From the NCBI GenBank assembly GCA_014871385.1, contig CM026426.1:39751291-39815290 (forward strand): 64,000 nt of DNA, in the 5' to 3' direction. The notes under the pieces were generated by a model that saw only the letters and a list, made by a program, of their open reading frames with translations, did not search any database and was not told the DNA's origin. The translations under genes and the position numbers were made by a program. Source of the stretch: Ceratodon purpureus. Taxonomy: Eukaryota > Streptophyta > Bryopsida > Pseudoditrichales > Ditrichaceae. Of the stretch, positions 1 to 64,000 are shown piece by piece. Position 1 is the first letter of the stretch; every line of letters starts with the position of its first letter.

Positions 1-417
1 TTTTTGTTAAATGAAACACAAAGCTATCTTTATATTGACGCATGGACAGCGTCCATTATGACACACAGTAGCGTGATGTAGTGTCCAACCACAACGTCAA
101 CAGTGACGCAACATAATGTTTTCCGAGACGAAAAACTATGTCATATATAATGTACTTTCACACAAACATAGACGTCACTTGAAACGCAAATTAACAATGT
201 TGATCAGGTTTATTGCGAAACGCACATGAACATTGGTGATGAATTCAAATTACTGAAGCCTAGTAGTTTGAAAAGTATGTGTGCTACGTTTCAATGGACA
301 GCCCTTCAATAGCATAATGGAAAATGACTACCTGTGCATACTGACAGCCATCACTTTCCTACAAAAATGGCTACAATCTACTTCTTGCTAATGCTGGTTT
401 CCTGTCTTGGGTTCTTC
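1..417. other. Intergenic, short TGACG/GTCAC-type repeats
   Basis: No gene is seen. The stretch contains several short motifs of the type GTCAC-TTGAAAC and TGACGCA that recur at about 1430-1510 and 2430-2550. Such scattered motifs resemble the subterminal repeats of CACTA elements, but no clean terminal repeat was found, so this is a weak reading. Confidence 0.3.
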
Positions 418-783
418 TTAATCTGCACACTCCAAATCACATAGCAAACAATTAGAAAACATAGCATGGGCTGCCAGATGGGAAAATGGAACAACTAAGG
501 TTTTAGGGTGAGGGGTAGATCTCAACGTACCTTTTTGTAGCACTTCACGAAGCCTGCCGGTTTCGGAACCGCTGACTTCTCCAAACCCCCAACTTCTCCC
601 TGTATACACAATTGAGTCATCATCACGAGGGTAGAGGAAAGCAATAGCCTGCGTCAACGCCTCCAAACGGGATCTAGTGATCATTTCAGATCGTAGGGGA
701 ACCGTGCGACACCGTGAACGAACAGGCGAGACCTGCAACTCAACCGAATATAGAGAGAAGTCTATACGGAAAATGATGGTCAA
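418..783 (-). CDS. Unrecognised 121-aa ORF, possible exon of CACTA-accessory remnant
   Basis: This open frame lies downstream on the same strand as the DUF8039-like ORF at 851-1372. It shows no recognisable domain. It may be a last exon of the same decayed transposon gene or simply an open stretch. Confidence that it is coding is low. Confidence 0.2.
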   Translation of the reverse strand: MTIIFRIDFSLYSVELQVSPVRSRCRTVPLRSEMITRSRLEALTQAIAFLYPRDDDSIVYTGRSWGFGEVSGSETGRLREVLQKGTLRSTPHPKTLVVPFSHLAAHAMFSNCLLCDLECAD

Positions 784-850
784 ATTACAATTGAAACCCC
801 CCTCTAAGGTATGCAGGAAAACACAACAGTGACCACTTACCTCTACTACC

Positions 851-1372
851 TCAAAGGCAACTCTTTTTTTGGGGATTTGCGGCCTCCTCCTTAGTCTGTT
901 TTTTCTTCGACGGCGCCTTCTTTTCCAGTGGCGGGGACTTCAGCTTCTTTGATGCCGTCCTCGTTGTTGCCCTGGTGTTGTCTCCTCTACTTGCCGGTTT
1001 AGGGTCTCCTGAAGTAGCCTCCACTGCCGCCATTACTCTTTGGACGGCCCCCATTGCCTCCACTGCCAGTGCTACCTCTTCGCTGGGTGCAGGCCTTAGG
1101 TCACTCGCGGGCCACCGAATGAAGTAACCAATTGCCTGGTTCATGGTCACGACGCCTTCATCCTCAAGTGGGCACTGAAGATTGTGGTTGTCCTTCAGAC
1201 TTGTGGTCACCTGCACCGAGAACTCGTCATCTTCTATACGCAGGCACTGGACACACTCTCCCGGCATGCCGTGTAGCACTCTACATCCAACCAGAGTGGT
1301 GAAGGAGTCGTCATGAGCGCTACTGAGCAACTCGACTGCCATTCCTTTAGCAAACCGTCTCTGCAACGCCAA
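851..1372 (-). pseudogene. CACTA-type transposon accessory protein fragment (DUF8039-like)
   Basis: The 173-residue frame contains a segment of about 65 residues with the layout of the DUF8039 domain found in proteins of plant CACTA (En/Spm) elements: a G-x-x-x-H-G-x-P start, a variable middle, and an A-I-G-Y-F-I-R-W-P ending. It is followed by a Lys/Ser/Pro-rich basic tail (residues about 125-173) that could be a nuclear localisation region. The acidic coiled-coil ORFs at 1696-2250 on the same strand probably belonged to the same gene. No transposase or complete CACTA terminus is seen nearby, so this reads as an internal fragment. The domain call is from pattern memory, not a search. Confidence 0.45.
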
Positions 1373-1695
1373 CGAAGCACATATGAGAACACAGGTACGT
1401 TAACGGTTACGGATGAATACGTTTATCACTGTCACTTGAACCAAAGTGCGTATGTCACTGGAAACGGAAATTTTTGTCATTCAAGACGCAATTGTGCGTC
1501 ATTTGAAACAAAGCCAGGATGAGCCGAGACCAAGTTTTCCGTCCATGGAAACGTAAATTCATGTCATTCTTAACGCAATCCTATTTCAAGAAATACGACT
1601 TCCTATGTGAATGAAATGCGCACATTATGCTACACGATGTCCTAACAAATTGAATATGAAGAGAACGTCGTGGTCTGCCTAGTTAACTGTATGCT

Positions 1696-2250
1696 TTATG
1701 CTACCTGATCTGATGCCGACTTCGGGTCGGAGAGGGATGCAATCGTGTCGACCACCTCTTGCTCATCCGCCTCTGGTGAGGAAACCTTTTCCTCCAAAGG
1801 TGCTGGAACTCTATCGCTGCTGTTGTGCGAATCCAGGGATGGCGAGCCGTCGTCTTCTTCCTCCTCTGAGACCTCCGCCTCCACATCCTGTTTTTGGGTC
1901 ACCTATTCCAGACCGCCACCATCCTCAATCCCATCTTCCGCCATATCTTCTGCTCCATCCACCATATCTACATGTTCCGTGTTCGCATGAGTCTTCTCAT
2001 CCGGCGTTGTGCGGATACTGACATGCAACTCCTCATCTGTCTTGGTGGATGCGGGTCTAGGTCCCTCTGCTACCATAGTGTACTCGAACATATCCTCGAC
2101 CTTCTTCAACCTCAACTCTTGGGCCGCACAAAATGCTTCTATCTTCTCCATCCTCACATCCTGAGCACCTTCTGACTTCTGCTTCTTTGCATTGATGCGG
2201 TCTTCCAGCTCCTTCTGTCTCATAGCCTTCACCTCCGCAGCAACTACCAC
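1696..2250 (-). pseudogene. Coiled-coil plus acidic-tail transposon protein remnant
   Basis: Two abutting frames read in the same direction. The upstream piece (2250-1903) begins with a Lys/Glu/Arg-rich probable coiled coil and ends in an acidic stretch. The downstream piece (1902-1696) is strongly acidic, with a run of Glu/Asp followed by Ser/Asp. Coiled coil followed by an acidic tail is common in CACTA accessory proteins and fits the DUF8039-like ORF downstream. Opposite-strand ORFs here are shadows of this composition. No specific function can be assigned. Confidence 0.35.
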
Positions 2251-2270
2251 TTCTGAAGGCTGTCGTCCTA

Positions 2271-2990
2271 GTCTTATGCTATGCGCATGATTCCCACTTC
2301 ACGGAAATTAATAAAGCGAAAAAATTGATACCCAAGACTGAAACAGTGCATCATATGCGACATTAGCATGAAACATACCTTTACTGACCCAGATAAATGT
2401 TACTCCCACCGCGGTGAAACTCAGTTTCATGTCACTTGAAACGTGGAGTCACGTCATATGGAACAGGGAAGACTATCAGAAGAAACGGCACTGGATCGCC
2501 ACTAGAAGGGCAGAGTCACGTCACGAGAAACAGAAGATAGTGTCATAAGAGTCGTGATATCCCGTTAGAAGAAACGCAGTCTATATAGCCCACTACCACT
2601 GGACACCAGAATTTGAACATTTGGACCATTTCTTATTCTCAAAAACATCCCACAAGAGTCAGAGATTGAGTGCGTTTCAAAATCGAGAATTAAAGTATGT
2701 ACAGTAACCAACTCAAAACCACAAAGCACGCAGAATCATCACTCCAACAGTATCAACATACAAACACTTTGTCTTATGTCCACAACGCAATAGATAAAGT
2801 ACTATAAAAGGAATTACCAGCGCGGACACTATAGCGATCGATTGGCTCCCCGCGGTGCCAGACTTCGAAGGCCTCCCAAGCGAGATGCTGGACATAATCC
2901 GGGACTTCTCTTGTACAGCTAGGTCTTCCCGCATCTCCACCAACTTATCCCAATGGCGCGTGGCAATATCTGGAGGCTTCCCTTGTCCAA
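2271..2990. other. Repeat-rich flank of giant element 1
   Basis: The stretch holds more GTCAC/GAAAC motifs (2430-2560). A 76-aa minus-strand frame (2713-2943) and an overlapping plus-strand frame (2855-3085) are not recognisable. The plus-strand frame runs into the end of giant element 1, as expected if the element inserted here. Confidence 0.3.
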
Positions 2991-3000
2991 GGAGGGAGAC

Positions 3001-3075
3001 TTGTATGCGAGCAAAGAGCGGAGAGCGGAGAGCAGAGAGCAGAGATTTGGAGAGCGGAGAGCAGAAAATGGGCTC
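3001..3075 (+). repeat. Left terminal repeat of giant element 1
   Basis: GTATGCGAGC is followed by degenerate tandem 7-mers of the form AGAGCGG/AGAGCAG. A stretch reading GATTTGGAGAGCGGAGAGC is shared with the right end of element 2 (read inverted). This marks both as the same end type, the 'transposase-side' end. Confidence 0.8.
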
Positions 3076-3491
3076 TGAAATCTAAAAACAATATTTTTTT
3101 ACTAAAATTAGACACTAAAAATTAGAAAATTAGAATATTCCGAGAATATTCTTCAATTGTTACCTATTAAAAGCTGAATTTATGACCTATGACCGTGGAA
3201 TTTTTTCAAATATTCAGGGAACTATATGACATATTGATCCTATTACCGTTTTATTGTTTTAAATATTTTTGGTGGTGGATTAAAAAATTGACGCATTCCT
3301 GTGAATTTCTGCTTGTTATTGATCCCATTCCGTCTGATGAATGTTGGTGTCTGGTGCAATGTCCGTGATCTTAGGGCACCAAGTCAATGCCTTAAGATAT
3401 ATAAGTTCAAAGTGAGAGGAATGTCTTCTTCTTTTCTGCCTTCTTTTTGTTTTGTGTAAGAGACACTTATATTTTGTACCGATCCTCAATT

Positions 3492-3980
3492 ATGGAGGAC
3501 ATCGAAGTGGTTGCTGTTTCCCTTGGTGATGTTGTGTGCCCGTTTCAACCTTACGTGGAGGTTGAGGGGGAAGACGAGCTATTTGGATGTGGCGAAGCAC
3601 TTACACTTCCGGAGGTCGTGGATGTTGGAGTGGAGTTGAGAGGAGACCATACAGTGTTACAAGATCCTAGGGAGATCATAGTGGTTGAGGACGAGGTGGA
3701 GAAGCCGCTGCCAGCTCATGCATACTCTAAGGTTGGGAAGATCCCACCCGGGACTTATTCGAGGGAAGCACTTAAAGGGTCAAGTGGGAGTAGTCCATTA
3801 GTGAAACGTCCCTACCTAGGTTTGGGAGTGCCTAGAGTCGAACCCAAAATGGACAAGAATGTAGCTTCTCAAGTACTAGAGTCTGATTTGGTAGATATGC
3901 TGAGAATGCAAAGGGCAAAGCTAAACGCATTAAGTACAGAGAATGAAATAGCTATTTGCAGCAGTTTAATGGTTGAATAA
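3492..3980 (+). CDS. Giant-element small acidic protein 1, copy 1 (162 aa)
   Basis: No known domain is recognised. The ATG at 3492 is chosen because the M-E-D start and the following stretch (VVSL.D-V-CPFQPYVEVE) match the 150-residue protein at 35566-36018 in element 2. A second conserved block, HAYSKVGKIP-x-GTYSRE, lies mid-protein. Just before it is a hydrophobic core followed by acidic residues (R-E-I-I-V-V-E-D-E), the layout of a SUMO-interacting motif; element 2 has D-D-I-I-V-L-E-E-D there. The C-termini differ between copies. The gene lies just inside the terminal repeat and is convergent with the transposase. It is intact in both copies, which supports a real protein. Confidence 0.65.
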   Translation: MEDIEVVAVSLGDVVCPFQPYVEVEGEDELFGCGEALTLPEVVDVGVELRGDHTVLQDPREIIVVEDEVEKPLPAHAYSKVGKIPPGTYSREALKGSSGSSPLVKRPYLGLGVPRVEPKMDKNVASQVLESDLVDMLRMQRAKLNALSTENEIAICSSLMVE

Positions 3981-4248
3981 AAGTGATGATTTACTATAAT
4001 ATTTCTGTGCTGAACGGGGTGAAGGGTACAAGTGGTCGAATGTAGTAATGTGACATGCATTGCATTATTAGTTGGACCAATTACTAGGCGAGTCAATCAA
4101 TGTGAATACTGGGACTCTATATATTAAAAAAAAACAATACAAATATGTATTGCTAATTTGATACAGAGAATAATTCAAATAACAACTTCTATGCAACCTA
4201 GTTGCCACCGTCCACGTGAAATAACATGGACTAAAAGTAGCCTGCCCC

Positions 4249-7200
4249 CTAGTTTTTTGCTAAAGGGTGTGTCAGGATTCCGTTTTCGAGAAGTATCTTG
4301 ACCTCGTTGAAGCTATAGGTAGGCGCGTGGATGAAAAGGTCGTCGTCGGGATCGCGGTTGCAAACCTTCAATAGGATGAAATAAACGTGCTTACAGTAGG
4401 AGAATTGGACCCGCCAACGAAATTTAGTCATGGTCTTCCGAAATGCTGGGCAACTGCAACCAGGGTTGGAGCTGATGGTGATCTGGTAGTGCGTGACATT
4501 AGGTGGAATGCCGGAATCCAACCCTATGATGCAACCATGGCCAGGATGAGGTATCATGGTGACAGAACGGAGGCGAGCTCTGAGGGTGTCGGAAGAGCCC
4601 ATGGAGAGTCGCTGCGGCGGATTAGGGCGCTTGGCAGTGCGCTTCACCATCTTCCCGTCTCTCTTGCCTGGATAGCGGTCAGCATCTGCAGGAACTGGCA
4701 AGGAACTTAGATTTGCAGGTGGGGGAGCGGAGGAGAAGAGGCGTCGTGGGGAGACCGGCCTCTTCTCCGGGAGCTGGAATCCAGCCGCCTCTAGTGCACA
4801 AATTTCTGTGATGTTTAGGTTTGTCCCGAGCTTGACAGGCCTGACGGCTGGAATTGGAGGCATCTCCTGGGTTGCAGAGTACTTAGCAACCCACTTGCGC
4901 CTAAAGCCCTTCACCCACCTTTCGATGTCGTCAGAACAGAAGAAGAATTCCGTCCTCTCCGAAGTGTTCCGGCGGATGTTGGTCCAAACTCCAGTGTAGG
5001 TTGGTGCAGCACTAGCGTTCACGTTCCTCACAATTCTCTCCGTACATTTCTTCTTACTGACAGCTCTCTGGGCCCAGCAGCACTTTGCAGAAGTCCTCAA
5101 CAATCTTGCGATGTGCCATTCCTTGACGTCAACCTTGGACTCCTGAACTGCATTCACGTGGCGGATCCCGATCTCGTTTCGTGGGGTCTCCGGGATTGTC
5201 ACGGCAACCTCTGCAGGAGATTGGCCTTCGTCGACCTGGGTGTCATCTTTGGTGTCATCCTCAACAATGATGGGCATCTGGGAGGTGCGAGCCCTGACAT
5301 TACGACCGGGTGCTTTTGGATAGGAGTAGTTTACCTTGTCTGGACGGTGAGATTCTTCCTCAGCTCCAAGGGGTAAGTCGGGCTTCCGCTTCATGGATCC
5401 GAACACTTCCTCTCCAGCTAGGCGTGGCAGACGTGTGCAGAACTCGTCTGCTCCAGGCATCTCTAACATGGGGTCTTCAAGCACATGCGGTCTCCCTGTC
5501 AACTTCGCCCTGCGCTCAGCCGCTCTAAGCTTCGGTTCCTTCTTGGATGGACCCGTCCCTCCAACTTCCCCTTTCAGAAACTGGTAGAAGTTGACAACTT
5601 GAAGAAACGCCCAAACATAGTCATCAACTGTAGCCACGTAGAGGTCGCGACACTTATTACCAGAGGACTGAAGCCATTTGCTGTGAACGGTTTCAGCAAG
5701 GTTACAAGTAGGCATTTCTGCAAGTTCATCCTCGGTAAATCTCTGCACGTCCAAAGGCTGCAGTGGTTAGATGTGGTTCGGCATTTAGTGCGGTGGGGGT
5801 GACTGCGAAGTAGAAATAGTAGTGAATGAGTAAGGGAAAAAAACGTACCCCTGAAATGAAGCCGCCCCACTGGCGATATCTGAAGTGCCAGAAAGAGAGC
5901 CACATCTCCAATCTAGCTAGGGCCTTCTCTGAGACAGCTCCAGTAGAAACCCACCAACCTTTAAATGCGAGGTAGAGAGTATCCGCCTCCTCCATTGTTT
6001 TCGCCCCCCGGTATTGCTGGCATATTTTCATGTGTTGCTCCCACAGTTCTTCAGGGATTTACTTCTGAGTATTATTGACCATGGACTGCGTCCAATGGAA
6101 TAGGCAGGTCCTCTCCCGATCCTCCATACGGTCCTCCTTGTTCCCTGTCCCGTACACGATCCGTACTGCATTCTAGTTGGCCTGTGCGCTGTCCGCCATG
6201 GAGCCCTTGAAGTTTGGCGCGGCAACGCCGTTCCTCTCCATGACAGCATTTAGTTTTCTTCAAAAAAGGATCTGGGCATCGCAATCCTCGGACATCATAT
6301 CACAGGTAGCAATTGTCATGACCCCGCAGTACGTGGAGTCGTACATGTGGCATGCCAACGTGGTCCAATCGTGTACCCGCTTGACGTGGTCAAACATCAC
6401 CCAGGCGTTCTCGAGATCACCGCCGGGCTGCACCCTGGTCACGAGGTCGACACCGCTTCCGGGACCCACTTCCGACATCTTGAAGAGGAACACCTTGTCC
6501 AGATCTTTCCCTTGGCCAGGGAATTTGTTCTCTTGGACATATGCCCAGAGACTGATTCCACGCAGCTTTGTTATGGCATCCATTACTCCATCATTCCTCA
6601 ACTGACGGAATGACATTACCTTGTTGCGAATGTTTGGAGATGCCATGTCCTTGCACTTGTCAAGGACTGGAATAAGCTCCTCCATAGTGAGTTTCTTGGG
6701 AGGTGCATCCTCCGGCTGGAGCAAGTAATTCCCGATTAGTACCTTGCTCGCCTCTAGCACGGCAGAGCTCTTCGTTGCTCGAGGTGTGTTTTCGACCTGT
6801 TCAGAGATCAAACTATTGATCTCTTCCTTTGAATCTGTTTAGTCACCAACCTTAACAGGGTGATCGTGAGTTCCAAGATGGATACACGCCCTGGTTTGGT
6901 TGACTGTACCAGACACGTAAAAAATTCGGGCCCCACAGGTAGCAATGCAGGCGGGGGGTTCTTTGCATACCTTGCATACAACCGTGGAATCTTTTGGTGG
7001 AGGCAGGTTGACACTGAAGGCTTGAAGTGTGCAGCCGTCGAAGTCGGTCTTGTTCACATCACAAATCTGGGGGCGGCGTTCCAGAAATGGGCAGTCCTTG
7101 TTGATGCAGCGCAGCCATCCGACGCAGGTGGAGGACCGGAAAGACAGCCCCAAGTCGTTGGTGATGTTGGTGGTGATGGTCTTGGTCCAGACGTGGCCGT

Positions 7201-7975
7201 CGTATCGTTTGTCCATTCCTTGCATGGACTTCGCTTGTGACCGTGATGCACCTAGTGCCGTAGGGGGCAATTCGAAGAGAACTGGTCCATCAAAAACGGC
7301 AGGCAAGTACCCTACTCTCTCGTGACGTATTCTTGAGTAATTTAATTTTTTCAGGACGTTCTTACTACCCGGTCTCTCGGCAAGTTTGCGAAGTGAAGCG
7401 ACAATACAGATAGTACTATTCTCTGAAATTTGAGAGGAACTGGAGGACTTTACTAGAGGGGGGACCGGGGGCCTAGACTCTGCAGCGTCCTGGGTGACAG
7501 GAGGGGACGACATAGCAGGACTATTTTCTTCATCTGAAGAGAGGGAGATGACCGGAGTTTGAAGAGTAGCATCCACGCCAGACTCTACCTTGACCTTCAC
7601 ATCACGAGGAAGCGGAGTTTGAACAGTGCAAGTGGAGGATTGACGAGGAGTAAGAATCTCTGTAGACGTCTGCATCTGCAAATCGGTAAGTCCATAAACT
7701 CTATATGTACCTGGATACAAGTGCCAGTACAGAATTCCATCGTCACCGCTCTCGGACAACTGACCTAGAGTGTGAGTGACCTCAGTTGTTATCTCGTCAA
7801 AAATCTCCTCCTCAACCGTGGCTGTATCCTCTTTAAAAGTGAATCTCATACTTAGGTGTTGGGAGGACACGCTAGCCATACCATCGGCACTGGTCTGAAA
7901 AGAGAGAGGGATTCCAAGGCCTTGAGCATAAAGGACGACTGTGCCTTGGACTTCCCGAGGAGCTGCGTACGCCAT
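4249..7975 (-). pseudogene. MULE-like transposase of giant element, copy 1 (WRKY-GCM1/FLYWCH-like + RNase H + SWIM)
   Basis: There are two exons: 7975-5849 and 5742-4249, with donor GG|GTACG and acceptor GCAG|AG. Exon 2 is 1,494 nt in both copies. The ATG at 7975 starts the conserved region (next to the Y-x-Q-G-x-G-I-P-L motif). Order of features: a beta-rich N-terminus; a sumoylation-type VKVE and a VISLSSDEE motif; a Cys/His cluster (CVGWLRC, CKVC, a late Cys, then THDH) resembling WRKY-GCM1/FLYWCH fingers; an RNase H-like core with a Y-D-S-T-Y strand and a M-A-D-S-A-Q-A-N strand; and a C-terminal SWIM finger (CSCPAF ... YCKH). Three in-frame stops (6841-6839, 6262-6260, 6061-6059) inactivate it, while the frame is otherwise open throughout. 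The family call is by motif and is firm only at superfamily level. Confidence 0.75.
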
Positions 7976-8080
7976 AGTGAAACGTAGAGTGGGGGAATAT
8001 GACACTAATCGAGTGAAGGTGCACAAGAATGAGAGACTGAAGAGGGCGAGTACAATGATTATATATTGTTGTAGTTGCAT

Positions 8081-8533
8081 CTTATGAAATGAATCTGAAT
8101 CACGAGTAACGGAAGTTAGTTAGATTGTAAGTAATAGAGTTAGTTACCACTGGCGCCGTAATGAGAATTTAAGTGTATTTATATTAACTCATGTCAGTAT
8201 TACTTTAGATCGTGGTTTGATTTTTTGTTCAAGAGAGCATGTATAGAATTAGCACTAGCCGCGTTTCGTTTTGGGACTAATAGGCAGGCCCTCTGTGATG
8301 ATTGACCCTTTGTCACCTTATCTATTTTAGTGGAGATTATATTGATGAATCGATCAAATTTATTTATATTCATTTGCACATCAACTTTACTTCAAAATTT
8401 ATTTATATTTAATTCTACAATAGCAAAGACCAATCACAATGGTATATGTCAATGATCGCTGTCATGATGGTAGGAAGAGTTGTTCAACAGTTGTTAGGAA
8501 TGATGAGTATATAAGCAGGGCATAAGTTATAAG
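8081..8533. promoter_or_regulatory. Divergent intergenic region between transposase and gene A (copy 1)
   Basis: An AT-rich interval of about 450 bp separates the start of the transposase gene (minus strand) from gene A (plus strand), so it probably holds both promoters. TATA-like stretches occur (for example TATATAAGC near 8510, about 65 bp before the chosen start at 8576). The same arrangement occurs in element 2 at about 31010-31630. Confidence 0.45.
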
Positions 8534-8575
8534 GTGTCCTTTATTGTGAGGAGGGTCATTAGGTTACTTAGACAC

Positions 8576-11500
8576 ATGAAGGATAGTGGAGGGTCTACTC
8601 CCTCCACTTATGTCACTCCTAAACCAAAAAGGAAACCATGTAAGAGAGATTTTACAAATAAGAGAGCGAGAAAGAGGAGAGCATCACGTAAGAAGGTAGA
8701 TTTGAAAGCTAATCACTTGTGTGCACCCGTGAAGAGGAGAGGAGCGGGTTTGCATGTTTCCTTGAAGTTTTGTAGCATTCGTAAAGTCATCCTAAGCTCT
8801 ATAGTGGAGGTAAAGCACAAATTTTTAGAGGACACCGTCGTCGAGGTTCAGGAGGAGGATCAAGACGTACTCTTAAGTGGGGTTGCGCGTGACGAGATGA
8901 CGGATGAATTAGAGTTTAATTGTAGTCAAAGAGAAGATTCACCGCAGCCTTCAATCAAATTTAATGACTCTTCTGCAAGCGGGCCACACTCTCAATCAAA
9001 TCCATATTTCAATTCTGATGAGGTAAGTCTGCCTCAACTGTCTTGAACCAGGGTATCGTGAATTAAATGTTTTATTTTAGTGTCCCGAATTAAAGTATAC
9101 CCGATAAAAAATGAAATTTATTATATTCTCAGCAGTGTTTTAAAATTGTTTGCTTCAATGGTGTAATGTTAACTGAATGACGTAATGGTAGGGGCCACGG
9201 CCCTTTACGCAGGCCTAGATTCAAATTAATTCTATTCCTGTGTAGAGCAACAAGTGGATAAGAGGGGTGGGAGATAAGCGTCAAGTCTCTGTTGTTGGAG
9301 CTTGTATCAAAATTGAGCATCTGAGAGTCGAAGCAAGGCGGGCGAGGCAAGGGATAGTGCAGGCAGGTGAAGGAGGAGTTGCCATGGCGGAGAGAGAGGC
9401 AAACATTGCAGAACGCGGTCAAGAGGGAGATCTGGAGGTAGTTCCGGGAGCGCAGGGAAATGTCGCGCAGGGAATCAAGCAGCTAAAGGAGCAGCTCGAG
9501 GAGCAAGTCCAGGAGCAGCTTGAAGAGGAGCAGCCGGAGGAGCAGCTCGAGAACCAGCTCGAGGACGATGACGACGATGACCATCAGGTATGAAAGTTCT
9601 AATGTCGGTGTCTAGATTAATTTTGATGTTGGTGCGTACTTGTTGTATCTTGGGTGCGTCTTGGTTGCTAATGGATATGCTGCTTGCTTGGATTTGATGG
9701 GAATTTGTGATTGGTGGGTTTGTTTGAATTGTTGGGATTCGGGATTGTTGAGGACTGTTCGGAATGTTGGGTTCGTTGGAGGGTGTTGGGGATTTGCTGG
9801 TGTTGGAGAGAAATGCGGAGTGTGGATATCGGAAATTGTTGAGGATTCGGTTTTGAATGTTGGGGAATGTTAGGTGTTCGAAATTGTTGTGGATTCGGCT
9901 TAGAAATTTCAGGGGAGTGTTAAGGATTTGGTTTCGAGGGTGTGCGAATTCGTCACTGTAAGATTCGTTACTTTGCCGGCGCCAATGCGACCTCGATGGC
10001 TGAGGAGGGGCAGAGGAGGGATCTCCCTCTAGTGAGGCCGCGGCCTTGAATTTTTTTTTAATCGTTACTCCTTGTTCATCTCCCTGTCCACATCCTTGTC
10101 CCCCGCGGTCTCGCTTTGTCCATCTCCCTATTCCTCCCAGTCTCTCCCTGTCCCTGCCCCTCTCTCTCCCTCACATTCCTAGTCCCTACCCATCTCCCTA
10201 TCCCTGTCCGTCTCCCTATCCCTGTACAAGGTTAATGGCTGAGGAGGGATCTCCCTCCAATGAGGCCGCGGCCTTGTTATTTTTTTTCTTGCCATTTGCA
10301 CCAAGGCGCAGTGCCAACGCCCACTGCAAGGTCAATGGCTGAGGAGGGATCTCCCTCCAATGAGGCCGCGGCCTTGTTATTTTTTTTGATGCCATATGCA
10401 CCAAGCCAGCACCGAAAGCACCACTACAAGGTCAATGGCTAAGGATGGATCTCCCTCCAATGAGGCCGCGGCCTTGTTATTTTTTTTGATGCCATATGCA
10501 CCAAGCCAGCACCGAAAGCACCATTGCAAGGTCAATGGCTGAGGAGGGATCTCCCTCCATTGAGGTTGCGGCCTTGTTTTAGTTTTTTAAGCCATTTGCA
10601 CCAAGCCGGCATCGTGTCTGCTTTCGGAGCAGACACGAGTGCCAGCGCCCAATGTCAGCTCGATGGCTAAGGAGGGATCTCCCTCCAGTGAGGCTGTGGG
10701 CTTGTTTTTTTTTTTAAAGTCATTTGCACCAAGCCGGCACCGTGTCTGCTTTTGGAGTAGACACGAGTGCCAGCGCCCAATGAACCATGCAATTTGTTTT
10801 TTAAATCGTTACTCCTTGTTCATCTCCCTGTCCACATCCATGTCCCGCGCGGTCTCTCCTTGTCCATCTCCCTAGCCCTCTCTGTCTCTCCCTCTCCATG
10901 CCCCTCTCTCTCTCCCTCACATTCCTAGTCCCTGTCCGTCTCCCTATCCTTGTCCGTTTTTTAATTTTCAACTTTAATTTGTTTTCATACATCATTGAGC
11001 ATGACTCCTCTTTGATGAATGCAACTTCTCTTTGTACGAGAACTTCTCTACTTCTTTGATAATAGTTTCAGTACTCAAAAAAGAGACAACAAATGATTTT
11101 AATAATTGACCATATTTTATTTCTTTTCATTTTCAAAGTACTTCACAGGATAACATGGGCACCGAGAGTGAAAGCAAGGGGCCTGAGGAGACTGAGGTAT
11201 TCTTATTGCTGTAATAATGTTTTGATTTCACATGCTCAAATTATCTTTCATTATTTAAGTAAAGGAATAGAAAGATCATTCAAATAAACATGCCTTCTAA
11301 CTTTCTCATATGTTTTGTACATTCACGTAGGCTCTGATGCTCCCGACATGTCTGTTAATTCTCCAATCTCTGTGATCAACCTTTCAGACCTGTCAGACCC
11401 AGAGGATGAGCGTCATTGTACCTGTGATTTAGCCATTCCTTTAGGTTTAGATACTGAACCTTTCGAGGTGCAGTCACCCCAATACATGCCTACATTGCCT

Positions 11501-11749
11501 GTTTATGAGCCCACCTCTCCGGTGTACATGCCCACCTCGCCACGTCTTGCTACACCGCCGTCTTCGCCAAATCCACCAGCTTCACCTTTGGTGTTGAGGA
11601 GGCCTGCCCATGTAGTCTTTGCCCTTCCGGCAATCTTGCCCAGCGCTTGCTGTCAAACGAGGCGGTTTTGGAGGAGGCGCCATCATTGGAATAGTAGAGA
11701 GGCTAGACAGTACTATGGAAGGGCTCCTCGTAGAGTGGCACGGCCTTGA
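8576..11749 (+). CDS. Giant-element gene A, copy 1: basic N-terminus, acidic Gln/Glu segment, CTD-like heptads
   Basis: Exons inferred by comparison with element 2: 8576-9022, 9246-9587, 11149-11196, and about 11331-11749. The first three are phase 0, and exon 1 is exactly 447 nt in both copies. The start gives an R/K-rich region (RARKRRASRKK) that looks like a nuclear localisation signal, then an acidic stretch. Exon 2 encodes repeated Glu/Gln-Leu (coiled coil) and an acidic run. Exon 4 has a SUMO-interaction-like motif (SVINLSDLSDPED), then heptads [21 protein letters not shown] resembling the RNA polymerase II C-terminal repeat, and a conserved basic tail with FWRRR. The exon 3-4 junction is out of frame here with the visible acceptor, so this copy may be broken. 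Whether it is spliced on to the ParB-methyltransferase gene is unresolved. Confidence 0.55.
9588..11148. repeat. Intron of gene A with about 100-bp minisatellite and duplicated flank (copy 1)
   Basis: The interval lies between two inferred exons. From about 9990 to 10720 it carries about six copies of a unit of roughly 101 bp (starts near 10232, 10333, 10434, 10533, 10661) including GGAGGGATCTCCCTCC and GAGGCCGCGGCCTTG, both near-palindromic. A pyrimidine-rich block beginning CGTTACTCCTTGTTCATC occurs on both sides (10060 and 10807). 9620-9980 is GT-rich with repeated GATTCGGG-like words. No coding evidence. Element 2 has unrelated repeats in the equivalent intron. Confidence 0.7.
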
Positions 11750-11891
11750 TGCTTAGTGTCTTGGATTAAATTCCAGTTGTCTTGTTGTTTTATCCTTTCA
11801 TTTATGAGAAAATCTCTAAGTGACTGTTAAATTCTATTTTTCAGAATCTGCACTGTAAAGTTTGATTCTTCATTTCTATGGCTTATGGCAG

Positions 11892-14800
11892 AGAACTCAA
11901 TTTACTCATACAGAGGACGTGTTGCCATCATCATCAAAGCCTCAGGACTTGAAAGACGCTGTTAAAGGGGAATTGCTTCATCGAACACAGCATAAAGTTG
12001 ACTCGATCAACGTCATCAATGCCGTTCGTATTCAGCCCTTCAGGAAGTCTCCCCTGCTTGTCCCATTGTGTAGAATGGTCGCAATGGCAAAAGTCAGACC
12101 GGTTGGCGAAATGGGCGTGCAACATCTGGAGAGGGAGTTCGTGAAGGGTTACAGAGATGGGGACCGCGTGATGTACATTTCCATGTTCAACACTGAAGAG
12201 ATGTCAATGGATGTCACGGAGGAAGTGAAGGCAAAGCGGAGCCCATGCTGGCGCAGGGCTAACGAAGCCTTCGAAGCTGACCTCCAAGGAGACGATGACC
12301 TCAATCAATTCAGTGGCAAAATGTTTTTTGTATGGGAAGGTAACCATCGCCTTTCAGCTCGGTTACGACACATCAACAAGCATCATGCCGACGACCCAGC
12401 TTGGCACATCTCTGTGCATTACATCATTTTGGACCCCCGCGGCCAAGTAGGCAATCTTCTCCATGCCATGCACGACATCAACTAGTAAGAATTTTTGTTG
12501 TACAATTTCTCAAATTTGATTTCGGGTCATTCTTCTATTACGAAATGTTTTCTAAACAGTTTTTTCTGTCCACAGGTCTACTGAGAATGACCATGTGAAG
12601 AGTAATCTTCCAGCGAAGTTATTCCGCATCCGCTCTTTCGGTGTCATGAAGTTAGAAGAATTCAAAGATCTTCTAAGTCCAGAAGAGTTTGAAATCTGTG
12701 TGCAGAACAAACACGCAAGGGATAGATGGTTCACCTTGACAACGAAGGTTTTCATTGTGTTCCTATACCGAGTAAGAATTTTTTTTCCATGAATCCCCTA
12801 ATACATTCGTTATGTTACTTTCTTTAACTAATGCATTTCAAGTAGTTTATACATTGATTATAATACATTCTCTTCGTACAGAGGGAGATTGCGGTCGCCT
12901 CGGATCAGGCAGCAAGAGCATACATGGAGAACACGCCAAAAGAAGATCAATCTGCGTCTGGAGTTTGGGATGCGATGACGACGGCATCAAATAACTTCAT
13001 TGATGCCATCAAGAAAAAGGACTTCACCAATTACTTGGCTATTGCGAATCCCAAAAATGGTGACGACTTCCTTGTTGAGGTGACTCGTTATCCACTAATA
13101 CTTTAGCTAATTTGTTTCCATGTCATTGTACTCCTAATAACCTAGTGCTAACTGTTCATTTCTAATTGCAGATTAACTGCCACTTCAGCGATGTCAACAA
13201 ACCTGAGATGACATTGGACAACCTGCAGAAGATTGTGCCGGCGGCAGTTGAACCCAAGTACAAAGCTCGTTGGTTGAGGTGGTGGAACTCCTCCCCGACT
13301 TCAAGGCAATCTTATAGATTCCCACCACCAGAGTTCAAGGAAGCTGACCTCGACCGTTGGCTAAACAGGGCTTCATTCTGGGCAGGGGTATGCTCCCTTA
13401 TTTCCAGAACTGAAAATGTCGTTGTCATTCTACCACTTTAATTGTCGTAGTCTAATTCTGTTGACTGTCTCTTGTAGTTGGAAGAAGCGGTCATCCAAGA
13501 GTTCGAGGACATGTGTAAGGGTGAGGAGCTGGACATCAATTGGAATGCATCCCCTGATGTTCAGCGACCAGGCGATTACGTGGAGAGTTGGCGTATTCTC
13601 CTTTAGAACAGAGCATTCCCGGCATTCCTTAAATCCAGGGCTAAGAAGACTTTTGATAAGAAGACGATTTTCACAAAATTCCCTGGAACGGAAGATGTTG
13701 TCAAGCGAGTCACCTACCGGTATGATTCTTTATTCAAACATATGTGCATTTCGACTCCTGCCGTTCCTCTCTCCCACATACTAAGTCATTCAAAATTGGC
13801 CCACACTAGGTACTTTAAGAGAGAGCTTCTTCCAAAAGGCGCCATCACTCTTCAACAACTCCTGAAGTACTTTACTTCATGGATCCAGAGAGGCTCGGAC
13901 CAGTGTATCTACTCTCCTCAGCAGTTGAAGAGGTACAAAGCCCCCCACTTGGAAGCAGGATGTTGGTATCTAGATTGCCTCCGTGGTTTTACAATTGATT
14001 CAGAGGCCGAGGTGAAATCAATACTCAATACTCGGGCGCCGGTGGTCGAAGACTCCACCGAAGCTTCAGAGGATGACGAAGAACATCAGAGTCAAACATG
14101 TGCACCTCAACCGAAGAGAGGGAGAGCTCGGCGACTGCGAACTCTAGGTTCGAAGTCCCAGACCTTACAAGATACTGGGGCTGAGTCTTCCTCACCAAGG
14201 AAGGAGACACCCAACGCTTCTCCAACTATAGACGTCCCAATGCCAACTTCGACCACAGCGAATGCGCCTTCATCTATTAGTGCTTGTGCGATCACACAAA
14301 GTCTCATTGAGCAAAAGAAGGCCAAAACTATATCCTCAAACAACTTCTTCCGCTGGAGCTTCGATTTCCACACATGTTTCCGTCTTCAACTCAACTGTGG
14401 ATTCCATGTTGCGGCGAAATAAGAGACTGGAGAGAAAAGGTGGGGGCGACCCAGATTGGATCAAGACTCAAGACTTCATTCGCAAGGTATGTTCCGATAT
14501 TTTGACATTTCTTGGATACATCCACCTCTACTCGTTTTATAGTTTCTAACTTTGCTTTCTTGTTTCCTCAAGTTTGGAGCAGGCCGCGAAAACAGAGTTC
14601 CGGACCGAAGCAAATAAGAGGACCATCTGGGAGTCGACTTGATCATTGCCGACATCCCTGAGAATCTTCCCGTCCCTTCCGTTTCCATTCCCCCACGAGT
14701 ATTCCGCCTAGGAACTCTCCCTACAAGGATTATGTGTACGACAACTTCCATTTTGCAGATCAATACGTGCAGAAAGATGGTGCCCTCTGCCTCATCTACA

Positions 14801-15866
14801 ACATCGATCAAAAGCTGGCTAAGGATATCGAGGAAGAAGCTAAGGGTGGTGACTTCGTGCTTTCCAAGGACTGACTTCTCCTACGAACCCTGAGAACTTG
14901 GTCATTTCCCCTAAATATTTCCTTCTCTTTACTTACTAATAACCCTTCCGCTTAATTTTACTCACTAGTTTTGCTTGATTGCAGACTATGCGGTTCTGGA
15001 TTTGCGTCTACGTTTGTAGTGGCAGTAGTTTCTCCCTCCAGACGAAGAAATCCCAGTTGATACATAGGGTCCTCAACATTACCGAGAGTGATGCCATTCT
15101 CAACTTCACCGATGCAGAGTCGCAACAAATGAATGGAGAGGACCAAGGGAGAAAATCCATGAGATGATGCAGAGCATAATTGGAGAGTTATCTAAGCCCG
15201 GCGACATACTCCTCGACTGGAATGGAGGGACAGGTAACTATTCATACATATCTCTGCTGAATTATTCCTCTCATTTTTTTCACGATTTCTCATTTCTTTG
15301 TTACTCTCCGAGTTTCAGGGGCCTCCATCAAGGCTTGCCAAGCTATTGGTCGGCACATTCTAGCTTTTGAGGATGACGAAGCCATATTCAACGCCATTCT
15401 CAAACCGTACATGGCTAGACCATCCGCCATGGGCCCTCCTAAACATCCTAGGCTGGCAGTAGGAGACGAAGCGCCTCCAAAGAGAGCAAGACCTGAAAAG
15501 TGGTGTAAGTCTTCTACTCTTTGTTCAAATTATCCAAGCATTGCTTCTCTTTGCAGCTCTACGTACTCGATCTAACCACAATCGGTTCACTATTGCAGAG
15601 TAGTTTCGGCAACACCGCCACGTGGGCCAAGAGTAGTGTCCACTCCATCATGGCGTCTTCATTCCAGCCCGATTCAGCCATTTATACTTCCGGACTACGC
15701 AGAGGGCTTAGCACAGGCGTTTCAATCTGGAGCCCTTACATATATTCCTAGTCGGCCAACTACTTTTGATCCCAGGGCCCTTCTATTCGTCGATGCAGAG
15801 GCTGTAGAAGGAGATTCAAAGTCATCTAGTTCTGAGAGTGGAAGTAGCGATTGTAGCATGTACTGA
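11892..15866 (+). pseudogene. ParB/Srx-like domain fused to DNA amino-methyltransferase, copy 1
   Basis: Ten exons inferred from splice consensus and alignment to element 2: 11892-12484, 12576-12771, 12882-13079, 13172-13387, 13478-13719, 13810-14486, 14573-14900, 14985-15233, 15319-15504, 15599-15866. Exon 1 encodes a ParB/sulfiredoxin-like fold: V-D-S-I-x-V-I-N near the start, G-V-Q-H-L-E-R-E-F, and WEGNHRLSARLRHIN (the H/R box of ParB-like proteins). Exons 2-6 encode a novel charged linker. Later exons hold a permuted methyltransferase: motif IV strand LIIADIPEN first, then KPGDILLDWNGGTG with ASIKACQAIGRHILAFEDD (motif I and following helix). Lesions: a TAG created at the exon 1-2 junction, a TAG near 13604, and frameshifts in exons 6, 7 and 8. 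Known families predict adenine-N6 or cytosine-N4 methylation; activity of this copy is unlikely. Confidence 0.7.
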
Positions 15867-16149
15867 GTTTGAAGGAGGCTTCGGTCTTTCATTGTTTTCA
15901 TCTGATTTGATTTGATTTAATTGAACTTTTATTGCATCTTCCTTCGTCTACTCTAGTGCAAACAACCTAAACTTGTTATGATTCTCATTTCCAGTTCGTA
16001 TTCGTGTATGTAAAGGATGAAATGTCACAACTGTAATGCTCAAAATGTAACATGAAGAATGAAATGTTACAAAAGAAATGCTCATAATTTATATTGCGCT
16101 GTAATTTATTTTTTAATCATTCAAACTCTCACCCTTAACCATAGCCATG
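15867..16149. other. 3' flank of methyltransferase gene, copy 1
   Basis: AT-rich sequence with a TTTGATTTGATT microsatellite. It is clearly homologous, as an inverted copy, to 22260-22531 in element 2 (shared word GAATGAAATGTTACAAAAG). It is probably the 3' UTR and downstream region. Confidence 0.5.
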
Positions 16150-16713
16150 TTACCTATTCTTGGGAGAGATCCAGATACCATCTCTTGGAGAAATTTTCTC
16201 TCCTTCCGTCACATTCAAGACCTGATTCCCATTGGCTAATAGCAATGTCCCCAATTGGTCTAACTCAACGCAACTAAGCTCTCCAAGGGATGCTGTCTCT
16301 AACCTCTCGTTGTAAATTGGATTTGCAAGTTTCCACGAACTCCTAAAAACACTCCAGTTGATGTTGAACCGATTAACTTTGTATTCGTCCTTTGGACTCC
16401 AATGGCGTCCCTCGTACGAAAAGTTATCCCACCTCGCTAGCCGAAGGCATGCGTATTCACGACTGCTATCAATCTCACGTTTCCAGCTCTTTGACACAGC
16501 ACGAGCGTTCTCGACGTCTTCAAACGTGATTACTGTCGGAAGAGTCCAACCCTGCATTGCACTACTATCTATATGATCCCAGGGGTTAGGCCCATCCGCC
16601 ATCGGCTTAAGCAAATCCTGTAAAACCGTTTCACAGGCAACGACCTCAAATGAATCTCCCATACCTTCAGACAACTCACTAGCAAGTACACGCTTAAGTT
16701 GTACAGAAATCAT
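16150..16713 (-). CDS. Cargo ORF of giant element 1, F-box-like (187 aa)
   Basis: The intact frame has a central segment (A-R-A-V-S-K-S-W-K-R-E-I-D-S-S followed by L-R-L-A-R-W) that resembles the second half of an F-box; the first half is not convincing. F-box proteins recruit substrates to SCF ubiquitin ligases. The ORF occupies a segment of about 660 bp absent from element 2: flanks matching 22240-22210 resume on either side. A TATATAG motif near 16755 could serve as its promoter. It could equally be an unrelated small protein, and the domain reading is tentative. Confidence 0.45.
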   Translation of the reverse strand: MISVQLKRVLASELSEGMGDSFEVVACETVLQDLLKPMADGPNPWDHIDSSAMQGWTLPTVITFEDVENARAVSKSWKREIDSSREYACLRLARWDNFSYEGRHWSPKDEYKVNRFNINWSVFRSSWKLANPIYNERLETASLGELSCVELDQLGTLLLANGNQVLNVTEGEKISPRDGIWISPKNR

Positions 16714-16759
16714 TGAGCTAATACAACTTCAAAGACGTCTGCTAAGGTTTATATAGATT

Positions 16760-17220
16760 GTTGCTTGACACTTAAGCTAGAAATGGTCTTATGTAAAGAC
16801 CGAGAATTCTTTGACCAAGACAAGCAGTCTGACTTGGTATACATCTTGGTTTCAGCTACTCCATTATTGTACACGAACTCTGTAATATTCCACGAACTTT
16901 TAAGACCATTTCTTTTTGTTTGTTTCGAGTATACTTATTCCTAGAATTCTCTATATTATCTAAGAACATCATGCTGGAATACTCGTATCTAGATCCAATA
17001 AGGGACCAAATCTAAAGGATTTAATGCATGACGTCATCATGACATCAGCCCTAATTTGTACCTCAATAAACAAACGTAAGAAATTCTTACCAGAGATAAC
17101 CCTGAATTCCACGATAATATACTCTTTTCCAAAAAAAAAGTAACAAACTCATGCCTTATTTTAGAAATTTTCCACGGTTGTACGGTCTACTTTGCTTTTG
17201 AAAATTTGGGTAATTGTCAT
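16760..17220. other. Inner subterminal region of giant element 1
   Basis: This non-coding AT-rich region matches, as an inverted repeat, the inner end of element 2. The last 270 bp (17020-17289) match 20862-21125 closely, including TGACGTCATCATGACATCAG, itself a near-palindrome, and TTTCCACGGTT. Element 2 has about 900 extra bp inserted next to this block. Confidence 0.65.
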
Positions 17221-17221
17221 T

Positions 17222-17289
17222 TCTGTGCTCTCCATTCTATGCTCTCCGCTCTCTGCTCTACACTCTCCGCTCACATACGAACTTTCCCC
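17222..17289 (-). repeat. Right terminal repeat of giant element 1
   Basis: Reverse-complemented, this reads GGGGAAAGTTCGTATGTGAG and then GCGGAGAG-type 7-mers. It agrees with the left end of element 2 (20862-20940) even outside the 7-mer array. Confidence 0.8.
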
Positions 17290-17475
17290 CCCTGATCTGG
17301 CGAGGGTAATCGGGCGCGATCACTGCGCGCACGCGAGACTGACGTCGGGCGCGGGCGACCCTGATCGGGCGAGTGTAATCGGGCGCGATCACTGCACGCG
17401 CGCGAGACATACGACGGGTGCGATCAACCACAGCTGACAGGCGCGAGCAGGCGCAGATACGCGCGCGGACGCGAC
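17290..17475. repeat. GC-rich 69-bp tandem duplication
   Basis: Two units begin CCCTGATC at 17290 and 17359 and share GTAATCGGGCGCGATCACTG. The base composition contrasts sharply with the AT-rich element end beside it. No gene is seen. Confidence 0.6.
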
Positions 17476-17722
17476 GACGGGCGCCACCCATGGTAAACAG
17501 TGGTAAACTGTGAGGACAGTAATTTTGCTCGCGCGGGGGAGCCCGTCCGATAACCGTCCGTCACGTCCGTCACGTGACTAGTCACTACACGACTATTTTA
17601 TGGCCCGTCCGTCTATTATGACAACACTGCTCCCCCTTGAATCGGCCCTGATCAAATGTACAGAGAACCTGCGACGCCCGGAAATCGTCAAGGTTGTCTA
17701 GGTTGTCAGGCAAATTCCAAGC

Positions 17723-20335
17723 TCATAACTTCTCCTTGCACACCGTCAAGCTCTCCAACCGCATAGCCTTTGCAGCCTCAAACAAATCTTCTCCCGTTAG
17801 AGGCCAAGAACCTGTGCACTTCAAGGACCCCAAGCAATACTCCAAGTCAATATTTTCGCGAAGGAGAAGAACTGTCCGGAATGCTTTGTAGACAGCCTCC
17901 CGGTCCAAGCCCTCGCGAAGCACCGACAAGTCCTGCATAATCGACATCTTCTCCAACAGGATCATGTCCAAGCAAGCACGAACGAAAGGGTTTCTCCGCC
18001 AGGCCTGTTACTTGTCGACATGCCCCCCGTGATCAGATCTCGAATCGACAACATCTTGAAAGTGTGCAAACTCTGCCCCCAAGGTGTCTAGCGTAGGGAA
18101 ATAAATTTTGCCGACTCTGATCAGTTCCTCCATCACGTACAAGACCTAGTCATGACGGGCATTGAGTGTGGAGAAAGTAATACCCTTAACTAGGCAAAGC
18201 ATGGGTGTCCTTGTGCCCATTTTGCTCCTACTGAATAGCTTCAGCGCCCTTGCAAAGTGAGGCGGTGGATTGTCCAGGCCGATCCGCTTCCCCTCCTCCT
18301 TTAACCAGGCGATGAGCTGATTGAACTCCTCGTCAGTGTGAGAGAAAGGACGACTGAGTACACTGGGCATGAGGACGAGGATGAAATTCGCGAACAACGG
18401 CAACCAGCCCCACTCGGATTCCTCGGCCTCAATCTAGAGCATGATCTCAAACTTCTCCATTTCCTCCTTAATGTACCCTACCCAAACCTCCTCCACCTTA
18501 CGAACTGAATCCTTGTACTCCCCCATCTTCCTAGGCCATGACAACACATCATCATGATGCAAGTAGAAGGCTTCTATCTCCTTCTTGATCTCAACCGCCG
18601 ATTTCTTGATGAATACAGCCTCGCATTTATTGACGGCGTCCATAGTCGCTACCAGTAGTTTCTCTTGCAGACGCCGGTAGTTAATAACGACCCGCGGACA
18701 AGCCAATAGTAAAGATCATAGGAAATCAGTAAGAGGGGTGTGAAAAAACCATACCAGAAGTTCCGGCCTGAACTAAATCGCGCCCCATGCTTTGCCGACC
18801 TTCCGGCCCAAATGTCCAAGATCCTGCAATGCCCTGAGGGACTTCACTGGCTCCTATAGGTCCGACAAGATCTCCAAAGGCAGTATATCACCCGTGCAGT
18901 GGACGAGGGAGAAAAGCTCGGGAGGAGGTCTAGATTTTGCTGGCGCACTCGCTTTATGCACCGATGGGAAGAGCACAGCAGCCTTTTCACGGGCCGGCAT
19001 GTGACACTCTACCCTTGCCCTCGCAATCGGATCTTTCGGCAGCGCGGTTAGCCTTACTCTCTTCACTGTTTCGCCGCGGACTCTATCAGTTGGTTGCCGC
19101 TCTTGCTGCTGTGCCCCTCCTTCCGCACCTCCATCTACATCCGGTGGACTCCCATCGCGCCTCGGACGCTTCACTGCCCGCGCTGAATTGGGAGTGGCAG
19201 CCTGCGCCCTCGTTCTCCCCCCTACCCATCCTGCCATGGGCGTGCTCAATCCCGTTCGCCACTATCCCCCACCCCCTCCGGACTGCCTCTCCCAATGCAA
19301 AGCCTCTCCACCTTGCTTCTTCCCCACTGGTCTCCCCTGTCCTGGCCTTGCCTTTTCCCTTCTGCCCCCCCCCCCCTCCCCCCCACCACCCGGCACCCTA
19401 ACCTCCTTGTCCTTCTTGTTCGCCTCGAGCACCTCAGCAATGCTCAGCCCTTCTCCGACCGCCACCTTCAAAGTTGGTGTGCCCGCTCCCGCCAGTGCTG
19501 CCTGAGCCTGATTCGCCCCTTCCCTGCTCGGGGAGGAGACGTTGACAATATCCGGGAAACCGCTCCCTCGTTCGTCCATAAAGTTGTCATCACCCGACCC
19601 GTCCTCTTCCTCTGTGTCCGAGTCCATCACCATTCTACCCTTTTTCCCGGATGCTGGAGTCACCGGCCGCATGTGCTTCCCCACCATCTGCCATGGCACC
19701 GGTAAGTTATACTTACGGAAAACCGCCCTAGACTCTTTGTTCCCATCTTGTCCTCGGGCTGGATAAATCTTCAGCTTCCCACTTTTGCTGGCGTCGTAAT
19801 GTGGACACATGTCCATCTGCCTATGCCAACCCAAGGTTGCCTTGTCAATCATGTCCATGTTACAGAACCTGCAAACAAACGGAATCTTCGCCCTCGCCTT
19901 CTCCGTTCCATTACTCGAGGTATAGGACGGACGCGACAGAAGGTTTACCTCCACCATCAACCAGTCGTATTCCGACATGGTGAAGGCATCCCGATTGGGC
20001 TCATAGCATGTCCAGGTAATCTGGCACACTATAACCTCCTCTTCTCCAAACTTCCCATGTACCTTCAACTGCCGAGCGAGACTTGGTGAAATAGGTCAGG
20101 TTACTCCGGAAACACAAAGAAAAATATCAACAACCGCATGACTGAAACGAAAAGGGGAAGGAGATGTAAGTTACCCCCTTCACTGTCCTGGGTGCCTGGT
20201 TCGCGATCTGGTCCTGCCACTCAACCGAGAGTGCATTGACGTCCAGGATTGTAGCCCTCGCCTTAAAGACGCGGCACGCATCATCATCGCTCAGCCGCGA
20301 GAGATCGGGTGGCGTGGTAGACGATATCTGCAGGG
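17723..20335 (-). pseudogene. Decayed C2H2-finger gene between the two giant elements
   Basis: A minus-strand gene is visible as open pieces. An upstream exon near 20335-20180 is followed by an acceptor near 20072 (CGGCAG) and a main exon 20068-19262 with a C2H2-type finger: CRFCNMDM then H and H/C residues (WHRQMDMCPH), about residues 90-115. After this come acidic, Gly-rich and Pro/Arg-rich low-complexity regions to 18854. Further pieces at 18706-18434, 18403-18146 and 17971-17723 are in one common frame broken by single stops. The family is not recognised. It could be an older transposon protein or a host gene. The giant elements flank it on both sides. Confidence 0.4.
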
Positions 20336-20850
20336 AGAGAGTGAGACGTTGTTAGGACACGGGATGACCTTGGAGAAGCTTAAGGCAGGGTTCAAAGAAA
20401 ATGGAGGACAGTCTCAAACGTAGGCCGAATGGAACAAAATGTTTTAAAAAAATGAACGGGAGTATAAAGGAAAATAGCATGTCGAAATGAAGAATTAAAT
20501 AAGGAAACAAATAAAGAGGAAAACAGAAAGAGGAAAGGGATTTTTAGAAAAAAATAAAAACAGCGAGGGGGTCGATAGCATTAAAGAATGTCGAGATTGA
20601 AGAAGAAACATGAAGAGGATATGGAGAATGAATAAAGAAATTAAAAACAAATAAAGGAAGTAATACGAAATCAGCTAGAGGGTCGGGAGAAGCAGAAAAT
20701 AAAATATAAAGAATAGAAAGACATCAATAGGGTGGGAAAAATGAATGGAGATATTCAAGAGGAAAACATGAAGAAGAAATGGAGATTGATTAAAAAAACA
20801 AGAGTTAAAATAAAAAATGAAAGAGGGAAAGTATGACCACCTAAACCCTA
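20336..20850. other. Purine-rich non-coding stretch
   Basis: A/G-rich sequence (GAAGAAGAAATGGAG-like) without coding evidence. The minus-strand open frame at 20675-20932 reflects composition only. Confidence 0.5.
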
Positions 20851-20861
20851 GGACAGGGAAG
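20851..20861. repeat. Candidate target-site duplication of giant element 2 (left)
   Basis: GGACAGGGAAG here recurs in direct orientation at 36962-36972, directly outside the opposite terminus. MULE-type elements generate duplications of about 8-11 bp. Confidence 0.55.
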
Positions 20862-20940
20862 GGGAAAGTTCGTATGTGAGCGGAGAGCGTAGAGCAGAGA
20901 GCGGAGAGCGGAGAGCACAGAATGGAGAGCACAGAATTGA
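20862..20940 (+). repeat. Left terminal repeat of giant element 2
   Basis: GTATGTGAGCGGAGAGCG is followed by more AGAGCGG/AGAGCAG 7-mers and GAGCACAGAATGGAGAGCAC. It is the same end type as 17222-17289. Confidence 0.8.
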
Positions 20941-21624
20941 CAATTAGCTAAATTTTCAAAAGCAAAGTAGACCCTATAACCGTGGAAAATTACTAAATTA
21001 AGGCTTGATTTTGACACTTTTTTTAGAAAAAGAGTATATTACCGTGGAAATTAGGATTATCTCTAGTAAGAATTTATTACGTTTGTTCTCTAAGATACAA
21101 ATTAGGGCTGATGTCATGATGACGTCATGCATACATTCCTATAGATTTGTCATGGGTTTAGGCAAGATACAATGATCAGGCGTTAAGTTTTAGATCAAAC
21201 AAATAATTCTTTCATAGGATAATGTAAATGCACAAGGAAAAAAACAACTTTCACAGAACATAAAGGAGGCAAGGTTTGAAAACTTCCTGGAATATTTCAA
21301 AATTCGTGTATAATATCTGAACTGCTGAAACCAAGATATACCTTATAGAGTCTTTGTCTTCATCGAAGATTACTCTCTCTTCCTAGGCAGCAAAGCATCT
21401 TCATTTGAGTGATACAAGTAGGAGATTTTCATCATGAAACAACACTTGGTAAGCAAGGTGCCAGAGAAGGAGGTCACTCTTGGTATCTTTAGCTTGTTTC
21501 TAGGTGGCGTATAAGGATAGTGACACAGTCCTTGGCATTTTGTGCTGTATGCGAAGGTAGCGTTGGAGTTCCGGGGGGTCAATCTGCAAGCTTGAGTGGA
21601 ATGTTTTAAGACTACAACAATTTA

Positions 21625-22008
21625 GTGTGTTGCGCGATGCCGAAGGTGTGTAATGCAAGATCGAGGAGGACGAGAGCGGCTGTAGGTTTGCCCCCAAAGG
21701 CACCGGCGAGTTATCAGGAGCTGCGGCCCTGGCTGTTGGAGGTGGAGCGCGCCAGAGAACGAGGCATGGACCTGCCACCGTTTAGGCACATCGGAAGGCT
21801 CCATGTTGGTGAAGGTGAATGGCGTTGGACAGTGCTTTGTACCAATGAGCTTCTACGTATTATGGAGTTGTCCCTAATCCCGTATCCCTTGCCATCGAAC
21901 GTCGATGAGAATCCAGTTGTTCAGCTGCCCGAAGTGATCATATCGGATGGCGAAACTTGCTGGTTTGATATTGACAAGAGTTGGACTGTATATCCTCCGA
22001 AGGATTAG
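21625..22008 (+). CDS. Cargo ORF of giant element 2 (127 aa, unrecognised)
   Basis: This is an intact frame with a basic, Arg-rich start and an acidic C-terminal half (V-I-I-S-D-G-E-T-C-W-F-D-I-D-K). No family is recognised. It sits at the cargo position equivalent to the F-box-like ORF of element 1 and is transcribed in the mirror-equivalent direction, but its sequence is unrelated. The surrounding region (about 21130-22040) is absent from element 1. The upstream stretch 21290-21345 resembles 22150-22225, suggesting a local duplication around the slot. An upstream CTTATAGAG near 21340 may be a promoter. Confidence 0.4.
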   Translation: MCCAMPKVCNARSRRTRAAVGLPPKAPASYQELRPWLLEVERARERGMDLPPFRHIGRLHVGEGEWRWTVLCTNELLRIMELSLIPYPLPSNVDENPVVQLPEVIISDGETCWFDIDKSWTVYPPKD

Positions 22009-22039
22009 TACTGTGAAGTCTAGTGGGGTGTTCAAATAC

Positions 22040-22531
22040 ATTCCTTTAGATTTGGTTCCTTATTGGATCTAGATACGAGTATTCCAGCATGATGGTTTTA
22101 GATAATATAGACAATTCTAGGAATAAGACAACTCGAAACCAACTAAAAGATAAGGTCTTAAACGTTCGTGGAATATTTCAGAGTTCGTGTACAATAATGG
22201 AGTAGCAGAAACCAAGATGTACACCAAGTCAAGAATAGGTAACATGGCTATGGAAATGTGGGATTTTGAATGATTAAAATATAAATTACAGCGCAATTTA
22301 AATTTTGAGCATTTCTTTTGTAACATTTCATTCTTCATATTATATTTTGAGCATTACAGTTGTGACTTTTCATCCTTTACATACAAAGAGACGAATTAAG
22401 AATGAGAATCATAACAAGTTTAGGTTTAGGGTAGTAGAGTAGACGAAGGATTACGAGTGAACTCCAATTAAATCAAATCAAATCAAATCAAATTAAATGA
22501 AAACAATGAAAGACCGAAGCCTCCTTCTAAC
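22040..22531. other. Downstream region of methyltransferase gene, copy 2
   Basis: Inverted match to 15870-16165 plus 16840-17015 of element 1, with the F-box segment missing. It includes a TCAAATCAAATCAAATCAAA microsatellite at about 22470-22495. No coding evidence. Confidence 0.5.
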
Positions 22532-25500
22532 TCAGAACATGTTACAATCGCTACTTCCACTCTCAGAACTAGATGACTCTAAATCTCCTTCTACAGCCTC
22601 TTCATCCACAAATAGAAGGGCTCTGGGATCAAAAGTAGTTGGCCGACTAGGAACATATGTGACGGCTCCAGATTGAAACGCCTGTGCTAAGTCCTCTGCG
22701 CAGTCCGGAAGTATAAAAGGCTGAATCAGGCTGGAATGAAGACGCCACGATGGACTGGACACTGATGTTGGCCCACGTGGCGGTGTTGCCGAAACTACTC
22801 TGCAATAGAAAACCGATTGTGGTTAGATTGAATACGTAGAGCTGCAAAGAGAAGCAATGCTTGGAGAATTTGAACAAAAAATAGAAGACTTACACCACTT
22901 ATCAGGTCTTCTTGATCTCTTTGCAGGCGCTTCCTCTGCTGCTGCCGGCCTAGGATGTTTAGGAGGGCCCATGGCAGATGACGTAGCCATATACGGTTTG
23001 AGAAGGGCGTTGAATATGGCTTTGTCCTCCTCACAAGCTATAATATGACGACCAATACTCTGGCAAGCCTTAAGGGAGGCACCTGAAAACACGTAGCACA
23101 GAAAAGTAGTGAGTCCCTGTGGAGAAAATCAGAGGATTGGAAATGCAGAAACTGTTAATGGAGGATTACCTGTTCCTGCCGACCAATCGAAGACTATGTC
23201 ACCGGGCTTGGTAATCTCCTCAATGATGCCCTGCATCATCTCAGGGGCTTTCTCCCTCGGGCCTCTCCACGGCACCTCCCCATTCATGAGCTGCGAGTCT
23301 GCATCGATGAAGTTGAGAATGGCATCACTCTCGGTAATGTGGAGGTCGATGTAAACGACATCAGATTTCTTCGTTTGAAAAGAAAACTTCGATGGGGGGG
23401 AACCACCACGAATGAAGACGCGCACCCAGAATCGAAGAGACTGCGAGAAACAAAAATATGTGAGTGTAATTAAAAAGAAAACTTAGTAGAATACAAAGAC
23501 AAGCAAAGATTATGATGTACATACCAAGGAGCCGGGCATCGTTTGGTGAGCCAAGCCTAGTGCATTGAAGCCCCACCAGTCTCGATGCTGCACGAAGCCA
23601 TCAGCAGTAGCCACTTCGGAAATCTTCGTAGCCAGACGTTGGTCGTTGTTGTGGATGATGCAGAGAGCACCATCAAACTGCAAGAAATGTCTTGCAAATT
23701 CGAAGAGGTCCTCCAAATAATCCTTGCCTCGTTTGTTCCAAGACGGAGGGACGTAGGGGGGATTGGATATCGTGGGGATCGGAAGATTCTCAGGAATGTC
23801 GGCAATGATCAAGTCGTATCCCAAGTGATTCTCCTGTTGGCATCTATCAGGAACTCGGCTCTCGCCGCCTCCTCCAAACTTGAGTAAACAAGAAATCAGA
23901 GTTAGAAAATACAAGGTCTACAGAATATCAGAATTCAAGGGAAAGAATGAAACAACGAATCATACCATTCGAATGATGTCTAGAGCCTTGTTCCAATCGT
24001 GATCGCCACCAACATTTTCAAGTTCCTTGTGTTGGGATAGAACCAAATTCACAGAGGAGTTGATGACATAAACTTGAGAGGAATTGAGAGTTCCAGCGAA
24101 AGAGGTAGTTTGTGGGAATGTCTTGGCTTTCCTCTGCTCGAGGAGACCTCTGGTGACCTCTGAAGCACTGATCGAGGAAGGAGCCGGCGAAGAAGCTGGG
24201 TAAGGCTTCGTAACGACAATACCTTGAGAGGGCTCTAGTTCCTTCTGTTTTGGCTGGGAAGACGCCGCACCGGTTTGCTGTGATGCCTCTGACTGAGAAC
24301 GGAGAGATTTCAGTTGCCTTCCTCTTCCTTTCTTTGGTGGAGGAGCAGAAGATTGATCCTCCTATCCTTCGTCTTCGCCTGCACCATCCAAGGAGGCTCC
24401 GACCACCACCTCACCGGCATCGTGTAGCATCTTGACGTCCGCCTCCGAGTCCATAGTGAAACCACCAATACAATCAAGATACCAGCATCCAGCATCCAGG
24501 TCAGCAGCTTTGTACCTTTTTATCTGCTGGGGAGAGTACATACACTGGTCCGAGGTTGTCTGCGTCCAAAGCTTGAAGTACTTGGAGAGGTGCTGAACGC
24601 TGATGGCCTCCTTCAATAGAAGCTCTCGCTTGAAGTACCTATGTGAGGACATAAAGTAGGTGAGTATAAGAAACAATTACAATGAAAATTATGAAATGGA
24701 AATGCGATTAAGTAAGGTAACGTACCGGTAAGTAACCCGCTTGACAACTTGAGCGGTTCCAGGAATTTGGCGAAGTTGGACTTCTTGTCGAAGTGCTTCT
24801 TAGCTTTTTTTCCAATTACGTAGGGAAGGCCTTGTCCCACAACAGAATACGTGAACTCTCGACAAAATCGCCCGCCTGTTGGACATCAAAAAATGCCATC
24901 CAATTGATATCGAGGTTCTCCGCCTTGAATATGTCCTCAACTTCGTGGATGACGGCTTCCTCCAACTGTAATACAAAATTCATATAAGTAGGAACAAAGA
25001 AGGAATACGGCAAAATAATAAAGGAACAAGGAATTAGAAAGGATTTTTTATGAAAATTACCCCAGCCCAGCTTTGTTCAACCATGGGTCGAATTCGGTGT
25101 CTTTGAATTCAGATGGCAGAAATCTGTAAGACGTTCGAGCACTCGGGGATGAGTTCCACCACTTCAACCAACGAGCCTTGTATTTGGCCTCAACGGCCGC
25201 TGGAACAACCTTCTGAAGCTTATCGATGTACATCTCAGGCTTATTGTTGAGACTGAAATGGCGATTGATCTGCAAGAAGCACCGAAGTTTTAAAAAGATA
25301 AGTACAGAAATTATTGAAGTCATACGAAACACTGAATTGAACAATGATCAGTAAGTCACCTCATTGAGGAAGGGTGTAAGCATGGTAAAGTGGACCAGTA
25401 AGTGCAATGTGTGATCACTAGAAAGTGAATATGAAGTGTGCTGTTTTTTGAAGCTCTAAGCTGATTTTGAGCATTTTGGTGTAGTTTTTTGAGCATTTTA

Positions 25501-27252
25501 GTCACTTTTTAGGGTGTCACAAGGTATCTAATAAGCAACTTCATAAAAAGAACATCTTCAATTGTTACTTAATTTGACCACTAGTTCTAAATCATGAAAA
25601 TAAACTTTTCCAAAGTTTTGATTTTTTCATTTGGGGCCCTCTATTGTCTTTAGAGGATGTTTTTTCCAATTTGAAAAACAATGTTCGGTGAAAAAACACT
25701 CACTAAAAGTACCGCGGAAGTGACCCTCTTAAAAAACATCCTTGCGACACTTTTGGAACCCTCAACCAATTGATGAATATATGAATTGACTATTTTAGAA
25801 TACCTCTTAAACATACAGAGGGCCCCCCATCATCAAAAGTGATTTTTAGATAGTTTTTGATTCTTTTCTAGCCACTTTTTCAAATGGTCACATTCACTTT
25901 GCTTGGACTTAAAGCCCTCATACAATAACTTAAAAGTGTCTACTTTGCATGAAACTTTTCCAAGTTGTACAAAAACAAGTTGAGAATCTATATTAGCAAA
26001 ATTATTTGACTTCAATAACATTTTTCCATCACTTTTGCATAATTTTAGCAAAAGGGCTGAAACTGACAAATAGTTAACCACTTTTTTGGTACACTTTACC
26101 ATGCTTACACCCGGAAGTCGTCACCATTCTTGGGATTTGCAATGGCCAAGTACTTGGTAAAGTCCTTCTTCTTGATGGCTTCGACCATTCTCTCTGATGC
26201 CTCATTCATGACATCCCAAACTGCACTTGTAGACTGCTCATCCTCGGGTGTCTTCTTGCGGTAGGCATTGGCTGCTTCATCGGAGGCCGCAGCGAGTTCC
26301 CGCTGTAGAAAGATAATTAAGCCTTAGGAAATTCCATGAGTATTGAATGAAATGAAGCAAATAGAAAGAAGAGGTAGGACTTACTCGGTACAAAAATGCG
26401 ATGAAAACTTTAGTTGTCAAGGGAAACCAGGAGGGATTAGGTGGCTTGTTCTTCAAACATGCGTCATACTCTTCAGGACTGAGGAGGTCTTTAAATTCCT
26501 CCAGCTTCATCATTCCGAAAGAGCGGATTCGAAATAGTTTTGAGGGGAGATTACTCTTGACGTGGTCATTCTCAGTCGACCTGAAAATAAACCAAAATAC
26601 GTATGATGAATAATAGAGATGAGATAAAGTAACAAATGGAAAAACAGGAAAAAGAAACAAGTACTTACCGGTTGATGTCATGCATTGCGTGAAGAAGATT
26701 GCCAACATGGCCACGGGGATCGAGTACTATGCAGTGCACAGATATGTGCCATGACGGGTCGTCTGCATGATGCTTGTTGATATGACGAAGCCATGCTGAG
26801 AGGCGATGGTTACCTTCCCAGACAAAAAACATCTTCCCCGAGAATTGCGACCACTCCTCGTCACTTTGAAGCTCAGATTCAAAGGCATCATTCGCGTCCC
26901 TCCATAATGGGCTCCATCTAGCCATGACCTCATCCGTAACATCTCTTGTCTGCTCTTCGTTGTTGTACATAGAGATGTACATGACGCGGTCGCCATCTCT
27001 ATACCCCTTAACGAACTCCCGCTCCAAATGCTGTACACCCACTTCGCCCACTGGTCTGACCTTTGCCATTGGGATCATCCTGCACAGGGGCACCGACATT
27101 CGCGATTTCTGCGATGGCTTGATCCTGAGCTTGTTGATGACGGCTATAGAGTCCACCTTGTATTGGGTTTGATGTTCCAATTCCCCTTCCCTAGCAGTTT
27201 TCAAGTTAATCGGACAAGATGGTTTCACCAACACATCTTGTGTTTGCGTAAC
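22532..27252 (-). pseudogene. ParB/Srx-like domain fused to DNA amino-methyltransferase, copy 2
   Basis: Mirror copy of the gene at 11892-15866, with the same exon phases. Exon 1 (27252-26669) encodes the ParB-like domain with GVQHLEREFVKGYRDGDRVM and WEGNHRLSAWLRHIN. The methyltransferase part begins near 23880: LIIADIPENLP followed by ISNPPYVPPSW and a D-G-A-L-C-I-I-H-N-N strand. The motif I block KPGDIVFDWSAGTG is split by an intron (about 23175), and the next exon gives ASLKACQSIGRHIIACEED. The C-terminus has PSRPTTFDPRALLFVD and a Ser/Glu-rich tail. Unlike copy 1, the exon 1-2 junction is intact. Lesions: a 741-bp MITE in exon 3, and two apparent 1-nt deletions near 24800 and 24745. Methyltransferase exons otherwise read through. 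Enzymatic class is inferred from motif order. Confidence 0.72.
25372..26112. mobile_element. 741-bp MITE-like insertion in a coding exon
   Basis: The termini are inverted repeats, GGGTGTAAGCATGGTAAAGT at the left and its complement at the right. GGAA lies on both sides (25368-25371 and 26113-26116). Removing one GGAA and the insert restores the exon seen in element 1 at 13060-13080. The interior is AT-rich. A minus-strand 89-aa frame (25833-26102) starts inside the terminal repeat and is probably not a gene. A 4-bp duplication with this TIR was not matched to a known superfamily. Confidence 0.85.
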
Positions 27253-27397
27253 CTGCCAGAAAGTGCGCAAATTAGGAGAACAAGCACAATCGAAGAAAGT
27301 CATGCAAAGTTGACAAGTATGTAAAAGAAAGTAACGATATATCTTCATACTGTCATCTCTCTTGTAACAACTCAATCATCAATCGTGATTGATAAAA

Positions 27398-30300
27398 CTA
27401 TCTACGTGAGGATCGACTATAGTACTCCTTAGACTGTCTACAGTTCCACTGACGGCGCCTCCTCCAAAATTGCCTGGTCTGTTGGACAGGGCACGGCAGA
27501 ATAGCCGGCAGAGCAAAGACCACATGGGCTGGCCTCCTGACTCTAATCGGCTAGGAAGGAGAGGGTGGAGACATCGGCGGGGAGCCCTGTGGAGGAGACG
27601 TGGGCATATAGCCCGGGGAGGTTGGCTCATACAGCGGGGATGTAGGCATGTATACTGGAGAGGTAGGCATGTACACTGGAGAAGTAGGCATGTACTGTGG
27701 GGAGTGGACCTTGAAAGGTCCACTTTCCGCACCTACAGGGTTGGCTACATCACAGTTACAATAGTGCTGATCAAATGAGTCCGAAAGATCGGAAACATTG
27801 ATCACAGAAATGGAGGAAGCAGCGGACATCTCAGGAGCATCGGATGATACCTAGAGTAGAAAAAATCAAGTGAGGATTAACTTCCATTTTTAAAAGAGTA
27901 GGAAACAAAGAAGGGTACAGGGCGAATAGAACTCAAATTCATAAACATAAGAAAAAAATATAAATTGAAAATTGAATGAAATACCTCAGTTTCTGCTGGC
28001 GTCAGGTCTTGACGTTCGCTCCCCAGATGATCTTCATCAGAGTCCTAAGCAAATTGATAATTATTAGAAAAAATTGCAAGTATGAAGAATCAAACCACAA
28101 CCTCGACAAGGCTCCCAAAAAAACCTTAAAAACTCTTAAAAACTTATAAGATTTTCATCAAGACTTTGTGAGCATAATTGCATTCCATAACCCAAACATT
28201 CAAGGAAAAAATAAAAAATAAATAAATTCGCAAAAATCCCCAAAATGATCCCCACGCCCCCGGCCTACTGTCGTTGACGACAGTAGGTTTGGGGTTTTTT
28301 TAAAAATTTAAAAAAACAACAAATACCATTAAAATACGTATAAAACTTCAAAAGCTTCACATTATAACTAATTTTCTCTAAGCAATTATGCATTTTTATC
28401 ACACAAAATAACACCAAAAAAATAAAAATAAAAAAACACTTCAAAAATCCCCAAAGTACAGAAATTCTATAAAATATTCACATTTTAATGTACAATTTGT
28501 GAGCACATAATGCATTCCATTATCACACAATGTCAACAAGAAAAAAATAAAAATAAATAAAATCCAAAATCCCCAAATTCATTGGTGTGCCCCCGGCCTA
28601 CTGTCGTTGACGACAGTAGGCTTGGGGTTTTTTAAAAATTCAAAATAAAAAAAAATAAAAAAATAAATACTAGAAATGTACAAAATATTCAGATTTTAAT
28701 TAACAATTTGTGAGCAATTATGCATTTCATTATCACACAATGTCACCAACCAAAAAAAAAAAAAAACATATCACAAAATCCCCAAATTCATTGGTGTGCC
28801 CCCGGCCTACTGTCGTTGACGACAGTAGGCTTGTGGTTTTTTAAAAATTCAAAAAAAAAAAAACATAAAAAGAAAATACGTGAAGTCTCAATGATGGTTA
28901 AAGCAAGCAGGGCAAGTCTCAATGAGCAGCAGAAGTGCATCCAAAAACACACCACTTAACAAGCACCAGCAAGAGCAGATGCTTCACGGAGTACATATTA
29001 TCAGAGCCACGCAATAGGCTTTAGCCAAGAAAGCAAAAGAAACAAATAGCATGACCAAACCCCGCAACAGCAACTTCTGATTCCCCAAGGCTTACTGGAC
29101 AATTCCTCAATGCAAACCACCAGCACACCCGACACACCCTACGTCCCAACTGATGCAATGCTCTCAACAACTTAAAACACGTAATACTCTCAACAACCAA
29201 ATGCCTCATCACCTTCACAGACTCCCAACCAGAATTACTAACCTCACTCTCCTGACAGCCAAACCAGGTGAAAAAACATATTCAAAATGCCACAGCCAGA
29301 TCAAAACTCGGCCATGTCAGGAAGACCGAATCCAAAACACTAGCTACAAGAGATATCACTCGGACCAGCCTCTCAAGCATCGCTCCACCGAACTCCTCGA
29401 CTCACACTCACTTTCCACATTCCTAACCCGACACTACCCCAGCAGCAATAGAGATGAAATTCGCAATGACAAAAACAAATCCTAAGCGCTTCCTAAAACC
29501 CCCGTATAGAACCACGAGAGCCGGGCTGCTGTACCGACATTGCTGAGGGCGCTGCTCCCACAAAGTTGAATATTAGCTCGAGTGACTCGATCCGGGCATT
29601 CGCGAATCCGCACAAGTTCATCCAAAATGGTCAGCAACAGGAGTTCGACCACGACACACTCAAATCCTAAAAGAAATCTTCTCAAAAGTCCAGCCCAAGG
29701 CAGTGCCTCGCAATCCCAAGAGCAAGCGATCAGTCAATCCAAGCAGCCCACAGCAGCTTAAAAGGAGCGAAATCCAACTCCGATAATGCAATCAACCCAA
29801 ACCCAACCCACAAACCACAACCCACAAACCACAACCCACAAACCCACAACCCACAAACTAAAAGACCGCAACCCAACTAATCACAACCCATTTCCCCAAA
29901 TCGTACGAACCCAACTCATTTCCCCAAATATTCTATGCCGTACTGTTGACTAAATTCCAAGATCCGTACAACACCCCATTCAAAAACCTCATCATTCAAA
30001 CACGTGGTACTGTCAACCTCCTCTGGAGCTCATGATTCCGTACCTGGTCTCCATCTTCGGGGTCTTCCTCTCCATCGTCCCCGTCCGTCCTCTCCTGAGC
30101 CTCACTCGCATCCCCAGCCAGCTCGGGCTGGTCCTGTCCACCTCCCTCCTCGTCCGCCTCCATCTCGATAGGCGCCTGCCCCGTGGCCTCTGCGTCGACT
30201 TGCTCCTCCTCTCCTCCCCTCATCTGGTCGAACCTTGCTGCCATTGCCTCCCCCCATTCCCCTGCACTTAGAATTCCACTTCTTGCTCTCCTCGCAATAA

Positions 30301-31004
30301 CTCGCAACTGCTCGATGTCGCACACCTCCTGAGCAACTGAAACCCTCCTTGGAACATCGACTTCCCTTATCCTTTCGATACCCTACCCAAATAATTAAAA
30401 ATAAAATGCGTGATAATTGAGGGACCTCACGGAGTTTATCTACATCATTTTAAATTTTGCCTAATTTAAATTGAGTTGATACTAAATCATCTTCTCTTAA
30501 AATTATTGAATTAATATGAAGAATTCACAACATTTAAGACGGTATAGTAATACTAACCTCGTCGGAGATGAAACGTAGATCTGATTGAGAAATTGACTCC
30601 CCCGTCAAAGAGTCATTGAATCTGATAGACGGATGCAGTGACTCTACTCTTTGACTACAATTAAAAACTAATTCTTCCATCATGGCCTCACCTTGAACTC
30701 CACTTAAGAGTATCTGCTGTCCCTACTCCTGATTCTCGACGACGGTATTCTCTATAAACTCCTCTTCCTCCTCCACAATAGAGTCTAGAATGAGTTTACA
30801 AATGCTACAGAACTTTAAAGCTACAGGCAAACCTGATCCTCTCGTTTTCACAGGAGCACTCACATGGTCACGTTGAAATTCTACCTTCTTACGTGACTCT
30901 CTCCTCTTCCTCGCTCTTCTATCTGTAAAATCTGTAACACCTCGTTTTCGTCTAGGTTTAGGAGTGACATAAGTGGAGGGAGATGGCCCTTCACTCTGCT
31001 TCAT
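27398..31004 (-). pseudogene. Giant-element gene A, copy 2: CTD-like heptads
   Basis: Exons, all phase 0: 31004-30558, 30382-30044, 28044-27985, 27850-27398. Exon 1 is 447 nt, as in copy 1, and encodes a conserved STYVTPKPRRK and a basic RARKRRESRKK stretch. Exon 2 is acidic. Exon 4 starts with the motif [10 protein letters not shown] and then has five heptads, YMPTSPV (twice), [14 protein letters not shown] and YMPTSPP, with RNA polymerase II CTD spacing. A conserved RRPAHVVFALPAILP and FWRRR basic tail follow. Nonsense codons at 30725-30723 and 27553-27551 (TAG) interrupt it. The heptads lie before the second stop. The protein family is not recognised. Confidence 0.6.
28045..30043. repeat. 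Long intron of gene A (copy 2) with hairpin-bearing tandem repeats
   Basis: Three diverged repeat units carry the palindrome CCTACTGTCGT-TG-ACGACAGTAGG followed by GGGGTTTTTT (near 28262-28300, 28596-28630, 28804-28840), joined by A-rich sequence. The region also has a CCACAAA-type microsatellite at 29800-29870. 28860-29990 has no recognisable coding sequence. The equivalent intron of element 1 has a different minisatellite. Confidence 0.65.
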
Positions 31005-31632
31005 GTGTCTTACCAAAGGACTGACTCTCTCACAAAAAGACTCTCTGAAGAACTTCCTGCCCGCTTAAATACCTTTAAGGAACAACTATTTGGATAAAAT
31101 CCTAAATTCATATAGCATCTTAACACTATACACATTTTATACACTCTTTATATTAAGAGTATCCATAACAGTTCTATTGTGAAGTGTAGTTTAAAATATT
31201 AACCTTTAAATATATAGTCAAAATCCAAGCACACTATAAATTAAAAGATTGGAATCAAGCACTTGAAAGCATGCTCCTTTTTATATTCATTTTTTTAAAT
31301 GTAGAATTTAAAAGACGGCTCAATCTAATCTTACCAAACTTCATAACTAATAGAATCTGCGCCACCATTGAAATTATTAAAGTAGAGTTATAAATATCTT
31401 ACCTGAAATACTTCGGCCAGCAAAAAGTTACATTCCAAATAGTTAGCGCCGTCTCTCTTAAATCATACATTCGTTACGTAACAGAATGAATCATTCTCCA
31501 CCTGTTCACATGGACATTCCGACCTAAATATAATGATCAACAGCGATGCATTATTCCTCTCACTTTGCTCTTGCAATATTGCTTCGCCAGTACAGTCACA
31601 CTTCTCCCTTCTTGCCTGAGTTACCTGCGATC

Positions 31633-34600
31633 ATGGGGATGGTCTGTCTATATGTCCAAGGCATGGGCATCCCTCTTAGGTTTCGCGTAGATGACGATGG
31701 TCTAGCTACAGTTTCCTCACTTCGCCTGAGTCTCAGATTCCACTTCCGTGAGGATACCATCAGTATAGAGGAGGAGATCTTTGATGACGTTACTGCCGAG
31801 GTTATCCACACCCTCGGGCAACCTTCAGTGAGAGATGAGAACAACATGTTGCAGTGGAGACTCCTCCCTGGATCCTATAGAGTCTATGGTCTTACTGATT
31901 CTCTTATGGCTGCATCCACTGAGATCCTCACCCCCCGTCGCTCTTCTACTTGCACAATTCAGACTCCCTTACCTCGTGATGTCAAGGTCAAAGTCGAGCC
32001 TGGTACCGAGACTTCAGATGTAGAAAAACCTCCTCCTCCGACAGTCATTTCTCTCTCCTCTGATGACGATGTGAGTCGCGTCAAGTTGGTGCCTAAGGTC
32101 CACGCTGATGCTCCTCCTTCCAATGTCTCTCCTCCATTGTCCCAGGTCACAGTTAGCATTGTTCCTCTCCTTCAACAGCTTGCAAAGGCGCGTGGGTCAA
32201 AAAACATTCTAAAGAAGATAGACCATTCCACTATTAGACACAAGAGAGTAGAGTACTTGCCTGCGAAGTTTGAAGGTCCGGTTCTTTTTGAATTGCCCAC
32301 AGCTGCTGCTGGATCCTCTAAGCTCGCCGCCAAGTCAATGCAGGGAATGGACAAACGATAGGATGGACACTTGTGGACCAAGACCATCACGACAAACATC
32401 AAAAACAACTTCGGACTCTCTTTTCAAAGTTCCACCTGCGTCGGATGGCTGCGCTGCACCAACGAGGAGTGTGACTTCCTGAAGCGTGTTCCCAAGATCT
32501 TCGAGGTTAACGAGACTGAGTTCGAAGGGTGTACCCTGCAAACTTTTCTCATGGATCAGCCTCCTCCATCTGAATCCACGCTGGTGTGCAAGGTATGTAA
32601 AGAACCTCCATCATGTGTAGCTACATGCAAGGCTAAGATTTATTACGTTGTGGGCAAAGCGAATCAAACTAGAGCTTGTATTCACATAGGAACACATCAT
32701 CATCCAGTGAAAGTTGGAGACTATAGAGACTCTAAAGCAGAAATTAGTAACTTAATAGAAGAGCAGGTAGAGATGAACAACAAAGCAACGAAGAGCGCCG
32801 TTGTCTTGGAGGCGAGCAAACTCCTCATTAGGAGCTATCTGCTACAGCCCGAGGATGCACCACGGAGGAAGCTGACGATGGAGAAACTGGTTCCTGTTCT
32901 GGATCGTTGCAAAGACATGGCGTCACCGAACATCCGCAACAAAGTCGCGACCTTCAAAAAATACAGAAGGTACGTAGTCATGGACGGTATCACCAAGTTC
33001 CGTGGAAACAGTCTCTGGGCGTATGTCCAGGAGAATAGGTTTCCTGGTCAGGGATCTATGCGTGACAAAGTCTTCCTCTTCAAGATGTCGGAGGTCGGGC
33101 CGGAAAGTGGTGTCGACTTGGTCAGCCGAATGCAAGCTGGTGGAGACTTGGAGAACGCATGGATCATGTTCGACCATGTAAAACGCGTCAAAGACTGGTC
33201 GACGATGGCGTGCCATGTGTACGATGCCACCTACTGCCGCGAAATGACAATCGCCACTTGCGACATGCAGTCCGAGGACACGGAGGCCCAGCTCGTCTTC
33301 TCGAAAAACCTGAACCTGGTCATGGAGATCCATGGCGTTGCAGCGCCGAACTTCAAGGGGTTCATGGCGGATAACGCACAGGCGAATTGGAATGCAGTGC
33401 GAATCCTTTATGGCAATGGCAACAAAGAGGACCCAATGGAGGACCGGGAGAGGTCGTGCTTGTTCCGCTGGACTCAGAACATGGTGGCGTATACGCAGAA
33501 GCACTTCCCCGAAGAACTCTGGGAACAGCACAAGAAGATGTGTACTCAGTACAAGAATGCGACCAGCATGGCAGAGGCGGAAACTCTGTACCATGCGTTG
33601 CGAGCCTGGTGGGCATCCACCGGGGTTGTTGGCAAAAGTGGACTCATCAAACTCGATCAGTGGCTGTCATTCTGGCACCACGGCTTCTGCCAGTGGGGGG
33701 GATTCATGACCGAGGTATGATCTCTGCACTCTGTTTTGATGTTTTTGATACTGGTTTCCTAGCCCTAACCTACAAAACTCTAATCGGTGAAACTAACGGC
33801 ACCTACTGTCAAATCTGCAGAAATTCACAGAAGAAGAACTCACAGAGATGCCGAGCTGTAACCTCGCCAAAACAGTTCATAACAAGTGGCTCAAAACTTC
33901 AGGAAACAACGGGAACGACCTCTACGTTGCTACCGTGGACGATTTCGTTCGGGCTTTTTTACAGGTTGTTAACTACTACCAGTTCCTCAAAGGTCACGTC
34001 GGCGGAACAGGACCGTCCAAGAAGGAACTCAGGCTCCAGATGGCGGAACGCAACGCGAAGAAATGGGGAAATCCTACACTGTTCGAAAACCCCATGCTTG
34101 ATATGCCAGGCGCGGATGAGTTCTGGACCCGTCAACCTATCATGCCTGGAGCGGAAGTGTTTGGTTCACAGAAGCGAAAAGCCGACGTCCTTATCGGAGC
34201 TGACGAGGAATCTCATCGCCCGGACAAGACAAACTTCTCGCGCCGAAGAGGCCCAAGACGTGCCGTTAGGGCCCGCCCTATGCAGATGTCCGTCATTGTG
34301 GAAGACGACTCCGAACACGACCCCGAGGTAGAAGGTACCCAATCTCCTGCCCAGGTAGTTGATTCCCCTTTACCTTCACCAGTGAACAAGGGCGGCATTC
34401 GCCATGTCAACGCGGTTAAAGAAACTAAGGTGGACGTGAAGGAGTGGCACATTTCGAGACTTCACAAACTTTCTGCGAAGTGCTGCTGGGCCCAAAGAGC
34501 TGAAACGAAGAAGAAGTGCACTGAGAGAATTGTCAGGGGGCCCCATTGCACAGCTGCCCCGACCTACACTGGACTGTGGACTAACTATCGCAGGAACCTA

Positions 34601-35314
34601 GTCGAGAAGACAGAGTTCTTCTTCTGCTCTGATGATATTGAGCGCTGCGTGAAAGGCTCTAAGCGCAAGTGGGTAGCACACTACTCAAAGGACCAGGAAT
34701 TCCCCTCCATTCCAGAGGTGTGGCCAGTGAAACTTGGTACTAACCTAAAACTCAGTGAGATTCTTGCCCTCGAAGCAGCGGGCTTTCAACTTCCGCCGAA
34801 GAAGCCGGTCTCCCCAAGACGCATCTTCTTCTCTGCCCCGCCCCCTGCAAATCTCAGCTCGGTGCCAGTCCCTGCAGACGCTAACCCCTACCCAGGCAAG
34901 AGAGATGGCAAGATGGTGAAGCGCACTGCCACTCGTCCCAATCCGGCGCAGCGACTGTCCATGGGCTCCTCCGAGTCTCTTAAAGCGCGCCTCCGTTCCG
35001 TCACCATGATACCTGAGTCGGGCCACGGTTCCATCATTGGGCTGGATTCGGGCGTCGCTCCACACATCACACGGTACCAGATTACCATCAGTTCTTACCC
35101 TGGTTGCACTTGTCCCGCATTCCAGAAGACGATGACTACGTTGCGAGGCAGGACTCAATTCACGTATTGTAAGCACCTATACTACATACTCTTGAAGGTC
35201 TGCAACCGTGATCCCGAAGCCGAGCTTTTCATCCAAGCACCTACCTTCAGCTTTAACGAGGTCAAGCTACTCCTAGAGACTGGAATCTTGCTTCATCCCT
35301 TGGCGAAGAAGTAG
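31633..35314 (+). pseudogene. MULE-like transposase of giant element, copy 2
   Basis: Two exons: 31633-33714 and 33821-35314 (GAG|GTATGA donor, CTGCAG acceptor), about 1,190 codons. A single nonsense codon at 32359-32361 replaces a Tyr codon present in copy 1. N-terminal 1-170: unknown beta-rich domain, then VKVEPG (sumoylation consensus) and TVISLSSDDD. About 240-360: Cys/His cluster with CVGWLRC, CKVC, ATC and THHH. About 420-600: RNase H-like core with the Y-D-A-T-Y strand, a F-M-A-D-N-A-Q-A-N strand and a following C-L-F-R-W-T helix typical of MULE transposases. C-terminus: SWIM finger CTCPAF ... YCKHLYYIL. In MULEs this enzyme cuts at the TIRs. It is the best candidate mover of both elements. 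Confidence 0.78.
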
Positions 35315-35565
35315 GTAGCACTCCTTCTTTAGAACTGCCATTTCCACAATGGCCATTGATCATGTAGTGAATGATTTTAGTAATATCGCATGTACTAAGT
35401 CAGCAATACAGAAGCTGTATTGACTTTTTCATTATAAAGGTTTTGTTGTTCACATTGATTGCACTCTATTTCAAAACATTCTATCTTGAACAAGTGCAGT
35501 ATATACCTCGTATCCCATGACATGTACCCTTTATTACAACAAACATATACTTGTTATTAGATGTT

Positions 35566-36018
35566 CTAATCTTCGAACCTAACACGTTTAGGGTTGCCCA
35601 CTACACTATCAGTAGGACTAGCAGCCTCTGACTGTACTGCAGGACAAACTACATTTGCGTTCACCTTTGTTCCTTCACTTGGCAAGTGTCCTTGGTATGA
35701 ACGCTTCAACAATGGCCCACCTCCCCGCCTCCGATTCACTGATTCCCTCGAATAGGTTCCCCTTGGGATCTTTCCAACCTTAGAATATGCATGAGGTTTC
35801 AAAGGCAAATGTGCATCCTCCTCCAGCACTATGATATCATCCGAATTTTTTGAACGAGGAGGGTCAGCTCTTACATCCGGTTGCACGTCAACATCCGTTG
35901 TCAAAGGACGCCCTTGGCTGTTGGCCATCACCTCTTCTTCGTCTTCTACCTCAACATATGGTTGAAATGGACAAACATCGTCAGCAAGTGAAACAACAAT
36001 ATCTCTGACGTCTTCCAT
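35566..36018 (-). CDS. Giant-element small acidic protein 1, copy 2 (150 aa)
   Basis: Intact homologue of the 3492-3980 protein, convergent with the transposase. Shared blocks: M-E-D start with VCPFQPYVEVE, HAYSKVGKIP-x-GTYSRE, and a SUMO-interaction-like D-D-I-I-V-L-E-E-D. The C-terminus (N-P-K-R-V-R-F-E-D) is basic and differs from copy 1. No enzyme motif is seen. Its steady position next to the terminus suggests it belongs to the core element rather than the cargo. Confidence 0.65.
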   Translation of the reverse strand: MEDVRDIVVSLADDVCPFQPYVEVEDEEEVMANSQGRPLTTDVDVQPDVRADPPRSKNSDDIIVLEEDAHLPLKPHAYSKVGKIPRGTYSRESVNRRRGGGPLLKRSYQGHLPSEGTKVNANVVCPAVQSEAASPTDSVVGNPKRVRFED

Positions 36019-36059
36019 AACTGCTGTCCCTCACTACGGAAAAGAGCTTCAGAAAACAC

Positions 36060-36885
36060 CAACAAAAAAGAGGAAGAGACATTCCATAACCCTATCTTAA
36101 ATATCGTTGAAGAAGATGCTTGGCGCCCTTGAAAATCGGCTTTTCATTCATTTGAAAGTTGTCATCGTCCTAAACTGAATGGAAAAGGATGAGGATTGAG
36201 TAAAAGTCATTTAGCATTTAAAATTTACATAATAAAAAATAAAATGAAATTATGAAAGCAAAATAAAAAATAAAAATAAACATTTATAAAAAATGAAATT
36301 AAAAAAATAAAAGTAAACAAAAGCAAAAATAAATATTAAGGTTGAAAACAATGTGAAGGCGATTGAGAAAATGAAAGAGAAAATAAAATGAAAGAGAATT
36401 AAAGAAAAAGACTCTTTTGACCCCTTTAACAAGCTAGATAGAATAATGGAAGTTAATATAAAAAATTAAAAAATTAAAACAGAAAAGTTGAAAGGCATGT
36501 AGACTATGGCGGATGAATTCTAGCACTGTTAAAAAATTGTTACGAAATTAAATGTTACTTGAACCCTCTTAAGAGGTTCAATACCAATACATTTTAAGTA
36601 GTAATTTGCATATAAATGTGAGGAGATAAGGGGAATTAATGTATGCCTGAACTAGTTAGAAGGAGCTGGAGCATAGTAATTGGTGCACGTGAAAAATTTA
36701 ATCACCAAGAAAAGAGAAAATGAACTACAAATTCAATGAAAATACTGTAATTAGTCCACGGTTGTAGGGTCAAATAAATTACTAAAATTAGTAACTTTCT
36801 AAAAATATACTGAGAATATTCGAATATTGTAATTTTATATTTTATTTTTAGAAAAAAAGTGCTATTTTTAGGTTCTGTCCCCCAT
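36060..36885. other. AT-rich outer subterminal region of giant element 2
   Basis: AT-rich DNA with no coding evidence. Minus-strand open frames are composition artefacts. Near 36740-36880 it shares CCACGGTTGTAGGGTC-like and GAATATTC-type words with the outer end of element 1 (3090-3220). Confidence 0.5.
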
Positions 36886-36961
36886 TCTGTGCTCTCCGCT
36901 CTCCAAATCTGCGCTCACCGCTCTCCGCTCTGCGCTCTCCGCTCACGTACAAGCTACGTCC
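36886..36961 (-). repeat. Right terminal repeat of giant element 2
   Basis: Reverse-complemented: GTACGTGAGCGGAGAGCGCA followed by AGAGCGG repeats and GATTTGGAGAGCGGAGAGC, shared with the outer end of element 1. Confidence 0.8.
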
Positions 36962-36972
36962 GGACAGGGAAG
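36962..36972. repeat. Candidate target-site duplication of giant element 2 (right)
   Basis: GGACAGGGAAG, direct repeat of 20851-20861. A similar inverted word (CTTCCCTTGTCC, 2979-2990) sits just outside the left end of element 1, so a target preference or an extended terminus is an alternative. Confidence 0.5.
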
Positions 36973-39180
36973 TGAAGTCGTGAATCCAGAACCGGTGCAC
37001 TCCAAGTACAGAGACAACGGATGACACGAAGAAGAAGAGGAAGGCAGAATACAGAAAGGGAGACAAAGGCGAGGCGGAAGCCAACTTACCAGAGCAGACA
37101 ATGACGCCATAGCTGCGCCCCTAAACCGAGCGATCGTTGCCGAAAACCCTAATCTGAAGTCACTGGATCGCCGAGGTGGAGCTACTGACGGCGCTCGTAA
37201 ACGGTGTCGGAACACCATTCTCCAGCCCAGGGGACCTTCACACCCCGCCCATCTTGAACTCCTTGCTCCTCCGCTACTCCGCACCTCCTCTACCGCTCCT
37301 CCACGCCGGCGCTGTAGTAACCCTACGAGCTAAGTCGGGATGGGGTATGACGTCGGTGAGCCGTCTCCGCAATAGCGTCTTCTCCACGATGAGTACCTTC
37401 CTCCCCCGTCGCAATTCTAAGCTCTCTACTTCAGCTCTTAGTTCGCCGCGGCCGAGACACGACCCCTCAACACTCCGCTAAGGGAATGCACTGAAATCCT
37501 TGAAAACGACAATAACCCCCCAGCCGCAGGAAAGCCGACGGAGAATCTGCCTCCAGCATTCACACACTCGAACTCTACAACAGACACATAGGAAATGGAC
37601 ATGGCCTATTCTAAACCCGAGGACGGAGTCCTGGAAAACCTAGGACACACATTGATCCAAAGTGCGAGGACGGGGACGACGGGGGAGGAGAGGACGGGGA
37701 TGGGGACGAGACGGATGAGAACGAGGCCGAGGGATGTTGGGCCCGGGTGGGTGGGCGGGTCGAGCACGGCGGGCGGTCGAGAACGGGCCCACGGGGCCAT
37801 CGGGGGAGTCCGGCGGGATGAGGGTCGGGCCTAGCGGAGGGACGGGCTGCCCCTGCCCACAAAAAAAGGAAGTGCAACACTCGACGGGGGAAGATAGAGA
37901 GACCCGAAATTGTTGAGTGGGCAAATCGCAGATGGACCAACAATTTGGCTGGCACAGGACAAACGGAAGGTGATGTGATTGTAGGGAACCTACGTAGGGA
38001 CTTGGTTCTTGAGTCACTCATGTATGCATACTTCGATTAAACTCGTAGTCCCCACTCACTCTCACCCTGGAGGTTACCTTCCCCTTTCTAACTTCACAGT
38101 CAAAATATCTTGATCTGTTGCTCTGATTCCTTGAGAGCTCCAAGAGAGGTGGAGAGACCTCAGAGGAATAGGGTTCCAAATGGTGAGAGTCTGTCCCCAC
38201 CTTATATTCCCGAACACCCGGTTTAAGTCCGGATGGATGTTGAATGCCAATACGAGGAGCAGAGCTCTATTCTTGCCCTCTACCACCGAGTATATGAGAA
38301 AGTCTAGGACCTTCCTAGTTACCTGCCATCAATGTCTCCACGTTCGTCCACCACGATCTCGCCCAGCTTGTCCTTCCTTTGAAAAATCTTGAAGGCTATA
38401 CTTGCCTTGCGCCGAATTTGGGTCACGTGTGTACTTCCCCTCCCCATCCAAATAAAGACGGGCCCTGCGTCCAATAATACAGACAAAGCAGAATAATACA
38501 AAGATAAAATTGGCGATCTAAGCCAGAATAACAGAACAATCAGAAATTCACCGATCCGAAGCCATACCAAATGCCGCGCAATCATTACCCTAACAATCCT
38601 ATTTTGTGGACGTTTCGTACGCAGGAACACAACGAGCCTGAAGCAACTCGAAACAATCTCAAAGGGACATCATGCTAATGAAGCCCCCATTTAACGAAAC
38701 CGCTTGCCCAAATTTGCAGAAAACCCAAAAATTGTAATGCTCAAAATCAGCTCACCAGAAAAGGAAGATCGCTTCTTTCTGCAATTCATTCCGAAACAGT
38801 CATCTCCTCATATCCGGCTGACAAGGATCTCACGGTAACTTACACTCAGGACAATCGACCAAAAACAATCGCGCTTGCTACTGAGTTAAGCTATAAACTC
38901 CGAACGTAATCTGAAACATAATCATGCAGCCGGTGCCTCTCACCGTCCACAGAAAACTCAAATCAAAATGACACATGTGAAAGAAGTACTGTTTTGAAAA
39001 GTATCGCAAAATGTGGAAAGTGACCGAATTCGAAATATTGAGCAGCGTTATCCAAAGCTGTCACACCACATGCAGTTTCAAGTATGTATATACAATCGCA
39101 GCAATAGAATTTGATACAAGAATAAGAAGAATATAATGTACAAATTTTTCTTGTGATCACAATTAGTTTCTAAATATACA
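36973..39180. other. Host-like flank, no assignable gene
   Basis: GC-rich to moderate composition with several short open frames in all frames (notably 37600-37850, G-rich) but no recognisable protein. The minus-strand frame at 38074-38286 could be an exon of an unknown gene. Downstream (38700-39180) nothing is seen except the probable 3' region of the HAD gene. Confidence 0.3.
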
Positions 39181-39236
39181 CCCAGCCATGGACCTGGATG
39201 ACGGTGCTCTGAAACTCATCTGCTAACCTCCTGAGT

Positions 39237-40514
39237 CTACCAATCTTTAATGGCAACCTGAGGAAGTACTCGATCCTCTTCAACCTCCATCTCCAGCTCC
39301 GGCTCTGGAATCTCAAACTCCGGAGAATCCAAGTCAGAGAGGTTCTTTAGATCAATCACGGACAATTCGTCCAATCTCCGAACAACCACGTCTCCAGCAG
39401 TTAATTCATACACAGGGTGTTTCCCTGAAACAGCCACAGCCTTCATACGCCCATCATGGGCTGCCTCTACGCTGGAGTTCGAGTTCCCAAAGACCATGCA
39501 ACGCTCAGGAACAGCTCCGAAACCTAGCCGCTCCGCTGCATACAAATACATCTCAGGGTCTGGTTTACCCCTGTGGGCATCCTCAGCTGCGAGCACGAGA
39601 TTGAAAAATCCCTCCATGCCAACTGCTTCAATGGCTCTTTCCAGATATATCATTGGCCTAGTAGAGGCCACTGCAATTGGAATTCTGTGCATCCTTAGGG
39701 TCTCCACGAAGTCCTTAGAACCTGGCCGCAACCTGTACACGCCACCTTGCATTTCCTCATACAACTCCTCCTTTCTAATCGCCAAGCGCTTCATTTGTCT
39801 ATAATCTCTGCTCCAGCAGAAAACTTCCGATATGGCCTGCTCGTTCTTCATTCCTTCAGCCCTTCCAAGCATATACGCCGGAGGAGGTCTCTTGCTCTCT
39901 TCCTCAGCCAGCACAGTCCACGCCTTTCTCTCCAAGAAAGAATCATCCTCAACAATCACACCTTCCCACTCCATCACAACAGCGAACCATCCACATCCCA
40001 AACGGTGCTGGCGCAGCAGGGGATTGTTTAGAGACGGGTCATCTGCCCTGTCCTTGCGTGCAGGAGGTGACCTCAGAAGACTAGTCTCTGAAAAATATGT
40101 AACCTCCAATGAACGCCTATCATGCTCTATTGGACCAGGCGCCTCCTCCAACCCCGACTGGGACCGCACAGTCGCCTCATGCACAACTCTCCACAACCTC
40201 CCCGAACTCACACCGACCTTCGAAACCGCTAAACAGGCAGGAAAGGAGATCCGAAGGGTAGCAAAAGAACCCAAAGCCCGACCCGAATTCGAGGCATACA
40301 ATACAGAACACACAGGAGATGCCTTTGCCAGAACCACAAATGCTGGCGATCCAGAACCCAAACCGTCCAAACTCCGCGACTTCGTCGTCACTATCTGTGG
40401 CAACCCTGAACACCCCTGGCAGAGCTTACCTGTAACAGGCGGTACTCGATTCACCACCCCCACTATTTCCATTTCTTCACACAATTCAACCAAACCAAAA
40501 CGTCCTCCACTCAA
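39237..40514 (-). CDS. HAD-superfamily phosphatase, plant At4g11570/PYRP2-like (425 aa)
   Basis: Uninterrupted single exon. The C-terminal 250 residues match from memory the plant HAD protein At4g11570 (annotated as a chloroplast phosphatase acting in riboflavin synthesis): EWEGVIVEDD, G-M-K-N-E-Q-A-I-S-E-V, R-G-K-P-D-P-E-M, VFGNSN with A-A-H-D-G-R-M-K, and RRLDELSVIDLKNL. The first 170 residues are Ser/Arg-rich and low in acidic residues, like a plastid transit region plus spacer; the true start may be internal. HAD motif I normally reads D-x-D; here it reads E-W-E, and motif IV has G-N-S instead of an acidic pair, as I recall for this subfamily. This is the one clear host-type gene in the window. 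Confidence 0.8.
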   Translation of the reverse strand: MSGGRFGLVELCEEMEIVGVVNRVPPVTGKLCQGCSGLPQIVTTKSRSLDGLGSGSPAFVVLAKASPVCSVLYASNSGRALGSFATLRISFPACLAVSKVGVSSGRLWRVVHEATVRSQSGLEEAPGPIEHDRRSLEVTYFSETSLLRSPPARKDRADDPSLNNPLLRQHRLGCGWFAVVMEWEGVIVEDDSFLERKAWTVLAEEESKRPPPAYMLGRAEGMKNEQAISEVFCWSRDYRQMKRLAIRKEELYEEMQGGVYRLRPGSKDFVETLRMHRIPIAVASTRPMIYLERAIEAVGMEGFFNLVLAAEDAHRGKPDPEMYLYAAERLGFGAVPERCMVFGNSNSSVEAAHDGRMKAVAVSGKHPVYELTAGDVVVRRLDELSVIDLKNLSDLDSPEFEIPEPELEMEVEEDRVLPQVAIKDW

Positions 40515-41072
40515 ACAACCCGCCTCCTCACTCCCACCTCAAACTGCTGAAGACAACCCAATATGGTCCAAAACCAAATATGATTCAAAATCAGAGGAAA
40601 ACCAAATATGGCCCAAAACCCAAAGACAACCAAATGTCGTTCAAAATCTGGTGCTGAGGGATAGATCGCATGAAAGAACTGAAACGCTAGTGAATACAAA
40701 CGAGGAACAATCTAGGCCACGCAAAGTAACAAATGATACATTTGTGACCATGATGTGAGTGAGGCACCTGCTGTGGCATGCTGCGGTGAGTGCATGTGCA
40801 CGAGGGCACATCGCCGGTGTCAAGTACGTTCGGTTGCCGGGCGCCAAGGTGTGAGAGGCCCCAATCGGGCGGCAAACCTCGTCACTAGCCAGCCTCGAAA
40901 TCGAGGACTGGCTAGGAAGATCTCAGCCGTCGATCTAGAAGAAACAATCCTGGCCGTTAGATTGTGGGGGCCCGCGATTGAAATGGGGCCCGCGAACACT
41001 GTTCAGTTTGTGCACCAATGGCATGGTGATCTGGATGGATATGCATGGGGCCTGCGAGCACTGTTCACTGAT

Positions 41073-41180
41073 GGACTGATTTGGGCATGGTGATTTGGGC
41101 TGATTTGGGCATGGTGATTTGGGCTGATTTGGGCATGGTGATTTGGGCTGATTTGGGCATGGTGATTTGGGCATGGTGGG
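41073..41180. repeat. 24-bp tandem array
   Basis: Four or so near-perfect units of CTGATTTGGGCATGGTGATT plus GGG. They generate spurious open frames on both strands. Confidence 0.85.
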
Positions 41181-41299
41181 CTGAGCAGGCTGATGCGCGG
41201 GGTAAGTTAGCGGCTGTGAGTTTGGGGGGTTGGGGGGTTGGGGGGTGTGTAATCAGGTGTAATGGCTTGGGGCTGGGAGCTTGGGGTAGGGGGTGGGGC

Positions 41300-41960
41300 T
41301 TTGTAGGGGAAAGGGCTGGGGTTGGTTAATTAAGGAGGACATGGGTTTTAAATTAATTTTACTGTGCTTATTGTTATGTAATTTTTTTATTGATTATATG
41401 AGTCTTTATTAAAATATTTGATGATATTTATTTTTGTATTTAATAAAATATAAAACGGAATATTATTTGAAAATTAATCATTTGAAGCTTAATGCCCACT
41501 TTAATCATTTTAAAAAAAAATATGTTGTTTGTATAATAAATAAAATTCTTTTGAATTAAAAAAAAAAAATTGTAACTTTTTTGAATCCATATTACTTCAA
41601 GTGCATGAATAAATTAATTTTTTTCAAAGATGATAGTTTCAATGTATCTAATGTGATTAATTCATAGTGTTGCGGTTAGAGACATTGAAACTATCATTTT
41701 TGAAAATCCGTAACTTCTTCATGGAATATCCAACTTCGACAGATAGACATGCATTTGAATTGTCTTTAAAAGATTATATATAATGCATAATTAGAAAACG
41801 TATAAAAATTGGAATTACATTCAATGAATAATTTGGAAAGTCAAAATAACCATAGTATGATGGTAGTAAAAACCACCACCACAAAGACTTTTATTATATA
41901 AAATAATAAATGACAAAGTATTAAGTATATTATATATCAATCTTCTATACGAAGTTGCAT
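41300..41960. other. AT-rich segment with a fold-back
   Basis: No gene. GATGATAGTTTCAATGTATC near 41630 pairs with GACATTGAAACTATCATTTT near 41680, forming an imperfect hairpin with a short loop. Confidence 0.55.
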
Positions 41961-41970
41961 TGCTATGCCT

Positions 41971-44900
41971 CTATATGTTCAATAAATATTCAACTCCTTG
42001 AAAAAACAAGTCCAAATCTTGCTCACCTTCACAATCATCTTTTTCTAGTGCACCACTATCACTATCTTTTGCAATAACATATTGGCAATTGTGACACTCA
42101 ATAAATGTCCTACCGTCAAAAAATATGTTTAGTCCTTCACATTCGGGACATTCTTCTCGGCATAACTTTGGCAATTTCACCCTTGTGCGTTTCTTTTGCA
42201 CTAGTTGTCTTCGTCGTAACACTTTAATTCCACCACCTGGTCTTGGCAATTGAATTATTTTTTCTTCTCCGCCATGCAAGTCTTCGTAATTCAATTTTCT
42301 TTTCTTCTTCTTGTGGCTTCCATGTCCAAGTCTTGTATTTGTAACATGGGCTTGTATAGGGGTAATACTTCCACCCTCTCTTGGCAAAGATATTCGATTT
42401 TGCCGTGGTACTAAGCCCATGTTCTCTTGAAATACCGCCAAAAACATTTCTCCCGCACTTTTAATTGCTTCACGTTGCTCCATTGTTAAAGCATCATACT
42501 TTTCCCTTGGACAATTCTGTGTTGCGGTCACGTTTGAGATCTTCATGACTAACTCTCTTACAAAATCAACTCCATCGTTTGAATTGGGCCTTGGTGCTTC
42601 GCTCCCTTCATCACTTGGATCTTCACTACACTCTTCACTTGGATCTTCCAACTCATGAATGAAGCCATGAGGTTCATACATGCTTGGCAACAAATCAAGT
42701 AGATGATGAAATTCATCATCTACAATTTTCTTCAAGCCAACATGTGTTTACAAATGGGTCCATAATCATTACACTCGCACCATTCACGAGATAAACTGAC
42801 TATGTACCATTTGTTTGCCACTGATTGACTTCGAAATGCAAATTCCATGTGACATTCATCAATTATCTCAAGATTTGATGAACGGTCTTCTTTATACCGC
42901 TGAACCAATTTGATGGCTTTCTGCAACCTTGCTGTTCGACCTTTATCTCCTCCTCTGAGTGAGTACTTCCCAGATACACTCAGCCAATGAACATCATTAT
43001 AATGTTCATCTAGGGTCATTCCTCCAAAGCAGCGGCCATTGTCCGGATTACCTATTATTGCATAGATGAGTTCGTCAAGTCTTCGATTGACTTTTCCATC
43101 TAGCAAGGTGTACTTGACATATTGCCACATTCGTTCGACAAGGTTAGTGGTATTTGCATGTCCATGTCTGAACATTTTAGCCCATCTCGGCCACATACGT
43201 TTCCAAGGACTATTGTCCCTTGCCCAACCCTTTTCGACATATTTTAGCACACCAATGTGATTGGCATACTTTGTCTTCAACCTCCCATATGCTTTATCGA
43301 ATTCGTCCTCGGTAACGGCCTCTAACATAGTGCACATATCTTTGTACAAGACATTGTGTTGTACCTCAGGCAATTTAGGCAACAGATGTTCGACCCATGC
43401 CTTCTTTGCATGGAACCAACACAATAATTATTGACATTTTGTTTGAATCCCACCAATCTCTTCATTTTGCCAACACCAAACATCTTCGTAGATTGCTTTT
43501 GTTATGGCATTCCTTGATGTTTTGTCTTTGTCAATTATTATTGCATTTGGCCGAATATCATCCATGTTTCGAAACACGGCCTTCATAGTGAGCCACAACG
43601 CAGTGATGACTTGGCCACTCTCATTGTCGTCACTACATAACATGATGTAAATGGGCATACACAAACCGCTTGCATTCGGGCATACTCGAGCAAACAATGG
43701 CATGCCCCATTGATTTGTCTTGAATGTAGAATCTATCACCCAAGCCGAATTAGGTGTAATATTCTTTGCCCTTTGTAACATTTCTTCCGTTTGCATTACC
43801 AATACAAACAGCTGCTTATTAGGATCGGGATTCAAAGGATCATATTCTTGATAGAAAATCACTTTTTTCTTTTCGATCCATTTTGGAACCGTCTCTTTTA
43901 CCTTGTCATAGTCATCTCCACTGCCCCTTTCTTGCAATTGGAGCTTGTAGGATAGGTTTGACGCTTCTTTTGGATCCAAAAAGAAACGAAATGTCATTTG
44001 TTCATGCAATGGGGCAGCTTGGCGCAAAATTTCTTCGCACCTTTTAGAATGAACAAGAGCAAACTGAATGTTATTCAAATTTCTCAACATCTCAGCACAA
44101 TTATCAATTGCACTTTGATGAATTGGTAAGAAGTAACTATCTGTTTTGTACCCCGGCTCATGTCCGCTATGCTCCGCATTCACATGAACTTCAATATCTT
44201 GACCCTCTTCAACCGGATGTAAAACCCGCACACAAAAATTACATCACACGTATTTTGCAGTAGTACATTGCCGCACCCTATCACCATTGCTTTCATCTTC
44301 ACATGTTTTACCTTGGAATTTTCGTCCACGGTGGCAAATGTAAACAACCATTTCATGTGGATAAGGTGTCACTCTCTGGTATCTATGAATAGGTTTCAAG
44401 AGCACAGAATTTTGTGCCATCAAATTATTCATAAACTCTTCCAATTTGGCCAACGGCATTGAATACCGCTCAGGGTACTGTCGGTAACGACGTACCCCCC
44501 TTTCTTCCCGTTGTTCTCCAAAGTGACATCTACCGCAAGAATTTATCACTTTTTCAATGAATGGCTTTGGAATGCCATTTACTTGCGCACCTACCAACCA
44601 CCCCGCATTTACGATTTGCAAAGTGGTATCTTTGTACGGTAAATGACTTTCTTCCCGATGGTGCGCAACATCAACAATTGACGGCCATTCGTCAATGTAT
44701 GGAACATTGAGGCGAGGATTCTTTTTATTGAACAATCGCTCTTCACCGTTTGCAATTACTCGTACCCCAAAATTCCTTCCATATAAGGCCCACTTTTTTA
44801 GGATAGCTTTATGCCAAGCTTCCACTGAGCTATCCTCTTGACGAACAAAATTTGGATCCAAGGCAATAATAGAGTTTACCGAAGGAACAACTCTTCCTTT

Positions 44901-45125
44901 CATCCATTCGACAAAGTAATTTGCCAGTTCCCTTTTGAAAGAATAGTATGTCGAAGGGAGAAATTGAAAAGGGTCCAAGTTTGGTTCTTGAACCCTAATC
45001 ACTTGCTCCTCATACTCTTCATCTTCATTATTTTCCAAAAGTTCCGGAAAATCAAATGAAATTTCATCATCTGATAAAAAATCATCGAGGTTGAGAACCT
45101 CAAAAATGTCACCCTCTTCGGCCAT
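41971..45125 (-). pseudogene. MULE transposase, nearly full length, two stops and one frameshift
   Basis: The start at 45125 gives an acidic N-terminus (the first 50 residues are Glu/Asp-rich). It continues through a Cys-containing domain near 44240 (FAR1-like position), then the DDE core: W-V-I-D-S-T-F-K-T-N with the Asp near 43740, A-I-I-I-D-K-D for the second Asp, C-W-F-H-A-K-K-A-W, and N-L-V-E-R-M-W for the Glu. The SWIM finger (CECNDYGPICKH) lies near 42750, followed by a C-terminal basic and zinc-ribbon-like region (CPEC ... CHNC). Breaks: TGA at 44246-44244, TAA at 43430-43428 (both in frame), and a 1-nt shift near 42735. It has conventional plant-MULE architecture and is distinct from the giant-element transposase. 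Confidence 0.8.
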
Positions 45126-45261
45126 TCTTCCAACATTTTGCTACCAATTCGATTCTCCGAACACAACCGCATTCATCCTTCCTTTATCTACACAACCAAT
45201 ACAAAATAATATTAGTTTAATTAAATGTTATATTTAACTAATACCGATTCCACTCACCACC

Positions 45262-45560
45262 GCCAAAATGCCCCCGGTGGTGACCGTCACCACCCCCAAA
45301 AATTAAAATCCCCAAGTGGTGACCGTCACCACCCCCCAAATGCCCCCGGTGGTGACGATCACCACCCCCAAAATTTAAAATCCCCCGGTGGTGACCGTCA
45401 CTACCCCTAAAATGCCCCCGGTGGTGACCGTCACCACCCCCAAAATTTAAAATGCCCCCGGGTGGTGACCGTCACCACCCCCAAAATGCCCCCGGTGGTG
45501 ACCGTCACCACCCTCAAAATTACCCCGGTGGTGACCGTCACCACCATCACCACCACCACC
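45262..45560. repeat. Palindromic minisatellite, 8 copies
   Basis: Units of 32-43 bp each contain GGTGGTGACCGTCACCACC, a 9-bp-arm palindrome with one central base, followed by CCCCAAAAT. It lies between the MULE transposase start and the right TIR. The third unit has GACGATCACC, breaking the symmetry. Confidence 0.85.
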
Positions 45561-46093
45561 ACCACTCCCATGGAGGGAGTCACCACTACTCCCCCCATAG
45601 TACTCTTTGTGGGATTCGGGAGGCTCCCCCGCTCAGTTGCTGTAAGGGACTTGCGAGGCACACAATTTTTTTGGAACACCACCCACCCTGATGGCCCCCA
45701 TGCCCCATACCCCATGCCGCGACCATGCACATGCTGCGAACCATTCCATGCTGCGAACCATCATCCCGATCCCGATCCACTCTGGCTGCGACCCTCGCGA
45801 CGGGCCCCACTCAAATCCAATGGACGGTCAGGATGGGCTCTCGATGATCTACGGCCCCCGCTGGCCGAGGCAGTCCTCGATCTCGAGGCTGGCTGGTCGC
45901 GAGGCCAGGCAAACCAGCCGGCCAACGGCACTTAGCGGGCCCGCCTTCCCCTTTCCTGCCCCAATAGCCGCGCCATCTCCCCGCGAAAGTGCCGCGACCC
46001 GCCATAGCAGCCCCGCTCACGTCCAAAAAACTCAGCTTGACGGGAGACATTTTCTCACGCTACCACCACGCTATCCCTTGGTCAAGCTCCAGC

Positions 46094-47216
46094 ATGGCAG
46101 CTCCTGAGGCGGGAAGGGGGAAGAAGGGGAAGAACTTTTCAGCTAATGAGGAGAGATGCTTGTGCAGGAGTTTTTTGGACGTTTCGCAGGATCCTATGTG
46201 TAGCAATGGGCAACGCAGCACTGCGTTTTGGGAGCGCATCACCACACACTTCAATCGCAGCAAACCCAGATTTGCTCCTAATCGTCCTACTAGGTCTCTT
46301 GAAACTAAGTGGAGTCATATCAAGCATGATGTTGCGAAATTTGTAGGTGTGTACAAACAGGTGACAGATTCGAGGGAGTCTGGGGTTTCACAAGAGGATG
46401 TGTTGGAGAGAGCCTTGGAGTATTACAAAGACTGGCATCCCAAGCAGCATACGTTTTCATTTCTGCATTGTTGGCACATTTTGAGAGAGGTCCCAAGGTG
46501 GTGGCAAACCCCCATGGATTTGCAGCGCAGGAATTCCGGAGAGGGGACGGCAGCCTCGGCAGCGGCGAGAGGAGCAGCGGCCTCGGCAGGGAGCGAGGAG
46601 CAGCGGCCTCGGCAGCGGGGCGAGGGGCACCGGTCTCGGCAGCGGCGCGGGGGAGAGCCTCACCGAGCAGTCCAACAAAGGAGTCCGACTGGGCAAAGGG
46701 CAGTGGAAGCGGCGAAGCCCTAGAGGAGGTAGCAGCAGTTGAAGAAGAGGTGGTTGTGGTCTCGGCGGAGAAGACTCCCTCCCGCCCCATACGCCCGCAA
46801 GGCAATAAGGCTGCGAAGGCAGACCTTGCCGAGCAGGGCAGGAGAGAAGCAATCTTGAAGTCGACGGCACGGAACAGATGGCCGCTGCAAACATGCGGAA
46901 GGCGGAAGCAATGGCTGATCATGCAGCTATGTCCATTTTCTGGCTGCCCATGGAAGAATTGGATGATGACGCAAGGGAGTATTTTCAGCTGCGACGGAAA
47001 GAGGAGCTCGAAAGGATTTAAGACGAGGATGGACCAAGAGAAACGGCAGGCTGAGAAGGACAAACTAGACCACGAAAAATTGGTGCAGGAGCGGGCTGCG
47101 GAGAGACAAGCTCGGGAGAGACCTGCGGAGGGCAGCAGTTGGAAGCGGCAACGGCTGCAGGCCACTGCTCCTGCAACCGCTGCACCGCAATCACAACCCC
47201 TGACCTCCCCCACGTA
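46094..47216 (+). pseudogene. PIF/Harbinger Myb/NAM-like DNA-binding ORF, frameshifted
   Basis: The ATG at 46094 opens a Myb/SANT-like trihelix domain: NFSANEERCLCRSFLDVSQD, then FWERITTHFN, RSLETKWSHIKHDVAKFVG and A-L-E-Y-Y-K. This is the usual layout of the second protein of plant PIF/Harbinger elements, which helps the nuclease bind TIRs. After residue about 130 the frame passes into a Ser/Ala/Gly-rich spacer and moves into another frame (46723 stop versus the frame open to 47217). The NAM-associated C-terminal features R-P-I-R-P-Q-G-N-K-A-A-K (near 46790) and a following E-E-L-D-D-D-A-R-E-Y-F are split between frames. At least two shifts are needed, so it is degenerate. Confidence 0.65.
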
Positions 47217-47419
47217 GGAGCCCACGCAAGACCCCACGGAGGAGGCTTCGCAGGAGCCCCCAAATGTTGCAGTGACGTAGGAGGTTCATCCTCGCAGCAA
47301 CCCCATCACCCCCGAGGTCTCTCCCGAGGACCAGCTTCCTGAGGAGCACCTGCCAGGTTTGTTTGCGGCCTCCCCTTCTCCCTCGCATTCTCTTGCTTCA
47401 GGTTCTGTTTTTTTTTTTA

Positions 47420-49661
47420 TGTCGCAACTGAATGCCGTCTCTCTCTCGACATATCTTGCTGTTCTTCTCTCGTTTTCTTAATTCCTCCCTTTCTCTTCCT
47501 CACCATCTCTCCCTCTCCCTCAACATCTCTCCCTCTCCCTCCACATCTCTCCCTCTCCCTCTCTCCATCTCTCTCTCAACTTCTCTCGGATCAGCTTCTG
47601 TGTTTTTTTTTAATGCCGCAATTGATCACTCTCTCTCCCTCCCAAAACCTCGCCTCTCAATTCTGCTTTTTTTTTCCATGCCGCAATTGATCACTCTCTC
47701 TCCCTCCCAAACCCTCGCCTCTCAATTCTGCTTTTTTTTTTTCATGCCGCACTTGATCACTCTCTCTCCCTCCCAAACCCCCGCCTCTCAATTTTGCTTT
47801 TTTTTTCATGCCGCAGTTGATCACTCTCGCTCCCTCCCGAACCCTCGCCTCTCAATTCTGCTTTTCTTTTCTTCATGTCGCAGTTGATCACTCTCTCCCC
47901 CTCCCACTCCCTCCCTCTCAATCCTGTTTTTTTTTTTTTAATTCCGCAGTTGATCACTCTCTCTCCCTCCCGAACCCTCGCCTCTCAATTCTGCTTTATT
48001 TTTTCATGTCGCAGTTGATCACTCTCTCTCCCTCCCAAACCCTCGCCTCTCAATTCTGCTTTTTTTTTTTTCATGCCGCAGTTGATCACTCTCGCTCCCT
48101 CCCGAACCCTCGCCTCTCAATTCTGCTTCTTTTTTTCATGTCACAGTTCATCACTCTCTCTCCCCCTACCTCTGAATTTGGTATTGAATTCTGCTTTTTT
48201 TTTTCATGCTGCAGTTGATCACTCTCGCTCCCTCCTGAACCCTCGCCTCTCAATTCTGCTTTTTTTTTTCATGCTGCAGTTGATCACTCTCTCTCCCTCC
48301 CGAACCCTCGCCTCTCAATTCTGCTTTTTTTTTTCATGTCGCAGTTGATCTCTCTCTCCCCCTCCCACTCCCACCCTCTCAATTCTGTTTTTTTTTCTCA
48401 TGCCGCATTTGATCACTCTCGCTCCCTCCCAAACCCTCGCCTCTCAATACTGCTTTTATTTTCATGTCGCAGTTGATCATTCTCTCTCCCACCCGAACCC
48501 TCACTTCTCAATTCTGCTTTTTTTTTCCATGCCGCAGTTGATCACTCTCTCTCCCTCTCGAACCCTCGCCTCTCAATTCTGCTTTTTTTTTTCATGCCGC
48601 AGTTGATCACTCTCTCCCCCTCCCACTCCCACCCTCTCAATTCTGTTTTTTTTTTTCATGGCGCAGTTGATCACTCTCTCCCCCGCCCACTCCCTCCCTC
48701 TCAATTCTGTTTTTTTTTTCCATGCCGCAGTTGATCACTCTCGCTCCTGCCCGAACCCTCGCCTCTCAATTCTGCTTTTTTTTTTTTCATGCCGCAGTTG
48801 ATCACTCTCTCTCCCTCCCAAACCCTCGCCTCTCAATTCTGCTTTTTTTCCTCATGTCGCAGTTGATGACTCTCTCTCCTCCTACCTCTCAATTTGGTAT
48901 TGAATTCTGCTTTTTTTTTTAAGTTAATGGTGATCACTCTCTCCCTCTACCTCTCAATTTGGTGTTGAATTCTGTTTTGTTTTATAATTTTACTGTTGTC
49001 TTTCTCTCTCCCTCACCCTCTCGTCATCGCATTCTCTCGCTTCAGCTTCCTTCTGTTGGTTTTTTCTATTTCGCTCTCGGCCACTATCTTTATCTGACCA
49101 CCTCTCCCTCAGTTTGTTTTTTCTCTTTTATTTCTCTCTCCCTCCCTCACTATCTCACTCATTTTGTAATGATCTCTCCCTTTCTCCATTACAGTCTCTC
49201 CTTCTTTGTTTTCCATCAGTTGCTCTCCGGTCTCTCTCTTTTTATTTATTTTTTAAATCCTGGTGCAATCTCTCGCTCACCTCCTCTCTATCCGATCATC
49301 GCCTCTCATACCTTCTCTTCTTTCTTTTATTTTCCCTGTTCTTTATCTCCTTTCAATCTGTTTCATCTCACTTCCCTCGCTTTCTATCTCTATCCGGTTC
49401 TCTGTTCTCACAGCTTGTAGTCTCTCTTTTTCTCTCTTTTTTTTTTTTTTTTTTTTTTCATCTTTAATCTCAATTTTCTCTCCCTGCATTTCATTCCTTT
49501 CTGATTGCCTCACCGAGCACTCCCTCTCTTTCCCCTCTTCGGTTATTCATGTCTTTTTTTAATTTTTTTCCATTTTTTTTTTCATCTTCTCCCTCACTTA
49601 TCACTGCTTTGCTTATCAGCAACAATTCTGCTCCGATCAAGCCCCTCTCTCCTTTTATCTT

Positions 49662-49734
<73 letters not shown>

Positions 49735-50150
49735 CCTTTTCACTTTCGTTTATCTCCTCTCCCACCTCTCCCTTGCATTGTATCTCTCTCTGCAGCGCTT
49801 GCACTTCTCCCTCGCATTGGCCCCTCTCTCTCTCTTTCTTTTTTTATTTTTTTTTGATTCTTCTCTTTCAAAGGGTACCTTTCCAACTTTCTCACGGTAT
49901 CACTGTATCCCCCCGCCTCTCATCTTCTCCCTCCCCCTCTCTCCCATTCAGTTTCCCATTTTGTTTTTATTTCTCTCAATGCCTTTCTCTCTCCCTTGCA
50001 TTGTTTTTATTTCTCTCGACCTCGTCTCTATTCTTTGGTTGCAGCTACGTTTTTTTTTTTTTATCAAAGTTTTCAGACCCCTCATTGCGTACTTTTTTTA
50101 CAAGTGGCTGCGAACTGATTTGGACCATTTCTCAGTTTCAAACTTTCTTT
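47420..50150. repeat. Pyrimidine-rich minisatellite (about 65-bp unit, about 21 copies) and long poly-T
   Basis: From about 47600 to 48970 the unit poly-T + CATGCCGCAGTTGATCACTC + TCTCCCTCCC... + CTCGCCTCTCAATTCTGC repeats about 21 times at 63-68 bp spacing. After this comes irregular CT-rich DNA and a T tract of about 70 bases at 49660-49735. It separates the two Harbinger ORFs. Large 'proteins' in this region are low-complexity artefacts. Confidence 0.85.
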
Positions 50151-50427
50151 TTTTCTGTTCAGAGGATTCACTAGCGGAGGACTGGGATGACTCTTTAGGA
50201 GTCAACGACACTCAACAGGGGAGGACACGTGCAACTTCGGCAGGGACTTTTGTAGAGAATAGGCACATTCAGTTTGCACAACCCACCCCCATGTACCCAG
50301 TAGCAAACAATTTTGGATTTGTAGAACATCACTCTCCCATTGGGGAGCAACACATGTATGGCTTCCGCAATTTTGCTCAAGGCTTGAACTTGTATGCAAG
50401 ATTTTTTCCACAATAAAGATACACACT

Positions 50428-51774
50428 TCACCTTCCTAAATTGAGTCTCCTTCTCTCACCTCTAATCTTCCACAAATGATCTATCAAATCATTTCTCAAT
50501 GCAAAGTGGCTCTCTATGTTCTCAATCTGTCTAGTGCCATCCTGTAAATCCCGAAATGTGAATGGCATAGGAGTGGATTGGGAAGGGCCTCCAAAGTCTG
50601 CAAATGGCTCAAGGTGGAGGCCCTTCTCATCCTCCAAAATCATGTTGTGCATAATAATGCAAGCCATCATGATGTTGTCAATAACCCCTAAATCCCATTG
50701 CCGCACGGGGTTTTTGATAATCTCCCACCTAGCCTGCAACACTCCAAAAGCCCGCTCCACATCCTTCCGTGCACCTTCCTGGCATTTTGCAAAATGCTCC
50801 TTCATCTCACCCACTGGCTGATGAATGGGCTGCACAAAACATGCCCAAGGTGGATAAATGCCATCTGCCAGGAAGTAGTATCTAGGGTAAACATTACCGT
50901 TTACCTCAAAGCTGATGTCATGGCCAGCACCTCGCAGGAGATTTATCAGAAATGGAGAGCTGTCCAAAACATTGATGTCGTTGTTCCCCCCAGGCAAGCC
51001 AAAATAGGCATGCCATATCCATAAGCTCTGATCTGCCACGGCCTCCAAGATAATGCTTCTATTCTTGTCTTTATCTTGGAATTGACCCTGCCAAGCTACA
51101 GGGCAATTCTTCCAAGTCCAGTGCATACAATCTAGACTTCCAAACATCCCTGGAAATCCCCGCTTCTCATTGATAGCCATCTGCTTCTCTATGTCATACC
51201 GTGTAGGCTGTCTCAAATAGATCTCCTCAAAGCAACCTCTAACTGCAACCACAAACCGAGTCAAGCACTCTTGGGCAGTAGACTCCCCTAACTTGCAGTA
51301 CTCATCACATGCATCAGCTGCCACTCCGTATGCCAACATACGGAGGGCAGCTGTGCATTTATGCAAGGAGGACAAACCCAAACGCTTGGTAGCATCGTAA
51401 CGGTGTGTAAACCATGGATCAAATGCCACAACAGCATCATGAATGGTAAGGAAAAGTTCCTTCCGCATTCTAAACCGTCTCCGGAACTTCCTTGGGGGAT
51501 AGGTAGGTTGGTCACAAAAATAATCTGCCACAAGAAGATTGTGACATACCTCTCTATCACGCCAAACATACTCCCTTCCAGGTACGCTACCTCCCACCTT
51601 CGGCTTGATGGAAGATTCCCCCAAAATCTCATTTTGCACACCTTCAACCAGCTGTAAAAATAGGTCATTCTCAAGCTCATCCTCCATGTCCTCCTCAAAC
51701 CCTATATCAAATCCGAGATTCCTCTCTAGCTCTTCCTCCCAATTCTCCATAACTCTCACACTCAAAGAAACCAA
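50428..51774 (-). CDS. PIF/Harbinger DDE nuclease (HARBI1-like), intact 448 aa
   Basis: Uninterrupted frame with the DDE_Tnp_4 layout. An N-terminal acidic helix is followed by a helix-turn-helix-like region. Catalytic Asp in G-S-L-D-C-M-H-W, second Asp in F-L-A-D-G-I-Y-P, Glu in D-V-E-R-A-F-G-V-L-Q-A-R-W; G-G-N-N-D-I-N-V-L lies between them. The length fits plant PIF transposases (about 400-450 residues). With the Myb-like ORF at 46094 (opposite strand, convergent) it makes a PIF-type element. As the nuclease appears intact while the partner is broken, it could act in trans with other copies. An alternative start is M10 (ENWEEELE). Confidence 0.85.
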   Translation of the reverse strand: MVSLSVRVMENWEEELERNLGFDIGFEEDMEDELENDLFLQLVEGVQNEILGESSIKPKVGGSVPGREYVWRDREVCHNLLVADYFCDQPTYPPRKFRRRFRMRKELFLTIHDAVVAFDPWFTHRYDATKRLGLSSLHKCTAALRMLAYGVAADACDEYCKLGESTAQECLTRFVVAVRGCFEEIYLRQPTRYDIEKQMAINEKRGFPGMFGSLDCMHWTWKNCPVAWQGQFQDKDKNRSIILEAVADQSLWIWHAYFGLPGGNNDINVLDSSPFLINLLRGAGHDISFEVNGNVYPRYYFLADGIYPPWACFVQPIHQPVGEMKEHFAKCQEGARKDVERAFGVLQARWEIIKNPVRQWDLGVIDNIMMACIIMHNMILEDEKGLHLEPFADFGGPSQSTPMPFTFRDLQDGTRQIENIESHFALRNDLIDHLWKIRGERRRLNLGR

Positions 51775-51799
51775 CCAAATTCCAAAAACACTCTCAGCT

Positions 51800-53230
51800 C
51801 AATTCACACAAAACGCAAGCAGTCTCAGCTGAAACCGCACACTGCCGGCAGCAGCTCCTCTCCGACCACAGTCCAGGCAAGCCCCGAAAGAGAGGGACAG
51901 ATGCAGAAGTAGCCTCGCAAGGCCCCACACCCCAGCCAACTGGGCACGCTACCCACGCCAACTCACCCGTCATGGACCCTTGCCGTGGCTCTTGCCAGGC
52001 CGCGATTGGGGCCGCGGATGGAAATTTCGCCACGCTGCTTTGGAGGGGCCCCTCCAATTTGGCATGCCGCGTCTCTATGATGCGACACGATTGGGGATGC
52101 TCTAAGGGGAGGGAGGCGTGCAAGACAAGGCACATCTACGCATCATTAAAGAGTCCGCACCAGCATTTGACCAAGTGGTTCGATCTTGGATGGTTCACCA
52201 GCACCGTCCGCCATCTCCGAAACGCGTCCGTGGCTATGGCGGTGCGCCAGGCCACGTAATCAGGTGAATACACATAACAAGAGTCTGCCCCGCCACCCGC
52301 CATCCGCCATCCGCCATGTATAGGGTTAAGCACTCACCTGAGTGCGTCACGCGGTATTAAGCACATGAGTGCCGAAGGCGCGAGTGCCATTAATATCGCA
52401 GGAGGCGCGAGGGTGAGTGCTTAACACATCGTTAAGCCCGTGGGGTATCAAACTCAAGACCTGTTGGCTGCTAACGTCCACCCAAATCCCGCGGGAGAAT
52501 TAAACCCGCGGGAGGAGGGCCCCACCTTTTTGGTGCTCAATTAAGTGTGTCGATTTCTACAGAGAAAAAGCTCTGCAGGGCTTAACGACAGGTGGTGAGG
52601 CGTGGTTGGCGTCACAAGAAGGACCCCACAAACTCCCCAATTGCCGAATCTTGGGCCGAGTACTGCTCCCGTCAAATCATGGCCTCATGGTCTCCGAACG
52701 CGACCCAACCTTGGCCATGGCCATGCAACCAGCGATACCATGTCTTGGTCTGTGATATTTCGTTCTGCAATACCGATGGATGACATCCGTTTGGGGAAGG
52801 TGAACATCTGTCGCCCTTGTGCTGCAATATCTGTCTCGATTGAACGAATCATGCCTTGCCAAAGATTTTGGATCTCAGCAATTCTAAATGCACTTCAAGA
52901 CATGAGGTTATTCCGGAAATAGTTAGAGGTGGAACCATACAGAGCAAAAGGCACGTTGCCGTTCTGCCATGTTGTATTGAGCCTGCAGTGCTTGATAGTT
53001 GTGTTTGTCGTAGCTAGACTTTAGGGTTTAAGTTGTAGTGCTAGGGTCACTATGCAATTTAAGGTTTAGGATTGCAACTTAAAAACGTCCTACATAAAGG
53101 GCCGTAAGGTTTCTATAGTGTAGCATTGCTTAACTCTCTAAAATTATGGTTTTTGTATTGTTGGGATGGCGTGTGCCGTAATGCTACCTCCTTAGTTTGC
53201 TAATTATCTAGTCTTGCATGTGTCCTGTGT
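51800..53230. other. Harbinger 3' flank and fold-back region, no gene
   Basis: 51850-52120 probably includes the Harbinger end (GATTGGGGATGCTCTAAG near 52090 resembles Tourist/Harbinger termini), but a matching left end was not established. At 52325-52338 and 52412-52425 the 14-bp inverted pair GTTAAGCACTCACC forms a fold-back around a GC-rich loop. 52440-53230 shows no gene. Confidence 0.45.
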
Positions 53231-53233
53231 TAC

Positions 53234-53587
53234 ATGGTTGACGAAGATTTGGCATCTGACAAAATGGTTCAGCTAATGGATCCTCGCAGCGAGGACTCTC
53301 ATTGCATCCTACTTCCCAATCAGCAACATTCATGGAAGCAAAGTCTTGTCCCTTCTTGTGATCTTGGGTCTGCTTTTGTTGACCTAACCATTGATAATGG
53401 CAGTGATCTCAATGGAGATTGCCTTAGGGTTGATTCTTTGGAGGATCATGTCAATCCTTCATGTGATTTTGCATCTCTCATAGTCCATTCATGTTATATC
53501 GATCTCTGTGCTAGTAAGGTCGATAATTTTGGACTCAGTTCTAAGGTTGTAGGTAGCAAAGCTTTCTTGAAATGGCTTGAAAAGTAA
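53234..53587 (+). CDS. Unrecognised 117-aa ORF
   Basis: The open frame has natural-looking composition and an A-F-V-D-L-T-I-D-N-G-S-D stretch (a possible SUMO-interaction-like core). No domain is recognised. It lies upstream on the same strand as the decayed transposase fragment at 54945 and may be an N-terminal exon or remnant of it. 53600-54940 contains only broken frames. Confidence 0.25.
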   Translation: MVDEDLASDKMVQLMDPRSEDSHCILLPNQQHSWKQSLVPSCDLGSAFVDLTIDNGSDLNGDCLRVDSLEDHVNPSCDFASLIVHSCYIDLCASKVDNFGLSSKVVGSKAFLKWLEK

Positions 53588-54944
53588 TTAAGAGGAATTT
53601 CAAATTTCGTCTTTCAAGGATTGAGTATGCTTGTTACATTCAAAGAGAAGGAACACTGTCCTTCTAGCCAAGAGCAGCCTTCCAATAATTCGGATTATGG
53701 TCATTCATGATGCATGGATCTGAGCAGCGATGGTAGTTGTCTGTATTCGCACGAACTACACGAGGTACGTGAAATTTACAAGCGTATAGGATCTCTTCAT
53801 GCAAATGTGAATGAAAGTTGCCCTCTACCTACGGCAAGGCCTATAGAAGCTCATTGTCAACAGGACTGAATTGCTAATGAAGATGCTCCAAGAGTTATCA
53901 AGAATAGTGCCAAAGTAGAAGGTGTTAATCAGGACAAACAAATTCTGAAAGCAAATTTTGGTGTAAAGAAGAGCCCAATTGTTGCAGGAATAATGCATCT
54001 ATAAGCTCATATTGATGGACAGCAATTTCAGAAGACATGAGAAGTTTTGCCATCAGACAAAAACAAGAAAGAGCAGAGTGTGAAGATAAAAGCTGCTACT
54101 ACAACCAAGATAGAATCCATCCCTTTCACATCTAGTCCATGTCGACGTGGCAATAAAGGACCTCCGTGAAAATATGTAAGTTGCTCAAGGCCAGCACTAG
54201 CACCAATTTTGCTACTTGATGACTAGGACATTGAAGAATTCCCTTATTAAAGACTAGCGCAAGAATGCGAGCTTCTGAAGAAGCTTAGGAATATGAAGTA
54301 GACTCCACCATCTCGGCCGTTCTGTAAGAAAGATATAGCATGGATCCCAATTCAAACCTAGAGTACAATACAATACTTCCTTCACAAAGTAGCAGTCATT
54401 CCCTTGAGCAAGTTGGACGGTTTTAGGAATGGCAAAGGCATAGATAAGATGTTCCTCTGCACTTGTTTTCTCTAACATTATGTGGTTCATTGCAATTGTT
54501 CATTGTAAATTCATTATTGTGTTGCTTGCAATGCATGTGCTAAGTACAGTGGATTTAGGTTTTTGCGTGGGCAGATTCAACTACAACTTTGGACGTGTTG
54601 ATCACTCCCACATCTATGTGAATGACCTAAAGGATCTTCTAATGGCGGAACAGCTGAAGAGGCAGAAAAGAATTGCCACTGTTCTACAAAAGAAGCTGTG
54701 AGGGAAGAAGCCCGAGGCTGTTTCCAATGTGATGTCCACAGAAATGAAGTGAGGGCAATAAAAGCAGCGAATGGGGTACAACGAAACTGGGACGTCCATG
54801 AAGAATGGGTGCCAGCGGCACTCCCTAGCCAAGCATAATTACATGGATAATTCCTTGTGTTAGCTGGTATACAAGATATCTAAGCATGTGAACAGCAATG
54901 GAGACTAGTGCCACGGCCTAGCTATTCCTGGTTTTATACATTCG

Positions 54945-55375
54945 ATGAGAACTGCATTGACTGATGCAAAGAAAAATGAACTCGCCGGCATGTTGGACTG
55001 TGGTTTAACAGCTACGCAGGTCATAATCCAACACCAGGCGCATGTCATAGACTTGGCACTCGGAAATGCTCCGGTCAGCCCTAATACGTTTGTGATGCTT
55101 CATGATGTGAGGAATTTGGCTAACAAACGGGCTGGAGATCTGTGGATGAAGCACAAAAAAGAGATTGTCAGTTTAAGGATGTGGAAGGATGAGAACATCC
55201 AACACATTTTCTTCTATTAAGAACAGAGCTTGATAGACATGAACCTCAAAGAGTAGGAGAACAATCCATTTGCACCTGGATATTAGACGGAGTGGCAGTT
55301 TCAGATGATGCTGAAGGTTGGACATGGAGGGCCACTTGCTATAGACACCACTTTTAGGACCAGCCACCCCAGGTG
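54945..55375 (+). pseudogene. Decayed MULE/SWIM-type transposase fragment
   Basis: The first 91 codons are open, and two stops follow. Recognisable parts: F-V-M-L-H-D-V-R-N-L-A, K-H-K-K-E-I-V-S-L-R-M-W-K-D-E-N, and at 55290-55372 F-Q-M-M-L-K-V-G-H-G-G-P-L-A-I-D-T-T-F-R-T. The last is the first strand of the RNase H-like core with the catalytic Asp, as in MULE-type and ZSWIM-related transposases. The rest of the core is missing. It is a third, distinct transposase lineage in the window. Confidence 0.5.
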
Positions 55376-55627
55376 AGTTACCTCTGAAACCCCAAATCTG
55401 TGTCCATCTATGTACCGAGCTCTTATCCTATGCTGCACTACATTCATGTCTTCCAGTTCTCCAAATGTACAAATTTGCAATAAATTATATAAAGGAATTG
55501 TATGCATTTGTAGGTAAATGGATACATCTGCAGTTTTGAGTGTTGTGGGCCAAGAGAGTCAATACGCTTGGTGGATCTTGTACATTTGGTGTATAAATGA
55601 GCGGGTATTGTAGCTCTGATGAGGGGA

Positions 55628-56028
55628 CATTAGGTGCAAAACGGGGTCTGGAAAAGGCCGTGTAAGCAGCACGTGAGAGAAAAAATCGGGCGCTGCCCGT
55701 GTGCTTTTTGACATGGCACTCGCTGTGCCACCGTGGTGCCGGCAACCGCCACGGGGGCTCGAACCAATGACCTCCCCGCAAGGCGTGTGGAGGGCACAAG
55801 CTACAGTGGCATGTTGACACCATCTGCCCACTTGGGACAAAACCCCGAGCCAAGTCATTCATGTCTCAACTATTATTCCGAGGACCTTTGTTCACAGTAC
55901 GCCACGCAGTTCTATGCGAGCAGCAACTCTGGCATCCGCTGCCAGCGGCAGAGGTGCCGAAAGCAGGGGGTTCACCTACTTTGGGCAGGCTTACACGGCC
56001 TTTTCCAGACCCCGTTTTGCACCTAATG
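55628..56028. mobile_element. 401-bp element with perfect 40-bp TIRs
   Basis: 55628-55667 and 55989-56028 are perfect reverse complements over 40 bp (outer end CATTAGGTGCAAAACGGGGT). The loop contains GGGGCTCGAACCAATGACC, whose complement resembles a tRNA/SINE B box. No target duplication was seen. Short frames across it are not genes. Confidence 0.8.
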
Positions 56029-56059
56029 GCAGGCATATGTATCGGATCTAAGAAAATAC

Positions 56060-57000
56060 CACCAGGATTTTAATAGATCTAAGTTCTAAGTTTTAGATCT
56101 ATGACCAGGAATTAGGACAATTTCCAAGCGCTATAAACTAATTTTTACAAGATTTTGGAGAAATTCAGGACGGGATGTATTCCTGAAAGAGTAAGGAAAA
56201 AACCTCTTTCTCATTGGAGGCCATGCTTAAGTTCAAACCATGTGGCTCTAGCTGCAAACGCCAGGTCAATCCTAGATTCAAACTGCTCTAAAGGTAATAG
56301 ATACAATGGCGATCGATGGAGTGACAGGAGGAGATCTATTATTGGTAGTGACGGAATCTGTGACAGGAATAGTGGTAGTAACCAAGATTTGCAACAGTGA
56401 CGATTTCAAGGCGTTGTTGATGTGAGACCCATTCATGGAGGCACAACGAGGGCAATCAAGACTATGAGGGAGCTGGCAACAATCAGCTAGAGAGGAGGTG
56501 CATCCCAGGAGCTGAATGCAGCTCAAGAGCAGAAAGGAGGATAATTGGCTTCATCAAGGTAAGCTACTGTTCATCATTGATCTGATGTTGCATTGAAATG
56601 AACAGTTGGCAAAATTATGACTAGCAGTAAAGAATGGAACAGTCAGTAAAAAATTCCTGGATCAATTGGCAAAGTGGGTGTATAGACAGTAAAAAAAAAG
56701 CAGTAAGAAATTTAATAAAAAAAGAAGCAGTAAGAAACAATATTTAGATTAAATAGAGAAAAGGAACCTACGGACCAATGATAGGAGTCTAGAAAGGAAA
56801 GTAGACTAGTAAATAATGAGATCTTGGCAAAACAATGAAAACTGGACCAAAAAAGAGTAAAACTTGATCAAATTCACTAAAAAATAAACAAGGCCACGAC
56901 TAGTGGGACCATGACAGACCTCTAGGAACGGACTGTAAGACTATATTGCATTGAAAACTGGTAAAATTCTAGACTAAAGACGAACTTGACAACCTAAAGG
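56060..57000. other. AT-rich intergenic stretch
   Basis: No recognisable gene, only short open frames. A poly-purine section (56690-56900) has repeated AGTAAGAAA-like words. Confidence 0.4.
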
Positions 57001-57439
57001 CAGTTACTTTGATGGTTCATCTCTAGAGCCGGGGCGTCTTGGTCGATGTGTAGGGATGGCTACTCAGGAGAGTATGCCTAATGGCGTTACCGGGCGTCGT
57101 TGGCCATTCGCAGGATAAATTGGGTTGCCTTGGAAAAGAGTAGCCCAATCTTTTCACGGGTTTATTACTCATTACATTGACACCTCAGCCACCTTCTACC
57201 AAAACATTGGTCAGCTCAAATTGTCCTAGTTGCATACGAATGACTGCGGCGTCTGAGTCTAGTATCGTAGTGTTTACTTCTACAGGTTACAGGCTCCTTA
57301 GGCAAACATGGCAACGTAGCCTGTTGTAAATACCGCTGGAGCTCAAGGCTTAATTTAATCAATTTGGACAGTGTGATGGTTACGCTAGTGTTGTCAATAA
57401 TGCTTTGTAAACACGGATGACTTGTGGGGGCTTCAAGTT

Positions 57440-58824
57440 CCCCTTGTACGTCCTGTTGTATTTGATGTTACCGACCCTAGTGATTTGGTGGGAATGGCTT
57501 TTGGTGCTCTATAACATAGTCGACTCGTTTAACGTTGCTAGTTGCGTTGGACCTCGTGGTTACTGCGGCGGCTATGATGGTGGCGCTTTGGCCTCCCCCT
57601 TGATACCACAGTGAGGGTGACCCCTCTCCGCCCGGGTGGAGTGGATTATTGGGCGTTTGATAATGGTGCATTATTGTTTGTAGACGCTGCTGCCCATCAC
57701 TGACGTAGTATGGGGCATTGGCTGCGCCGGTGGTGCAGAGGCCCGCATTTCCAACAGGCGTCATTTTGGCTGGGCCGGAACGCGTCTATGTTAATCTCCT
57801 CCCCTAGCATGGCCGCCATGGTCGGCCTAGGTGGCCTTGTGTCATCGACGCGTAAAGAAGTGTTGGAAAACCAGCATCTTTCCCCATGTATTTTTCCACA
57901 GGTATTGCAAGGTCCAGTGGGGACTCTAGCATCGGATCTAGACACGGGTAATGGGAGCAGTTGTGTCTCTAACCTATGTAGGGCTCCCAATTCCCGACTG
58001 ATGTCTATGGCGGCATTGAGTATATCCTGCAAGGTCTTAACGCCGCGAATGACGATAACTTGCTGAATTTACGGCAACAATCCTTTCTTGAACCATTTGC
58101 ACAAGTAATCCTCTTCAGGTTTCTCGTTGAGTTTGTCCGCAAGTTGGTTGAATCGGTCATAGAATTTATCTTCAGTTTCTTCTTTCTCCTGCGCAATGCA
58201 TCCTAAGGCTCTGAGTATCTCGGAGCTTGTCTTGAGCTTCTGGAATTTGTGTAAAAAACTTGTCTCCATATCTTCCCATGTAGAGTGGGGGTGATCTGTT
58301 TCAAAATCAATATACCAATTGATTGGGTTTCCCTGAAGGGTCGTACCAAAGATATTTTGGAGATTGGAGATGTTAGTGACGCCATTGGTTCTAGCAATGA
58401 CCTTGAATCTCCTAATATGCCAGTCGGAGTTGCCAGAGTCATCAACCACCGGGTATGGAATTTTAGGAAGCTTAATGTAATTGTCTTGACTGCCCAAGCT
58501 GCGTGAGGTTGCCGCCGTTCGATTTTTGCGTGGTAATGTGGCTGATCTGAGCATTTCTGCTGGTGTCTCGGAGGCATGGACGTCAATGTCTTGTGAGGAC
58601 GGATCTATGGGGCCCGGGGTTCGGCTGGTTTGTATATTTTGATAATGTACGCTAAGCTGTTCTAGCTTTGCATTGGTAGCCTCATTCTTTGCAACCAGGT
58701 CGGTCATTTGTTGCCGCATCCATAGCAAAAAATCCTTGGTTCCGTCTTGGTCATCTTGGACGCTGGTGTCATCGCCGTCATTGTTTCTGGCCGCCTCAGC
58801 GACTACTACTTTTTTAGGCGGCAT
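57440..58824 (-). pseudogene. Retroelement gag with zinc knuckles
   Basis: The ATG at 58824 (MPPKKVVV) starts a basic/acidic N-terminus, then a gag capsid-type region (N-W-Y-I-D-F-E, W-E-D-M-E-T-S-F-L-H-K-F, C-I-A-Q-E-K-E-E-T-E-D-K-F-Y-D-R-F-N-Q-L), as in plant gypsy-type gag. A stop at 58069 is followed in near-continuous frame by M-Q-D-I-L-N-A-A. Two Cys/His knuckles then follow: CNTCGKIHGERC and CWKCGPLHHRRSQC (57710-57900). A weaker open tail reaches about 57480. Gag packages element RNA. One stop or shift separates the capsid and knuckle parts. Confidence 0.65.
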
Positions 58825-58888
58825 GGCGATGTCAATTATCACGGAGTCTCCCCTTCCTCAAATTCCATACCCAGCGTGGTCGCCAAAA

Positions 58889-59646
58889 TGTTAGCTAGGG
58901 TCTTTGGATGGAGATAGAGAAAAGGGAAGATGGGTGATAACTATGTTTCACATTGGGTTATAGGAGAAGGAAATAGAGAATTATAGGAGGGGGCTCGGTC
59001 TTAGGGGAGAACAGGTTGTCGCTAGAGCCTGGGCGTCTTGGTCGTAGGAGAGTCGTTGTGCAGTCTATGACGACTCAATTGACAGAGGCTGGACATCAAC
59101 CGCTAGGGTTCAGAGTCTTAGGGAACAAGGAAGAATTGTCGTTGGTTTTAGTTGTGTTCTGTAGTATGCAAGAGAAATAGACAGAGAAGTAGTCAGGGAG
59201 TCCAAACGAGGGATGAAGTCGAGAGAGATAGGGTGATGATCTGAGGAGGCAGCTGGGGCGTCAAGGAAGCCAAGGTTAGTCCAAGTTGCGATCAAAGAGA
59301 GTGTGGGAGGAAGGTATTATAGTATTCATAGTTCGGCAAAAGCAGCTAGGGATACAAAAGGAGCCGCATCAGGGCAAGGGCCAAAGGTCCCAGAGTTGCA
59401 GTAGGTCAACACTGCCCTATCAAACTACCAAGACTACTTGCTATGCGTCCTCCTACTTACTTATACTATTATGCCGTCTTTGGAATTGAGAGTTCTTCTT
59501 TGGTCGCCCTTACCACCAACCGCCCTAACTGCGAGTCTCAGCAAATTTTCCGAGGTTAACAATAGCCAAGCTAGCCAAGTGTATCTCGGCAAGTGGAATG
59601 AGGATGGGGTCAGCTTAGATAACCAAGGCTTTTTGTTCCTATAACA
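58889..59646 (-). repeat. Candidate 758-bp LTR
   Basis: On the minus strand the segment begins TGTTATAGGAAC and ends CCCTAGCTAACA, the TG...CA ends of an LTR with TGTTA/TAACA symmetry. Immediately after it comes TTTTGGCGACCACGCTGGG, placed like a primer-binding site, then gag. The related copy at 61690 has the same TGTTAGCT(A/G)GG boundary. Confidence 0.55.
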
Positions 59647-59659
59647 ACCCGCTGAACTA

Positions 59660-61621
59660 GCTGATCCATGTATTATGTTGAATATGGTCCGCCTTAGCGT
59701 TTTTACAAAGCTGTCCATGATAATGATGATGGCTCGTCCATGTAGTTTGATGTTGATTTGGTTGCAAGACCACTCGTGGATGGCTGTCATAGTACGTATC
59801 TAGGGTTGTCCAAGGATGACTATGAAATTACTTCTTGCTGGCATCTCTGTAATAACAAAAGTAGGTAGTGTAGTTACTTCGTCAGTTGTAATAGCGAGCA
59901 AAGTAAGTATTTCCAAGGGCGTGATACGGGCCTCATTGGCCATAGAAAGTATGAATTGCACGGCTTTTGGAAAGTGTTGTCCTAAAACTTCCCTTATATG
60001 ATGGCTCATGACATTGACGCCCAAGCTGCCATCAACTAAGATGGATAATTTGAAGTCCCTCGACTGCATGGGGACTAGGGCGGCACAGGGGTCTAAGGTG
60101 GTGGTGTTGACTTTCGTTGCCGCAGTATCTTAAGGCTAGCCAAATAACTTGTTGTAAATATTTCTGGAGCTCAGAACTTAGTTGCAGTAATTTGGACAAC
60201 GAGATTGTAACATTTGTACTATCAATAGTATGTTGAAGGTTTGAGGTGGAAGAAGCCGCCTCGAGCTCATCTTGTAGGTCCATACGAATCTAATGCACCC
60301 TGTTTCAGTGTCTAAGTGGAAAGGGCTTCCGATGTTCGATGGTATGATCGTTTGCCTTGGTACCTGCGGCGGTTTTGGATTGGGTGGATACCATCGCCGC
60401 TGAGATTGTGGCTATCTTGGTCTCTGCCGCAAGTATTTATGTAATGGTGACTCCTTCTCGACAAGGCAACTGTGTGGCAAGCAAGGTGTCAGCGGTAGCC
60501 AATACGGTGTTGGAAGAAGGCGTTGCCCAACGTTGGCGTAATACCGGACATTGACGGCGTCGATGATGAAAGGATCCGCACTCCTAGCAGCCGTCATTTT
60601 GTCCTGGTTGAAAAGCATTTACGCTTATTTCCTTGGCTTGCATGGCTGCCATGGTGGGTCTGGGTTGCCTAGGTTCTTGGGGCGGGCATTCGTAATCGAA
60701 TAGCGCCCACTTTGCATTTTCCACGAGTATTACATGGTATTAGGGCAGCCCTAACGTCTGTGCAAAACACTGGTAGAGGAAGCAGAGGAGTCTGCATCTT
60801 ATGTAGGACGCTCAACTCGCGGCTCTTGTCATTTGCAAGATTTAACATGTCATGTAAAGTCTTGACTCCTCTGATGACAATGCCTTGTTGGATCCAAGGT
60901 AGTAGACCCTTTTTTAACCATTAACAGAGGTTATCCTCCTCGGGATTCTCATCAAGTTTATCAACGAGCTGCTTGAATCTATCAAAAAGTTGTCTATTCG
61001 CTCATCTTTTCTTGCGTGATGCTATTAAGCGCTCTTAAAATTTTAGAAGTGGTTTTTAGTTTTCGAAAATTGTATAAGAAACTATTCTCCATATCCTCTT
61101 AGCTGAACTGAGGGTGATATGTTTCAAAATTGATGTACGAGTTGATGTGGTTACCCTATAGGGTGGTTCCAAAGATGTTTTGGAGGTCAGCGAGGTTGGT
61201 GACGCCATTGATTCTAGCAATGACTTAAAACATCCTAATGTGCCAATCTAGTTTGCAGGCGTCATCAAACATTGGATTGGGAATTTTTGGCAATTTTATG
61301 AGGTTGTCATTGCTGCCCATGCTATGCAAGTTTGCCACCATAGGGTTTTCAGTAGGGATTGTGGCAAATCTTTCGACACCTGCAAGTACCTGTGAAGTTT
61401 GGCCTCCATTATTCTCAAGGGATTCTCCAAGGGGTTTGAGAGTCCTCCTATTTTAGAGATTTTGGTACCCTGCACTTACAAATTCTAGTTTAGCATTAGT
61501 GGCAATCTTTTTGGCGAAGCAATTGAAGGAACTCCTTTGTGCCTTTATGATTGTCTCGAACAATGGCTTCTTCGCCGTCATTGTTTCATGCAGCTTCGTC
61601 GGCCACTTTTTATGGCGGCAT
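59660..61621 (-). pseudogene. Second, older retroelement copy: gag remnant and aspartic protease
   Basis: The start near 61621 gives M-P-P followed at once by stops, homologous to the gag of copy 1. Diverged gag segments continue to about 60290, including knuckle-like residues near 60600. At 60069-59800 an open frame matches the retropepsin domain of plant gypsy elements: I-L-V-D-G-S-L-G-V-N-V-M-S (catalytic Asp), L-S-M-A-N-E and a C-terminal I-V-I-L-G-Q-P. The usual G-S-S after the Asp is changed to G-S-L. Reverse transcriptase is absent; the copy 1 LTR begins close by. Confidence 0.55.
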
Positions 61622-61689
61622 GGCACTGTGACTCTAGAAATTCATCCGTCTCCTTTCTTCAAATCTCCATCCTCAACATGGTTGTTAGA

Positions 61690-62400
61690 ATGTTAGCTGG
61701 GCATGTGTGCATGGAGGCACTGTAGAAGGAAGAGAACATGTGCTAAAATTTAAGTCACAGTTGTAGGAAAATTGGATGAGAGTACTGGACGGTTTTAGAA
61801 AGAGGGGGCGATACGTGGGCTTTGCCTCGGTAGTGTGAGGGAAATGATGGAGAATGTCACCTGGTTGGGACGAAGGTGCGCTAGGGTTCAAAGAGGGAGA
61901 AGGTTGAGTTCCTTGATTTCTTTAGTATTGTGAGGCCAAGGGCAAGACAGGAGTGAACGTGGTGTCTGAGGTCGGTCAAAGAAGGCAAATAAGAGGAACA
62001 CTGGCATTCAAGAGTGAGAAGCAGGGTTTTCTATTCGGTCGTGACTTGGCCATCTTGCGTCATAATGTCGGGACGTCACGACGGTTTAGAGTCACGACCG
62101 GACGTCCCATTCGGTCTTTATTGTGACGGCCCAACTCCGAAATGCAACCTTTTCATTTATACTTTTTCATTTTTACATTACAAAACCTATTATGACGTCG
62201 GAGGACCCTCGTCGCGACCCATTCCGACGTCGCGACGTGATAGTCACGACCAGACGGGATAGAAAACCCTGGTGAGAAGTAGAAGAGAACAGCATATGCA
62301 AAGGAAGTAATAACAGGGTAGGGTAAGAGTTGAGCATGCACAAAAGATAAGCAAAATGACACAAGAGGTCTTTAGTTCACAACAATCGTGAGGAGATCAA
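61690..62400 (-). repeat. Probable LTR of older retroelement copy (nested MITE inside)
   Basis: Begins (plus strand) TGTTAGCTGGGCATG, matching the inner LTR boundary of copy 1 at 58889, directly upstream of the second gag. The outer boundary is not defined, and a 250-bp MITE interrupts it. Confidence 0.35.
62022..62271. mobile_element. 250-bp hAT-type MITE with 8-bp TSD
   Basis: The termini CAGGGTTTTCTATTCGGTCG and its near-complement (ending GATAGAAAACCCTG) form TIRs of about 25 bp. GTGAGAAG flanks both sides (62014-62021, 62272-62279). CAGGG ends and an 8-bp duplication are hAT hallmarks. The interior is rich in CGACG/CGTCG. Confidence 0.85.
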
Positions 62401-64000
62401 CATTCCAAGAGGAAGGCAGTTTAGTCGAAAGTTATGAGTCACGTACTAAGCTTCTAACCCCAAAATTTAGACTGCATCTTTACTACCTAACTATATCTAT
62501 ATACTCGTACGATGCCCCTAAAGTCCGCTCTATCTATTAGTTCCAGCTGAAAATGTCGTTGCAGACTGCAGTGTTGCCGATATCGGATGACACCGACGTT
62601 AGATTGTAACGTCTTTGCATCTCAACTGCACACGTTAGTGTTAAGGTTCGACATTATTGGATCTAGGATTATCTAGAATAAATACTTCACTTACATATGG
62701 GCATAATTGTACACCAAAAGTACTTCTCAAATCTGCCCAAAGTGTACTCACTATAGTGTGTGTTTAATTACCTATTTGTTGTGGATACCATGACCCTAGT
62801 AGTAATACCATCTCCCTCACTAGTAATAAGTATGCCTTAACGGACATCATGGCAAGTATAGAAATGGTGTAGAACGTGTCCCTTATTGTTGATAAGTAAA
62901 TCTACTATCTCTACATTAGCACTAAGTTTAATTAGGTGAAATAAAAAGAGTCTCTTAGGTATGTGGTATATTTCCATGTAATTTTGAAGGGGAATCTTGG
63001 AGATGTTAGATCATAGAAATGGACCCCGTGCCACATCAAACAAACTCAATGATATATGTTAAATCGAGATTAAAAAGGAAGATTAGATGTAACATTTTCT
63101 ATGGATGGAAATGTATATTGGATGATGATTGTCATCAGATAAAAGTTTAGAAATAAAGACAATACCTCTAAATAGAAATGGTTAATTAGATGAAAAAGGT
63201 CTATTGGTTGAAAACTATCATAAATTTGTATGGATAAGAACATATTGGGCCTATTGTTTTGTAAGTGCCCACCTCTTAAAATTTAGTCTTGTCACTTTTT
63301 GCTTTTGTAAATAACGAGCAACTTGGGCTAAAAACAATAAACTCTCATTGATTACTGGCTACGTAGAGAAAGAGTAAATATTCTAAAATGCATTATATTT
63401 GCATAGTAACTCCAAATTCTTTGAAAATTGTGCCATTAGAAATCTATTATCAAAAGGTATGTGTAGTATAAGTTTCAGAAAATACTTGAATTTGGGGACG
63501 TTAGAATAGCCTGCCTAGAAGTGCCACCACTACAATACGGTTGCAACAACCTATATAGGTCAAACATGCGTAATGTTATGATGTTTATAACACACATCTC
63601 TACAAGGGTGGTTTCAAACCCCACTCTGACCAAGGGGATTAAATGACCCCAAATCAATTATAAAATACCAAGCTTATTTCTTAATCAACGACTAAAGGTT
63701 TATCAAAAACCAAGATTTATTAAGAGGGAGAAGGACGGACCTTGTACTCCTCAATAACTGAAGATTTAATCAACTTATAGGTAGGATAAGAAAATATTGG
63801 AATTAAACAAAAGTAAATACTTATGACACATAGGAGTCAGAGAGATATCCAAGTGCTCCCTCTTTATACGTAAAGTTCATCCACAATGCCACAAACCCAT
63901 GATATGAATCAAAACTTAGCAACTTACCTACTTAGCCTCAGACTAAAAGCCAAAATATTCTGAGTAAAAGACAATAGTAAAAACAAACAAGACTACCAAA
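62400..64000. other. AT-rich intergenic DNA, no gene recognised
   Basis: There are only short frames (for example 63475-63657, minus) without recognisable motifs, and no clear repeat structure. Confidence 0.4.

Follow-up and report, generated by a model that had tools for sequence, protein, structure and literature searches.

Giant transposons of the moss Ceratodon purpureus that may recognise their own tandem arrays through a methyltransferase-like protein

Introduction

The VANDAL elements of Arabidopsis are MuDR-type transposons encoding an accessory protein, VANC, which binds short motifs tandemly repeated in the non-coding DNA of its own element and causes hypomethylation; protein and motif diverge together, according to the parts of the report drawn on here (PMC5735166). 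In another line of work, the giant DNA transposon Sola1-1_Ec32 of Ectocarpus was found to carry, on the strand opposite to its transposase, a gene for a protein of ~1,000 amino acids that joins a ParB-like region to an N6/N4 methyltransferase, and section 5 of that report, where green and red algal cases are also cited, mentions no iterated dyad array (PMC12477816). A further cut-and-paste family, Lanisha, goes back to a proposal by Maumus, McDaniel and Carey (Repbase Rep. 2020); PMC12730594 places it in the CMCT group, which is described there by the motifs C(2)C and H(3-4)H together with duplications of 2–5 bp. Finally, elements of the Mutator (MULE) superfamily leave target-site duplications of 8–11 bp (PMC6446971).

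The moss family described here combines traits of several of these systems. As in VANDAL, an accessory protein is encoded and a motif of the element's own is tandemly repeated in its non-coding DNA, but VANC motifs are 8–9 bp long and have no dyads, whereas the moss motif is a 24-bp dyad in satellite-like arrays. The moss accessory protein is methyltransferase-like, a difference drawn from the description of VANC, and binding and hypomethylation, shown for VANC, are proposed for the moss family. With Sola1-1_Ec32 it shares giant size and a ParB-like plus methyltransferase gene opposite the transposase, but transposase superfamily and host are different, and the moss gene has a non-canonical motif IV and a putative homology to ParB. 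A sequence-only reading did not know the layout from described plant families. It was right about giant elements with terminal inverted repeats (TIRs) and an accessory gene set that is linked and conserved; the idea of a transposon gene joining ParB-like and methyltransferase parts was already known from algae (PMC12477816).

Two diverged elements in mirror orientation

The window, the whole stretch of 64,000 nucleotides analysed, lies on what is probably a non-recombining sex chromosome of the moss. It contains two elements, each assigned the strand of its transposase. E1 (2992–17289, minus strand, 14,298 bp) has no detectable target-site duplication, whereas E2 (20861–36961, plus strand, 16,101 bp) is bounded by two copies of GGACAGGGAA, at 20851–20860 and 36962–36971, which extend its span to 36971. 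The mirror arms expected from the initial reading were recovered by repeat search and again when blastn compared E1 with the reverse complement of E2, with blocks of 66–77% identity across most of the length; the inner ends are the most alike (87–94% in the repeat search, 15313–17289 against 20861–23088). The exon lengths quoted earlier proved exact in both elements (1,494 nt for transposase exon 2, 447 nt for exon 1 of gene A), the transposase lies on one strand and the remaining genes on the other in each, and intron phases, compared for the transposase alone, are shared.

The two elements are thus mirrored, but they do not form the single unit that the word pair had implied: E2 has its own duplication and E1 none, and each has a separate set of closer relatives. 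On these same grounds we rejected a composite transposon. Both copies are decayed. Exon 1 of the E1 transposase has four in-frame stops (at 6841, 6262, 6175 and 6061) and that of E2 a single one (TAG, 32359–32361), and the E2 protein has also lost conserved residues, with Lys for Glu (codon 33869–33871) and Arg for the His of a CxxH motif. Recoded stops were rejected, as those of E1 comprise TAA, TGA, TAG and TAA and copies with open frames exist. E1 and E2 would then be old, independently inserted and now defective members of one giant family, a view that belongs to the overall explanation set out below, whose chances, taken jointly, we put at even.

The transposase and its affiliation

The transposase is encoded by two exons, at 5849–7975 and 4249–5742 in E1 (minus strand) and at 31633–33714 and 33821–35314 in E2 (plus strand). 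Residues D514, D580 and C609xxH612 are invariant in 24 homologues, and the exon 2 motif NLAET[VI]H, read as NLAETVH in E1, occurs in E1 and in all 12 fetched copies, the Lys of E2 replacing the Glu found in all of these. Judged by motif alone, D-D-CxxH-E is a candidate DDE core. The C-terminus has the CxC..CxH residues of a SWIM-like finger, although PF04434 scores below its cut-off (E 0.015 in E1, 0.12 in E2).

Membership of the MULE superfamily, as first suggested, agrees with the length of the duplications and with this layout, but the sequence-profile test went against it. The MULE transposase domain PF10551 matched neither the E1 and E2 open reading frames nor the 24 homologues, and hhalign of the family transposase against the window's own MULE fragment gave a Prob of 0.05. 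No Pfam transposase was matched, and neither a PDB search with the transposase profile nor a plasmid search with the E2 transposase gave anything useful. Canonical MULEs, represented in the window by the fragments at 42735–44243, resemble the moss family in duplications of ~9–11 bp and may also do so in a SWIM-like C-terminus and a D-D-CxxH-E type of layout; no significant sequence match connects the two, and the moss elements far exceed canonical MULEs in length and carry accessory genes as well as arrays.

Copies across the genome

Among the matches listed, the best 85 of 2,930 candidates, at least 84 copies of E2-type transposase exon 2 besides E2's own were found at 92–94% identity, 82 of these 84 free of stops. 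Twelve loci were studied in full, together with the flanks of three arrays. Terminal direct repeats occur in six of the seven copies with both ends read, of 10 bp in E2, C8a, C7a, C3a and D2 and of 9 bp in C13a, E1 having none; these lengths refer to ends as drawn, and exact matches of 9–12 bp appear at the ends of copies if end positions are allowed to shift. Copies with a duplication and both ends read, six in all, measure 14.5–17.7 kb; elements with large arrays are longer. At D2 the empty site can be rebuilt: joining the flanks over one copy of the repeat restores an in-frame reading through the methyltransferase of another element.

The fetched copies share termini and duplications, and their accessory genes are linked to the transposase in a fixed order, save that neither gene A nor the CTD-like exon was detected in the three copies of a second type (type B, see below). 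The many insertions with a conserved linked gene set foreseen by the sequence-only reading are thus borne out, and neither of the two outcomes that it had named as fatal, accessory genes existing only as host genes away from the transposase or no other loci with these termini, is what we find. Moreover, omega is below 1 in every coding block: 0.07–0.14 for the transposase between E2-type copies and 0.12 across subfamilies, 0.28–0.39 for the methyltransferase, 0.29–0.47 for gene A, 0.31–0.73 for the acidic gene and 0.02–0.10 for the CTD-like gene, this last value resting on 133 codons because the splice aligner removed ~19 residues of the heptad stretch. Transposase pairs with C5b (omega 0.51–0.56 or not computable) were left out, since one frameshift throws the pair out of frame, and so were methyltransferase pairs between types A and B, for which dS is saturated. 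A Pack-MULE-like capture of host genes was rejected, given the ordered genes, the omega values below 1 and the copies on several chromosomes.

Accessory genes

A block encoding a small acidic protein lies at 3483–3887 (plus) in E1 and 35626–36027 (minus) in E2. Exon 1 of gene A, whose product is basic and rich in Lys and Arg, lies at 8576–9022 (plus) and 30558–31004 (minus), directly followed by a GT donor in both. The CTD-like exon, at 11327–11734 (plus) and, with one internal stop, at 27401–27850 (minus), has YMPTSP-type heptads, which we take to resemble those of the Pol II CTD.

The largest accessory gene, at 11898–15863 (plus) in E1 and 22535–27255 (minus) in E2, is multi-exonic, with a broken frame and an undefined 5′ exon in both; its model has ten exons, and the frame is open in C7a and C9a. 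The DNA methyltransferase announced by the initial reading has the expected N6/N4 DNA methylase domain, PF01555, matched at 34.4 bits against a cut-off of 26.7 (E 2.9e-8) in the C-terminal part of the profile, but lacks a canonical motif IV. Instead of [DNS]PPY, E1, E2, D2, C7a, C9a and C5a have ADIPEN, and C3a, C8a and C13a have AEYPDG, so that the protein may be inactive as an enzyme. Pfam scans of raw open reading frames gave nothing useful, and none of the 8,000 candidates scored against the spliced protein was significant, perhaps because the database consists of single open reading frames.

The N-terminal region follows a GNHRL-type order of motifs and is ParB-like in this sense, its homology to ParB being putative. 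When 51 aligned members were compared with Pfam, no ParB family was matched, and the best E-value for any family was 0.023; PF02195 has no match in the Ceratodon genome, with matches in 10 of 14 control genomes; no relatives were found in viral contigs or phages; and a PDB search with the profile of the region gave nothing useful. In hhalign, a weak test here, four P1-type ParBs scored no better than the control. The sole hint of ParB is a sub-threshold match to a PHROG 'ParB-like' family, seen in four of the 51 members at a best E of 0.16, and other families reached lower E-values.

Tandem arrays and their dyad

Tandem arrays, which had escaped the first reading, are present at all 14 loci checked, with array length and unit size varying widely between loci. 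E1 has units of 100/128 bp (10009–10776) and E2 units of ~209 bp (28137–28881). Array units of differing length have in common a dyad of 24 bp (9-bp arms, 6-bp spacer), which in E2 reads CCTACTGTC-GTTGAC-GACAGTAGG (28264–28287) and recurs, with one more pair (26 bp), at 28596–28621 and 28805–28830. The exact dyad occurs 1,725 times in the genome and its reversed control never. Individual dyad 8-mers recur in as many as 12 of the 22 unit consensuses, compared with a maximum of 5 across 50 shuffles. The test used mononucleotide shuffles, and two arrays entered it both as a monomer and as a dimer; the 8-mer found in the most units is poly-A (13/22). The arrays of E1 and C10a have different, weaker inverted repeats, that of E1 being CGTGTCTGC-TTTCGGA-GCAGACACG (10613–10637).

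At all nine A-type loci, where the array has gene A on one side and the CTD-like exon on the other, the arm consensus is identical, with flanks 30–98% alike. Copies with a distant methyltransferase lineage have a related B-type dyad, which has the TACTGYCG core in common with A; its two arms have changed symmetrically and are perfectly complementary in 8/17, 11/23 and 14/27 sites. A- and B-type sites never co-occur, and both are absent from 33.6 kb of other DNA in the window. Three arrays picked by DNA pattern were flanked by the expected genes in all three cases. The dyad type tracks the methyltransferase lineage, while A and B transposases are close (dS 0.16, C7a against C3a). This covariation of site and protein is partly linkage, because array and methyltransferase share one half of the element, and we infer that this half has been exchanged as a cassette between subfamilies, an exchange missed at first reading.

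Possible roles of the dyad

By analogy with VANDAL and VANC, we propose, at what we regard as an even chance of being right, that these are giant MULE-like cut-and-paste transposons whose methyltransferase-like protein recognises their own arrays. The transposase would cut and paste at the TIRs, and the accessory protein, through its ParB-like region and methyltransferase-like domain, would bind the dyads of its own element, where the density of the array would concentrate it. There it would alter DNA methylation or silencing and so keep the element expressed and mobile. The CTD-like protein could tie this to transcription, and subfamilies would swap the array-plus-methyltransferase half, site and protein changing together. 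A bolder version, which we find doubtful, is a partition-like self-recognition in a eukaryotic transposon, in which the protein would load on palindromic, centromere-like arrays inside each element (an analogue of parS) and so label all copies as self, while arrays, protein and transposase would be swapped as cassettes between subfamilies.

The dyad could also be purely structural, with hairpins or cruciforms seeding slippage and array growth and the arrays being functionless by-products. The variable arrays and the frequently imperfect B sites would suit such an origin, and symmetric arm changes between A and B are favoured by hairpins as well; nevertheless, a hairpin requires pairing but no particular sequence, and so the same 18 arm bases kept in nine A-type loci with flanks down to 30% identity count against it, as does the core common to both types. 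We consider this origin unlikely. Binding by the transposase, the gene A protein or a host factor, with a role in excision, replication or transcription, seems rather improbable to us: gene A is small, basic and constrained (omega <1), and the A-type array lies next to it, but B-type copies carry arrays with no gene A detected, and the site type follows the methyltransferase lineage despite the close transposases. Quite improbable, in our opinion, is that the family already has a catalogue entry, for example under the name Lanisha or among unnamed MuDR families of this moss in Repbase. Lanisha reportedly came from C. purpureus; the termini and alignments of the moss copies, however, with CxxH and ~10-bp duplications, do not show the zinc motifs or the 2–5 bp described for its CMCT group.

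Perspectives

If recognition of the arrays by the methyltransferase-like protein is true, the ParB-methyltransferase genes of algae and the tandem motifs of the VANC type would join in one testable system, and a DNA target would be proposed that the algal report, in the part considered here, leaves unnamed (PMC12477816). The family would also show a selfish element generating satellite-like arrays across a genome, and the A, B and E1 types would offer natural protein-site pairs for the co-evolution of DNA recognition and its target. Copies in both states, decayed and intact, would be at hand on what is probably a sex chromosome without recombination.

The element pair and its family

The mirror-oriented pair of giant elements proposed in the sequence-only reading, E1 (2992-17289) and E2 (20861-36961), was recovered as mirror arms in the repeat search and by blastn, which also bore out their marked divergence, with block identities of 66-77% along most of their length. 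As that reading had stated, the two elements share exact exon lengths: 1,494 nt for transposase exon 2, and 447 nt for gene A exon 1, which is followed by a GT donor in both copies. The repeat search puts the inner ends, reaching from the terminus on that side into the 3' portion of the methyltransferase gene, at 87-94% identity, against 66-77% over most of the length, so these copies are mosaics. Both are defective: transposase exon 1 has four in-frame stops in E1 and one in E2, Lys and Arg replace a conserved Glu and His in the E2 transposase, and the methyltransferase gene is broken in each. Near the E2 inner end lies a segment of about 0.9 kb (21150-22041) that E1 lacks and that comes with a partial duplicate of an adjacent 68-bp segment.

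The expectation of multiple insertions with common termini and linked genes was confirmed by copies fetched from the genome, and E1 and E2 thus belong to a transposon family. With 85 of 2,930 candidates scored, E2-type exon 2 has at least 84 copies besides its own across contigs C1-C13, at 92-94% identity, and 82 of the 84 listed are stop-free; for E1-type exon 2, a hand count gave at least 42 further copies at ≥82% identity (85 of 2,918 candidates scored). Twelve loci were read; the E2-type list supplied ten of them and the E1-type list two. E2-type copies end in GGGGAAAGTTCGTAYGTGAGC on one side and, allowing for small variants, in GAGGGAAGCTTGTACGTGAGCG or GGACGTAGCTTGTACGTGAGCG on the other. 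Among the seven copies with both ends within the DNA read, the ends as drawn carry a direct repeat of 10 bp in five (E2, C8a, C7a, C3a and D2) and of 9 bp in C13a; none flanks E1. D2 lies within the methyltransferase gene of another element, and once its flanks are joined with a single 10-bp repeat between them, the methyltransferase reading frame runs through unbroken. Elements nested within one another's transposase and methyltransferase genes were seen at C5a (L014-L015) and D2 (L028-L029).

Transposase and methyltransferase-like gene

Residues D514, D580 and C609xxH612 of the transposase are invariant across 24 of the 26 exon 1 homologues found. NLAET[VI]H, at the start of exon 2, occurs in E1 and in every one of the 12 fetched copies. 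The CxxH pattern was matched by E1 and by all of these except C10a (11 of 12); E2 departs from both motifs. The layout and a weak SWIM match recall MULEs, but no Pfam transposase family matched, and profile comparison with the window's own MULE fragment was not significant; we therefore call the enzyme MULE-like rather than an established MULE.

A PF01555 match above cut-off covers the C-terminal part of the methyltransferase gene, to which a splice aligner assigned ten exons. The frame is open in C7a and C9a, with one stop in D2 and one frameshift in C5a. Motif I reads [DE][WL][NS]xG[TS]G. Canonical methyltransferases have [DNS]PPY as motif IV, from which the ADIPEN of lineage A and the AEYPDG of lineage B differ. 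The N-terminal motif order, VRP..L..F..GY..G......WEGNHRL.A, is one that we take to resemble ParB; the region has 88 relatives, and no library or profile test established ParB homology. The CTD-like exon (11327-11734 in E1, 27401-27850 in E2), whose YMPTSPV-type heptads resemble the RNA polymerase II tail, terminates in a stop, with no good donor linking it to the next block.

Tandem arrays and dyad sites

TRF found tandem arrays in all 14 loci (twelve fetched, E1 and E2); their main units measure 100-266 bp, and they reach lengths of >10 kb. A-type copies carry them in the interval from gene A to the CTD-like exon, B-type copies upstream of the ParB-like exon; in the latter, further dyad sites, two inverted arms around a spacer, occur in an intron of the methyltransferase gene (at 8090-8595 in C13a, and as single sites in C8a and C3a). 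At C1a (L010-L011), 84 copies of a 128-bp unit span at least 10.7 kb beside one element's gene A and transposase; this array is transposon-borne satellite-like DNA.

Of the 22 unit consensuses, up to 12 contain dyad 8-mers, against at most 5 in mononucleotide shuffles, in a set where 13 consensuses contain poly-A and two arrays count both as monomer and dimer. The type A site is CCTACTGTC-GTTGAC-GACAGTAGG, with TGTGCC as spacer in C1a. Its arm consensus is identical across nine A loci while flanks are 30-98% alike, in a collection gathered by similarity, which favours the arms; the 8-mer test is less biased. In C8a, C3a and C13a we find type B, GGTACTGCC-GTTGCC-GGCAGTACC, which differs from A at three arm positions, each mirrored in the opposite arm. 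No locus combined A and B sites, and neither type occurred in 33.6 kb from elsewhere in the window. E1 has CGTGTCTGC-TTTCGGA-GCAGACACG, and C10a weak inverted repeats only.

Genome-wide, exact matches to the A site number 1,725, against 0 for the reversed control. Among the sites listed there were five clusters, all on C1; those at 9.14, 10.93 and 14.07 Mb were selected as having no nearby transposase among the copies listed earlier, leaving out 12.16 Mb (listed transposase adjacent) and 18.45 Mb (single site at list end). All three selected arrays are bordered by the CTD-like exon and ParB-like/methyltransferase gene on one flank, and by gene A and transposase on the opposite flank.

Gene order, selection and cassette exchange

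The element order is methyltransferase gene, CTD-like exon, array, gene A, transposase (opposite strand) and acidic protein, with all coding blocks present in C7a, C9a, D2 and D3. C6b, C1a and C5b display the right half only, because the array occupies the remainder, and C5a and C10a hold pieces from more than one element. The B-type copies C8a, C3a and C13a have a transposase closely similar to the others, no gene A or CTD exon detected at E 1e-3, and, in the two compared (C3a and C13a), a methyltransferase only 33-35% identical.

As point estimates, omega is 0.07-0.14 for the transposase among E2-type copies and 0.12 across subfamilies, 0.28-0.39 for the methyltransferase, 0.29-0.47 for gene A and 0.31-0.73 for the acidic protein; the CTD exon is lowest, at 0.02-0.10 with part of the heptads omitted. 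Since dS between C7a and D2 is 1.6 for the transposase but 0.3 for the methyltransferase and 0.10 for the CTD exon, element halves are swapped as cassettes.

Genomic setting

The window starts at 39.75 Mb on C6, a contig of 110.5 Mb; the assembly totals 362.5 Mb, and nine further large contigs that were looked at measure 16-29 Mb. These sizes agree with C. purpureus, for which PMC8000587 reports U and V chromosomes of >100 Mb apiece and a genome of 360 Mb. Stops in E1-type exon 2 occur in 17 of 19 listed C6 copies versus 2 of 23 listed elsewhere (Fisher p 1.2e-7), in a hand-made tally where copies may share inherited stops. This excess of decayed copies is consistent with weak purging, as on a sex chromosome without recombination.

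The window also holds ordinary MULE remains (41971-45140, minus strand; PF10551, E 1.1e-11, with a SWIM fragment below cut-off), an open 456-aa Harbinger-type Plant_tran transposase ORF (50431-51798, minus), a PF03732 retrotransposon gag fragment (58072-58857, minus) and a 433-aa HAD-like hydrolase ORF (39240-40538, minus), possibly a host gene.

Proposed self-recognition

No description of the moss family or its dyad arrays was found in the open-access literature searched. ParB-methyltransferase genes are described in Ectocarpus Sola1 and, as cited there, in green and red algal transposons (PMC12477816, available text). An experimentally tested precedent for the self-recognition proposed here is VANC of the Arabidopsis VANDAL elements, which, according to the available text of PMC5735166, binds motifs repeated in tandem within the element that encodes it, leading to hypomethylation, and diverges together with its target motif. 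Because a symmetric, conserved and iterated site adjoins the methyltransferase-like gene and changes with its lineage, our analysis suggests that the moss element may recognise itself through its dyad arrays, by means of a putative DNA-binding methyltransferase-like protein.
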